Below are positions 1 through 64,000 of a DNA stretch of 64,000 bases, in pieces. Made by a program: the position numbers and the translations under genes. Position 1 is the first letter of the stretch. Each line of letters begins with the position of its first letter. Location of the stretch: positions 12,028,001-12,092,000 of the forward strand of contig OX387193.1 in NCBI GenBank assembly GCA_947561395.2, read 5' to 3'. Source of the DNA: Buxus sempervirens (lineage: Eukaryota; Streptophyta; Magnoliopsida; Buxales; Buxaceae). A model generated the notes under the pieces. The model searched no databases, had not been told where the DNA came from, and saw only the letters and a program-made list of their open reading frames with translations.

Positions 1-1198
1 GTATGCGACGATGAATAGCTTGGTATATTTGATGAAAAATTGCTATATAACTGATGAATAATTGGTATATGAACGTAAGATGCTTTTGTCATTTAATATG
101 TAACTCGATTCGATTAAAGAACCCTCTAAAAAAGAGGCAAACAATGGCAAGACTTGATTCCCCAAAAATATGCTAACAATAAACTCCTAAGAAAGATGCT
201 AACAATGGCGGGTTGAACTCACCAAAACCCGTCCAAAATGTCGTTCCCTTGGGTGTCAAATGAAAGGAGCTCGTTTTCAGATTTAAAATATTTAAAAAAC
301 GGTGCGTCCAAGCATTTTGCATTATTTTTGTATTTTTAATACAAAAAACTTTTGAAACGGGTGTTAGAGACGTAGAGTTAGACGTTTGCGTCTTTTTTTC
401 GTGGGGCCCATCTAATAGGACACGCGTTAAGGTTCGTATGAATGTAACACAATGGGCACAGAGAAACCGTAATAGAAGAATCGGGCTCGCGCTTTCGTGT
501 CGTTTCCGCAATTCTGTGTGTCCCTCGATTTTCTTTGTGCGAGGTCAAGTAAACGGGCTTGTGATTGGCCCGTTACCTTAAAAAAATAATTATTGAAAAA
601 TAAAATATTAAGTTCCCTTTTTTCAAAAGAAAAAAAAATTCAAATATTCATGCGTTGTGCTACAGCAGTTCTAGATGATTTCCGCTAATTAGGCCCATTG
701 ACTTCGATTTTCTTGCAATTTAATTATTAAACATGAACGTCATTAGAACAAGCGAAACTTGAGCCTTGTAACCGAGAAGTGAAAACAAGACAAAGACGAG
801 CGTGAGCGTGAGCATGAGCAAAACTCAAAGTGTGTAATGAGATTAGATCACAGCTACCACATAACGTTGTATACTAATTACATCACAGCACATAATTAAC
901 CTTGCATAAACGTGGTGAGAGAAACGTGGAGAAGGACAGGTATTTGTTTTTTTTGGGGAAGGGGGAGAGCGAACAAAGGAAAAATGATTTTGAACCTAAT
1001 TACGGAACAGCATGAAGAATGACAACTATGGTTTTCAGACATTAATTAAAAGACACCCAAAAAAGGGAAAAAAACTAATTAAAAGAATAGCTAAAAGGAA
1101 ATGGACAGACACATCTACAGATATACCCCTTATTCCATCTAACAGTTCTCCTCACGTACTCGTTGCGAACAACATGTGCATGAGAAGCCCGGCTTAAT
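1..1198. other. No recognised gene; 3' flank of the membrane protein gene
   Basis: AT-rich DNA with no open frame that resembles a known protein. A small palindrome lies at 325-347 (10-bp arms TTTTTGTATT / AATACAAAAA around TTT). The short plus-strand frame at 1012-1197 is lysine-rich with no codon-level support, so I do not call it. This is probably the downstream flank of the minus-strand gene that ends at 1199. Confidence 0.4.
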
Positions 1199-1711
1199 TT
1201 ATCGCATGAACCAATGACGCAAGCGATTGAAGCTGACTTGGTACAGAAGACAGAACCAATCGAGCGAAAGGGTTGAGCAATTGAACCTTATTATTTTCTC
1301 TGGGTAGATATGGTGGGCAACTGTAAGAATAACAGAAAGAGTGCAGATGAGCCAAGCCAGAAATCTAATGCTCGGTGGAACCGAAAATGCCACTGACATG
1401 AAGAATGCAAGCATGGCAGCTAAAATCCCAGTGAGCTCGAACACGTTCGATGCTATAGAAGAATTGGAATTGAGCAAAATGCTAATCAAGGAGAGAAATA
1501 AAGCTACTAAGAGTGCAACCGGAATGAGATAGAAAGGGAAAGGTAGATGAGATTTGGATTGGCAAATGTATACCACAATAGCTATGGCGCTCGTACAACA
1601 AAGGCCGATGACCTTCTTCGCCCAGGACTTCTCATCATCTTGCTGGTTCTTTTCCAAATCGTTGTTGGTGTTGTCGCTTTCCAAATCGTTGTTGGTGTTG
1701 TTGCTAGCCAT
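1199..1711 (-). CDS. Small four-helix membrane protein, function unknown
   Basis: A 170-residue protein is read from the ATG at 1711 (MASNNTNNDLESDN...) to a stop at 1199. The first 35 or so residues are hydrophilic, rich in Asn and Asp, and contain an internal near-repeat (NTNNDLE twice). Four hydrophobic segments follow: around VIGLCCTSAIAIVVYIC, FYLIPVALLVALFLSLISIL, FELTGILAAMLAFFMSVAF and FLAWLICTLSVILTV. Charged or Pro residues separate them, as in a small integral membrane protein. An upstream in-frame ATG at 1786 would lie between two TATA-like boxes (1770-1779, 1792-1801), so 1711 is the better start, with a leader of about 50 nt. The single uninterrupted frame and the matching promoter argue for a real single-exon gene. 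I do not recognise the family. It resembles the short anonymous four-TM proteins common in plant genomes. Confidence 0.6.
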   Translation of the reverse strand: MASNNTNNDLESDNTNNDLEKNQQDDEKSWAKKVIGLCCTSAIAIVVYICQSKSHLPFPFYLIPVALLVALFLSLISILLNSNSSIASNVFELTGILAAMLAFFMSVAFSVPPSIRFLAWLICTLSVILTVAHHIYPEKIIRFNCSTLSLDWFCLLYQVSFNRLRHWFMR

Positions 1712-1769
1712 GTATGGAGCTCCCTTAGGGTGCTGGAACTCTATGCTATTTGGAGGGAAGGGTGGAATC

Positions 1770-1801
1770 CCTTTATATAACAACACCGATCCCTTTATAT
1801 A
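1770..1801 (-). promoter_or_regulatory. Two TATA-like boxes of the membrane protein gene
   Basis: Read on the minus strand, TATATAAAGG occurs at 1801-1792 and again at 1779-1770. The first lies about 80 bp upstream of the ATG at 1711, a normal plant spacing. Further copies of TTTATATAAAGGG in both orientations lie in the adjoining repeat cluster, so the promoter seems to have been locally duplicated. Confidence 0.5.
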
Positions 1802-2035
1802 GTGGCATCGGGGGTTTTATATAAAGGGATTCCACCCTTCCCCTCGCGCTTTATAGTGGCATCGGGGGTTTTATATGAAGGGAAAATCCCTTTATATAAA
1901 GCGCGAGGACTCATCCTTCTATCCTCCGATGCCACTATAAAGCGCGAGGACTCATCCTTCTAACGCTATCATCCTTCTAAGGCGCGAGGACTCATCCTTC
2001 TAACGCTATCATCCTTCTAAGGCGCGAGGGTCCGG
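1780..2035. repeat. Rearranged promoter repeats with a 24-bp perfect inverted repeat
   Basis: The 24-bp arm at 1842-1865 is the exact reverse complement of 1926-1949, with a 60-bp loop. The loop holds a second inverted pair (TTTATATAAAGGGATT-like and its complement). Next to it, a unit of about 40 bp starting GGCGCGAGGACTCATCC recurs in tandem up to about 2030. The cluster abuts the TATA boxes of the membrane protein gene. Confidence 0.75.
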
Positions 2036-2138
2036 ACTCTGGACCCCATTGGAGGGAAGGGGGCTGGCGCGGGACTGAACCTTATGTGTGGGAAAAAAAT
2101 GTGGGAAGAAAAAGCCCAATAAAAAAGCCCCCCTTCCG

Positions 2139-2345
2139 CATCCTTCCGCCCTCTGTTGGTCTGGAGTCAGTCAACGGTTGTAACATGAACCCTCTCTATG
2201 AAAAAGCCCCATCCTTCCGCCCTCTGTTCGTTTGGTCTGGAGTCAGTCAACGGTTCTACCATGAACCCTCTCTATGAAAAAGCCCCATCCTTCCGCATCC
2301 TTCCGCCCTCTGTTCGTTTGGTCTGGAGTCAGTCAACGGTTCGGT
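2139..2345. repeat. Tandem repeat, about 3 partial copies
   Basis: The string CCATCCTTCCGC, then CCCTCTGTT, then TCTGGAGTCAGTCAACGGTT recurs at about 2145-2182, 2211-2255 and 2287-2345. The last copy carries a small internal duplication (CATCCTTCCGC twice). There is no coding sense. From 2346 to 2949 I see no gene; this stretch holds the 27-bp dispersed repeat at 2617-2643. Confidence 0.7.
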
Positions 2346-2616
2346 TCTAACATGAAGCTTGCGGATGGATGACACCTTTAAATAGTGGGGCCCACACCCC
2401 AAAATGCATCACTGAACGACCGGACCGGATTTGGGCTATGGAAGAAATGCTCACGTATAAACGGACTGACAGAAGGAAGAGAAAGGACAGAGTTTTCTCT
2501 TTTCTTCGTGTTACTTAGTAAACGGGCTCAACGACCGAATCGGACTGGGATACCTGTCAAATCGTCCGGAGAAAGCGTGTGGGTCCGGACTCTGGACCCA
2601 TTGGAGGGAAAGGGGC

Positions 2617-2643
2617 TCTGCGGTGGGACTTACGTAAAGGATC
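2617..2643. repeat. 27-bp dispersed repeat, copy 1
   Basis: The 27 bases starting TCTGCGGTGGGACTTACG are identical at 2617-2643 and 18283-18309, in direct orientation and about 15.7 kb apart. Looser similarity continues downstream. The two copies bracket the gene-fragment region. Confidence 0.7.
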
Positions 2644-2949
2644 TAGACCAAGAGATTCATTCAGTTGTGGTTATAAATCACGTTCATTGTCCATTCTTTC
2701 ATCTCCTAGTTTATTATATGGATTGATGGTCTTGCATTTGACAAGTCAATCTTTGTTTTTAAGTTAGATGCTCAAAATCTGACAGGCATCTCTGACTTGA
2801 AACATTGGTAGAGAATGATTTAGAATTCTAAAATAATTCACGACAGAAATTTATTTGGTTTGTTCCAAAAAAATATTGAATTTTTTTCTTTGATACTTCA
2901 GTTTTGGTGGCTTGAAATTATTAATTTTAAATCCCTTTTTTTTTTCAAG

Positions 2950-4099
<1,150 letters not shown>

Positions 4100-5569
4100 A
4101 TTCATTTATAATTTGTTCCTTAAGCTGGATTGGGACAACTGTTTTTATCAGCTCTAGAATGACTCGATACAAAATGCGAACAGGATGTTACAAATCTTTA
4201 AGCCGATTATTGTCATAATTATGATGACTGACCCAAACAAATATCGCATTTTGTTGCGCTGAAGCGTTCAAAGTTAAAAAGGCTTTTTGTTGATGGTGTT
4301 TTCATCCAGGCCTACTTGATCAAACAAGAAACTGAAAAATTCTACAAAAACATTAGAAAATAATTTCCATTTTTAAAAGCTAAATTTTTCAGCAATTGTT
4401 TTTGGATTGTTTGAAAAAAAAAAATTTTAAAACTATACTTACTAAACACAGCTTTAAAATCTGATTTTCAGAGGATTGGTAAGGAGACCCCATCTGTCTC
4501 CTCTAATATCTCTATTTCTTTTATTTTAAATATTTCTCTATTCTCTAAATCTGATTTTTTTCCTCTATTCTCTCAAATTCTTTTATTTTATTAGGAGCCA
4601 TCGGCCGCGTAAAGGGAAGAGATACTCTAAACAATTCTTCTCTTCAATGAACAACCCTAGGTGAGAAACTCAACCCCATATTTCTTCTCTAATCTCTATC
4701 TCTTTTATTTTTTTTCCTCTGTGCTCTAAATCCCCATATTTCGGAGAGCTTGAGCTGAGCAAAGCATGGCTTTGAGAAGTGCGATTTTCAAAGGATTGAT
4801 CAGGAGACAATCGGTGTGGGTTCAACACAATAATATGCAGATAGGAAGGTTGAAATAGACGTGGATGGCATTTTGTTTGTCTAATTGATGATTTTGTTAT
4901 GGATTGGCAGATCTTGATTCTTCTTGCCAAATTCCAGAAGGTTCGAATCGAAATAAAAATTAACCCATGTTTTGTTTGTTTTTTATTTTTTTCTTTTTTC
5001 GTTTAGGTTTTAATCAGTTGTGTCATTTGTTTTAGACCTCATTGTTATTCTGTTTTCATTTTGAGTTTGGTTGTATAACGGTTCTTTGATTAGTTTTTCC
5101 TTTTTTTCTGTTAATCTGTTATTGTATTTACTGCGAAAATTTTGTTATTAGTCATGTATTCATGTTGTGCTGAATTTGTTTATTGATGAATTACATATGT
5201 AATTTGATTTAGGAGTTCAAATTTTGTTTCTTTGCTAATGAATTTCTAGGTTAAATCATTTAGATTTTATGACTCTACTGTTGTGCCCCTGGTAGTTCAC
5301 TGTGTAAGAGTCCAGCTTTTCACGATGGGTTGCTTGATCCATCTGTTCTTGGCGCTTCAAATTGGTAACGAGCCTTGGCATGAGCCTTGGGCAAATATTT
5401 CTCTATTCTCTCAAAACATGTAAGCATTTCAACATTTTCCGCACCGTGTTACTTTACAGCTGATTTATTGATTGGATGAATTGATCTAGGATTTGCTTGA
5501 TTTAAGTTTAGCGATTGGTTTGGTAGACTTCTTCAAATGCTTGATCTCCAGCCTTGATGGTTTTTTTAG
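4100..5569. other. Intergenic; one possible captured presequence exon at 4766-4858
   Basis: The stretch is mostly T-rich and CT-rich, with a local duplication: a segment around GATTTTCAGAGGATTGGT at about 4468-4490 recurs imperfectly at about 4782-4806. The small plus-strand frame 4766-4858 begins MALRSAIFKGLIRRQS and has no acidic residues near its start. That is typical of a mitochondrial targeting presequence, but 30 codons are too few to name it. From about 5440 the DNA is enolase intron sequence, also present at 12775-12895. Confidence 0.35.
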
Positions 5570-6597
5570 GTGGATGTTAAACTATCAAATTGTTGCTTAG
5601 CTAGAGCTGCTCTTCAAAGCGGTGGATCCACAGGTAACCAAAAGATCTCTAATTCCATCATCAAAATTTCAGGTTTTTTATAAATGATCCAGAATATTTT
5701 GGTGTTAAAGTGTTTCCAAATTGAAAGATTTGTGGCGATGAGTAGAGTAGTTATGTTAAAGTTTTTGGAGTTGCATATAATGTGATAAAAGTTAAAAACC
5801 GCATATATAAGTAAAGTTCTTGCTGACGGTGTAATTGTTTAGCTTACACTCTATCTTTACTTCGTGGATTGCTCATAGCTCATAGACAGCATTAGTTTTC
5901 AGGAACTTATGAAGCACTTGAACTGCGAGATGGAGGGTCTGACTACCTTGGAAAAGGTGTATTGAAGGTCTGTTCTTTTATTTTTTTTTCTTCAACTCGA
6001 GATTGTGATGGTACACAAATCCTTATCGGCCATGTTTGTTTATAAAAAGATAATTAACATTGTTAGTATTCCGATCAAATGTTTCATCTAGATTTAAGCT
6101 GATGCTTTTAATTTTTATACATGCATGTGCTGGCTGTTGAGAATGTCAGTACAATTATTGGACCTGCATTGATCAGAAACATTTGTTGGTGGATCATTTT
6201 TCTTTTTTAATTTCTCCCATCAATATTATTATAATCAGACATTGAGAAGCCAGCCCTCATGATCAAGTTTTAAGGGGCATACTGACTTGAGAAATTATTC
6301 TCAATTTTATGGTGTTCACTTCTAACTTGGCACTTGGATCTCTCCAATCATAATTGGCTTGGATAACTTCCAACTTGACCAGTGAAGTGTTTTAACTTTT
6401 GTGGTATTTGATTGAAAGTTAAGAAGTATATGATTATGTGAAAATTTTCATTTTACAATTAATTTGTGTCTTTTGATCCACTTAATGGCAAAGTCTCTTT
6501 CATTAAGCAGGATCCAACTGAACAGACCAGTATTGACAACTTCATGGTACAAAAGCTTGATGGAATCGTAAATGAGTGGGGTCGATGCAAACAGAAG
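5570..6597 (+). pseudogene. Cytosolic enolase fragment, copy 1 (exons 2-5)
   Basis: Enolase converts 2-phosphoglycerate to phosphoenolpyruvate in glycolysis. Exons seen: 5570-5633 (VDVKLSN..LARAAL.SGGST), 5903-5967 ([20 protein letters not shown]), about 6133-6175 (AVENVSTIIGPALI) and 6511-6597 ([20 protein letters not shown]... to CKQK). The GSDYLGKGV and NEWG-CKQK signatures fit the cytosolic plant enzyme better than the plastid one. Exon 1 is missing here, as is everything after CKQK, which includes the catalytic barrel. The acceptor before the third fragment reads CTG instead of CAG. The next splice acceptor downstream belongs to a different gene (6769), so a transcript would be chimeric. 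A second enolase fragment at 12546-12958 shares exon 2 and the preceding intron. Confidence 0.9.
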
Positions 6598-6768
6598 GTA
6601 AATGACTATACTACTCTTCCTTCCCCCATCTCCAATTCGATCGCCTTCCTTCTTTAATCTTCTCACATTTCCATATCCCTTTCAACTTTGTTTTTCAGAG
6701 TTTTTGTTTTTATTGTTTTTGTTTGTGCTGCCTTTGTTGGTTCTGCTGTTCTTTCCTTTGTTTTGCAG

Positions 6769-6905
6769 GTTGTTGTTGTGCAAACAATCGGGCATATCGC
6801 TACACGATGAGTATGTCAAAGGTGGCGGTTTCTTTCACTCACATCATCAAGAGTGGTGAGCCTGCCTTAAGTGTTTTGGTCTTGAGGTTTCTCTTGCCTT
6901 CAGCG
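6769..6905 (+). pseudogene. Plastid glucose-6-phosphate/phosphate translocator fragment
   Basis: After a good acceptor (TTTTGCAG), the exon reads VVVVQTIGHIAT, then in another frame MSMSKVAVSFTHIIKSGEPA and SVLVLRFLLPSAF. This is the conserved transmembrane core of plastid phosphate translocators (GPT type; PPT is the next alternative). The two halves are in different frames, so a small indel lies near 6808. The rest of the 8-10 helix carrier is absent. The fragment follows enolase exon 5 by one 171-bp intron, as expected of fragments joined by transposon capture. A weak EF-hand-like string (IDKDRDGKL) follows at about 6917-6945 and is not called. Confidence 0.85.
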
Positions 6906-7904
6906 TTTTTGGTTTTATCGACAAAGACAGAGATGGTAAACTTCTCCTTAAAGTGACGGTTCCAGAATGGCAAAGAAGGGGCTGCTAGAGTGACTGAACA
7001 GTTGTTTCCAGGAGCCTCCACCCAAACCTGTTTCCGAAACAACCAAACTAGAACCAGAAATTCCAGCACAAGTGAATAGTGGAGCTCATCCTAGCTGAGG
7101 TTGAAGACTCTCTCCCTTTGAATGAAAATTTTGATTTTGATTTTGATTTTTGTTTGAATGTTTTTTTTATCCCTTTTTTTAAGGAGTCCTTTACTTAGTT
7201 GTTGATGAAGATCAAAGATATGTGTGAATTGAGGAGATTGGGATCTCAGGGAATAGCATATGGTGCAGAAATTCGTTCTATCTATGGAAGGTATTTAATT
7301 CTTTATCCAATCTTTATGGTTCTTATATTTTAGAAATTTAAATTAAAGACCAGAAGAGGTTTATTTAAAATATATTTAAGTTGTATTGCTTATGTGATGT
7401 AATAAAAAAAAAAAGGTTGGGAAAGAAGTGAAAACAATGATAGAAAATAGGTAGGGGAAAGAAATAAAATATAGGTCACTACAATAAAAACATTGAGAGG
7501 GAAAAAAAAAGACATAAAGACGAAGTAGCATTGATAAAATGATGTGAGTCCATACTATTTTAATTTGGTTATGTAATTTACACAAGTTAGTCTATCATTA
7601 ATGACCAACTTAATCTATGGTGAATTTGTGTATATCAATTTAAAATACACATTTTATTTTCCGTTGGAAATACTTCAGTTATACATTACTTTTAACAACA
7701 TTTCCTATTATTTCCTTTTGTATATTTATATCAACATTGTTATCTCAATTAGATTGGTTCTTTATCATCAAAAAATAAAGAAATTAGATGTCACATAAAA
7801 TTAGGAAAAATAGAATAATGAGAAAAAAGGGTGTGAAGCTATAAGAGAAAATACATAGGAAAGAAATAAAAGATTAATAAAGGGGGGAATTGGTTTTTAG
7901 TGGT
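6906..7904. other. No gene recognised
   Basis: An exon-like frame at about 7206-7290 ends in an AG|GTAT donor but matches nothing I know. The rest is AT-rich, including purine-rich stretches around 7400-7520. Confidence 0.3.
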
Positions 7905-8225
7905 ACTTTTTAAAAATAGCTTTGATTCAATCATTAAATTTTTGATAATTAGGAATTAGTAATACTTTTTAAAAATATCTGAGTCTAAGAATCATTTTAA
8001 TGTTTACATAGGACCTCTTCCAAAAATGCCCTCAAAACACTTCTTAACCAAATTAAAACATGATAATAAACAAATCATTTTACAAATATGTTGAGGGCAT
8101 TTTTTGAAGAAGTCCTTCGTCAACAGTAAAACAATAGTAATTCACAATTATTTCTAGAAAAGTATCACTAAATTTCAATTACTAACAATTTTGTGATTGA
8201 ATCAAGATTATTATTAAAAAGCATA
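7905..8225. mobile_element. Foldback MITE-like element
   Basis: The left arm (about 7905-8045, containing TTTGATTCAATCA and, further in, AAAAATGCCCTCAA) is mirrored by the right arm (about 8085-8225, containing TTGAGGGCATTTTTT and TGATTGAATCAAG). This gives two imperfect arms of about 140 bp around a short centre, and there is no coding capacity. I could not define a clean target duplication, so the superfamily is not assigned. Confidence 0.6.
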
Positions 8226-9349
8226 AAGAGACACAATCTGTTAATGATAATGTGAATTTTGTTTCCAGCTGAAGCATTATTTCCCATTGAACATGATCTT
8301 TTTCATTTTCACAATCTCATTCAAGTTTCTATGGTATCTTTATTCTTAGAAATAAAGGAACTATATCTCTATTCTCTTATTTGATCATAGTCTACAACAC
8401 TAAGCATTTTTCATGATTTCTTTGTGCTAAGAATCATGAAGATGGATTCTTCTTTCAAGTGACAATATATGTTGTTAGTTTTTCTATCTTTATTCAGTTA
8501 CTTTTAGAGGATCAGTTTTTTTAATTGAGTTACTTTTATGTACTATAGGCATATGGTAACAAGGCAAAACTGGGAGCATGAACTGAAGGTATGAAGGATG
8601 CTGAGAAGTGTATTGTGCTTCATCTAACACTTTCTGAAGTTTGCAGAGGAAATTAGTCCAGTTTTGCATGAAGTTATATGACAAAACTTTGGAGACTTAT
8701 TAGGAGTGACTGAATGATGTCTTACTAATCAGGAGCTGTTGGATGGTGTGAAATTGTAATATTGATTGAGTATGCATTACAGTTATTAGACTTTTACTAT
8801 TCTGGATATGGTGTTTGAATCATTAATATTGTAATATTTTCACAAATCTGAATTTTTTTTTATGTCATATTAAACTCAGAAAAAGTCACGCAAAGATTTT
8901 TAGGACTTCATTGGTAAGTTCATTTGACTTGAATGTCATATTTAAACCTGTAAAAATGACAAAATTATGACGGTTATAGAAGTGTCGTGTGCTTTTTCGA
9001 GCCCACCTTTAATTAATTCTTTTATTCCTTTGCTGAATATGTGATATGCGTTGCCTTTCATCATGTTACTTTAAGCATTTATATGTTTATAGTTGAAAGA
9101 TAATTTTTATATAGATCCAATTTCCTCTTAACCCAGGAACCTTTAATTAGTTCCTTCACAAAATTGTCTTGCCTTTTATCCAAGTATAAACGATAAATAC
9201 TTGAATGTTGATTATCTAAAAATCCCAATTTTTTTTTGGAAAATTAAAGAAAATTTATACAAATGTCTATGTTAATAATTGCTTTTCCTATAGTTCCTAA
9301 TATTTATAAAAAAATTTCTTAAACTATCTTATATATATTAAACGTATTT
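8226..9349. other. No gene recognised; inside or next to a Helitron
   Basis: AT-rich DNA with no supported frame. It runs into a Helitron 3' terminus at 9350-9378 and is presumably the body of that Helitron, whose 5' end I could not locate. Confidence 0.3.
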
Positions 9350-9378
9350 CCCGTCCAAAGCACGGGTTTCAATGCTAG
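9350..9378 (+). mobile_element. Helitron 3' terminus (element A)
   Basis: The hairpin CCCGTCCAAAGCACGGG (9350-9366) is followed by TTTCAATG and the terminal CTAG (9375-9378) before a T. This is the canonical CTRR|T end of a rolling-circle Helitron. The same subterminal string (TTAAACGTATTTCCCG) precedes the 3' end at 15203, so the two are one family. The enolase and translocator fragments upstream are probably cargo of this element. Confidence 0.8.
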
Positions 9379-9769
9379 TCTATTCTCTTAAGGGAAACGG
9401 CTTCGGGCTGACGTGGCGGCCTCGCCCGCCCGAGCCTTTCCCTCCTTACCTAACCTCTTCTCTCCATCCCCATTTTACTTCCTGGATGGTCGGTCAGGGT
9501 TTTCTAGAATGTTCGACTCGCCCAACCCACCGAAACTCCTCTTCTCCACTCGCACCTCATCGATGAATAACTACTCTAACTGCCATCCCCAAAATCGTCG
9601 ATTCAACGACGAGAAGTTACAGAGATACGCGAACCGGTCAGGTATCATGTTTCCTTATGATCCCATTCTACTAGCTTTTTAGGGTTTTGGATTCCGCCAT
9701 TTTGGTTTTTCAATCTTCTTCTCTTGATTCTTTGGACTGGATCTGAGTGGATCGTTCGGTGCCGCAACA

Positions 9770-9930
9770 ATGAATCAAGCAACTCAGTTGTCTGGAATCG
9801 ATCGAGAAGCGAGAGTGTTGAGATACAGAGAGAAGAGGAAGAACAGGAAGTTCGAGAAGACGATCTAGAGACGCGCCTGAGAATTAAATGAAGATTCGCG
9901 AATCGAACGGAGATTGAATCGGATGTTTAT
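9770..9930 (+). pseudogene. CONSTANS-like CCT-domain fragment
   Basis: From ATG 9770 the frame reads [10 protein letters not shown] then [20 protein letters not shown]. This is the start of the CCT DNA-binding and nuclear-localisation domain of CONSTANS-like/COL regulators. At 9866 it hits TAG. The rest of the domain resumes after an internal deletion of about nine codons (ETRLRIK, then a TGA in place of a Gly codon, then RFANRTEIESDVY). The B-box zinc fingers are absent. It is a dead fragment carried within Helitron C. Confidence 0.88.
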
Positions 9931-10152
9931 GTTTAGTTTATTCATCATGAATCGTTTTCACGATTTATGAATGTGTGTTCAATTTGCTTAGGTGTTACCG
10001 TGTTAGTTTAGTTGTCGTCTTCCCCCAAATTTTTTTTTCATGATATCCGACCATAACATAGTGCAATTTTTGAAATGTTGGGTCTGCTTTAATCTTTATC
10101 TTATATTTTTTTAGTAGTTTTATCATTAATGATTCTTCATTATCTGTTACAG

Positions 10153-10245
10153 GAGTTTATGCTGTCAACGACTCACCTGAAAGCCGCTGTCACCACAACC
10201 ATCAAAAACATCTTATGGGGTTTTCTTCTTCTCGAAAAATTAATG
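10153..10245 (+). other. Exon-like frame of unknown origin
   Basis: A 93-bp open frame (GVYAVNDSPESRCHHNHQKH...) is bordered by a plausible acceptor (TGTTACAG) and donor (G|GTATGC). It sits among other captured fragments in the Helitron. I do not recognise it. No other supported feature lies between 9931 and 11989. Confidence 0.25.
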
Positions 10246-11989
10246 GTATGCCCTTTACTTTCACTGACCAGTCGGTGTGCTATGATTTGCTTTATCTTTT
10301 TTCAGAAGGTTTGTTTTGTGAATTATGACTACTGGTGGCCACTTTCTGATGCTTTATCTCTTCTCTTTCTCTTTCTGCTTTGTCTTTCCCTTTCTCCTTT
10401 CTATGTGAGTCCATGTATTGCAAACATTAAGAAGATCGGAAGAGTCTCCAAAGCTTTTAGATTATTAATCCCATTCTGATCTTTAAATCAATTGATTCTT
10501 CTTTATTCTTTTTTTTTTTTGGCATTTTAATTTAATTATTAAGGTGTAATTACGAAGTCTTTGATTGTTAGTTTCGTTCTTATATTAAGACATCTGTGTC
10601 AGACAACCTGGGCATGATCTTTTCCTTTCTCACATTATCTTATGCGTTTCTGATACTATTTTTAAATGCTCAGTGCTTCTCACCTGCTCTTCCCTTCATT
10701 GGCCATATCTTTCGCGACCTTCAAGATTCTCCAAATCCTTATATATCTTATAAGTTTTCCTTTCTCTTCAAACTTACACCCATTAGATTTATAGTGTATT
10801 CTCCTCCATAATAAATGCATCTTTGCAGAAAAGCTTCTTTGTATTAGTATTTATTTATTTAATTAATAACTTTAATTGCTACAAGTTTTGCTTTATAGGT
10901 ATAACTAAAAGTCGACAATCTCACTCTCTCGATGGTGCCATGATATATTCATGCAGCTTTAGCACGGTTTTGTATTTGGCTTGATTTACATTCCGTGTAT
11001 TTGACTATTTTTGGTTATTTAATGTCTCATGAGGTACCTTATTCTTATCTCTTTTGATCTTTTTCTAGATTTCTAGAAAATTTGTAATTTCTTTTTGCTG
11101 GGTTCTTTTCTATTATCTTATTTGAGTATAATCCTTTCATGTAAATGACCCAGAAGTTGGATTTAATCATTAAGAATGAAACCTTAAAAGGCATGTAGTA
11201 TGCGGACGAATATGAATTGGTTGTATTGTATGTTATCCTACTACTTTAAGCTAGACTACATGGATGTGATAATTGCAACTATTGGAAGACATGCTTCAGA
11301 CATTAAGACTTCTTCTCTGGTCTTCTTTTCTCCTTTACTGGCATGCCACAGTGGCAGTCCCTTTACGTAATATTTCATGTTCACTTAGGGAAGCTACAAA
11401 ATTTTGAAGCCAGTATGTGCAAATTTTTGTTTTTTTTTTTTAATGTCTGAAGATTTCACAAATGGTAGTATTTTTTTTTCAGCTTATTAGCATAATTTAA
11501 TTTGATTTTTTATGAGTGCTTAATGCATTTTGTTTTCCCATCTACTCACTGGGATTCTTATTTTCTTCTCTTTCTCCCTCATAGTGACATTTTTGCTATT
11601 GGCAGTGTACACACAATGCTACGATTATTGCAAAATCTGGTGAAGAAAATAATGGAGTACAAAATGAGACTTACATGGTTCTGTATTTCAATGTACCTGG
11701 AGAAGCTGAATATTTTCCACGTTCTTTGTGAACTAAAGTTAGTATTATCTCTGTCACTCCTTCAAAAGTCAAAACCCTGATGAGGGGAAATGTCCTTCAA
11801 AGTTAGTATTTTGATTCATATTTTCTGCTTATCATGTTCATTTTGCAATTTTTTACATCTGATATATTTTAATACAGAATGAAATAACTTAAATTTTATT
11901 TTTTTCTCTGTCATATGATAGTTTTCCAATGTTGTTTTTAATTTCAATGTGGTAGGTGTGGCTTTGGCTTTTTGATGCATTGTCATCTA

Positions 11990-14900
11990 TCTATTATATT
12001 AAGGGAAAGAGGCTCGAGCTGACGTGCCCGCCTCGGTCAGCGTCTCCCGCCCGAGCCTCTAATGACGGAGACAATAATATTTTATAATATTGAAAACAAA
12101 AATAAGTATCCGAGCCTTTAATTAGGTTTTATTGTTAACTCCATCACCCGTCTCTCACCCGTTCTTCCTCATTTAATGCTCCATTCACTGTTAGAAACAG
12201 AAGAAACCTTTTTTTCCCAAATTTCCAATCCGTCTCTTCTCAATTGAGGGGTACGTTGCAGTCCTCAATAGGTAATCTCTTTTTTTTTTTTTGATCTTGA
12301 ACCTTCTCGACTAATGCAACGCCCAGAAGCTTCTCCTCTCCTCTCCTCTCAGACTTTCCTCTCTCTAACCCCATCACCACAACTCCCCATCTTCCACCAC
12401 CCCTCTCCTTTCACCCAATTTCAGGCGGAACAAGAGAGTCTGATGGGGTTTAATACATTTTAGGCGGCATCGGCCGATCAGGCGGCGGTGCCCGCGTCGC
12501 AAAACCTCCTCAAGGAAACCTCCGATCACTCTTTACCTTCGAAGCATCAAAGCAAGGCAGATCTTCGACAACCGTGGCAATCCGACTGTGGAGGTTTGAA
12601 AAGCTCTTCCCGTCACCGCCTTTTCATTTCGATGATTTCTAGAATTTTAATCGTTCCCTTCACCGATCTGTGTTGCGTTATAACTGAGAAGTGGTTTCCG
12701 CTTTGTTATGGACTTGAATTACTAGCTGAAGCTGTTTGGGTTTGTTTTAGTAATCAAATCGCCTAGTAATGTAGTTACTTTACAGATGATTTATTGATCG
12801 GATGAATTGATCAACGATTTGCTTGATATAAGTTTAGTGATTGGTTTGGTAGACTTTTTCAAATGATTGATCTACTGATTTGATGTTTTTATAGGTGGAT
12901 GTTAAACTATCAAATGGTTGCTTAGCTAGAGCTGCTCTTCCAAGCGGTGGATCCACAGGTAACCAAAAGATCTCTGATTCTATCATCAAAATTTCAGATT
13001 TGTTTGATTCTATAAAGATCTTGCTGACAGTGTAATTGTTTAGCTTACACTCTACCAAGCATGGTTTCATGTATAATTCCCAATACTGGTTCATAATAAT
13101 AGTAAACAAAATCGAAAAAAAAAATGAAAAGAAAGGTAGTGGATTGCCTTTTTGTTACATCTTCTGCTTCTCACAACTTTATGTATGCTGTTTACCATTT
13201 TCTTGAGAGCTTAACCAACTTAAATTTTCAGTTCTAACGTGGATGCATTATTTATAACAAACATGATATGCAGCCATCCCATTTTAGAAGAGACAGGATT
13301 AAATAGAATTGACAGTAATAGCTATCTTGAAACTGAAGGGATTTTCATACTTTTTTTCCATTTTATTTTACTTCTTCAAAATTTTTATAACTAATTTTCA
13401 GTTCATGAATCAGTACCCACACGTAAGTGGTATGAAGACTAGCTCAATTGAACATGGTGGAGCACTGGTTAAACTTTCAAAACTGGCTCCAAACCCTATC
13501 GGGTTGGTTCAAGGTGGGCCAGATTGACCCAATTGTCTCATATTATTATTAATTAAAATATATAAAATAATTGATCTATTTACTTATAAAATATATGTAT
13601 ATATATAATTAAATGTTAATAGGTGGATTAAGGTTAGGTTTGGAACAAGTGGGGGCGATAGGTCGCATTTCCACAAAGCTTAACACAACCCTAGAAGAAT
13701 CCTATAAGATTCCCAACCAAATTAAACCCATGAATAATTCTATCAGGTTGGCATTGAAGTGCGACAAATGACCTAATTATGTAATATATTAATTTTCAAG
13801 GCAATAAAATAATTTATTTTTTAAACAATTTTGATACCTATTTGCCCGTGCAAATATATTGCATTTTTTAAACCCATGACTAATTTTAGGTAGATTGCAT
13901 TTTTTACTTTTTTCATAAATTATATATTATTTTATTAAATATGCTATATATTATATTAGGTAATTAAATTATAGATATATAATAATATTATTTCTATTTA
14001 TTAATAATAATAAATTATTTCTTATCCATACAAAGACCCGTTGTAGCAAACATTTTTTTTTTGGGTAGAAAGCCTCCTAACATTGAGAATGCTTTGATTA
14101 AGTCTGATGCTATTAGAGACATACAGTGAATGCTTTGATTTAGTCTAAATTATTCTTATGCAATTAGATACGTACAGTAAATGCTTTGATCAAGTCTGAT
14201 GGTTATTTCCTAATATGTATTGAGGAGATTTGACAAATTTGAAGTTCATTAATTAATATGTTTGCATGAACAAGCACATAATATGTTTGCTATAATCATT
14301 ACCAAAAAAAAAAAAAATGTTTGATATAAGATTTAGCTAATCACTTGGATTTTAGGTATGAGCAAAGTTTGAAAATAATATTTTATTTTGCATGCATAGG
14401 CTCTAGAGAGTTGGATAATAACTTGGATTTTAGATAGGTTTGATGTTTGAAAACAATCTTTTAGTCCAGAGACTCCATACGCTCAGGCTCTGCCTTGGTT
14501 AGTTAGTTGAGTGAGAAAGTTGCTTTATGGGAGTAAGAATTTAATATGGAAGTAAAGATTTTAAGGTTGTGCAGCTTCAGATTTCAGGACATTGGAATAT
14601 TTAATGTTAGGTGAAAGATATTAAAGTTTCTCTATGAAGTAGGCATTAAATACTAAGAAGAATTTCTCAGGGTATTAAAACCTGTTCATAGTTTCCGATC
14701 AATGTTGGATAAGTCATATTTATCTGAAATTATAAAAATTGAACTTCTATCTAATCTCTCCCAATTGCAGGAAGATTTTCTACAAAATGGATGACTGCAA
14801 GTTGCAACAGGTACGTTGCAATTTCCTTTTTCATTTTTTATTTTTGTTTGTTGGTTTTGCTCCTTTGTTGATTGTTTTGGTTTCCTCTTCTATTTCGTGT

Positions 14901-15203
14901 GAATAGATAATAAAAGTGATTGAAATCCAGATGATAGAATTTGAAAATGTCAATCAGGTCTCAGATGATGAGAGGTGACAAAGGAAAAACAAAGGGTCAA
15001 GTTCCAAAGATTGTTGCCCAGTCCATAAAAAGAAAGTTTTCTTTTTTATTGGTAATTAATGGATGTTTTATATATTAGAGATAAAATGTACAATTACGCA
15101 GATTGCTTTTTTTTTTATATTTCATAATATTCATAAAATTTTTTCTCAAACTATCATATTTATTAAACGTATTTCCCGTGCATAGCACGGGCTCCAATGC
15201 TAG
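11990..15203 (+). mobile_element. Complete non-autonomous Helitron (element B), 3.2 kb
   Basis: The 5' end is TCTATTATATTAAGGG at 11990, preceded by A (11989). The 3' end is the hairpin CCCGTGCATAGCACGGG (15175-15191), CTCCAATG and CTAG (15200-15203), followed by T. Insertion between A and T without target duplication is the Helitron rule. There is no Rep/helicase frame inside, so the element depends on a helper. Its cargo is an enolase fragment (12546-12958). From 12960 to 15170 I see only AT-rich DNA, with a tandem GAATGCTTTGATTNAGTCT repeat at about 14087-14200. Confidence 0.8.
12546..12958 (+). pseudogene. Cytosolic enolase fragment, copy 2 (exons 1-2)
   Basis: Two exons are joined by an intron: 12546-12593 (IKARQIFDNRGNPTVE) and 12895-12958 (VDVKLSNGCLARAALPSGGST). 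Exon 2 and about 120 bp of the preceding intron are near-identical to 5440-5633, so both copies come from one enolase gene or one from the other. Copy 2 keeps exon 1, while copy 1 keeps exons 2-5. Upstream (12313 onwards) a Ser/Pro/Leu-rich frame could be a leader, but it meets a stop before joining the enolase frame. The fragment is cargo of Helitron B. Confidence 0.9.
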
Positions 15204-15419
15204 TATATATAAAGGGGCAACCAGCCAACCATCGTATTCACAAGAGCACACACAAGACAAAACACCCTCTTTCAATACCACCAATAAGAAACAAAACCCA
15301 ACCCGGATCTCTCTTATATACTCTGTTCAGTCTTTCTCCACCCACAAGACAAAACACCAACAAAAAAAAAACTCATAAATATATATCACAACCAACATCA
15401 AATAACTCAACCGAGAAAC

Positions 15420-15764
15420 TTACTGTTGGAATTCAACGTTGATAGCTGGAATCGATGATGAATTGGAAATCTTCCCAAATGCAGTGGAAGACAGAACCAA
15501 GGTTGTTCCAACCTTGGAAGGCTGTGATGGAAATGTATTAGACCAGTCCACAGTCCTTACCTCAATAGTATAGCCCTGGATGCAAACAGGAACCTCTGCA
15601 CTCAAACACCTTACCCGGTAGACTCTCCCACACGATGCCCCATTGTCCCACACGCCATTGCTGGCCGCCCCAAACAGGTTGCTCGTCGGAAACTGAGTCG
15701 GGTCATTCCCAAAGCAAGCCGTCGCTGCATCCAACCCAAAAGCCAGGCAAAACTTATGATTCAC
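15420..15764 (-). pseudogene. EG45-like / plant natriuretic peptide-like domain fragment
   Basis: The frame contains CFGNDPTQFPTSNLFGAA, GVWDNGASCGRVYRVRC, a hydrophobic IEVRTVDW strand and GTTLVLSSTAFGKI, ending NVEFQQ and a stop at 15420. This is the double-psi beta-barrel of secreted EG45-like/PNP proteins, related to the expansin N-domain. Most of the barrel with its Cys pairs is present. The normal signal peptide and the first strand are not: upstream residues (MNHKFCLAFGLDAA) do not look secretory. An acceptor-like GGATGCAG at about 15720 suggests that the upstream exon is elsewhere or lost. The frame is intact, so a functional gene with an unseen first exon remains possible. Confidence 0.75.
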
Positions 15765-17635
15765 TCGTTGTAAGAAACAGGGGAAGGGACATTAGTTAAG
15801 GAATCGATGGCACAAAATAAAGCTTATGGCACAAAATGCCATATATAAAACGTAGTGAAGCATCCAATTCAGATGCTGTGTGTTTAATCAAGAAATTGTA
15901 CATTCCAAAGCTTATCTAGATTAGAGATAATAAATTTACATCATTCAACATGAAATGTAAAATTGAATGCAAATTTATGCTTTCTAGAATGTCTCCATGA
16001 GATCCTTCATATATACAGTTACCTCAAGCAAAAGAATCAATAGCAGGAAATTCCATAACCACCATTAGCAAGTGATATAACTAAGATAACCAGACGAGCT
16101 GGAAACCAATAATAGTCAGCTCCCTGTTGTTCTAACACCATGTAAATGAGTCATACAATACAGCCAGCTACAAAACTAGCTTATATAATCATTGCACCTA
16201 AAATTATGTGAAAAATAACAGCATAACAAGGACACATAGGTGTATAATCATTCCACCTAAAATATAATTGATACTATATTCAATGGAAAACTATCAAGAC
16301 TTGCATACATGGTACATAGGTATACCACATCCCTGAAGCAGGTAGTTTCCAGAACTGGAAAAAACTTGCTGCCTACTTACTGCTTAGTTGCACTAGAAAC
16401 CATTAACAGCTAATAAACATGCTGCCAACCAATTATTTGGAATAATGCACTGACAGTAAGCAGCGAAGTAGTTATTACGGTAACAAGAGAAAAATACAAA
16501 AATAGAAATGGATCCACAGCATATCGGAGATTCTACCATAAATGAACAATAGCTAATAGAAGATAAAATGTATGTGCAAAAGAAAGACAAGTACAGAAGT
16601 CAATCTCAAATGATCAGTTCCATCCTTTTTCTTAACTGGTTTAAAGTCTTCTCAGTGAAGAAACCCAAAAAAACTGAGGAAAGAAAGAAAAAGGAGCCTC
16701 ATCTAGTTGAATCAGTGGCAACAAATGCTCATATTTTTCTATTTATTTTAATCCACCTGAGAACATACTAATGATGAATCAAGTGGAGAATTTACCCCTT
16801 ACTTTCAGTAGCTGGCCAAACCATTAACTAGACTGTGTAACTCTTTCAGCAATTGAGGGAGCAAAACCAATTTGAATGATGTGAAACCAACTTAAGAACC
16901 GCCTTAGATGAGCATATCACCATGAAATAGCCAGAATTACATATCAACAAGAATGGGAAGTCCACTTGGCCCAAAAACATGTTTGAGTTTTTGACAAACC
17001 ATAAAGTAGATGACATGATCAACTTAATTGTCGGTCAGATCCATGCAACATTGAAGGAAGAGACATACCATTACTATTTTTGCTCCTTTATCATTGTCAT
17101 TATTTTTGCTACTTGTGCCACCGGAATGACATAAGCAACCATCAAAATTGGTAGATCAGATTTTGTGATCGAATAATAAGCTCTTCATTTAAAAATCTCG
17201 CTATTACTCTATAAATAGACTTGTCCAAAAAATAGTAGCAACAATAAATCCAACCCACCCCAAACTTAAAATTGCTTGTTTGAATAGAAACCCAAGTATT
17301 CAAAACCATAATATGAGTCCTACATTTTAAGGATGGATGGATTATAATCTTCTCCACATTCATAGTAATTAAAGTGGAAAAAAAAAATAGAAAGCACTGA
17401 AATGCATTTAACAGAAGAAAATCCAACAGAACCTACTTCCAAGAAGCTTAAATGAAAATATAAAGAAGGAACATAAAAAGAAAAAAAAAACAACGATTGC
17501 TTGAAAAGGGTAAAATGAGCCAATGACTGATTTATGCTTGCCTCATGTTCTAAATCACTCCCCTTATCGGTTATTCAGAACCCTTCGTAATAGTGTTTCT
17601 ATGCTGGAGAAATGTTTAATACCCTGGACAACATA
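15765..17635. other. No gene recognised
   Basis: AT-rich DNA. If the EG45-like fragment has a first exon on the minus strand it should lie here, but I could not identify a signal-peptide exon. No repeat structure stands out. Confidence 0.3.
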
Positions 17636-17800
17636 TCATCGAACACCAATAACCCCGATTCTACCACAGTCACTTACAGCCAAAAAATAAATAAATAAAT
17701 AATGAAACGAAGAAATACCTTGCCAAGAGTATGAGTTAAAGCAGCACCAGCAACGCCGACTCCGATGATGATAATATCGGCAATGCCGGCTCCGACCAGG
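17636..17800 (-). pseudogene. Squalene epoxidase (squalene monooxygenase) fragment
   Basis: Read on the minus strand, an exon ending at 17719 gives ADIIIIGVGVAGAALTHTLGK with a GTATTT donor. This is the FAD-binding Rossmann start (GxGxxG) of squalene epoxidase, the triterpene/sterol pathway enzyme. A second piece (about 17680-17640, DCGRIGVIGVR) matches the next conserved segment, with a Trp/Cys-level degradation. Upstream, the N-terminal membrane region is replaced by a short-repeat array (17793-18013). Everything downstream is missing. Confidence 0.75.
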
Positions 17801-18013
17801 AGAGAACGTCAAATGGGGAAGACGATGACGATTTGGGGATGCGATTGAGTTCGTGGAGGGAACGCAGAGGATTGGCACCAAAATGTTTGCGACCAGGAGT
17901 CAAAAGCTTCCTTGGTGATTTGCGACCAGGAGAAAAGCAACACCACGAGACAGCGGCAGCAGAGCAAATGAACGGCGACTTGCGACCAGGAGATAGAAAT
18001 TTGCGACCAGGAG
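17793..18013. repeat. Interspersed GCGACCAGGAG repeats
   Basis: The string (TT)GCGACCAGGAG occurs at about 17886, 17919, 17979 and 18001, with a CCGACCAGGAG variant at 17792. Copies of GACGATTTGGGGATGCGA recur at about 17825, 18046 and 18078. No gene is supported from 18014 to 18282. Confidence 0.65.
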
Positions 18014-18282
18014 AGAACGTTAGATGGGGAAGACGATTGGGGAAGACTATTTGGGGATGCGAGTTCGTGGATGGGAAGACGATTTGGGGATGCGATTGAA
18101 TTCGTAAATCTTCGTCACTCTTCTCTCTCAACTTTGAACTTTGGGGAAGACGAAGACGATTTGGGGAAGACGCTTTGGTGCCTATTCGAAATGTTGGCCA
18201 AAGCTTTTTGATGGTCGTTTGGTCGATTCCAGTATGTTTGGCTGTAGGCGTAGCTTCGATCGAACGTGTCCACGTATCGCAA

Positions 18283-18309
18283 TCTGCGGTGGGACTTACG
18301 TAAAGGATC
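18283..18309. repeat. 27-bp dispersed repeat, copy 2
   Basis: Identical to 2617-2643. See that entry. Confidence 0.7.
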
Positions 18310-18408
18310 CAGATAAAGGATTCACCAGAAGCAATCTGTCCACCTTGTGGGAAAAAGATGCCACGTAGCCCAACTTTGGTTAAAAGAAAACAAAAACAGA
18401 AACTCTCA

Positions 18409-18740
18409 ACACATGCCAGTAAGCCCCTTGATACAAGAAAACCTTTTTTTTATTTTTTTATACGAAAACAGCAAGTTAACCTTTTATTAATCCTAGTTAG
18501 TCCCCCACGTGCGTAACACATGACAGTAAACCCCTTAATACCTAGAAAACCTTTTTTTGTTTTGTTTTTTGATACCAAAACAACAAGTTAACCTTTTATT
18601 AATCCTAGTTAGTCCCCCACGTGCGTAACACATGACAGTAAGCCCCTTAATACCCAGAAAATCTTTTTTTTTTTGTATTTTGATACCAAGACAACAAGTT
18701 AACCTTTTATTAATCCTAGTTAGCCCCTCGACCCCATTGG
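18409..18740. repeat. Tandem repeat, 3 copies of about 107-112 bp
   Basis: Units start ACACATGNCAGTAANCCCCTT at 18409, 18516 and 18628. They share AACAAGTTAACCTTTTATTA and, in the first two, a G-box-containing CCCCCACGTGCG. Homopolymer T tracts account for the length differences. A further direct repeat (CGACCAATATAATAGAAACA-like) follows at about 18738 and 18789. Confidence 0.8.
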
Positions 18741-18789
18741 TGACCAATATAATAGAAACAATGTGATATACACATTGATTTCTAGGGGC

Positions 18790-19657
18790 GACCAATATAA
18801 TAGAAACAATATATATTATATTCTTCGCAAGGCTAACAACTTAATGTACCTGCATAGGATTACGGACCTATTCATAAAAATTTGAAGTAAAGCTTGTTGG
18901 CTTTAAATCACTTTTTATTCAATTATGATTCCATTAACTTACAACTGAAAAAAACGCTTATCCAAAATGGCATTCCTTTAACATAAAAATGGCATTCCTT
19001 CAAAATTTATCTAATAGTTAGTTAGATTTCTACCAAAAAAAAAATCTAATAGTTAGATGATAAGTTCTATCGTCTTAGAATTGGAAGACGAAGCAAGTTT
19101 CTGTGCATTGGTAGGATAACATTTTAATTTGGTATTTGTTCTAATAATGACAACATTAATTTACAAAGTAACATTACTGTGCAAGTTTCTCTGTTAATGC
19201 CATTTCAATAAAATTAATGTTACCTTATTATAGATTTGATCATCTGCTATTGATTGGAGGCACATACACACCCTCATGCAAATGCTAAATTTTGAATAAC
19301 TTAATAGGAACTAATGCCGTAGAAGTTGGCCAAAAGTTCAAATTATAAATGAAATCAAACTTAAAATTTGTTGTGATCAATTGGGGAATAAAGTAAACAA
19401 GGCTACACCTTGATTGTAAAATAATTCATGCCTATTACCTTTTTCAAGTGTACAATGATATGCTACTATCATTTGACATAACCACCAGCCAAGTTAACCA
19501 AACACCTATCCCCCTGAGCTCAAATATATCAATCAAAATTTAAGTTATTCAGATATATATATCTATGCCTTCGAATAACAATGGTTTGTATATGCATAGG
19601 ATCTCACATAAAGGTTTCACCTATTCAATGGCATAGACGAAATTTGGTCAATACATG
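18790..19657. other. No gene; contains one arm of an older local duplication
   Basis: About 19520-19657 is similar to about 54810-54945 (shared CAGGATCTCACATAAAGGT and AATGGCATAGAC blocks). Before the transposon insertions the locus was therefore a tandem duplication of about 150 bp. Confidence 0.5.
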
Positions 19658-20159
19658 CTGTTAACTTCTATTTGGTCCGGGTTGAGGTTAATCCAAGACC
19701 AAACCGAAATTATATATACTCAACCCAAAACCGAACCGAACCGAAATCTAACTTGAAAATGTAAAATCGAAAACCGAACCAAAATTAATTAAAAAAACCG
19801 AAACCCAAACCGAACTGAACTGATTTCCATGGGATCAATTTGATTCGACTTGGTTCAAGCTATATTAAATGAATTCTGAAATGCAGGGATTCAAGATCAA
19901 ACAGCTGCATTATTTTGACACAACGTCACCAAAAAAAACTAAAAGAAAGGAAGGAACAAAGACTCTCAAACAATGATATGTAAAAAAACAAGATTCACCA
20001 TGAAATGTTTTATCAAATGAACCCATGAACCCATTAAATTTAAAAATGTGTAGACACCCCAAATTGCACTTCCATAAGAGAATACCTAAGAAGAGCTTTA
20101 AATGTCATATTTGAGCATTAATATATGTCAAGCATTCAAAAACAATCAAAATTGGTGCC

Positions 20160-20427
20160 AACCGTACTGAGTATGCGGTTTTTTATAATCTTGGTCTCAA
20201 CCGCTCTGTATGTGCGGTTGCAACCGCACACACAGCACGGTTGATATCCATGCTTGTTGCGCTGGCGGCCACGTGGCTTCGCGAAGCTTCGGCCGTTGAG
20301 CCGCGTGGACAGCAATCAATTAAAGCATAACTGAATTGAACCGCCCTGTATGTGCGGTTTGGTTAAATTTGTATATGAACCGCACTTTAAGTAATGGTTG
20401 TGTAGAAACCGCACTGAGTATACGGTT
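20160..20427. promoter_or_regulatory. Six AACCG-N11-CGGTT inverted repeats in U3
   Basis: Sites at 20160-20180, 20199-20219, 20222-20242, 20339-20359, 20378-20399 (N12, degenerate) and 20407-20427. All but one have exactly 21 nt between the outer edges. The spacer is itself partly symmetric and often reads NCTGNRTATG. The 3' LTR has the matching set at 51367, 51406, 51429, 51546, 51585 and 51614. They lie 200-470 bp upstream of the LTR TATA box, where enhancers of plant LTRs usually are. Confidence 0.85.
20269..20308. promoter_or_regulatory. G-box hairpin in U3
   Basis: CCACGTGGCT (20269-20278) faces AGCCGCGTGG (20299-20308). In the 3' LTR the second arm is AGCCACGTGG (51506-51515), making a perfect 10-bp inverted repeat with a CACGTG G-box in each arm. 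The third Tat copy keeps the same layout at about 57325-57361. G-boxes are bound by plant bZIP/bHLH factors, so light or stress control is plausible but not shown. Confidence 0.6.
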
Positions 20428-20628
20428 TTGGTTGTTTCGGGGATTTGCGAAATGGCTCGATCTCTGAGCCTTATTTACGCATATTACCTCTCTCTTGGGG
20501 ACTTGAACTCCCCATTTCACCCTCCGAAACTTGCTGAATTATTCCAATTCAAGCCTTGGAGGAGAATTGGAATAATCTAGAAGGCCTTTTTGGCCTACCC
20601 TTGGGACTCTTCTACCCTTGACTTGGCC

Positions 20629-20744
20629 TATAAATAGAGAGGTCCTCCTCTTGCAAATGGCTGACAATCTGAAGCTTAGAAGCTCTGCAAGAAGAAGGAG
20701 AACCTCTGCTGGATTGTCTACTCAACTGTTCAAGCTACTAAGGT
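20629..20744 (+). promoter_or_regulatory. LTR core promoter and R/U5 splice donor
   Basis: TATAAATA at 20629-20636 in the context GGCCTATAAATAGAGAG is a strong plant TATA box. 114 bp downstream, CTACTAAG|GTAAAG (GT at 20743) is a good donor. The inner LTR has the same pair (TATAAATA 47041, CAG|GTAAG at 47156) with the same spacing. In the outer 3' LTR the donor is weakened (AAG|GT to AA|AGT). Confidence 0.75.
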
Positions 20745-22360
20745 AAAGCCCATTTGAGTTATTGCTTCCTTTTTAAGTTCTAGCAATCTCTCATCTTCTA
20801 CCTTTCTGTAGTGTAAGGCCTTGGTGTTGTTTGTAACCCCAAACCCCTTCTAAAGTACCTGGGAATCCTCTCTAGCCGTAAAATGTGAAGAGAGAGCCTG
20901 GGGAAAAGGAAGGTGGAATGGATCCTCTAGGTTTAGAAGCCTCAAATGATGAAAAGCATGCTATATGGTTATTTTGAACCCATGAATGCTTCTCTGATTT
21001 ATTTTGTATTTGGAGAAGATGTGAATCCATGCTCTCAATAGCCATGGATTCCAACTTTCTCATAGGAATGTGATTTTCCACATCTTCACACCCACTTGTC
21101 ACTGTTTTTGCAAAGATGGGCTAGATCTTGGATTTCCGTGTAAATATGGAAAATCTGAGATCATTTCCGTGTAAATATGGAAAATCTGTTTTTGTTGATT
21201 TTTGAGGTTTTGGTCGAATCCACATGCACTGGTTTCCATGTTTTCTCTTCAAAAACTTCAAAATAGGACAGATCTGTGGCCTGTCTTGGAATGCTTATAA
21301 CTTCATCCTCCGGATGAATTTTTGAGTGATTCCAAAGACATGTGATAGATTGGAAAGCCTACTTAATATCTGAAAATTTTCGTCCACTTCCATGTAGCCA
21401 ATTTTTGACACCATCTCTTCAAAGTTTGTATGTCAGTTCAGCCCAGATTGCTGAACTTGCTACTTCGATGGTGCACTATTTGGTCAGTTTTAATCCGTTT
21501 CATGTGATTCCAGTTTCTGAGTTTTCTTTGAGAAGTCTATTTTCATTTCCAACTGGTTTCGGCAGATTTCAATCTGTTTGGTGCCTTGGGTGCTCAATGG
21601 ACTCAGAGGTGCTCGCTGGCATAGTCCAGAGCTCATCTGTGGTCTTCTAGGCCTGTTCAAGAGAGCACACAAGTCACATCCGGATAGAGATTGGTGTGAG
21701 GTTTTTTTCTTTGGAAAGATGGCACCACATACTTCCTCCATACCAATTTTCATGGATTTTTATTGAGCCAAACTTCACGAATAGAGCTTTGAAAATGCCT
21801 ACTTAACACTTTTTCTGAGTTATAACAGCAGATTTCAGATGTGGATTTCTCTCTAGTTTTGAATCGGATCGAGCTGAATTTTTTACTGTATATTCTACTA
21901 TATACCAGTTTTCAAATGGCTTTGGTTTCATTTGATTTGGATTTAAATTGAATGAGTTATGGCTTATCAAAGCTGTCAAGCTCTTTTGACCTAATTTCTC
22001 CATATTTGCCTTAGCTTGATTTTCCTCATTTTTACTTTGATTTCATTTCACTCATGAAGTTTTAGAAGTGATGAATCCACAAAGAGAGCCTAAGTTCATT
22101 AGACTTCTCATGTGGAATGATCACATACATGGTGCTTGTTGTAAGCACCCTTTTGCCCATTTTGTTAGAAAAACAATTCTTAGTATGAGCAAGCATATGG
22201 TAACCGTCTTAGACGGATGAGTGGGGGTGCCTAACACCTTCCCCCGCTCATAAATAATTCCCCGTACCCAATCTCTGGATTTTCCTTGTATTAGAGCTAC
22301 TTTGGCTCTATTTGACATCTATGAACCTTTTGGTGTCCATTCACACCTTAAAATGGATGG

Positions 22361-22370
22361 TGGCGACTCT
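22361..22370 (+). promoter_or_regulatory. Second copy of the PBS start inside U5
   Basis: TGGCGACTCT at 22361-22370 is identical to the first 10 nt of the PBS (22440). It recurs in every Tat LTR here: 48857-48866 (inner), 53576-53585 (3' LTR), 59441-59450 (third copy, last base C) and, as TGGTGACTCC, on the minus strand at 61220-61211. It could pair with the 3' end of the primer tRNA. Confidence 0.6.
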
Positions 22371-22439
22371 TAACATTTTATCGATCCCCGCGTGACGATA
22401 TCGGAAGTCATCAGAGATGACGAATCCATGTCTCACAAC

Positions 22440-22457
22440 TGGCGACTCTGCTGGGGA
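22440..22457 (+). promoter_or_regulatory. Primer binding site
   Basis: TGGCGACTCTGCTGGGGA starts 2 nt after the LTR end. The pattern TGGCGACTC...TGGGGA is the type used by Ogre/Tat elements, complementary to the 3' end of a tRNA (tRNA-Arg is the reported primer for Ogre). The exact isoacceptor is not determined here. Confidence 0.85.
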
Positions 22458-24034
22458 TAGGTGGAATTGAGCCATGTTTTGCTTGCTTGTATTTTGCTTG
22501 ATTTTTGTTGATGGTTTGATTGTTTGATTGATTGTAATGAGCATGATAAACTTGTGTGTTTTGTTTCTGAGAATCCAAGACCCATGAGAATAGGGTATGT
22601 GAGGTATGCTTGATTGTATTCAAAACCATGTTAGGAAACATAGATAGCCTCACCATGCTAGATTGCCATGTTTCCATGATAAGCATGTTTTGATTTAGGC
22701 CTTAATGCCATGAATATATAATCTGAAATTTTTTGAGAGATGTTTTGAATATGTCAAGCATGCTCACCATAATTGAATGCTATTTGTTGTATGATATGAT
22801 AACATGCCTCCATGTTTACATGATTGTATGAATGCATATGTAGATGAAGCATGCTAGGTTCTTTTTTTTTAATTGGATGTTCCCATGTTTATTTACTTCA
22901 AAAATGATCTCTATATCATGCCTTGGTGTGTATGGCTTGCATGGCTGCGAAAAAAGAGAGGCAAGGGTGGGACGTTGTGTTGAATGTGACCCAATTTTTC
23001 AAATGCACTTGTGCACTTTTTTTCTTTCTTACACAGCCTACCTATCACCTATAGGAAGTTGAACAAGAATGTGTGTAGCTTGGCGCACCGAGGTCGTTAC
23101 TTCGGAAAGCGAAAGTGAAAACATTCACCTTAGAGACTTTGAGCCAATGATGTGATGACATGGTGGATCTAGAATTCTGGTCATACACTAGGCTTGAGCT
23201 CTAAGTTGCCAATAAGCCAAAACCCAAAACCCCTACGCGAAGGTGGAGAAACACCCTTTTGGCCAAAATAAACCAAATGCGATGGGGAAAGGGTTTGTAA
23301 TTGAGGGAAGGCCGTCTTGCATGGCTCAGGTGGTCCAGGGCATGATATGGACACCATTTGGAAGGTAAACATGAGGTAACAAGGTAATTTAAACCTATTA
23401 TTTGTGGTAACTTCTATATTGTGTAAGTATCAAGCAGGGTGTCCATTTGTTGGGATTTTGTTTTCCCAGAAAATTGCTTTTAAGCCTAGGATTGGTGTAG
23501 CCCTTAGACAGAGTTTTTTCTCTTCTTAGGTGTCATTCTACCCAAATGTCCATAGGAGGCACCTAAAAATCCCAAAATCCATGCATTGGGTGTCCATTTT
23601 GGGGGAGGGAGCCTAGGCCCTCCTATGTATGAATATTACTAATCCTTTGTTTTGCAGAAAATTTGTGTGTGAAGGACACCCAGGAGCTGCTGGTGCAAAG
23701 GGTCTTTTCCTTTTTAGTTTAAAAATTCTCATTCTCAAGCCCAAGGAGGCCAAAATTGTCATTTTTATTTTGATTCGTGCCCTCGAAGGCCAATTTGTAT
23801 TGTAACATATTTCTTTTATTATAAGAGATCTGTTTGTGCATATTTATGGTCTCCCCATACACCTTCATGAAATTCTTGGTCTAAGCGGGCTTTTAATGCC
23901 GTTTGATGTGCCAAATGCCCAATCTGGGGCAGTCTGGAAGCCACCCAATGGTGAACAATGTGTTTGGGCATTTAACTAAGCTAATGAAACCAATTGGAAA
24001 AAGAAACAAATCGAAAATCTCATTTTCGGCTTGC

Positions 24035-24121
24035 AACCGTCCTGAGTATGCGGTTGTCTGCATTTTCGATGCAACCGCATGTATCATACGGTTTGAGCCA
24101 AACCGTCCTGAATGTACAGTT
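24035..24121. promoter_or_regulatory. Three 21-nt inverted repeats in the leader
   Basis: AACCG-N11-CGGTT at 24035-24055 and 24073-24093, and a variant with CAGTT at 24101-24121. The third Tat copy has the first of these at the equivalent place (61149-61169) before it is truncated. Confidence 0.8.
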
Positions 24122-24852
24122 TTAAGCCGAAATCCCATTCTAGCCTTGCTAATTAAACATTTCGGGGTCCTTTTATCCCTAAGCCATATAAGCAAGTGGG
24201 CAGGTGTGCTAAATAAGATAAATGGCATATAAACCATTCCAAATACACCCAAATCAAGAGATTAAGGTCATTTTTAACATTTTCACCTAAATTGAACAAA
24301 TCAACTCAACTCAAAGGTGAAAATGATAAAATAAAAGTTGGCTCAAACCAAAAAACAGGTCAAGCACCTCAAATAGGGGGTTAGGTCCACATTGGGCTCT
24401 TTTTGTCCAATTTGAACACTTAACCCATCTTAAGTGAAGTAAATGATTAAAAGAAAATTGGTTCAAATAACCAACCTAATCATGCTTCAACCTCAAGAAT
24501 TGAACTTGGAAATCACAATAAGCTTCCAAAGCATGTTTTAAGCCTAAAGTGGGATCTAAACCAAGAGTAAAAGGAAAAGAAGCTCAACTCTTTTGAAATG
24601 GAACAAATTCCAACCAAAAATAAGAAATCTTTAATCACAAAGTGTTCAAACTTTTAAGATTTCAACTCATTGGGTCACTTGGAAACCTTTGAATTCCAAG
24701 CAAGTGATCATTTAAAGATCCAATGAAAGAAAATTTCAAATAAACCACCACCTTAAAGGCAAATTGAGTCTCTTTTTAACTCAAAACACTTAAGGCAGGA
24801 AATCAAAAATTTTTTAGGCATCTGAAGGCCTTGGAATTTCAGAAAATCAAGT

Positions 24853-25490
24853 CATAGGATCCCTGGAAGCCTGAAATTCCAGACTTTTTCAAAATCTTCA
24901 TAGGCCTTCTAAAGCCTGAATTTAGAAACTCATAGGATCCCTGGAAGCCTGAAATTCCAGACTTTTTCAAAATCTTCATAGGCCTTCTAAAGCCTGAATT
25001 TAGAAACTCATAGGATCCCTGGAAATCTGAAATTCCAGACTTTTTCAAAATCTTCATAGGCCTTCTAAAGCCTGAATTTAGAAACTCATAGGATCCCTGG
25101 AAGCCTGAAATTCTAGACTTTTTCAAAATCTTCATAGGCCTTCTAAAGCCTGAATTTAGAAACTCATAGGATCCCTGGAAGCCTGAAATTCCAGACTTTT
25201 TCAAAATCTTCATAGGCCTTCTAAAGCCTGAATTTAGAAGCTCATAGGACCCCTGGAAGCCTGAAATTCCAGACTTTTTCAAAATCTTCATAGGCCTTCT
25301 AAAGCCTGAATTTAGAAACTCATAGGACCCCTGGAAGCCTGAAATTCCAGACTTTTTCAAAATCATCATAGGCCTTCTAAAGCCTGAATTTAGAAACTCA
25401 TAGGATCCCTGGAAGCCTGAAATTCCAGACTTTTTCAAAATCTTCATAGGCCTTCTAAAGCCTGAATTTAGAAAATCATAGGCCCCTGAA
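24853..25490. repeat. 78-bp minisatellite, about 8 copies
   Basis: The unit is made of two related halves: a 32-bp half (CATAGGCCTTCTAAAGCCTG...) and a 46-bp half (CATAGGATCCCTGGAAGCCTG...). So it is an older 2-unit duplication. The copies are over 95 % alike by eye. Because 78 is divisible by 3, the minus strand stays open for 202 codons of a 26-residue repeat. I regard that as a by-product, since the array lies in the predicted leader intron. Degenerate half-units continue to about 25570. Confidence 0.92.
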
Positions 25491-25814
25491 AGCCTGCGTA
25501 ATTTCGGGAGGTTGTGGAAGCCTTAATTCCAAAGCATAAGCCCTTGGAAGCTTGTGTAATTCCAAGTATCGAGTTTGTCTAAGGTTTTTTACTTTGGACA
25601 TCTCATTTCTGTGGGACATGTTGGAGGCCCTAGAATACTCCAACAAAATTTCTGAGGTTTGATCTTTTTCGTATCAATCACTTCGTCTTAATAAGGTTAT
25701 TTTAACCATAAATAAAAAAATAAAAAAATATGGATACAAAGAAAACCCCAAACTCATGTTCACCAAGCCTACATGCATGCATGCATAGGTGTCTAAAATT
25801 GATTTAGGGGGGTA

Positions 25815-25851
25815 CTAACATTTTTCCCTTTTGTCTTTTTCTTTTACTAAG
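25815..25851 (+). promoter_or_regulatory. Predicted splice acceptor before gag
   Basis: A branch-point-like CTAAC (25815-25819) is followed by a near-pure pyrimidine run (TTTTTCCCTTTTGTCTTTTT) and ACTAAG (AG at 25850-25851). It sits 61 nt before the gag start codon. A second, weaker acceptor (GTTCTCAG) ends near 25894. Confidence 0.6.
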
Positions 25852-25912
25852 GTACTAAGTTCTTACTGCAACCATTGCTCCCCGACGTTCTCAGAGATTA
25901 AAAGCTGCCACC

Positions 25913-27375
25913 ATGAACCCTACTGAAGAACAATCTACTGTTTCGGCTGAGGCCTTTGCTCAACTGCAAGAGCAAGTGGCAGGGATGACCAAACTATTGG
26001 AAAATTTGCTGGCCAACCAAGCCGCTCAGGCTCAGGTGCAGGCGCAGCAGGCACAGGCTCAGGTTCACCAAGCCTCATCATCCCACAATGCACCACCACA
26101 AGCTCCACCCCAGACTGAACTTCCACCACCAGTCCAACCTATCCCACCTCAACCTGAACTCTCTCAGCCAAACCCCGAGCCTATCCTGATCCGGGAGGAG
26201 GAATCTCAATGTGATAGGGAAAAGGAGAAAGAGAAGGAGAGACTGAGGGTAGAGGTTGAAAGAAAATTTTTGGACAAGCTGGAGTCCATTCAAGAGGAAC
26301 TGAAAGAAGTGAGGGGGATCAACACGTTGGGAGGTACCAACTTTCAAGATCTCTGCTTGTACCCCGACGCATGCTTACCGGCCAAATTTAAGTGCCCGGA
26401 CTTTGAGAAGTATGACGGCACAGGGTGCCCAATGAGCCATCTGAAGCTCTACTGCGGGGCATTATGCCAGTTCGGCCGGGATGACGGCATTTTGATCCAA
26501 CTGTTCCAGAGAAGCCTGACAGGGGCAGCTTTGAGGTGGTTCGCAACAGTGGACCACGGCAGAATCAGAAGGTGGAAAGATCTGGCTGACGCTTTCCTAG
26601 CCCAATACAGATTCAATGCTGACATCGTGCCAGATAGGTATGATATGATGAAGATGAACAAGGGAAGAGAAGAGACAGTCAGGCAATATGCCAAAAGGTG
26701 GAGGGAAGCCGCCTCTCAAGTTAGGCCTCCCATGATGGAACCAGAAATGGTTACCACCTTCATTGGCACACTAGGGCAGCCATTTTACAATCACTTGGTG
26801 GGTCAGATTACCACTAGTTTTGCCGCTCTAGTGCAAGTTGCAGACCGGATCGAGGATGGAATCAGATCCGGGCGAATTTATGACCACACTGCCTCGGCTC
26901 GTCAGCAGGAGCCCACTTCTGATCCTTTTGCCCAGAAGCAGAAAAATGGGGCAAGAAGGAGTGGAGGAAAGAAAGAAGGGGAAGTAAACATGGTACAACC
27001 CCAACCACCAAAAACCCCATCCAGATCAATATTGCTGCACCTCCACCCAGTCCAGTGCAGCCACAATCGACCTATCAAAACCCTCTCAACATTAATGTTC
27101 CTCAAGCAGCAATGCCCAACCAAAAAAGGGTATTCTCTAAAGAGGAGAGAGACGCTTGGATGGCGTCCAGAAGGAGCAGGGTCCTTTCCCCTCTTCCTGT
27201 GACTCCATCCCAGCTATTGCCATCTTTGTTAAACGCGGGGTATGTCACCCTGAAAGAACCAAATCCGAATGCTTCAAAGGGAAAGAATTTCGATCCCTCC
27301 ACCACCTGTGAATACCATATGGGTGCACCAGGACACCCTACAGACAGGTGTTGGCCATTAAAACATGCCATCTAG
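25913..27375 (+). pseudogene. gag: Gag of the outer Tat element (frameshift and stop)
   Basis: The capsid/nucleocapsid precursor that packages element RNA. From ATG 25913 there is a Gln-rich N-terminal helix (MTKLLENLLANQAAQAQVQ) and a Pro-rich linker. An acidic/basic coil (REKEKEKERLRVEVERKF) follows, then the retrotransposon gag domain at about residues 150-325 (CPMSHLKLYCGALC, FQRSLTGAALRWF, RYDMMKMNKGREETVRQYAKRW, FIGTLGQPFYNHLVG). At about 27015, in an A5/C4 context, the frame shifts. The rest, with a knuckle-like C-x2-H-x5-H-x4-C (CEYHMGAPGHPTDRC), continues in another frame and ends at TAG 27373-27375, which looks like a former CAG. The element therefore cannot make an intact Gag from this copy unless the indel is a sequencing error. 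Confidence 0.9.
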
Positions 27376-30064
27376 GATTTGATCGATCAGGGAACCCTGT
27401 TGTTTAACACGGCTGCACCCTCTCCCGCCAGGACTGACATTGGTCAGAATCCTCTGCTCCAGCATAATGGGGCCGGTCCTTCCAATTTTGTAGGGACCGT
27501 CTCTTCTAGATCTAGGACGTTTGATCCCTCGCAATTAATTGCACCAATAGGGACGTCCGTTAGGGTCTATTTTGACCAGGAAGAGATAGGGGAACAAATC
27601 AATGTCATTTCTGGAAATAATGGAAATGGCAAGACTGCAGAGGACATTAATGCCTCTTTAAACCGGGCCGCTTCTCTCATGGCCCAGCTTAATGTAACCA
27701 AACCCCCCCTCATTATTAATTGCAACCAGGCTGTTGCTTCCCCACCTACTCCATCATCCAAACCATCTTTGGTCATTTATTATGACCCCACCACCGCATC
27801 AATTACATCTGTTTCCTCTCAGACCTTAAAATCCTCTCAACCCAAGGAACCCAGGCAATCTTCGCCTCTGGTTATTGAGGTGCCTTCTTCTAACCTTATT
27901 CCCACATCAACTCCTGCACCAAGGTCTCATCTCCAGCCCTTGGTATTTAACGTTCCTAAACCCTCCTATTCAGAAACTTCTGTACCTTGGAATTACAGCG
28001 AGGGTTATACAACCACTATCCCAGTGGCCAAGAACCAGGGTCAGGAGGAGGTAAACCTCATGACAAGATCAGGGAGGTGTGTGGAAGGAAAAGAACAAGA
28101 AAAGAAAGAGGCAGAGCAAGTCTAGAAAGGAAAGGCCAAGATAGGGGAGGACGCCCCCCAGGTCGACAGTAAGGAGGCAGAGGACCTCCTAAAGATACTG
28201 AAAAAGAGTGAATTCAATATTGTCGACCAACTAACCAAGGTCCCTGCCCAGATATCAATACTGGGATTATTGCTTAATTCAGAAAAGCATAGGGACTCAT
28301 TAATGAAAGTACTCCAGAGCGCCCACGTGCCCAAAACAATTGAGCCAGACCAGCTCGGCATGATGATCGGCCAGATTTTATCTCCCAATGTAATAAGTTT
28401 TTCAGAAAGCGAGATAAGCCCTGGTGGATGTTATCACATGGACCCTTTGCACATCACTGTGCTCTGTAAGGGTAGCATGATAGCCAGGGTCCTAATTGAC
28501 AATGGGTCAGCCTTAAACGTCTGTCCCCTGGTAACATTTGTGCGGCTTGGTCTGGACCAATCCAAGATAAAACAGAACGGGAGGATTGTGAGAGCTTTTG
28601 ATAGCTCCAAAACACACTCCCTGGGAGAGATTGAACTGCCGATTACCATCGGACCGAATATCTTTAATATCACATTCGAAGTGATAGATATTCATGCTGC
28701 CTTCAATCTACTTCTGGGAAGGCCGTGGATCCACTCAGCTAGGGCTATACCCTCCACTCTTCATCAAAGAGTAAAATTTATAAGAGGCCAAAGGGTGATA
28801 ACGGTCCTAGCCGAGAGCCTAGTCCCTCCCGTCATATCACCGGACGTACCTTTTATTAATGTGGAATTAACTGCAGACAAAATTGCCTTTCACTCTTTTC
28901 AGTTCGAAACAGTCAACTTCATACCTGGGGGGTGTCTAAAAAAGAATGAGAAGTTGACATGCGCCAATAAGATGGTGGAGAAGGTCTTAAAAGATTGCAA
29001 TTTCCACCCAGGGAAGGGGTTGGGTATTAACCTGCAAGGAAGGGTGACACCCATAGAGGCACAAAGGCTGGTCCCACGAGTAGGACTAGGGATTAAAATG
29101 AGAAGATGGAAGAGGGGACCACAGAAAGAAAATGGTAATGAGAGGGAAAAGAATCAAGGAAAGTTCCCTCATTTAAGGGAAACTTTCCCGAAGCCCTCTC
29201 ATACCATTCAATTGGCTCCTCCTACAGATTCCGCCAAGCCTCCGTATTTTAACGACAACCCTTTTAGAAAACCTTTTACCTCAACCCTTCAACCTTTTAT
29301 CCCCCTTTCCCCCACTTTGGCGCCCAAAGCCACGGGTGAGCCTGAGCCACTGCCACAAGAGCAGCAGGATTTCACGGAAGAGATAGGGGCATTCTTTGCA
29401 ATGGCGGAAGATGAAGGAAGAAAGAAAGCAGAAAAAGAGGCTCCTTTTATTGATTGGGCCTCAATCAAGATTCCTGATGAAGTCACCTCTGAACTCAGCC
29501 CCGAAGCAGAAAAGGGTAGTTTTTCAAATCCGGTAATGATGGTATCGGATCAAGAGTTTGAGGAAGAACAGGTTTGCACTATACCACCTGTTCCAGAGGG
29601 CTTTGTACTGAAAAATTGGGAAGAGATCCCTTTGACATTTGAGGCTGCATATGGTTGGCAATCAGCTGCGGCCTCCAAAAAAAAACTCCATTAGTGGATT
29701 GCCCTTTTCCTGAAGGTTTTAATGAACCTTCATCTTCAGGAAAAGCCTTTTTAGAAGGTTCTCAAAAAACCCAAAAAGATTTTTCAATTTTTTCTAGAAA
29801 ATCTAAAGCTTTCAAAATGGTCCAGACTGCTTATGAGCCATATATACAGACTGAGCTAGAGCAAGTTGAATACGACTTCGACCTCGAGCTCGACTTCGAC
29901 CTAATGGGGATCGAAGAGGAGATCGAGGCCGAAGACGATGACCTTCCAAGAGAAATATCATATCAATTGGAACGTCACGAAAAGGGTATTCAACCTAATA
30001 TTGAAGAAACCATTTCCATAAACCTGGGAACCGAAGAGGACCCAAAAATTGTAAAGATTGGTGC
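27376..30064 (+). pseudogene. pol: Spacer, aspartic protease and G-patch-like region
   Basis: After a low-complexity Ser/Pro/Thr spacer, a second TAG occurs at 28123-28125, in frame. The protease follows (about 28270-28800): active-site LIDNGSALNVCP and a C-terminal NLLLGRPWIHSARAIPS. The string GKGLGINLQGRVTPIE at about 29012-29060 is G-patch-like, a feature of Tat and Ogre proteins between PR and RT. A frameshift lies in an A9 tract at about 29677-29685. An acidic linker (YDFDLELDFDLMGIEEE) then leads to another frameshift at about 30060 before RT. Protease residues are intact but are separated from Gag and RT by these lesions. Confidence 0.88.
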
Positions 30065-31970
30065 ATGCTTGTTGATATGCAACAGAGGGAAATGTCCCAA
30101 TTCTTGGCCGATTACAAAGACGTGTTCGCATGGTCTTATCGGGATATGCCAGGATTGGATACAGACATGGTTGTATACAGGCTGCCGATCCTGCCAGGAG
30201 TAAAGCCTATTAAGCAGAAATTGAGAAGGTTGAAACCAGAGTGGACTTTAAAAGTCAAGGATGAAGTGGTGAAACAGTTTCAAGCCGGGTTTTTGGCAGT
30301 ATCCACATACCCTGATTGGCTAGCTAATATAGTCCCGGTTCCAAAGAAGGATGGAAAAGTCAGGATGTGTGTGGATTACAGAGACTTGAATAAGGCGAGC
30401 CCGAAGGATGATTTTCCATTGCCACACATCGACATCTTGGTTGATAATACGGCAGTGCACAGCTTGTTCTCTTTTATGGACGGCTTTTCTGGATATAACC
30501 AAATCAAAATGGCAAAGGAGGATCAAGAGAAAACCGCTTTTATCACTCCTTGGGGAACCTTTCACTACACAGTCATGCCTTTTGGATTGAAGAATGCCGG
30601 GGCAACATATCAGCGAGCCATGACGGCCCTTTTCCATGATATGATCCACAAAGAAATGGAGGTCTATGTGGATGATATGATCGCCAAATCATGTGAAGAG
30701 GAAGACCACTTGATCAATCTAAAGAGGGTATTTGACCGTCTAAGGAAGTACAGCTTAAGGCTTAATCCAGCAAAGTGTGTCTTTGGAGCCACATCAGGGA
30801 AATTATTAGGATTCATTGTAAGCAGAAGAGGGATTGAGATAGACCCGTCTAAAGCCAAGGCAATCATTGAGATGCCATCTCCTAAGACTGAAAAAGAAGT
30901 TAGGGGCTTTCTGGGAAGAATTTAGTATATTAGCCGGTTCATAGCACAGCTCACTGCTATTTGCGAGCCGATCTTTAAGCTTCTAAGGAAGAATAACCCA
31001 ACTATATGGAATGAGGATTGCCAGCAAGCATTCGACAAAATAAAGGATTATTTGTTAAATCCTCCTGTTCCAGTACCGCCAACTCCAGGAAAACCATTGA
31101 TTCTGTATCTATCAGTTTTAGAAACATCAATGGGATGTGTATTGGGGCAGCATGATGAAACAGGCAGAAAAGAAAAGGCTATCTACTATTTGAGCAAGAA
31201 GTTTACAAATTATGAGACGAGATATTCGCCTTTGGAAAAGACTTGTTGCGCTTTGGTCTGGGCAACTCAGAGGCTTAGGCACTATTTCTTAAGCTATTCA
31301 ACTTTGTTGATTTCCAGGATGGATCCGTTGAAATATCTGTTCGAAAAGCCGGCTTTAACTGGTAGAACAGCGAAGTGGCAGCTTTTGCTTTCAGAATTCG
31401 ACCTGACATATGTCACTCAGAAAGCAATTAAAGGTCAGGCAATTGCTGATCATCTAGCTGAGCATCCATTACCAGATTATCAACCTCTTAAGACGAATTT
31501 CCCTGATGAGGCTATCTTATTTGCTGAAGAGGAAGAAAGTGAAGACTCCTGGCAGATGTTCTTTGATGGGGCTGCAAATATGAATGGAAATGGGATCGGC
31601 GCAGTATTAGTAAAGCCAGATGGTTCACATATCCCAATCGCAGTGAAATTGAGGTTTCAGTGCACGAACAACATAGCAGAGTATGAGGCATGTATAATCG
31701 GATTACAGGCTGCTCTAGATCATGATGTTCAAGAACTTGACGTATATGGAGATTCGAGTCTTATCATCTTCCAAACAACTGGGGAATGGAAAACCAAAGA
31801 TCATAAATTGATCCCATATCACCAATATTTGGAAGAAATGAGTACCAAATTTACTCGAATTTCCTTTAGCTATATGCCAAGGGCTAAGAATCAGTTTGCG
31901 GACGCCTTGGCGACATTGGCCTCAATGGTCAGTATTCCAGAAGGGGTAGACATACAACCGCTTGAAATTG
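30065..31970 (+). pseudogene. pol: Reverse transcriptase with two RNase H domains
   Basis: RT fingers/palm: KIKQKLRR-type start (GVKPIKQKLRRLKPEW), DGKVRMCVDYRDLNKAS, FSFMDGFSGYNQI, TPWGTFHYTVMPFGLKNAG and catalytic YVDD (in EVYVDDMIAKS, about 30660). TAG at 30923-30925 interrupts the frame at the thumb. Then come a connection/first RNase H (LILYLSVLETSMGCVLGQHD ... YSPLEKTCCALVWA) and a second, archaeal-type RNase H (MFFDGAANMNGNG, NIAEYEACIIGLQAAL, DVYGDSSLII, FADALATLAS) with the D-E-D-D residues in place. The dual RNase H arrangement is diagnostic of the Tat lineage. Confidence 0.93.
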
Positions 31971-33279
31971 AAGTCAGAGACGAGCCGGCTTACTGTCTTG
32001 TTGTAGAAGGAGCGCAAGAAACAGAAATACCATGGTTCCAGGATATCAAGAATTTCTTGGATAATCGAAATTTTCCAAAAAGCGCTAGTCCCACTGAAAA
32101 AAGAACAATACAGAGGTTAGTAGGACAGTTCCTTCTAAGTGGTGGGCAGTTATACAAGAGATCTTACAATAATGTTCTACTCAGATGCGTCACCAAGGTT
32201 GAAGCAGAAAGGTTGATTGAAACAGTGCACGGGGGAGTCTGTGGGCCGCACATGAATGGACACATGTTCGCAAGGAAAATATTGCGATTGGGATATTATT
32301 GGTCTACAATGGAGCACGATTGTTGCCTACATGTTAAGAGATACCATTTGTGCCAAGTATACGCTGACAATAAGCATGCACCACCAAGTGAGCTGCATAG
32401 CATGACCTCTCCATGGCCTTTCTCTATGTGGGGTATTGATGTCATTGGGATGATTTCTCCTAAAGCGTCAAATGGATACCGGTTCATTCTAGTGGTAATT
32501 GATTATTTCACAAAGTGGGTTGAAGCTGCTTCGTATGCAAATATCACAGGAAACCATGTTCTTAAGTTTCTAAAGCACAACATAATTTGTCGCTATGGGT
32601 TGCAAAAGCCATAGTTTCAGATAATGCTTCAAATATTAAGAACAAGGATATGAAGAAGATGTGTGAGCAGTTTCAGATAACTCATCACAAGTCAGCCCCT
32701 TACAGGCCAAAGATGAATGGAGCAGTAGAAGCGGCAAATAAGAACATAAAGAAAATAATCCAGAAGATGGTAGTGAGCTATAGAGATTGGCACGAGATGT
32801 TACCATTTGCTCTCCATGCTTACAAAACCTCGATCCGAACTTCTACTGGGGCAACGCCGTATTCCTTGGTTTATGGAACAGAGGCAGTCTTACCTGTTGA
32901 AGTAGAAATCCCTTCATTAAGAGTGCTTATGGAAACAGAGCTTGAAGAGGCTGAATGGGTTCAGTCTAGATATGAGCAACTTAATTTGATAGAAGAAAAG
33001 CGGTTGAATGCGCTTTGCCACGGTCAACTGTATCAGAGGAGAATGGCCAGAGCCTACAACAAGAAAGTGAAGCCCAGAGCTTTCCAAGTGGGTAATTTAG
33101 TCTTAAAGAAGATATTACCATTTCTGGAAGACCCTCGCGGAAAGTTTAAGCCAAATTGGGAGGGACCTTATGTAGTGAAGAAGGTCTTGTCAGGAGGCGC
33201 TCTTATCTTGACAGAAATGGACGGGGCAGATTTTCCTGAGCCAATCAACTCCGATGCGGTCAAACAATATTTCCCTTGA
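31971..33279 (+). pseudogene. pol: Integrase
   Basis: The zinc-binding region (about 32220-32355) has the His residues, but the first Cys of the final C-x2-C is Tyr (RYHLCQ, codon 32342-32344). The catalytic core shows D in MWGIDVIG (about 32438), D in VSDNASN (about 32620) and E in MNGAVEAANKNIKK (about 32727). A one-base loss near 32606 puts the second half in another frame (from GYGLQK to AIVSDN). The C-terminal part (FQVGNLVLKKILPFLEDPRG, NWEGPYVVKKVLSGGALIL) is normal and ends at 33279. No chromodomain is seen, as expected for Tat. The Cys change and the frameshift each disable it. Confidence 0.92.
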
Positions 33280-34335
33280 AGGAATATCACAAAGAAATGA
33301 TCCGAGGCCATTTTTCCGTTATCCCTCACAAATTTTAATATCCCTAGATTAAACCAAGTTGAGCCTGTTCGTGTTTTAAAGAACCCAAAGTGGAGCTTAC
33401 AGTCGCGACTGGGGCAGGGTTAATAGAAAAAAAACACAAAAAGGAAAAATGCAAAGAAAGGCCAAATACAAAGAAAAGGAAAAAAGGCCAATATTGGGAA
33501 TGGGGGGTCGCATCCATTATGGCTGTAAGCCCAGTTGTCCCATTTTCAAGATGTCGAAATTTTGAGCCTATAATAACCTTCTTTCATAAACTCAACCCAG
33601 CCTTCATTTCGTCCTATCGGTCAAGTCCTCGGTGATCTGGGTGTATTCCTTCAAGATCGAGATGTTGGAAGGGCAATGACGGAATAAATAAGCCGGTCCT
33701 AGTGAAAACCGTAACAGGCACTAGGGGCAATATTGGCAAAAAGAAGGCAAAAGAAAAAAGAATAAAAGAAAAGAAAGAAACAAGAAAAAGGTCACCAACC
33801 GCACTTGGGATACAGATTGAACCAAACCGCCCTTTTTCTACGGTTTTGGCAAAAGGGCTATGCAACCGCATCTTGAAGACGGTTTTGGCTAAACCGTTCT
33901 GAATGCGCGGTTTTGTGCAGCAGAATTGAATTGAGCAGATTTTCTGCACAGGACTGAACCAGTAGGCTATGACATACCCCCTGGAAGTGGGAAGGAAACT
34001 TGGGGATGAGTCTAAGGGTTCCAAGGGGGACGAAATGGCTTCCTCCTCATTAACTGAACTACCCTTTTTGCCTAGCTTACTTCAATTCATCCAACTATAT
34101 GGGATTAAAGCATTATGGACCAATTTACAACAAAAACACATAAAAATGAAAAATTATATTTTGGCCAATGATGAGAAATCAATGACTTTTCATTAAAACT
34201 GTCAGTTTTTACAAGCATATGAGAGTTCTGAGGCCAATAGTATAAAAACCTATTTTGTATTCTCTATCTTTCCACTAGTGGAGTTTCTCTTTGTACAGAA
34301 GTGTAAAAAAGGAAAAAAATATACAATAAAAGTGG
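33280..34335. other. Conserved gap between pol and antisense gene A1
   Basis: About 33335-33760 is recognisably related to 38771-39185 in the inner family (TCCCTAG, TTGAGCC, TTACAGTC, GGGGCA, TTTCATAAACT, TTTCGTCCTAT, GTGAAAACCGTAAC, GGCAATATTGGCAAAAAG). It holds a perfect palindrome CAGTCGCGACTG (33401-33412) and a stem CCTAGTG...CACTAGG (about 33697-33724). Four 21-nt inverted repeats follow (33797-33912). The A1 3' UTR (about 34150-34335) is also conserved between families. It likely contains the 3' processing signals of both converging transcripts. Confidence 0.6.
33797..33912. promoter_or_regulatory. Four 21-nt inverted repeats after pol
   Basis: AACCG-N11-CGGTT at 33825-33845, 33864-33884 and 33892-33912, preceded by a degenerate copy at 33797. 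The inner family shows no obvious 23-nt site at the matching place. Confidence 0.8.
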
Positions 34336-35989
34336 CTAGTCTCTATCCCCTAGCCTTTCCTCAAGCTCTCTGATCCGAGCCGCCTGAACCGCCACAAACC
34401 TTTCAGCCCCCTCTGCATCTGGGTCACTGAGGAATGAGATGACGTCATCTGAGAGGGTCTGCCTAGTCCTCATATCTCTGAGCCTGGCCATGGTTTCATC
34501 ATGCCTGCGCCATGCAGCTCTCACCTCGAAGCGACGGGCCTGTATCTGCTCAGATAGTCGCCGCTCCAGATCTTCCTTCTCCAATCTCAAGGTTCGAGCC
34601 TCCTCCACCCATATGAGCTGAAGCCGCCTATGAGAAGCCCGCTCGGTCTCCATGAGGTCCTCATAAGTAGGACACGGGATAGCAGGAGGATCCACCGGTA
34701 CAGAAGCGCAGCTTTGCACCTGCTCTCTAATCCAGAAGATATAGTCCTTCTCATGCAATTTGGAAAAGACAGGACCTCTTAAGAAGCAGGCCTGCGACCA
34801 TTCCTTCAACAGGCGGAAGCACAGCCCCATGGTGGCTGGTGTGAGGGGACCAATGAGCTCTTCATATCCATGAGGTACCAGAATCCCTTGAGACTCCTCT
34901 CCAAACTGCCGGATAACTCTCAAAGGCAAGTAGAGCAAGGCAGACTTCAAGCCCATGAGCACAGCGAAGTTTTGATCGGAGAAGCTGATCACTGTCTCGA
35001 CAGAAGGCTGATAAGCACCAGGCCATCTCACCTGTTCGTCCTGAAGCGTTCCCAAAAAAGCAAACCATCCCTGTTTGCCACCATGGATGTTGGGACATCC
35101 TCTGTTGCTCATCAAGACAGGAATGTTTAATCTGGGAAAGAAGCGGCGGGTGATCTGTTCAACTTGACTCAGGTGGTCAAGTAGCCAGAGCTGCAAATAA
35201 AAGGGAAGCATTTCTATCTTAGAAAATCTCAATTTTGCAATAAAAAGTTATAATTCAAGAAAGAGATTCAGATTTTACTTGAAGTATAGGGGCGCAGGCG
35301 AGGAAACTTTTCTGCTTCCGGTAATAGCAGTCAGTCAAGGCCTGGTATATTTCAGCCAGGATCATAGGGGCAAGCCTTTCAAGCTCCCTAACTTGGCAAA
35401 TGACCGAAATGAGGGATAAATCAACCTCGCTATCACCTCGGGGGAATAAAAGTTGATTGACCACTATCAAGGTCAAAGCATTGAACCGGGCCGACTGGTT
35501 TGGGCTATTCAACAGCTTTTCAGTTAAAAATGACTTTGATAGGGTCAATAAGGCGTCGGCTTCCCCTAACTCTCTCTTGCTAATTCCTAAAAATGTGGAG
35601 GCTTCCTTTTTAAAGCTTGGCTTGAGAGGTGGGTTGACAACTTTCTTGGAGAACCTAAGGTTGAGGATGGTTTCAACCTCCTCGACTGTAGGGGTCATCT
35701 CTTTTTCCCCAAACCGAAAGAGGTTCAATTGAGGCTCCCAATGCCCAATCAATGCCTCTATAATTTCCCATTTTAAGGGAACCTTTGGGATTGAGAGAAG
35801 GTGGCCTAGATTGGCAGAATCCCAATCTATCTCATCCTGTGGGGTCATTGAATCAACCCACCTCTCATAATAAGTATCTACAATGGCATACCTAGTCAAA
35901 TTAGGAGGTTTGGACCTAATTTTTGGCCTAGGTGCTGATGTTTCAGGTATAGAGGATGAAGAAGGCACAGAAGCTGAACCAGAAGCCAT
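34336..35989 (-). CDS. Antisense gene A1 of outer element (DUF7745-like, coiled-coil)
   Basis: Two exons: 35989-35279 (237 codons, MASGSASVPSSSS...) and 35190-34336 (284 codons plus stop), joined in phase 0 by an 88-nt intron (CAA|GTAAAA ... TTTGCAG|CTC). The product of about 521 residues is intact. The N-terminal half carries IRSKPPNLTRY, LGHLLSIPKVPLKWEIIEAL, EMTPTVEEVETIL and ASTFLGISKRELG. This resembles the retroelement-associated plant domain DUF7745 (assigned from memory). The C-terminal half has FPRLNIPVLMSNRGCP and W-x2-TYQP-type repeats, and ends in a long Arg/Glu coiled coil closing with ARIRELEERLGDRD. Function is unknown. The same gene with the same intron is in the inner family (39641-41336), so splicing is ancestral. 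Its promoter region carries four 21-nt inverted repeats. Confidence 0.82.
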
Positions 35990-36095
35990 TAATGGGCAAA
36001 AGTGGATTAAAGGCAGCTAGGAGAGAGAAAATCGCCGAAACAGGGGGTTTCTGACCTAAGCAATACGTCAAAATGACGTCCTGCCCGCAATTCGC

Positions 36096-36238
36096 GGATT
36101 TAAAATAACCTAAGGGCAAAAACCGCATACACAGAACGGTTGTGCCTGAACCGCACTCAATGTGCGGTTGCATTCCTGCAAAGTTTAAAAACCGTGGGAT
36201 AAGTACGGTTCTTGTATAACCGCCCTGTATGTACGGTT
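36096..36238 (-). promoter_or_regulatory. A1 promoter: TATA-like box and four 21-nt inverted repeats
   Basis: Repeats at 36121-36141, 36149-36169, 36190-36210 and 36218-36238, all with exactly 21 nt. On the minus strand the next element downstream is TTATTTTAAATC (36107-36096), about 14 bp from the first repeat. The inner family has the same order at 41606-41447 with a perfect TATAAATG. From 36239 to 36469 I see only the gap to the 3' end of A2. Confidence 0.7.
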
Positions 36239-36469
36239 TTTGCACAAAAAAGGTTTTTTGCTTCTTTCTTTTAATAAGTCACGTTCCCCAGAAAACCTGT
36301 TACCTGTATAACAATCGTAACATGATAACCATACAAAAATAAACAAAAAAATCTACAAAAAAGAAACAAAACCAAAAAACTTCTCTTTTTATATATGACT
36401 ACAAATGGATACATCATGTTTATATACAAATGTCAAATAAAATCCTAATCTAAACCTATCTCCAACAGG

Positions 36470-38768
36470 TCAATCCCTATCACCTCTACCTCGCCGTCGC
36501 TGTCGGATGAAAAAGTGATCTGAGAAGCGCTGGCCAGCGGGAGAAGAAGGCTCGCCAAGCAAAGATGGACTAGCAAGAAGCTCTGGGTCTGCAGAAGGCG
36601 CCGGATCGGTAGAAGAGGCTGGAACTGGAACTGGATCCTCCCGGCTCAGGTCCATGAAGCAGGAGACTGAAGTGTCCGCGGCCAAAGGGACCAGCTCCAG
36701 AACCCGAGAGCCCTCGACAGAAGGAGATGGATCTACGGTATCAGCTACGCCGGGAACATCCTCCTCTCTCGTAGGCTCGGCCGCCTCTGGCTCAGCTACG
36801 CCAGGAACATCCTCCTCTCTCGCAGGCTCGACCTCCTCAGGAACCGCAGGAGCCTCTAAGTCACCCTCCGCAGTCTCAGGAGTAGTCTCTGGCTCAGATG
36901 AAGGAGCGGTCTCAGATACAGGTGCAGCCTCCGGTATCTCAGCTGACTCAGGAACTGCTGTAGCAGAGGTAGCCTCGGCTGCCATCTCGCTCTCTCTCTC
37001 TGGGATCTCTGTAGCTCCTAAGGAAAAGGATAGAGTGCGAGAGCTGGATGGAGAAGCCGCCACATCCTCCTGAAAGGCAAAGACAGACTGATCAGAAGCA
37101 GAAAAGATAAAGGAAAAAATACAGAAACTGAAAAAGACAGACCTGAGCTCCAGAAGGCCCCGCCTGGCCCTGAGCACTGGCCAACTGGGCCCGCAAGTCG
37201 ACAATAAGAGCGGCCTGCCCAGTGATGATAACGTCGCTCTCAGCAATAGCGGCATCTCTCTCAGCCAACTGGCGCTCCAGATCCGCATATCTAGCCCGGA
37301 CCTCCTCTAGCTGTGCCTCCTGAAATGAGATAAGGAGAGAAAAGATATCAGTACATAAGAAAGGAAGACTAGAAGAATGCACAAGAAAAGGAGATTCATA
37401 CCGTGGTATCATAGAGGCGGATCACCACCCCTCCTATCTCAGTAACTCCACCTCGAACGGGCATGGGCTGCATCAGACAACCCACTGAGACCTGCCCGAA
37501 CCAGGCATCATAGTCACCATCGACTAGAAGGCCATCTCCTGCCTCCCACTCGCCGAAGTGAGCAGGGTTGAATGGACCAGGAGGGGTGAAAGGTGCTGTA
37601 GCTGGAGGAGCCACTGGGATCCGAAGCTCACCAGTATGCTGGAAGAAGAAGCGCTCCCCAAGGTACCATATGCTGCCCAATTGCCCAATGAAGAATGGGT
37701 ACCTCTGGCGCCGCTGATCCAAGGCGAAAGCATCATCCACAAAAGGCTGAAAGGCCAACTCATCATGCAGGCCGTCAAGACGGGGAACAGATAGCTGAAA
37801 GTAAACAAAGGAAGATATTAGAATCTAACAAAAAGGAGAAAAGGAAATGAGGAAGAGAGAGATGGAAAAGGTGCTTACCTCTCTCCTGAAGGTCCTGTCC
37901 AGGTGCGCCCTGGCCGACCTAGGGCGACTCTTCTCTGAGTCACGCCTAATCTGATTCCACCGACGGGCCAAGGGAAATGTCCCCTCAGGCAAGGTGGAGG
38001 TAGGGCGAAAGTGGGCCACATAGACCCGAGCAAAGAACTGAAAAAGAAAAAAAAAAAGAAGAAGAAAAAAAAAAAAAAGAGAAAAAAGAAAAAGAAAAAA
38101 AAAAAAAAGAGAGGTTAAGCAAAGAAAAGAAGAAAGAAAAAGAGAAGAAAGAAAAGAAATGAAAGGAAGAAGAAAAGAATTTATACCTGCAGAAAGGGCC
38201 AGAAAAATCTGCAACCTACTCCGGCCCCCCTGGGAGAGGATAGGCCAGAAACTACCCGCCGTAGCCCCGCTAGCAGGGTGCCATAAACCAACTGGCCCCA
38301 AGCATAGTCCCTCACTCAGTGCAGATCCCGTAGAAGGCTCAAGAAATGAGGGCTGACTGAAGTAGTATCCTCTAAGCAGAAGCAGGATCCCATCATCAGA
38401 AGAAAAAGAAACTGGAAAGCTATCGGGAAACTGGGATGCTCCGCTGCTAGGGTGCTGAATCCCCTCTCCAAAAATGCCTCCCTCAACCATGTCCGGGAAA
38501 TACGAGTGATTCTGCTCCGGTCCCACGCCTCCACTGGCATATCGTCATATCCCAAAAGCTCGGCGATCTCCAAATCCGCCGGCCGATCCATCTCAGTGAT
38601 GACATCTCCGGTCATCCTGATCCCAGTAATAAGAGTGAAGTCGGAGGAGCGAATGCCAATCTCCACATCAGGCAGATGGAAGCTCAGGGTCTTTGGGAAA
38701 AACCGCTCCATCAAAGCCAAGATCAAAGGCCGATCCTGACGAACGCCGGTGATGGTGATGAAGGGGCC
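36470..38768 (-). pseudogene. Antisense gene A2 of outer element, 3' part (plant mobile domain-like)
   Basis: Exons on the minus strand: 38768-38187, 38037-37879, 37794-37402, 37319-37143 and 37069-36470, all with GT-AG borders and in phase 0. The first has LILALMERFFPKTLSFHLPD, a LLGY core and ISRTWLREAF, like the PMD of MAIN/MAIL proteins. Then come RWNQIRRDSEKSRPRSARAH, RYPFFIGQLGSIWYLGERFF, a coiled coil (EAQLEEVRARYADLERQLAE), and a low-complexity acidic Pro/Ala/Glu tail ending in RQRRRGRG. One TGA at 38316-38318 interrupts the first exon. At 38768 the gene is cut by the inner-element fragment; its 5' part lies at 48937-49389. About 45 codons expected between the two parts are missing. 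The intron 38186-38038 contains a purine-only tract on the plus strand. Confidence 0.82.
38041..38170. repeat. Purine-only tract in an A2 intron
   Basis: About 125 bp composed almost only of A and G on the plus strand, hence pyrimidines in the A2 transcript, directly before the acceptor at 38038. The inner A2 has a shorter run (A10 before 43136) at another acceptor. Confidence 0.85.
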
Positions 38769-38771
38769 AAA

Positions 38772-39640
38772 TCCCTAGTCTAGCCAAATTGAGCCGGTTC
38801 GTTTCTTTGATAAACCCAAACCGGATTTACAGTCAAATTGGGGCAAAGTCAAGGAAAAAAGAAAAAGAAAGGAAAAGCAATGGAAATGGCAAATGAAAGC
38901 CAAGTGTGAAGAAAAAAAGATGCAAAAAATGCAATTTGGGGAAAAAATGGTTAAATTTATCATGACTGTAAATCCGGTTGACCTATTTCCACACTTGAAA
39001 ATTTTTGGGCCTTTAATACCCCTTCTTTCATAAACTGAGCCTAGCCTTTATTTCGTCCTATTTTTAAGCCCTTGGTGATCTTAGTTTGTTCATTCAAATA
39101 TCAGAGTAAGATGGGTGATGACGGAATTCAGAAGCCGGCCCTAGTGAAAACCGTAACTGGCGCTAGGGGCAACATTGGCAAAAAGGCAAAAAGAAAAAAA
39201 TAAGCAAAATGAAAGAAAATCAGAGGTTGAGTTGATCATGGGGATCTGTGCCTTAAGCAAAGTTGGCATAAGCAGAATGGGGCAGTTTTGGCATTTGGGG
39301 ATGACTCTAAAGGTCCTAAGATGGACGGTTCTGATCCCTCAGTATTTTGTGGACTACCCTTTTCATTATTTAACCTGGTTTTAATTCCTTTAATTATAGG
39401 TGATTAAGTGCATGGACCAAATTTCAAAAAAAAAAATACAAAAAAAAATATAAAAAGGAAAAATTATACTTTGGCCAGTGATGAGAAATCAAATACTTTT
39501 CATAAAACCTTTGTTTTTACAAGCATCTGAGCATTCTGAGGCCAATAATATAAAAACTTTATTTTGAATTAAATCCTTTGTATTTCCACTATTGGAGTTC
39601 AATTTTGTACAAAGGTATGAAAAATGTGCAGGAAATAAAG
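38772..39640. other. Inner family: gap between pol and A1
   Basis: Homologous to 33335-34335 of the outer element, with the CCCTAGTG...CGCTAGGGG stem at about 39139-39169 and the A1 3' UTR block from about 39470. No frame is supported. Confidence 0.6.
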
Positions 39641-41336
39641 CTAATCTCTATCTCCTAGCCGCTCCTCAAGCTCCCGAATCCGAGCTGCCTGAACTGCAAT
39701 GACTCCTGAAGCCCCCTCTGCAGCAGGATCACTCAAGAAGGAAATGACCTCATCTGAAAGGGCCTGCCTGATCCGCATACTCCTAAGGCTGGCCAAAGTA
39801 TTCTGGTACTTCTGCCGGATCATACGGACCTCAAAGCAACGAGCCTGCCTCTGCTCCTCCAGCTTCTCTTCCACGGCAATACGGCGTGAGATCTGCTCCT
39901 CAAGCTGCCTCTCCAGATAAGCGCCCTGTATCCTGAGCTCCTGGGCCTCCCGTACCCATATCTGCTGAAGCCGCTTATGAGAAGCCCGCTCAGACTCTAG
40001 AATGTCCTCATAGGTGGGAGCCAAGACTACAGGAGGATCTTCGGGTACCGGGGCCTGGGTCTGTATCTGTTCCTTGATCCAGAAGAGATAATCCTTCACA
40101 TGGGCTTCTGAGAAGACTGGACCATGCATAAAGCGGACATAGGACCACTCCTTCATCAACCAGGCATTCAGCTTCATAGAAAGGGGCCCAAGACGATCCT
40201 CATATCCACAGGGGATGATAATCCCCTGGGTCGCTCGGAACTGACGAAGGACTCGCAGAGGAAGATAAAGCACTGCATGTCTCAGGCCAGCCAGAATCAG
40301 AAAGTTGCGGTCTCGGAAGCTAATCACTGTCTCCGCATTAGGCTGGTAAGTACCAGGCCATCTCACCTGGTCATCCTGAAGCGAGCCCAAGAAAGTGAAC
40401 CAGCCCTGTTTGCCCCCTGGAATATCGGGGCACCCCCTGTTGCTCATCAAGAGGGGGACTTTTAGACTCGGGAAGAAGTGTCGATTGATCTCTTCAATCT
40501 GGCTCAAATGATCAAGTAGCCAAAGCTGCAAAGAAGGAGAGATATGTCAGCACATTGTATTAAAAAAAAAAAAAAAGGGCAAAAAGAAAGCCAAAAAGCA
40601 AGGAAAAAAGAAGAAAAATTTTTTTTACCTGCAGGATCTGGGCACATGCTAGGAAGCGTTTCGACTTCCTATTGTAGCAGTCGGTCAAGGCCTGATACAT
40701 CCCAGCCAAAATCATAGGGGCCAACCTCTCCCGCTCCCTAACCTGGCATATCACGGAAATCAAGGCCAAGTCCACCTCGTCATCCTCCCGTGGGAAAAGT
40801 AATTGGTTGACCACAATCAAGGTCAAGGCGTTGAACCGGGCCTCCTTATCTTCCCCCCTCAAAAGCTTCTCAGTCAAAAAGGCCTTAGATAGGGTCAAAA
40901 GGGTGTCAGAATCCCCCAAGTCCTTCTTCCCTATGCCCAAAAAAGTAGAAGCTTCCTTCTTGTAACTGGGCCTTAGAGGTGGATTCACCACCTTCTCATC
41001 AAACCTCAAGCCCAAGATGGTTTCCACCTCCTCAATGGTTGGGGTCATCTCATGGGTCCCAAAACGGAACAAGTTGAGATCAGGAACCCAATGACCAATC
41101 ATGGCCTCTATAATCTCCCACCTAAAGGGAACCTTGGGAATGAGCAGGATATGGCCTAGATTAGTAGAACCCCATCTCCTCTCCTCATCTAGGGTCATAG
41201 AGTTAACCTACCTGGTGTAAAAGGAATCCACAGGGTTGTACCTAGTGAGATTTGGAGGTTTTGATCTAAAAGGCTGTTTTGCAGGGGAGGCAGTGTGAAC
41301 AGACAATAATGGGGCAGAAGATGATCCGGATTCCAT
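39641..41336 (-). pseudogene. Antisense gene A1 of inner family (one nonsense codon)
   Basis: Exon 1 is 41336-40629 (MESGSSSAPLL..., 236 codons) and exon 2 is 40525-39641 (294 codons plus stop), with a 103-nt intron (CAG|GTAAAA ... TTTGCAG|CTT) at the same codon as in the outer copy. Shared blocks include FRSKPPNLTRY, VPFRWEIIEAMIGHW, EMTPTIEEVETILGLRF, FFPSLKVPLLMSNRGCP and ARIRELEERLGDRD. A TAG at 41208-41210 replaces a Trp codon of the outer gene (YYERW there, FYTR-stop here). That leaves a possible restart at Met 41198 or a null product. Otherwise the 530 codons are open. Confidence 0.82.
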
Positions 41337-41446
41337 TGGAGTTGACGGGAGCAAGCTAGAACTCAAGAGGAGGAGGAAAAAGGCGAAAAAGGGGGTTTCT
41401 AAACTCAAAAACTCGTAAAAAAATGCTTAAATCCCGAGGCTGGTTG

Positions 41447-41606
41447 CATTTATAGCATCTTTTAACGTATTCGGTAACTCAGACCGGATACAAAGGCTTC
41501 ATTAATATCCGGATACGTATACCGGATACAAAGGATGGTATGAATATCCGGTATAACATACCGGATACAAAGACCAATCAATGTATCCGGTATGTCAGAC
41601 CGGATA
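41447..41606 (-). promoter_or_regulatory. Inner A1 promoter: TATA box and four 23-nt inverted repeats
   Basis: TATAAATG on the minus strand at 41454-41447. Directly upstream lie TATCCGG-N9-CCGGATA sites at 41468-41490 (first arm TATTCGG), 41506-41528, 41545-41567 and 41584-41606. The nearest site is 13 bp from the TATA box. Site-to-site steps are 38-39 bp, unusually even. The 5' UTR to the ATG (41336) is about 85 nt. Confidence 0.82.
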
Positions 41607-41878
41607 CAAAGAAAACAGCAAAAAAAAAAAAAAAGAGCTAAGGATGAAAAATCCGAATTTTTTACCTGTTTTACCTGCTTACATGTCATATTTGCAAGAA
41701 ATTGGAAACAAAAGATGTACAAGACAAGAGAAAATGAATAAAAATATTCTTTTATATATAAATATTCTTTTATACAAGTGATAATGGAAAAAACAGGAGT
41801 CCTAATCTACTGCTACTGTGCAGGATCATCCCCGCGACCTCTGCCTCGTCCTCCTCTACGACCTCTCCCCCGAGATGA

Positions 41879-44589
41879 TCAGCGCCTATAGTAGGACAGT
41901 AGACGCTCCGCCATGTAGCGTGGTCTCCGTCCTATGAAGGACTGAAGCTGGTACTCGATGCAGTAGTCCGACGTGTCGGGAGAAGGGACAGGAACAGAAT
42001 CGGAGGAAGCCTCGGGCTCAGTAGGTACGGGCTCAACTGGACCCTCAGCTACAACAGGCTCTGCTCCCGCAGCTCCAGAAGACCCGGCAGCAGAAGAATG
42101 GCCAGGAGCAGAAACATCTGGATCAACAGGAAAAAAAAAATCAGAAATGAAAGCATCAGAATAAACCAAAGAGGAAAAATTAAAGAAAGCATACCAGGGA
42201 TATCTACAGCAGGTACTGGAGGATCCGGATCCACTGGGTCAGCAGCAGGGACCTCCTCCGGCTCATGAACCATCACTGGAACAGCCGGGGCATCTGCAGG
42301 AGCAACTAGGGCATCAGTAGGCGGAGCATCACCAGGATTAGCAGCTGGGACGTCCACAGGATCAGTAGCCCGAACAGGAGATGGGTCAGGAATGAGGAAA
42401 TCATGCTCAAACAAGACATCCTGATTTGGGACCGGGCCCTGCACAAGGCAAACAAGCATATCAGAATAGCAGAAATAGAAAAATGGAAGAAATGAAAATA
42501 TGAGAAGGCCAGATACCTGTCTAGACTGGAGCTCATCAACTAAGGCCTCCAACTCCCTGATCCGTGCATCCCCCTGGGCCACGACCGCATCGTGCTCCGT
42601 GATCATATCATCGATCGCAGCCTGCTGGCTCTCGAACCGGTCCCGAATGGAGTTCAGCTCGTGTACCTGCCAACAAGAACAGAAGCATGGTCAGAAATGC
42701 ATAAGGAAGGAAAAGGGGATGAAAATGGGAAGAGTACAAGGCTTACCGTGTCCTCGTGGATCCGGATACGGATCCCGCCGATCTCTGTCACCCCGGCACG
42801 AGTGGGTCGATCCATCAGGCATCCAATAGATACCCTCTGGAACCACTCGTCATAATCTCCGGCTACTGTGAGCCCCTCTGCATCCAGGAAATGATCGAAC
42901 TGATCCACGTCGAAGCCGGGAAGGAGTGTGTCGGGACCCACAGCAGGAGGAGGGACGGGGATGCGAAGTGCGCCAGTGTGCTGGAAGTACAGGCGCTCTC
43001 CCAAGTACATCACCCTACCAAGCCTCCCAAGGAAGCACTGGTAGGGCTGACGTCGTCGATCTCTATCAAAGGCGTCCTGTACCGCCATCTCACGGGCCAC
43101 TCCGACGTCCACGTCATCAAATCGGGACAGGAGAAGCTGCAAAAAAAAAAGAAAAATAATCAGGTACAGTCAAAATACAGGAAAGGAAATAGAAAGGAAA
43201 AAAGATAGAGGACTTACATCAGATCGGCGGGCACGGTCTAAGTGCACCCGGGCAGTACGAGGCTGGCTCCTATCAGCATCTCGAACCTGGGCTGACCATC
43301 GCAGGGCCACAGGGAAATCCGCAACCTCAGGAACCGGGGAGGGGCGGAAGAAGGTCATATAGGTGTACATGAACACCTAGCAAAAGAAAAATCAGTCAAG
43401 AAAAGATAAAGCCTAAGGAATTAAACCAGACAGATGAATGCAATACCTGTAGAATCTGCCAGAAAAACCGGCTGCTGACTCCATCACCTCTCGGAGATGC
43501 TAAGCCTCGAACCGCTCGGCACAGCCCGGCCAAGATGGTCCCATAGATAAGCCGACCCCATGCTAGCTGGCGGGTCTGATGGAAATCTCTCAAGGCGTCC
43601 AAAAAGAGCGGACTGACACTGGTAGTATCCTCCGGGAAGAAGCAGCTCCCCAACATCAGCAGGAATACATGTCGGAAGATCGGTGCAAATGCTGCATCCT
43701 CCACAGAGACGGTCTCGTGCCTCCTCTCAAAATGACGAGCCAGACTCTCCCGCAGCCAGCTAATGGAGAGCCGGCCACTCCGCCCATCCCAGGCAACAGG
43801 TGGCAAGGCCTGATATCCCAGAAGAAGGCCAATATCCTCCGCAGAAGGCCGCTCCAAGACAATGGTCCGCCCCGTCAACGGAATACCAGTAATCATCACA
43901 AAATCGGAGGGGCGGATCCCCAGCTCCACGTCCGGCAGATGGAACGACTGAATCTCTGGGAAATATCTCTCCATCATGGCAAAAATAAGCGGACGGTCGG
44001 CTCTGAAGGATGGGATGCTAAGAAAGTGGTCCAGATGACATCTCCCAAACTCCCGCCTGAGTGCCGGAGAAAGTGACTGTGCCAACTCACTAAATCTGCC
44101 CCAGCTGCCTCGTAAGTGGGAGGAATGGTACGGAAGCGGCACATCCGCCCTGATGCACATGGAGGGGTGGCTATCCAAGCCATGGAGGAGCTCTGTATCC
44201 TGAACAGAGGCCCTCAACTCCTCAGAGACCCCTGCCAGAGCCACAGCAACCCCCTCCTGAGCCGTATCTTTGGCTCTGCCTCGGCCTCTGCCACGGCCTC
44301 TCTCGCCCTCAGGGGCCTGATCCTGAACTCTGCCTCTGCCTCTGCCTCGAACCCGAGCCGGTGCAACCACGGGCTAAATTTCAAAGAGAAAGGTGTAAAG
44401 ATTGATGTAGGAGGAGAATGAAGAAAGAATGAAAAAATTTTGAAAGCCTACCTCAGCAGAGCTCTCCCTGGAGACATCTAATGGCTCAGACAAGGTGGCG
44501 CTGGAACTCGCCTCTGTCCGAGCTCGCGAAGTGGAGGGCTGATCAGCAGAGTCAGCCTCCTCTCTAACGCGGGAGCGACTCCTAGCCAT
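41879..44589 (-). CDS. Antisense gene A2 of inner family (plant mobile domain-like, 7 exons)
   Basis: Exons: 44589-44452, 44373-43447, 43376-43218, 43136-42747, 42666-42517, 42438-42195 and 42117-41879. All borders are GT-AG and the frame is unbroken, giving about 748 residues. The order is a Ser/Arg-rich start and an RGRGRGR tract; a PMD-like domain (LIFAMMERYFPEIQSFHLPD, FVMITGIPLTG, LLLGYQALPP, LSISWLRESLARHF); FFRPSPVPEVADFPVALRW; a FLGRLGRVMYLGERLYFQHT domain; a coiled coil (RIRELEALVDELQSRQ); and an acidic Pro/Ala/Asp tail. The TGA at 41879 is followed in frame by an Arg/Gly-rich extension like the tail of the outer gene, so the stop may be premature. PMD proteins MAIN/MAIL1 act in transposon silencing and gene expression in Arabidopsis. 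What the transposon copy does is unknown. Confidence 0.82.
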
Positions 44590-46046
44590 CTATCCAGGGA
44601 AGTGTTTTATAAATTTCAGTTCAAATTTATCTGGAACCCTACTTTGCTCAGTTCAAATTGATCAAAAATTTCACTTTGATTTTATAAGTTCTAACTCTGG
44701 TTCATCAGGAATCTTATATGATTTTTCAGGGATTGTGGTTCGATTCAAAGTCTTTTAGAAAATATTTCTATGTTACTCTAAAACATTTTTTACAAGACCT
44801 AATATCTGATAATTTACTGCAGGATTGCTACATGGGTGCAAAAGCAAAGGGTCTGAGCTAAATGAAGGATCGGAATAACTGTGGAGTCCAACCACAAAAT
44901 GGTCCTGGCAGTAGAGGCACCACATTGATCAAAGTACCAAGTGGATTAAGAGGAATAAACCCCCAGAGATTCAAGTCAAGCATGGTATGGACATCAGAAA
45001 AATTGCAACATAGCATCAGCAGCATACCATAACCAGGCAATATTAAAGAATTACTGGCAGTAAGTTCACAGGAATTGGCAACATCAAGTTGGAAGCCAAA
45101 GCAAATTAGAACAGCATAAAAGTAATTCATTCGGTTAGAACTTCTCATCAGTGGGAATTCCAATCAAATCCGAGCAGAAATCAAAACATGGCAATAGCAT
45201 GGATTATCAGCAGTTACAAATTCCAGCTCAAGCTTGGCAATGAATGAACAAATGTGAGCAATTGCTTGCAAAAGAACCAAATCCAACCAACAGTCAAAGC
45301 AAATTGTACAACATGGTATTTACAGGTTGAAAGTAACCAATTCAGTCGGAATTCCTCATCGGCAGCAATTCCAATCAATACAAGTGAGAGGCAGGACATC
45401 AAAAGTTTCGAAGCATCACAATTCATCATCAGTGAACAAAGAATTCATCAAGCAAGGAATTAGCAGGACAATCCTATAAAATTACAGCAAATTCAAGGCT
45501 TATCCTAGCATGTAAATTGGAAAAGCCTACACAATCAGAAAATCGGCAGTCATGCAAACAATTGTTGAGATGAAATTTCGGATGAACACCTACTTATGAA
45601 TTGCCGAAGGAAATGAGGACAGAGATGATTATTGCTGCTGTTGGAAGAAGAAAGGAGCTGGAGCAGGGATGAGAACTCGTGCACGAACTCAGAAGAAATC
45701 GCCGGGGGTCGTCGCTCCAATGCCCAGGTGAGGAATCGCCGGAAATCAGGAGAAAATCGAGCTAGGGCTCGACTGTTGCTCTAAACGGGCAAATAGTGAA
45801 TGTTGCCGGAACAAGGAGCAATCGCCGGCGGCAATAGGCGTCACCGGAGTTGCTGGAGATCACCGGAAAAGCAGGACGAGTTGTCGGGGACGAGGACGAA
45901 AGCCTGGAGCCGGTTTGAGTAATCGGAGCAAGAAGAAAAGAAGAGGAAAAGTCGCGGTCGCGCGCGACTTAAGTAAACCTGGGGGATCCGGATACTCAGA
46001 CCGGATACCCGCAGGCCCTTGATTATCCGGATACACATACCGGATA
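44590..46046 (-). promoter_or_regulatory. Inner A2 5' UTR, leader intron and promoter
   Basis: The ATG at 44589 directly follows an acceptor (GGATAG|ATG), exactly as in the outer copy. So a leader intron of about 1.0 kb is predicted, with its donor near 45590 (degraded: TAG|GTGTTC). A GC-rich UTR exon extends to about 45960. Upstream lie a weak TATA-like TTTACTTAAG (45978-45968) and two 23-nt sites at 45985-46007 and 46024-46046. Confidence 0.6.
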
Positions 46047-46245
46047 CAAAAAAAAAAAAAAAAAGGAAAAAACAGAAAAAATAGAGAAAAAAACAGGGAA
46101 AAATAGAAAAAAAAAGAAGAAAAGAAAAAGAAGAAAAGAAAAAAAAAAGAGAAAAGAAAAGAAAAAAAAGAAAAAGAAAAAAAAAGAAAAGAAAAGAAAA
46201 AAAAAGAAAAAAGAAGAAAAGAAAAAAAAGAAAAAGAAAAGAGCA
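46047..46245. repeat. Purine-only low-complexity tract
   Basis: About 195 bp of A with interspersed G and almost no pyrimidine, directly behind the two inner-family motifs upstream of A2. From 46246 to 46652 follows a directly repeated block (AAAATCCTATTTTTG...AAATCCAC...CACAGCCACRAG at about 46276-46313 and 46419-46459), then the PPT AAAGAGGGG. Confidence 0.85.
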
Positions 46246-46743
46246 AACTTGAGCTACAACTGTTATTTTCTCACAAAAATCCTATTTTTGTCTTGAAATC
46301 CACCTCACAGCCACGAGAGCTCTGTAGAATTTAGGACAACCTTGGGAAGTGTGCCTGGTCAAAAGGATGATATCCACTCAATTTTCAACTTGGTTTGATA
46401 AAAAATCAGTTTTTCAAAAAATCCTATTTTTGGGCTTAAAATCCACTTCACAGCCACAAGGGCTCAGTGGAATTTAAGAACTCTTGGAGAGATGCCCCCC
46501 TTAAAGTGAGGGCTTTTTGGCAAATCTCCACTCAAAAATGGTTTTTTACAGAAATTGAATTGAACCGAGCAAATCATGCTCAAGAGAATTCAATTTGGGC
46601 TTGTCTACTCTTTGCAGCTCACTGCTTCGCAGCTCCCACAAAGAGGGGCAGTTGTAGACACCCCAAATTGCACAAACAATCATCAAAAATCATTATCTCC
46701 TGGAAAGCCAGCACAGAATTTGAAGAAAATAGACTTTTACCTG

Positions 46744-46883
46744 TATCCGGATACTCAGTCCGGATACAAGTACTCCTTCCTGTATCCGAATACTCATACC
46801 GGATACATGTGAGCCTTAGTGTATCCGGTACCATGTATCGGATACCTTAAAGCCCTTTGTTATCCGGCCTGACATACCGGATA
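46744..46883. promoter_or_regulatory. Four TATCCGG-N9-CCGGATA repeats in inner U3
   Basis: Sites at 46744-46766, 46783-46805 (TATCCGA), 46822-46844 (right arm TCGGATA) and 46861-46883. All are 23 nt, with starts spaced exactly 39 bp apart (46744, 46783, 46822, 46861). The regular step keeps all four sites in the same register. Confidence 0.9.
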
Positions 46884-47040
46884 CCTTAAGTTTGCTCAAA
46901 ATTAGGGTTTTCCGAGAGCTTTTCACTTTTACCATCATGTCCTTCATTAAATGAGGGGAAATCGCGGAAATGACCTTAGGGTTAAGGTTGGAGGGGTTCT
47001 AGACATTAAGTTGTGTCTACCAATGACCTTAGTCTTTGCC

Positions 47041-47157
47041 TATAAATAGGAGCCTCCTCCTTGAGCAAATGGCACTCAACTCTTGTTTTGAATTCTCGCA
47101 AAGAAGAACTCCAAGAGAAGAAGAAAACCGCTGCGGAATCGCCTCCAGAACTCAGGT
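47041..47157 (+). promoter_or_regulatory. Inner LTR TATA box and splice donor
   Basis: TATAAATA at 47041-47048, then CTCAG|GTAAG with GT at 47156, 115 bp downstream. Same design as in the outer LTR. Confidence 0.75.
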
Positions 47158-48936
47158 AAGCCTCAACTTTTCTTTTATTTTCTGTCTTTACATTTCTAGA
47201 TGTAGATCTCTTCTTCTACCTTTCTGTAGTGTAAAGCCTTGTTTGTATGTGTGGAAATCCTTCCCCGGCTCAAAGTATCTCAAGACTCCCCTAGCCGTAA
47301 AACATGAAGGCGGATCTAGGAGAAACGAGACTGGGGATTGACCCTAGTGCTAGAACCCATGTAGCATAAGGCTTTTGAATGTTTGAAAACCGTTCCATAA
47401 TCAAAGTACCCTTGATTATTTCGAAGATCCGTGTTTAACGGGGAGAGAGAACAGAGGGAAACGATAATGGAACGGAACCCTAGGCTATGCTAGAACCTAT
47501 TTTGTTGAATCTATATGCATGATATGTGGTTTTTCACTCTTGCACACATATTACACTTTTTTGGTGAATAGGCTCACATTTGGGGATTTATTACATTCAT
47601 TGTGATAAATCTCTAATAAATGTCCTCAATCAAATTCTGGAGTGTTTTAAAATGTTTTTCAAAGGTTTTGGATTCATCTCACACGGATCACACACATTTT
47701 ATCAATTTTCGGATTTGGTTTTCTTCAAAAGTGGCTTAGCTTGACAGCACCTGTACCCTTACTTCAGACGCCCATAACTTCATCATCCGGATGAATTTTG
47801 GGGCGATTCCAGAACCATGGGAAAGGTGAGGCTGTCTAGTTTATGTCCACCAAAGTTCATGAATTTATATCAAGCGGATTTTTGACACCTCTCTGTCGAA
47901 ATTAAGTGGACAGTTCAGGTTCAAATACAGAACTTGTCACTTCGACGGACCGCCATGTGTTCCTTTTAAGTCCGATTCGAGTGATTTTTGTTTCTGAGTA
48001 TTCCTTTATGAGTCTATTTTCAAATCCAGTTGGTTTCATAATTGTTGGATTCCATTTGAATTATTGGTAGCCGATTTACTCAGAACTGTTCATTTGTACT
48101 TTTCTGGGTAAATCTGTGATCTTCGTGGCCTGTTCGGGAGACCACCCAAGGCACATCCGAAGGGATTTTTTTATGAGGCTAGTTTCTTTTGAAAGATGGC
48201 CATACAAACTTCAATCACACCAAATTTCTTGGACTTTTATGGAGTGGATTTTTCTAGACAATTTTCCAAAGTTGCCCACTCGTCACTTTTAAAAATCCCC
48301 AACAGCAACTTCAAAGGAGCATAACTCCTAGATTTTTCATCGGAATGAAGTGACATTTTGCATGAGACTCTTATTTACCCTAATCTTTCAAATGGATTTG
48401 GTTTGATGTGATTTAAAATTGTATTTGAATGATTTTAAGGCAAATGGCATACTTTTTACCAAACTTCCCGGATTTGATTTAACTTGGTTTTGAGCAACTT
48501 GTGCTTTGATTTCCACCTTTTTAATGTTCCAGAAATGATATTGACATAAAAGGAGAACCAGAAATTCATTTGGGGTCTCATGTGAAGGTATCATACATTT
48601 GACCTTTTTCGAGGTTTCTCATGATTTTTTGCAAGCTTTCTTACTTTATTTTCTGCATGAACATACACTTGGCAACCACTTCGTGTGGATGAATGGGGGT
48701 GCCTAACACCTTCCCCCGTTCATAATCTAATCCCCTTACCCATCTCTGGATTTGATTTTCAAGTAGGGTTATTTTTACCCTAGAATGTGTCTTTTGGTTA
48801 TTTTTGCTTATTTTTGAACTCTTTGGTGTCCATTCTCACCCCAAAATCATGAATGGTGGCGACTCTCCCACTTTTATTTTGAGCCCCGTGTGTTGACGGA
48901 GGGATGATCATTCCGGTGATTTTCCCATGTCTCACA

Positions 48937-49389
48937 GATATCTAAGAGGATGTCTGCCCTGACGCCTGCCGAAGGATGCGTCATCAAACTATGAAGGAGA
49001 GAGGTGTCCCGGATCTGATCTGCTATCTCTGCAGGAATGGCGACGCGAGTCACCCGGGCTCCTGCCCTACCTCTACGACGGGCTCCCCTACGCTCTCGGA
49101 CCTCACCAGCAGGCTAGAAAGGCAAATAAAAAAAAAGGGTTTAAGTTGAAGGTGATGAAAGAAAGGCCGGATTTTAAAAAAAGGGGAAAGGGAATACCTC
49201 TGGGATCGACTCCAGCGAATCCCCAGACGCTCCAGAGTCTGAATTTGAAAGCTCCAGACCACTGGGAGAAGAAGGCTCAGGGTCCGGCTCGGCCCTAGAA
49301 GAAGAGGCCACATCGGCCGGGTCCCTCCGAACCCTCGAAGATGAAGGCTCATCTGCGGGACCCCGGGAAGCGCGACGTGTGCGAGCCAT
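48937..49389 (-). pseudogene. Outer antisense gene A2, 5' part
   Basis: Exon 1 is 49389-49198 (64 codons, MARTRRASRGPADEPSSSRV...). Exon 2 starts at 49113 (PAGEVRERRGARRRGRAGAR) and runs to 48937, where it breaks off after HPSAGVRADILLDI at the inner LTR end. The matching inner gene has HPSMCIRADVPL at this place. The remainder of the gene is at 38768-36470. Confidence 0.82.
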
Positions 49390-50913
49390 CTATAGAACCA
49401 ATTACAGGGAGAAATTCATTATGCTTCTTCGTTTAAATAAAACCATGATATTTTCTTACATGTTTTCTTTAATTTTTCTTTTCTCTAAATTAATCTAATT
49501 CGTTTGGTTTGCAGAAAAATGGAGATCGCAGAAGACACTGCAAAAATTCTCAACCAAACCATGATCTGGCTATTCTACTCTTCAAAATTTTTGTTCTTTT
49601 AGAAGTTTTATTGTCATTTTTATTTTATTATTATTCATTTAGTTGTATGTAAGAATTATATGCAAGAATATGAAAGTTCCTGTATACTCTTCTTATACGA
49701 TAAAATGAAAAGAAAGGGGGCATTAAGGGTTAGCTTTTCTGGGAGATCTGTATCCCGGTTTGACATGTTAAGAGGCCTAACCATCTAATCCTATTTTCAG
49801 GCTATCCAAGGCAGGTTCAAGTTAACAAGGAAAATACCCGGCAAAGCCAGGCAAATTGTTCAAGCCTAGCTAAAATTATCAAGTCAAGCCCAAGCAAGCA
49901 TAGCAAATCAGCATGCCACAAGGAAAGATCAGATTTACAGCATGCCATGTCATTCTAGACAGCAAGAATCAACAAATGAAAAAATCAAGACATTCAAAAG
50001 GATAAATAGTATGTTGATTGAAATCAGATCACCCAAGGATCACACCAAGTAGGCAAAAACATGCACTCCATAACAGGGTGAGCATGCCAAGTGTTATACT
50101 GCCGCAGAAAAGAAATCCTCATATGGAGCAAATTTTTTAAGGTTCGAAATTGGATAAACAAAAGTCATGAGTGATTCCAAAAAAGAGCTTGGCATTGTAA
50201 AATAAGGATTCAGAAAAAAATTTTGAAGCAATGCAATCCATGGCCAAGTACAGATCGACACAGACAGTGGCCACATACAAGATTGGGATTTTTCTATCCC
50301 ATTAACAACAAGGCGACCAAGGCAGTAAATCAATGGCAAAGGTCGTGCATGAAGGCTTCAAATCATAGAATCAGGCTGCCACATTTCTGGTGCAAGGATT
50401 ACAAAAGAAAAGGTATCCGACCACTTACCTGTTATTGGCCGAAATCAAAAGTCTGCAGGAAAAATGGAGCCTTGGCCTCACCGGAGCTCCAGAAGAGACT
50501 GGCTGGACGATTGGCGAACTCAGAAAATCCTCGATCGATGAGGAGGCTGGGGCTGAACCGTGGTAAGATGGCAAGAGCTCGCCGGAGTCCGCCAACACAA
50601 GAGGTTGTTGATCACGGCTCACAACCGAAGTCGCCGGAGAGAATAGAGTTCGCCGGAAAAGCAGAAGCCGCCGGAGAGCAGAGAGTCTTCGTCGGAGGGG
50701 AAAGGAAGAAGACCGGAGGAAAACCACGGTCGCAAGAGAGTTCAGGAAGTCAAGGGTTTCGCGAGCGAAATGAAGCCAGGCGCGGTCGCGGCCTCGGTTA
50801 TATGAAACCTAGAAAACCGCATATACAGAGCGGTTGGTATTAATATTGTTGAAAACTGCACATACAGCACGGTTGAAATTGAAAATGCTAAAAACTGCAT
50901 GTTCAGTACGGTT
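49390..50913 (-). promoter_or_regulatory. Outer A2 leader intron, 5' UTR exon, TATA and motifs
   Basis: On the minus strand: three 21-nt inverted repeats (50893-50913, 50854-50874, 50815-50835), then CATATAACC (50804-50796), a TATA-like box 11 bp from the last repeat. A UTR exon of about 370 nt follows, to a strong donor CAG|GTAAGT (exon end 50429). A 1.04-kb intron ends at TTCTATAG directly before ATG 49389. From 49450 to 50400 I see no frame. Confidence 0.7.
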
Positions 50914-51242
50914 GGCACCCAAAAATGAATTTTCAAAACTTTTTCCAATCTCTTTCAAAGATCTATGTCCAGGATAGTCATGAATTGCAAGAAGCACCAC
51001 CCTATCAACTTTTGCTTTAAAAATTTGCTCAAATCTCACTTCATAGCCACGAGTGCTCTGTGAGAGGCGAGGAGAGGATTTGACCCTTAAGGTTAGGGAC
51101 TTTTCATCAGATCCTTTAAACAAATTCTTTTTCAAAAACCATATTGGAGTTCTTGCAGCTCATAATCGAATGGACATGATCTTGAGAAGTGCAATTTGCG
51201 GGCCTTTTTGCTCTCCGCTGTCAATCGATTCCAATTCCAGCG

Positions 51243-51255
51243 AAGAGGGGGCAGT
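51243..51255 (+). promoter_or_regulatory. Polypurine tract of the outer element
   Basis: AAGAGGGGG followed by CAGT and the 3' LTR. The inner element has the same arrangement (AAAGAGGGG, CAGT, LTR) at 46640-46652. Confidence 0.8.
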
Positions 51256-53652
51256 TGTCGACACCCCAAATTGCACTTCCATAAGAGAATACCTAAGAAG
51301 AGCTTTAAATGTCATATTTGAGCATTAATATATGTCAAGCATTCAAAAACAATCAAAATTGGTGCCAACCGTACTAAGTATGCGGTTTTTTATAATCTTG
51401 GTCTCAACCGCTCTGTATGTGCGGTTGCAACCGCACACAAAGCATGGTTGATATCCATGCTTGTTGCGCTGGCGGCCACGTGGCTTCGCCAAGCTTCGGC
51501 CGTTGAGCCACGTGGACAGCAATCAATTAAAGCATAACTGAATTGAACCGCCCTGTATGTGCGGTTTGGTTAAATTTGTATATGAACCGCACTTTAAGTA
51601 ACGGTTGTGTAGAAACCGCACTGAGTATACGGTTTTGGCTGTTTCGGGGATTTGCGAAATGGCTCGATCTCTGAGCCTTATTTACGCATATTACCTCTCT
51701 CTTGGGGACTTGAACTCCCCATTTCACCCTCCGAAACTTGCTGAATTACTCCAATTCAAGCCTTGGAGGAGAATTGGAATAATCTAGAAGGCCTTTTTGG
51801 CCTACCCTTGGGACTCTTCTACCCTTGACTTGGCCTATAAATAGAGAGGTCCTCCTCTTGAAAATGGCTGACAATCTGAAGCTTAGAAGCTCTGCAAGAA
51901 GAAGGAGAACCTCTGCTGGATTGTCTACTCAACTGTTCAAGCTACTAAAGTAAAGCCCATTTGAGTTATTGCTTCCTTTTTAAGTTCTAGCAATCTCTCA
52001 TCTTCTACCTTTCTGTAGTGTAAGGCCTTGGTGTTGTTTGTAGCCCCAAACCCCTTCTAAAGTACCTGGGAATCCTCTCTAGCCGTAAAACGTGAAGAGA
52101 GAGCCTGGAGAAAAGGAAGGTGGAATGGATCCTCTAAGTTTAGAAGCCTCAAATGATGAAAAGCATGCTATATGGTTATTTTGAACCCATGAATGCTTCT
52201 CTGATTAATTTTGTATTTGGAGAAGATGTGAATCCATGCTCTCAATAGCCATGGATTCCAACTTTCTCATAGGAATGTGATTTTACACATCTTCACACCC
52301 ACTTGTCACTGTTTTTGCAAAGATGGGCTAGATCTTGGATTTCCGTGTAAATATGGAAAATCTGAGATCATTTCCGTGTAAATATGGAAAATCTGTTTTT
52401 GTTGATTTTTGAGGTTTTGGTCGAATCCACATGCACACATGCACTGGTTTCCATGTTTTCTCTTCAAAAACTTCAAAATAGGACAGATCTGTGGCCTGTC
52501 TTGGAATGCTTATAACTTCATCCTCCGGATGAATTTTTGAGTGATTCCAAAGACATGTGATAGATTGGAAAGCCTACTTAATATCTAAAAATTTTCGTCC
52601 ACTTCCATGTAGCCAATTTTTGACACCATCTCTTCAAAGTTTGTAGGTCAGTTCAGCCCATATTGCTGAACTTGCTACTTCGATGGTGCACTATTTGCTC
52701 AGTTTTAATCCGTTTCATGTGATTCCAGTTTCTTAGTTTTCTTTGATAAGTCTATTTTCATTTCCAACTGGTTTCGGCAGATTTCAATCTGTTTGGTGCC
52801 TTGGGTGCTCAATGGACTCAGAGGTGCTCGCTGGCATAGTCGAGAGCTCATCTGTCGTCTTCTAGGCCTGTTCAAGAGAGCACACAAGTCACATCCGGAT
52901 AGAGATTGGTGTGAGGTTTTTTTCTTTGGAAAGATGGCACCACATAATTCCTCCATACCAATTTTCATGGATTTTTATTGAGCCAAACTCCACGAATAGA
53001 GCTTTGAAAATGCCTACTTAACACTTTTTCTGAGTTATAACAGCAGATTTCAGATGTGGATTTCTCTCTAGTTTTGAATCGGATTGAGCTGAATTTTTTA
53101 CTGTATATTCTACTATATACCAGTTTTCAAATGGCTTTGGTTTCATTTGATTTGGATTTAAATTGAATGAGTTATGGCTTATCAAAGCTGTCAAGCTCTT
53201 TTGACCTAATTTCTCCATATTTGCCTTAGCTTGATTTTCCTCATTTTTACTTTGATTTCATTTCACTCATGAAGTTTTAGAAGTGATGAATCCACAAAGA
53301 GAGCCTAAGTTCATTAGACTTCTCATGTGGAATGATCACATACATGGTGCTTGTTGTAAGCACCCTTTTGCCCATTTTGTTAGAAAAACAATTCTTAGTA
53401 TGAGCAAGCATATGGTAACCGTCTTAGACGGATGAGTGGGGGTGCCTAACACCTTCCCCCGCTCATAAATAATTCCCCGTACCCAATCTCTGGATTTTCC
53501 TTGTATTAGAGCTACTTTGGCTCTATTTGACATCTATGAACCTTTTGGTGTCCATTCACACCTTAAAATGGATGGTGGCGACTCTTAACATTTTATCGAT
53601 CCCCGCGTGACGATATCGGAAGTCATCAGAGATGACGAATCCATGTCTCACA
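51256..53652 (+). repeat. 3' LTR of outer Tat element
   Basis: Starts TGTCGACACC (5' copy TGTAGACACC). 2397 bp, nearly all differences being single substitutions plus an ACACATGC-type 8-bp duplication near 52435. It carries the six 21-nt motifs (51367-51634), a perfect G-box hairpin and TATA (51836). The last 600 bp is virtually identical to the 5' copy. Confidence 0.95.
51367..51634. promoter_or_regulatory. Six 21-nt inverted repeats in 3' LTR U3
   Basis: Same layout as 20160-20427. Point changes between the LTRs fall in the spacer or outer arm (for example GAGT to AAGT in site 1 and a CGG to TGG change in site 3). Site 5 has its CGGTT arm intact here but not in the 5' LTR. Confidence 0.85.
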
Positions 53653-55384
53653 AAATGACGATAGAGATCCTCTTTCAATGCCCTTCTCAAATGAGAGAAG
53701 CTCCATTTGTCTTACCAGCTCCTCTATAAGAAAAAAAAAATCACTTGGAAATGTCGAACCGATCACGTGCAAAGCTGAGGCAAGCGTTCTTCAAGGGGTT
53801 CATATCTTTGGGATTGGTACCACCGTACCAGTGGTGGTGGCATTGTCGCTTCCATCAACCCCACCATCAAATACCCCAACCATTGCAGAAGCAAGTAACC
53901 TTTGTTCTTCAATCAATCAAGAAGGGTCATCCGCTCCAGCCATGGGTGATTATCAACGATTGTTGCTTCGTTGTTGTCGGAGAGATTATCGACTGCAGCT
54001 GACCAGTTGTAACAGTGAAACTTTATTCCCGGAAAAAGAGAGTCTTTGGGGAAGCACAGAGAAAAGAAGCTTGGAGAGGTAAGAGTGGCTGTTGAGGAGA
54101 GTACTGGAGATAAGAGGATGCGGTTGCAGCGACGATCCTTTGGATATTGAAGATGGAGGCTCTGAAGAGCAAGCACACCGAAGCTGCCATGAAGGCAGAC
54201 AATAGGATAGGAGGAAGGGGGAAGGTGTTTGCAAGGTTATGTCACCATGGAAGTAGTTTCGAAGCAACAATCAGAGGCTCCAAAGAAGCATTTTTCCATT
54301 TCTTTTTTTTTTTTTTTTTTGGACTTGAGAGAGTCGGCAGTGGCGAGTCTGGCAACTAGCTGTTGGCAATCGGTCTAGTCGGCATTCTCACACGGCAATC
54401 GGCGGCAGTCGGCAGGAGCTATTCGTTTGGAGAGGGAGAGAAAGGGGCAAGGGTGTTGAACTAGGGTTTAGGGTTTGGGAGATTGGGATAGATTTGGTTG
54501 ATTTAAGAGAGGGGTTAATTGGAATATGTCTAAAATTTAAAGGTGAATTTATATATATATATATATATTAAAATATGTATTTTTTGGTTTGGTTCGATTT
54601 AGAGAAATATATGATTTCGGTTCGGTTCGGTTTAACCGATCATACAATCCAAAACCAAACCGATCTAATTCGATTTAGAGATTTTAAGACCAAAACCGAA
54701 CCAAACATATAGGAAACCGAACCGAACTCAGTTCGGGTCGGTTTGGGTTCGGTTTTAACCGGACTGAGTTGCAGCCCTACTGTTAACATAACAAAATAGA
54801 GAGTTTAAGTTATTTGGATACATCTATCCCAATGAATTCGATTACTTTGCATATACACAGGATCTCACATAAAGGTGTGATTTTTATAATGGCATAGACA
54901 AAATTTAATGACCAACCCATCATGCTGACATAACAAAATGGATTTCATCATCATCATGGTCAACCACACAAATACATTTTCAAGATTTTGGCCAAAGAAC
55001 TACTATAACAGCCATGAAAATTGGTTTTCTTATTTTATTTTATTATTTAAGTCCACAAAACTAATTTGAAAAAGAATGAGGTTACCAAAAGTATGGATGT
55101 TCATTGGGCAATCTCCAGCCAGGCTGCAAGAGCTGCCAAGGAAGGTTGTGCTTCTTGAACAATGGCCAAAGTTGTTGATTAAGAACCCTGAGCAGACCCA
55201 ACCTACCTATTTAAATATAACTCATGATTTTTTAAGAGCTAATAGTGAAATAAATTGTAGAATACAAAGCTATGTTGCATGATTTTGAAATGAATCACCA
55301 TTCACTAGTACTCACAAGGAATCTGCTAGCTCCCATACAGAAAAGGGATGACAAAATGAGCACATAACCTAAATATATATACAC

Positions 55385-55386
<2 letters not shown>

Positions 55387-55427
<41 letters not shown>
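55387..55427. repeat. (AG)n microsatellite
   Basis: About 20 uninterrupted AG units. Confidence 0.97.
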
Positions 55428-55430
<3 letters not shown>

Positions 55431-55750
55431 TAGGAGGAGAAGAATACAAAATCCTGATAATAGGAGGCCATCATGATGCAAATAAAATATGTTGCATAAG
55501 GAAACAGCCAATGTAGTGCTTCTTGTGGCTTTGTTTAGCTGCCCACAACACCATTGCATATCAGCAACCACGAAAAAGCCAATTTGGATTACTCATAGCC
55601 AAATATCATCAAGCCAACAATAGCATGTTTACAATAGTAAATCTATTTTGATTTCCAATAAACTTTACTTTCAAATACTCTTGTATTCCGAGGTAGATTT
55701 CTCATTAGCAAATGTAAATATTATGTACCATGTAACTGTAGACATCTTAA

Positions 55751-56780
55751 AATTGCACGATTTTTGATAAATCTTGAAGGAGAGAAATATCTTATTGAAA
55801 ATTTCAATTCTTAACATTGGGTTTGAGATCCTTAAATCATTTGAATCCAAAACCACAAAGGAAAAGGCACAAATTCAATCTACCTACCGCTGAAACGCCA
55901 CCGATTTGTCGCCAATAAAAGCACCAAAATAGGGGCATTTTGCCGCTGTTAAAGGGCTCTGCAACCATGATATCTACCATTGCTAGATTTTACAACCAGG
56001 ATCAGTAGCCGATCGAAGTAGAGGTTCCTCTTTATTGAGGTATGCTTCTGTTGCTATCTCTTCTTCTTTAAAAGGCCTTTCTTCCTCCCTCTCTTTGCAT
56101 CTCTCTATGTGATCAAATTCTATCCCAATTTATGTGCTTTATCTGTCACTCTCTTGACTCTATATGGGGTTTTGTTAAAATTAGCTTATCATATAATCCC
56201 CTCATGAGCTCATGTCTTGTTCTGGTGGTGAATAGGTGAGTATGATTCTTAGCTGATGGAAGATACTGCTTTGGATATATAACCCTAAATTTTGTTCAAG
56301 TTTTGTTGCATACTTCTGTTACTTTAATTATTCGGGTTATCAATTTCAGGTAACAAGATTTGTGGAGGAGACGAACGATAAGTCTTCAGAGGCAAATCCT
56401 TTTTTTTTTCTTTTCTTTTTGTTTTATGTTATCAATTTTTAATGTGGGTCTCAATTTTTAGTGTACAATATTTTGGCCTTGTTATTTTATCATTATTTTG
56501 AGTAGTGAAGCATTTGGCACTTTTTACATCATTAATTTATGAATGCAAGTTGCTTTTTGAAATTTATATGCTTACGATTTGGTATTTAATTTGGCACACT
56601 ATGACGTATCGGAAATCTAATAGCAGATTTTAACAAAAGACACTCCAAAATTACACGATTTTTTGATAAACCTTGAAGGAGAGAAATATTTTATTGGAAT
56701 TTTTAATTCTTAGCATTGGGTTTGAGATCCTTAATCCATTTGAATCCAAAACCATAAAGGAAAATGCCCAAATTCAATCT
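55751..56780. repeat. Direct repeats of about 133 bp flanking a 763-bp segment
   Basis: 55751-55883 and 56647-56780 are about 88-90 % alike (ACGATTTTTTGATAAAYCTTG, GGGTTTGAGATCCTTAA, ATCCAAAACCAYAAAGG). The segment between starts ACCTACCGCTGAAACGCC. It could be an insertion into one copy of a tandem duplication or a segment with long terminal direct repeats. No coding frame is seen. Confidence 0.65.
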
Positions 56781-57090
56781 TTTGTGCAAAGTCAAACTTT
56801 TTCCGGTTGAATTTTGTTGACTTTTGACCCCAGAAAATGAAATATTTTTTAAATCAAGATTTGAAGATAATTTTTCCCAGCAATTAGGTTTTTAGCAATA
56901 TTATTGCATAAATGAATTTTTTGAGATTTTAAATCTTGACGAATACCTTTGTATCAACATGTTGAATCTTTTTACCGAACCTGAAAAATCAAAATTTAGC
57001 CTGGAACTGGAAAGTTGACTTTTTATTCACTTGGAATTTGGGTCTAGAACTATTTTTAACGGATTCAAATTGGGGGGGGGGGGGTGTTTG

Positions 57091-57172
57091 CTTATTTACA
57101 TGTAATATCTTAAGTAAATGGAGATTAAAAAATACGATGACATTTATTTAAACAATATTACATGTAAATAAG
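57091..57172. repeat. 18-bp inverted repeat at the start of the third Tat copy
   Basis: CTTATTTACATGTAATAT (57091-57108) and its exact reverse complement (57155-57172) lie directly upstream of the truncated LTR. They may mark a small insertion or the deletion breakpoint that removed the LTR start. Confidence 0.75.
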
Positions 57173-57180
57173 TATTGCCT

Positions 57181-60100
57181 GTGCAGATCAGGCTCAAAAC
57201 CAACCAAAAGGGTGCTAACCGTACTATACCTGCGGTTTTTGGTAATTTGGTCTCAACCGCCCTGTGTATACGGTTGTGACCGTGCACATAGCACGATTGA
57301 AGTTCATGCTTCTTGCATGAGCTGCCACGTGGCTTCTAGAAGCTTAGGCCGTTAGGCCACGTCAGTAGCAATCATTAGGAGCGTAACTGAATTTGAATTG
57401 TTCTGTGTGTGTGGTTGGTGCAATTTGTATTGCAATCGTGTATTTGGGACAGTTGGTGCAAAACCGTACTAAGTATACGGTTTTGCTCGTTTCTTGCATT
57501 TGCGAAAAGGCTCGATTTCTGAGCCTTATTTACGCGTATTACCTCTCTCTTGGGGACTTGAACTCCCTATTTTACCCTCCGAAACTTGTAGATTTACACC
57601 AATTCATGCCGTTAATTTGAATTGGAATAATCTAGAAGGATTTATGGGCATACCCTTGGGACTTTTCTACCCTTGGCCATGCCTATAAATAGAGGGGTCC
57701 TTCTCTTGCAAATGGCTGATAATTTGAAGCATTGAAGCTTTGCAAGAAGAAGAGAAACTTTGCTGGATTGTCTACTCAAGGCTTAAGTTACTAAGATAAG
57801 GATCTAGCTACTTTTTCAGCTTCTCTTTACATTTCAACTCTCATCTTCTGCCTTTCTGTAGTGTAAGACCACTTTGTGTTTGTTTGTAGCCCCAAACCTC
57901 TTCCAAAGTACCTAGGAATCCTCTCTAGCCGTAAAACGTGAAGAGAGAGCTTGGGGAAACGGATATTGGCATGGATCCTCTAGGCCTATAACCTACATAT
58001 GATGAAGAGCATATATTGGTTATTTTGCACCTATGATTGCTTCTTTGAATTAGTTGTGTTTTGAATGTGGAGAAAACATCATGATCAATGCTCTCTATAG
58101 CATTTGATCTTTGTTTTCTCGTAGAAATAATGATTTCCACTGTTTCACACACTTTTTCACTGTTTTCATCAAATGGGCTAGATCTTGGATTCTCCATGTT
58201 TAATATGGAAAATCTGAGATCCCAGGCCTTAGAATGAATTTCTAGGACTTCATGAGAATTGTTTTCGTGATTTCAAGTTATTTTGGTCGAATTCACTTGT
58301 ACTGGTTTTCTTTTTTTATTCAAGGTTTTTAAAAAACAGGACAGCATCTGTAGCCTGTCTTAGAATACTCATAACTTCATCCTCCGGATGAATTTTTGAG
58401 TGATTCTAAAGGCATATGATAGATGAGACTATCTAGTTTATATCTGGAAATTTTCATCAATTGTTATGAAGCCAATTTTTGATACCATTTGTTCAAAATC
58501 GGCAGGTCAGTTCAGTCCAGATTGCTGAACTTGCCACTTTGATTGAGCACCATTTGCTCATTTTTAATCCGTTTCAAGTGATTTCTATCTCTATGTTTTC
58601 CTTGAAAAGTATATTTTCAAATCCCATTGGTTTCAAGAGCTTTTGCTTTGATTTTTGTCTAGTGTGATTGATTAACTCAGACCTGCTCTGTAGCGGAGTT
58701 CTGTTCATTTGTGATCCTCTAGGCATGTTCGGAGGGTCACCCAAATCACAAATGGATGGAGCTTTGTGTGAGGTCTATTTCATTTGAAAGATGGCACCTC
58801 ATACTTCATCCATGCAAGTTTTCATTGATTTATATGGAGCCAAACTCCACGAATAGAGTTTCAAAAATGCTTACTCGCCGCTTTTTCTGATTTACAACAG
58901 CAAATTCCACTGAGTATTTCTTTTTCATTTTAAATCGGATTGAACTGAAATTTTTTTATTGAGTAATCTACTTCATACCAGCTTTCTAATAGCTTTGGTT
59001 TCATTTGATTTGAGTTTGAATCAAAAGAAATATCAGTGATTAAAGCTTTCAAGCTCTTATGGTTTAATTTGCCCAAATTTGTTTTAGCTTGATTTTCTTC
59101 AATCTTTGCTTTGATTTTTTTATTACTCATGAAGTCCTAGAGGTGATAAACCCATAGAGAGAGTCCAGATTTATTGGACTACTCATATGGAAGAATCAAA
59201 CATATGTTTGTTTATTTTCAAGCATTCTTTGTTTATTTTAGTTAGCAAACAATTCTTTGAGCATGACAAGCATATGGCAACCGTCTTGTACGGATGAGTG
59301 GGGGTGCCTAACACCTTCCCCTGCTCATAACTAATTCCCCTTACCTGATCTTTGGATTTTTCCTTGAATTAGAGCTACTTTAGCTCTATTTGGCATTTTT
59401 ATGATCCTTTTGGTGTCCATTCACACTTTAACTTGAATGGTGGCGACTCCTAACGTTTGTAAACCCCGCGTGATGATATCGGAAGTCATCAAGGTGACAT
59501 TTCCATGTCTCACAACTGGCGACTTCGCTGGGGATATGTGGAATTGAGCCATGTTTTGTTTGCTTGTTTATGTTTTGATTGATTTTATTGATTGTTTGTT
59601 GTTTGTCTCTTTGAAATAAGCATGTTTGGTTTGCGTGTTTCTATTATAGAGAATATGAGACCCATTAAAATATGGCATGTGATGTGTGTATGCTTTGGTT
59701 ATGGTTAGAATCATGCTTAGCAGGGCTTAATTAGTCTTACCATGCTAGGTTGCCATCTCTCCATGATAGCATGCTTTGATTTAGGCTTTGAATGACATGA
59801 GCATGAGATTTGTTTTTTTGGGATGCTTTGAATTTGGCAAAAGCATGCTCAATATGATTGTGTGCTCTTTTGTATAGCATGATATCAAGCTTTCATGTTT
59901 GTATGAAGTTTTATGCGAATGCATGTTTAGAAAGAGCATGCTAGGTGTTTTAAAATTACATTGATGTACTTGTGCTTACTTATCTCATAAATGATCTCTA
60001 TATCATGTCTTGGTGAATGTGGTTGTGTATGCATGGCTACGAAAAAAGAGTGGCAAGGCTGAGACGTTGTGATGAATGTGACCCACTTTTTCAAATGCAC

Positions 60101-61175
60101 TTGTGCACTTTTTTATTTTTTTTACACAGCCTACCTATTACCTATAGGAAGTTGAACAAGAATGTGTGTAGCTTGGCGCATCGAGGTTGTTACTTCGGAA
60201 AGCGAAAGTGAAAACATTCACCTTAGAGTTTTGAGCCAATGATGTGATGACATGGTGGATCTAGAATTCTGGTCATACACTAGACTTGAGCTCTAAGTTG
60301 CCAATAAGCCAAAACCTAAAACCCCCACGCTTGAAGGTGGAGAAACACATTTTTGGCTAAAGTAAACCAAATACGGTGGGGAAAGGGTTTGTAATTGAGG
60401 GAAGGCCGTTTTGCATGGCTTGTATGATCCAAGGTATGATGTAGTCACCATTTTGAAGGTAAATACGAGGTAACAAGGTAATCGCAAGTTCATTTTTTAT
60501 GCTTGCCTTCATACTTTGAAAAGTTAAATTCATGGTGTCCATTTTGTTGGGATTTTGTTTTTCCTATGAAGTTGCTGTATCTTAGGATTGGTGTAGCCCA
60601 TAGGAAGAGTTTTAACTCTTCGTAGATGTCATTCTACCCAAATGCCCATCGGAGGCAACCCAAAGTCCAAATTCTATGCATTGGGTTTCCAATTTTGGTG
60701 GGAGCATATGCCTTCTTTCATGTGAATACCACTAATCCTCTTTTTGCAGGAAAATTGAATGGAAATATCATCCAAGAGGTGCTGGTACGGAGGCAATTTT
60801 TGTAAATAAGATAGGAATTTTTTTTCCTTTTGAAAGCCTAAGAAGGCCTAGTTGTACTTTTGTTTCACGCCTTTGAAGGCAAATTTGTATTTTTTTTTTC
60901 ATTAGTAGGCCTACACTCCTGTTGAAGACATGAGAAGGCTCTTTTCTATACATATTTGTTGTATATTTGCATCAATTGTGCAAGTTACATTCAATACATG
61001 CATCTTTATAAGCAATTGATGTGTCAAATGCCCAATTTGGGGCAGTCCAGAAGCCCCCCAATGGTGAACAATGAGTTTGGACCAGTAATCAAATTAATAA
61101 AATCAATTGGAAAAAGAAAAAAATTGTGAAAATCTGTTTCTGGCTTAAAACCGCTCTGAGTATGCGGTTGCCTGC
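57181..61175 (+). mobile_element. Third Tat copy (outer-like): truncated LTR, PBS and leader
   Basis: 57181-59513 is a diverged LTR of the outer family that lacks the first 110 or so bases. It has 21-nt motifs at 57217-57237, 57255-57275, 57278-57298 (degenerate) and 57462-57482, the G-box region, TATAAATA at 57684, and LTR end TGTCTCACA at 59513. Its R/U5 donor is mutated (AAG|AT). PBS is TGGCGACTTCGCTGGGGA (59516-59533). The leader 59534-61175 is collinear with 22458-24065 and has a motif at 61149-61169. It stops at 61175 where a minus-strand LTR begins, so any gag-pol lies outside the window or is lost. Confidence 0.88.
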
Positions 61176-62420
61176 TGTGCGCGCGTGGGAAACGCGGCAC
61201 GGGGTAATTCGGAGTCACCACCGCCTGATGGGGTGCAGGCGGACACCTGGGTGCCTAATCCTGTCTATTAGGGCTTTTGGTCTGCGGCTTGAGATTCTAA
61301 GTCTGTTCTCGGTTGTGGTCCGGGGAAGTCCGTAGACACCCCGGTCCACCCCGTCGGATGACGGGTCCCATGGGTTCCCTGGTTTGAGTCAGCTTACTCT
61401 ACTTGGTTCTCACCCGATTCCTAGTCCGATATGCAATTTGGTTAAGTCTGGCGGGACCACCTGAGTGGTATGGGTCCCTTTAGTTGCTTTTATCTTGATT
61501 GATTAGGTGATCTGAGTCTGGTTGGGTGGGCCCCGTTGGAAGGCCCACGGTATCCTTGGTGGGCTTAGTCAAGCTCGTGTGCCCTTGTGGGTCTTGGCCT
61601 ATCCTAGGAGGCCCTTTGGGCTTTGGTTGGTGCATTGATTTTACTTTAGATTCAGATTTGAAGGTTAAGTGTTTTTTATGCACAAGTGGACCGGACTGGT
61701 TTGTGGGCCCCTTAGGTGGGCCCACATGGTGGCCAAGTATTTTTTATTGGATTTATCTTTTTAATCTTGCCAAAGTGATTCGGACACTGGGCTTGGGGCC
61801 CGTAGTCCAAATCTGGGCTTGTAAGCCCAAGTTACCAGAAATTAGGGTTTGCACCCTTCCTTGGTTCGGTTGGTGGGCTTCGGCGGGCCCGGTAGGCCCT
61901 TGCCCTTGGTCTCGGCCAAACCACGCAATTCATGCATCAATTTCACATAACAAGGCTCGGGTGGGCCGCATTGGGTTTGGCCCGCCCGGTTCAAATTGTT
62001 CATTTTACTTAAGTTATTTAATGGCATGCTTTGGTGTTTATTGGGCTGGGTGGGCCCCGTTGGAAGGCCCACTGGAAGTCAAGTTGGACCGGGGGTCCAA
62101 GTCCCACATTGGGTTTCCGGGTGACCCAGAAACCCTATTGGTTTATTCGGTTCGGTTCGGAAATGGCATTCACATCTATCAATAATTACAAAAAAACACA
62201 AGATGGACACTCTGTCAGAAAAAAATACTGGCTCATTGTGCTGGGTCCAAGGGGAGGTACCCGGGGGCCCTGTGGGTGAAGCGAAGCGGAGCCCACGGGG
62301 TGGGGTACCTCCCCGTACCAAGGTACGAGTTGGATGCGCAGCGAACCAAGGCCCCCCGCGGTATGGTAAGGGGTATTTTTGGAATTTTCAACAAAAAATA
62401 ACAATTCGGCCTGTTTTGGA

Positions 62421-62695
62421 CCTGGCGCTCACCTCCTGAGGTGAGCGCCAGGTGGGCGCCAGAATCCGGGCGAAAATTTGACCTAGCGCTCACCCGATAC
62501 CAGGTGAGCGCGAGCTGGGCGGGAGGTGAGCGCGAGATGGGCGCGAGAAGAGCGCCAGAATTTCGCTTGGTTTTAGGTGGGCGCGAGCTGAGCGCCAGGT
62601 GGGCGCCAGCTCGGCGGGAAGTGAAGTGAAAGGGGCGCCCACCTCCTAGGTGAGCGCCAGGTGGGCGCCAGGTGGGCGGCAGGTCACTGCAATTT
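62421..62695. repeat. 11-bp-phased GC-rich repeats and a 14-bp-arm palindrome
   Basis: A perfect palindrome with 14-bp arms (CCTGGCGCTCACCT / AGGTGAGCGCCAGG) around CCTG lies at 62421-62452. Similar weaker ones lie at about 62487-62512 and 62634-62656. Between and after them the consensus GTGRGCGCSAG recurs head-to-tail with an 11-bp period (for example 62504-62558, 62576-62619 and 62650-62682). Related GGTGGGCGC/GCGCCCACC strings recur at 63823-63860, upstream of the TATA of this LTR. Confidence 0.88.
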
Positions 62696-63477
62696 TCAAC
62701 TCTCTGTTTTTTTTGAGATCTCCAACTCTGGCCGATTTTTTTAGGTCTGTAACTGTTCCACTAGCCTCCTAACATGCTCAGAACACCTCCCAACTAATCT
62801 TGGATTTAATCTAACTACATTTTATTTCAAGGTTTTGAAAACCCAGAAAACTTACAATACAAACATGCATTCAAAATACTCCCCGAATAATATGCCCAGG
62901 ACACTTCCCCGGGCTTCGACCACTCCCCCAGAAGGCACTTAAACTTGTATTAAAACTAGTCTAAGCATGATTCATGCTTCATCCCACAACCCAAAATCTC
63001 TCAAAAGGAAAAAAAACAAACCTGATAAAAAAACAAACAGGTACAGACTCATAAATAGCTTTAAAAGGGGGGGGGGGGGGGTGATGGGAGCATGCTCAAG
63101 GGTGCACAAGTAGAAAACAGCATGTTTGCAAGTCCAGCCACGTAAAAACAACAAAAAAACCACATGCAGACATTATATGCACTTTCCTCCACCCGACTGG
63201 ACCTCGAACATGCACACTAATACCCGAAGAAGGGAAGGAGGAGGGGGGTTTACAGGGGTACATTAGATGGCGGGCACTTGGGGAACATGCTCCCTTCTCG
63301 ACGTGAATAGCACATGCATCTTCCTCGTCCTTGCTGGGTGGTATTTATCGGATGGAAGTGAACAGAAAAAACATGGTTTCATGGCTGTGGCCTCATACCA
63401 CCGAATAAGACCGGCTTACGAAAAAAAAAACATCACATGCTCATATATGTATAACCCAAAGTAACAGGGATGTTTAC

Positions 63478-63807
63478 CTGGTGGTTCTTGAGTTCTGGAG
63501 CTGAGTGGGGGAGCCTCCTCGAAGTCGGACGGCGGCGGGATCCTCCACTTCACCGCACCAACAGTAGCAAGCCTCCACTTGCTTGGGTGGGAATGGAGCC
63601 GAACCAAAGAAGGATGAGCCTCTTGGGGTTTTATTTCTGAGGGGGGGAGCAGGGACCAAGAGAGGGGGGCTTCGGGAGAGGGAAGAAGAGAACAAACCAA
63701 GACCCTTCGCACCCTCAAAAATCCAGAAGAAAAAATGTCCGAACCCTTAGCTTTTTTCCGGAAAAAACTTCCAACCTCCTGCGCGAAAAGTCGCGCGGGT
63801 TATATAG
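63478..63807 (-). promoter_or_regulatory. Fourth LTR core promoter and R-region donor
   Basis: TCTATATAACC with TATATAA at 63806-63800, then 320 nt to CCACCAG|GTAAAC. The following GC-rich CGCGCGACTTTTC string resembles the downstream part of the A2 promoters at 45970 and 50790. This suggests that LTR and antisense promoters share ancestry or constraint. Confidence 0.6.
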
Positions 63808-64000
63808 ACCAAGAAAAAAAAGGTGCCGCCCACCTTGGCGCCCAGCTCAAGGTGGGCGCAAGCCCGCTCGCCACGTCCGCGCGAGCGGCATAATGATGAA
63901 AATTATTTAATGCCGCCGCTCGCCGGACGTAAAAATCTTTAAAATTCAGATTTAGTCCCTGACAATTTTTGGTAAAATCCGATATTCTCGGATTTTTACA

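Follow-up and report, generated by a model that had tools for sequence, protein, structure and literature searches.

Several described systems resemble the arrangement reported here. According to the available parts of the sources, the VANC proteins of the Arabidopsis VANDAL transposons are anti-silencing proteins with motifs of their own (PMC5735166, PMC10398659). In the Tat lineage of LTR retrotransposons, extra open reading frames are described in the accessible portions of three papers (PMC11963269, PMC7264820, PMC6317226): TRP28 of Retand, for which DNA binding is predicted, gene23 of Grande, with a promoter of its own and a product located in the nucleus, and the extra ORFs of Ogre with a plant mobile domain (PMD), the latter present in 57% of Ogre elements. 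The same portions of two of these papers state that no function is known for the conserved antisense extra ORFs of plant LTR retrotransposons (PMC7264820, PMC11963269). Finally, as far as the available text goes, the Arabidopsis PMD proteins MAIN and MAIL1 are tied to TE silencing and to the promoter motif 'DOWN' in dependent genes (PMC7156037).

The window, that is, the whole stretch of 64,000 nucleotides of Buxus sempervirens DNA analysed here, contains an outer element broken by a fragment of an inner one, with the following features.

20049..22438, + strand: outer 5' LTR, 98.5% identical to 51256-53653 (self-BLAST)
20160..20427, + strand: outer U3 cluster, five exact AACCG-N11-CGGTT sites at 20160, 20199, 20222, 20339 and 20407
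from 20378, + strand: N12-type site of the outer U3, one arm base altered in the window copy
20629, + strand: TATA-like GCCTATAAATAG of the outer 5' LTR
from 22440, + strand: outer PBS-like TGGCGACTCTGCTGGGGA
24035..24121, + strand: cluster in the outer 5' UTR, two exact AACCG sites and a third one mismatched
25859..33279, + strand: outer gag, G-patch, RT, RNase H, second RNase H (RVT_3) and integrase-like frames (Pfam)
33825..33912, + strand: outer post-integrase cluster, three exact AACCG sites
34336..36016, - strand: outer antisense DUF7745/PMD-like gene, exon-like frames 35255-36016 and 34336-35247 (Pfam, the second below cut-off)
36121..36238, - strand: cluster of four AACCG-N11-CGGTT sites, all exact, immediately ahead of the antisense DUF7745 gene
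36470..38774, - strand: outer antisense PMD gene region, broken at 38774 by the inner fragment
38771..48936, + strand: inner fragment lying in the outer PMD gene and reaching from the post-integrase region to the end of the 3' LTR (self-BLAST, comparison with L013 and L023)
39641..41207, - strand: inner antisense DUF7745/PMD-like gene, frames 40560-41207 and 39641-40546 (Pfam, the second below cut-off)
41454, - strand: TATA-like box on the DUF7745 side of the inner cluster, 13 bp past the last site
41468..41606, - strand: four TATCCGG-type sites at intervals of 38-39 nt, three exact and one mismatched
43396..44373, - strand: inner antisense PMD gene frame (Pfam)
45985..46046, + strand: pair of TATCCGG-type sites, one of them exact, lying between the inner PMD gene and the 3' LTR
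46653..48936, + strand: inner 3' LTR, with homologous sequence in L012, L013, L024, L025 and L026
46744..46883, + strand: inner U3 cluster of four TATCCGG-type sites at 39-nt intervals, two of them exact
47041, + strand: TATA-like GCCTATAAATAG of the inner 3' LTR
50815..50913, + strand: three outer-type sites at 39-nt intervals before the 3' LTR, one exact and each of the other two with one mismatch
51256..53653, + strand: outer 3' LTR, U3 sites 51367-51634
57194..61175, + strand: second outer-family LTR and 5' UTR remnant (76.8%), sites at 57217, 57255, 57462 and 61149

The outer U3 cluster ends about 200 bp ahead of its TATA box, and the outer sequence picks up again at about 48950, after the inner fragment. 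Four of the 27 outer-type sites fall outside the 20049-53653 element, in the 57194-61175 remnant, and none of the 37 sites in the window lies inside coding sequence (about 15.1 kb). The elements have the Tat domain order: frame 30926-32614 matches RT_RNaseH at 54-158 and RVT_3 at 213-331, and the next frame matches rve in part, at an E of 4e-4 that falls short of the cut-off. This puts a second RNase H after RNase H and ahead of integrase, the feature by which Tat is recognized in the available part of PMC6317226. The extra ORF with a plant mobile domain that marks Ogre is present as well.

The outer family carries the inverted repeat AACCG-N11-CGGTT and the inner one TATCCGG-N9-CCGGATA. Both share exactly the CCG-N11-CGG register given in the preliminary description, and the copy numbers stated there, about 26 and 10, agree with the 27 and 10 found in the window with at most one mismatch. 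Exact copies number 23 and 6, against shuffle means of 0.06 and 0.00, and AACCG-Nk-CGGTT occurs at most once in the window at any k other than 11 (k 0-38 scanned). Genome-wide pattern counts gave 19,195 matches for AACCG-N11-CGGTT versus 184 for N10 and 1,428 for N12, and 28,399 for TATCCGG-N9-CCGGATA versus 14 for its N10 version; other spacings, whose equal abundance had been named beforehand as the outcome that would speak against a fixed site, are less frequent by factors of 13 to about 2,000. The genome-wide reversed-pattern controls gave 1,691 (N11), 1,467 (N10) and 1,084 (N12) matches for AACCG, so that its genome count contains background, and 5 (N9) and 2 (N10) for TATCCGG. A third class, GCCCGTA-N7-TACGGGC, was detected on the same core (11,266 matches genome-wide, 0 for the reversed control), and the original view of exactly two variants was replaced by one of at least three; together the classes sum to 58,860 pattern matches in the genome, background not subtracted.

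The constancy of repeat length holds in that N11 dominates genome-wide, but by our reading of an alignment of 11 LTRs, eight of them have N12 at one outer U3 site. Similarly, the flanks, described as wholly different, do differ between the AA and TAT types, but an AACCGG..CCGGTT site stands inside an inner-family cluster (L012, 7811). The idea of a strictly free spacer was given up, as in both families positions 3-8 of the spacer tend to hold a CTGAGT-like word in a set orientation; common descent may thus explain part of the uniformity. Papillomavirus E2 sites are ACCG-N4-CGGT and Gal4-type sites are CGG-N11-CCG; both are dimer sites, arrayed upstream of the promoter they regulate, and resemble the present repeats in rigid spacing and in such arrays near promoters, but E2 sites differ in their N4 spacing and the Gal4 half-sites face the opposite way. 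In the window, AACCG-N4-CGGTT has 0 matches and CGG-N11-CCG has 10, within the 1-18 range of other spacings.

The palindromes also stand upstream of the DUF7745/PMD genes, which the preliminary description did not cover. Of nine antisense frames scanned, four had PMD above the Pfam cut-off (35255-36016, 40560-41207, 43396-44373 and 38316-38774), and DUF1985, the VANC-type domain, had no Pfam match in the scanned proteins at E 0.1 or E 1. NCBIfam gave no match for four proteins, and a PDB sequence search returned no relatives of the third-family DUF7745 or the inner PMD frame. DUF7745 is under purifying selection, with dN/dS of 0.06-0.16 in four comparisons, including 0.10 and 0.16 between the outer and inner genes. 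The inner frame 40626-41207 has 150 matches at 97% identity or more among the matches listed; the inner DUF7745 frame of the window has 215 aa versus mostly about 300 or more in the listed copies. A coiled coil was considered from the heptad pattern of the charged, proline-free C-terminal part and set aside: the test was not significant for the outer (p 0.26) and inner (p 0.33) proteins and marginal for the third-family DUF7745 (p 0.02), so that dimerisation gains no independent support from it.

Family specificity was examined in two kinds of loci. L007-L026 were taken from the first listed contig 1 places for the two motifs, and this choice by motif biases their spacing counts towards N11; L028-L030, L032-L051 and L060-L079 were chosen via a protein match, as were L052-L059, in which the stretch was taken at the distance where L028 has its sites. 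Upstream regions of the outer DUF7745 in 20 protein-chosen copies, close relatives with at least 92% protein identity, contain 70 AA, 0 TAT and 0 GC sites; the window's four-site cluster can be aligned with all 20, with some sites mismatched and one, in L039, without its left arm. The inner DUF7745 has TATCCGG-type sites upstream in all 20 protein-chosen copies (at least 97% protein identity), with 68 TCCGG-N9-CCGGA (65 exact TATCCGG), 0 AA and 0 GC; TATAAAT occupies the same place in 20 of 20, 13 bp past the last site in 19. Third-family stretches (eight copies) hold 29 GC, 0 AA and 0 TAT sites. The association of the motifs with matching Tat families, expected from the outset, is borne out by these copies and by sites assigned through LTR homology, but 69 of 161 surveyed sites lie in no assignable LTR. 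Some of the 69 are in UTRs or upstream of genes, and two of the 20 motif-chosen loci, L008 and L015, show no likeness to the window LTRs around their sites.

The DUF7745/PMD genes are antisense in the outer and inner families and 5' sense in the third family. There, DUF7745 is the first long frame to follow the PBS, which separates it from the sites. No GC site was found within about 2.9 kb upstream of the third-family ORF in L028, and a rule that sites always directly precede the DUF7745 frame fails there; the sites beyond the PBS should belong to the expected 5' LTR driving the sense ORF. An LTR with a TATCCGG variant (L020) was tried as a second TAT-type DUF7745 lineage and rejected, its next 3.5 kb being without a match in tblastn with the third-family DUF7745 only. 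By reading, the frames in that stretch look gag-like.

We suggest, with a probability of roughly 60%, that the palindromes are putative binding sites of an element-encoded dimer, most likely the PMD-like DUF7745 protein, regulating its own LTR and gene promoters. Each half-site would consist of CCG plus a family-specific flank, with the two half-sites kept at a fixed 14 bp. We infer that the protein dimerises and binds the site arrays in the U3 of its own LTR and in UTRs and, in the two antisense families, also directly upstream of its own gene. Once bound, it would activate or un-silence its own family alone, rather than repress it, and probably set its own level, in a manner like that of VANC in VANDAL transposons. 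The wider proposition, that DUF7745/PMD proteins form a class of regulator new among retrotransposons, dimeric and sequence-specific, which reads a universal CCG-N11-CGG frame via the family flank, with every giant Tat family privately activating or un-silencing its own LTRs and regulator gene, stands in our judgement at even odds.

The conservation pattern bears on two other explanations. In aligned copies of LTRs and of both DUF7745 promoters, the arms are conserved above the spacer, inter-site and upstream sequence; in the promoter copies (identity table without L068 and L073) the last site-to-gene stretch and the core are conserved to a similar degree (0.956, 0.955 vs 0.949, 0.961), so conservation is not peculiar to the arms. 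That the sites are a functionless by-product of one 39- or 28-nt tandem unit spread by element copying would fit the CTGAGT-like word common to spacers and the regular distances (among successive distances of at most 90 nt, 29 of 30 are 39 in the TAT class and 4 of 5 are 28 in the GC class), but it is very improbable: arms are better preserved than spacer and inter-site sequence in LTRs and both promoters, both arms differ jointly between families while the register stays constant, and clusters avoid coding sequence and lie near promoters. Inverted repeats might also form RNA hairpins or DNA cruciforms serving packaging, splicing or termination. Among five sites in 11 LTRs (two odd-length sites and the N12 site left out), 17 of the 26 changes confined to one arm still allow a G-T wobble, as C-to-T decay of CCG/CGG would likewise do, but nine break the pair and none of 265 arm pairs has a double change. 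The hairpin was set aside for this lack of compensatory changes; fixed spacer length and the location of sites in U3 and upstream of antisense genes also argue against hairpins and cruciforms, leaving them a negligible probability. In agreement with the preliminary description, arm conservation and the absence of double changes fit a DNA site better than an RNA hairpin.

The remaining explanations concern the identity of the binder. Host factors, i.e. plant transcription factors or repressors recognizing CCG..CGG half-sites that the elements captured or at which the elements are targeted, would account for the likeness of the sites to upstream arrays near TATA boxes, and CGGTT resembles a MYB core. 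We nevertheless regard this as unlikely, because such a core would presumably miss the TATCCGG and GCCCG sites, and three flanks on one rigid core, each tracking its own family in the copies examined, fit a co-inherited protein better. Binding by the second antisense protein (PMD gene 36470-38774, 43396-44373) instead of DUF7745 seems rather improbable, although this protein has a PMD domain and sites also occur between its gene and the 3' LTR (45985-46046 and 50815-50913): clusters of four sites stand upstream of DUF7745 versus two and three before PMD, and in the third family DUF7745 comes first after the PBS, with the sites across that PBS.

Literature searches naming the core gave, among the papers listed, only 'AACCG' in unrelated ones, and a search for self-regulation returned nothing. 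Like the proteins considered here, MAIN and MAIL1 are PMD proteins; they are linked to a promoter motif, but are host genes, and the available text describes neither a palindrome nor an element cognate for them (PMC7156037). The extra ORFs of Retand, Grande and Ogre belong to the same lineage as the present elements; the accessible portions of the papers on them describe no cognate palindromes, no common core and no family flanks (PMC11963269, PMC7264820, PMC6317226). The sites make the function of antisense extra ORFs directly testable, and the three classes, if the proposal is true, would be a naturally diversified protein-DNA recognition code ready for study. As far as the sources seen in part allow, the VANC/VANDAL system is similar in having an element-encoded protein, here a candidate binder, with private specificity, and short motifs that are dense in the element's own non-coding, often tandemly repeated DNA and differ between related families; family-specific motifs dense in the element's own non-coding DNA were found here too. 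It differs in that VANDALs are DNA transposons and not LTR retrotransposons, that YAGTATTAY, the VANC21 motif, occurs in arrays of a single orientation whereas the present site is a palindrome of fixed spacing, and that the present proteins match DUF7745/PMD without a DUF1985 Pfam match. If the proposal is true, LTR retrotransposons too have evolved VANC-like private sequence-specific control, in their case through a rigid dimer site.

Within the window, which lies on contig 19 of a genome searched over 676.5 Mb, two Tat LTR retrotransposon families, outer and inner, are represented by the following features.

20049-53653, outer LTR element, its two LTRs 98.5% identical (self-BLAST)
38771-48936, inner-family fragment, within the antisense PMD (plant mobile domain) gene of the outer element

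The outer LTR is bounded by TG..CA and followed by a PBS-like sequence, and the frames of the element have Pfam matches to gag, RT, RNase H, a second RNase H and, weakly, integrase. Because the second RNase H comes after RNase H, the element bears the mark of Tat as given in excerpts of PMC6317226. In comparison with L023, a locus picked around motif matches, the outer sequence breaks off at 38774 and picks up again near 48950. Each family has two antisense genes, one with Pfam matches to DUF7745 and PMD and the other to PMD. A G-patch domain lies in a frame following gag (28126-29694), and the outer 5' UTR holds a 78-bp tandem array (24852-25496; 8.3 copies, 97% matches), across which a minus-strand frame is open (24839-25522). 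Elsewhere in the window, a remnant at 61174-62152, adjoining an outer-type remnant, is ~70-82% similar to LTR-end sequence of six motif-chosen loci (L009, L010, L014, L016, L017, and L020); G/C-rich tandem repeats of 11 and 22 bp lie at 62502-62684, and a frame at 2824-3309 matches a proteasomal ATPase OB domain.

The window contains 23 exact sites AACCG-N11-CGGTT (AA class) and six exact sites TATCCGG-N9-CCGGATA (TAT class), or 27 and 10, respectively, with at most one mismatch; none of these 37 falls within the ~15.1 kb of coding sequence that we delimited from the frames. The sites form clusters in the LTR U3, in the 5' UTR and in the post-integrase region; further clusters lie upstream of the antisense DUF7745 gene or separate the PMD gene from the 3' LTR. 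They stop ahead of a TATA-like box, by ~200 bp in the outer LTR, ~160 bp in the inner LTR, and 13 bp at the inner antisense gene. A/G-rich purine tracts are seen in the antisense PMD gene region (38041-38179) and just past the inner pre-LTR sites (46048-46242).

The fixed spacing proposed in the preliminary description proved extremely tight genome-wide, though not absolute. AACCG-Nk-CGGTT occurs 184, 19,195, and 1,428 times with N10, N11, and N12, against 1,467, 1,691, and 1,084 for the reversed pattern, so that the background of this pattern is above zero; TATCCGG-Nk-CCGGATA occurs 28,399 times with N9 and 14 times with N10 (reversed controls, 5 and 2). Among the matches listed, which cover the first part of contig 1, many N12 places resemble one outer LTR site that has N12 in 8 of 11 aligned LTRs. 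In the motif-chosen loci, the generalized palindrome XYCCG-Nk-CGGY'X' was found 97 times at k=11, and no other k up to 30 gave more than 13.

Several of the 20 loci picked around motif matches contain a third class, GCCCGTA-N7-TACGGGC (GC class), which again has the CCG-N11-CGG core; its sites are mostly 28 nt apart, with 11,266 matches genome-wide and none for the reversed control. A third family was reached via a distant, broken DUF7745 in one of these loci (L007), and has an intronless frame of 498 aa, open, by hand count, in ~100 of the 150 listed protein matches (5,596 first-look candidates). This frame is present in three fetched copies, with a same-strand PBS-like sequence ahead of it in two (L028 and L029). 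We infer that the 5' LTR of the third family contains the GC sites and is followed by DUF7745 as the first sense ORF. L014 (5011-5039) and L016 (73-129, 6042-7209) hold further CCG-N11-CGG sites, in which the flanks are GA/TC or mixed and the inner pairs CA..TG; these possibly represent a fourth class.

Specificity was assessed on copies selected by protein match. Upstream of the outer gene (500 bp from each of 20 copies, together with the window), 83 of 84 aligned sites retain recognisable arms and a length of 21 nt, the left arm being gone in one (L039); the 20 copies have 70 exact AA matches and no TAT or GC matches. The 20 inner upstream regions (401 bp each) hold 76 sites at no more than two mismatches, 65 of them exact (four sites in 18 copies, three in one, one in one), and no AA or GC matches; TCCGG-Nk-CCGGA occurs there 68 times at k=9 and never at any other k to 30, and TATAAAT is at the same position in all 20, 13 bp past the last site in 19. 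Eight third-family stretches of 1.5 kb yielded 29 GC, no AA, and no TAT sites, with GCCCGT-Nk-ACGGGC found 29 times at k=9 and once at k=10. When 161 sites from the motif-chosen survey and the window were split by LTR homology, outer LTRs had 36 AA and 5 other sites, inner LTRs 22 TAT and 1 other, and third-family LTRs 12 GC, 3 AA, and 13 other. The remaining 69 lie outside any assigned LTR; some are UTR or gene-upstream sites, whereas others, for example those in L008 and L015, sit in sequence that does not resemble the window LTRs. The AACCG-N11-CGGTT matches there (L008, 4832-5113; L015, 5024) have pyrimidine-rich spacers and belong to a repeat common to both loci, with no listed similarity to the window; they represent either a further context or background. 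In the copies examined, the flank of each family goes with its own DUF7745 gene.

Pairwise identity in 11 outer LTRs, partly motif-chosen, is 0.895 for the flank and 0.893 for CCG/CGG, versus 0.728 for the spacer, 0.763 between sites, 0.657 upstream, 0.838 downstream towards the TATA box, and 0.771 for CCG/CGG triplets outside sites. The arms also exceed the spacer at individual sites, computed requiring another intact site, except at site 4 (core 0.803, spacer 0.802). Upstream of the outer gene, the values are 0.988 (flank), 0.949 (core), 0.893 (spacer), 0.875 (between sites), 0.834 and 0.879 (upstream), and 0.956 (sites to frame); for the inner gene, with two of 20 copies omitted and the window added, 0.983 (flank), 0.961 (core), 1.000 (inner G/C), 0.925 (spacer), 0.829 (between sites), 0.893 (upstream), and 0.955 (TATA side). 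Of 265 arm pairs, 239 are unchanged and 26 have a single change, which leaves a wobble in 17 and breaks the pair in 9; there are no double changes. The dN/dS ratios of the two DUF7745 exons between the outer and inner families are 0.10 and 0.16, with 0.14 for the window versus L023, 0.06 for L028 versus L029, and 0.02 for the integrase control; synonymous change is saturated for PMD and for the outer versus third family.

The view in the preliminary description that spacers vary is corrected by an oriented CTGAGT-like word at spacer positions 3-8 in the AA and TAT classes. Orientation-aligned spacers score 6.4 per site in AA (n=57) and 6.1 in TAT (n=41) versus ~1.1-1.5 after shuffling letters inside each spacer, and 9.4 versus ~5.2 in GC (n=7). 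In our reading, the word reflects either common descent of the site or further contacts.

These observations point to an element-encoded dimeric regulator, most likely DUF7745, whose targets would be its own LTR and gene. It is the site that suggests dimerisation; a heptad test failed in two of three proteins, and sequence search with the third-family DUF7745 and the inner PMD frame found no relatives with solved structures. In excerpts of the published work, PMD extra ORFs are reported for 57% of Ogre elements (PMC6317226) and, for Retand, antisense ORFs predicted to contain a DNA-binding domain (PMC11963269), the function of extra ORFs being termed unknown (PMC11963269, PMC7264820); a search of open-access full text, likewise seen as excerpts, found no description of these palindromes. 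The sites beside the TATA box would also suit self-repression. Activation or anti-silencing by the regulator is favoured, since the LTR sites lie at an enhancer-like distance and VANC and its motifs, as described in parts of PMC5735166 and PMC10398659, provide a precedent.
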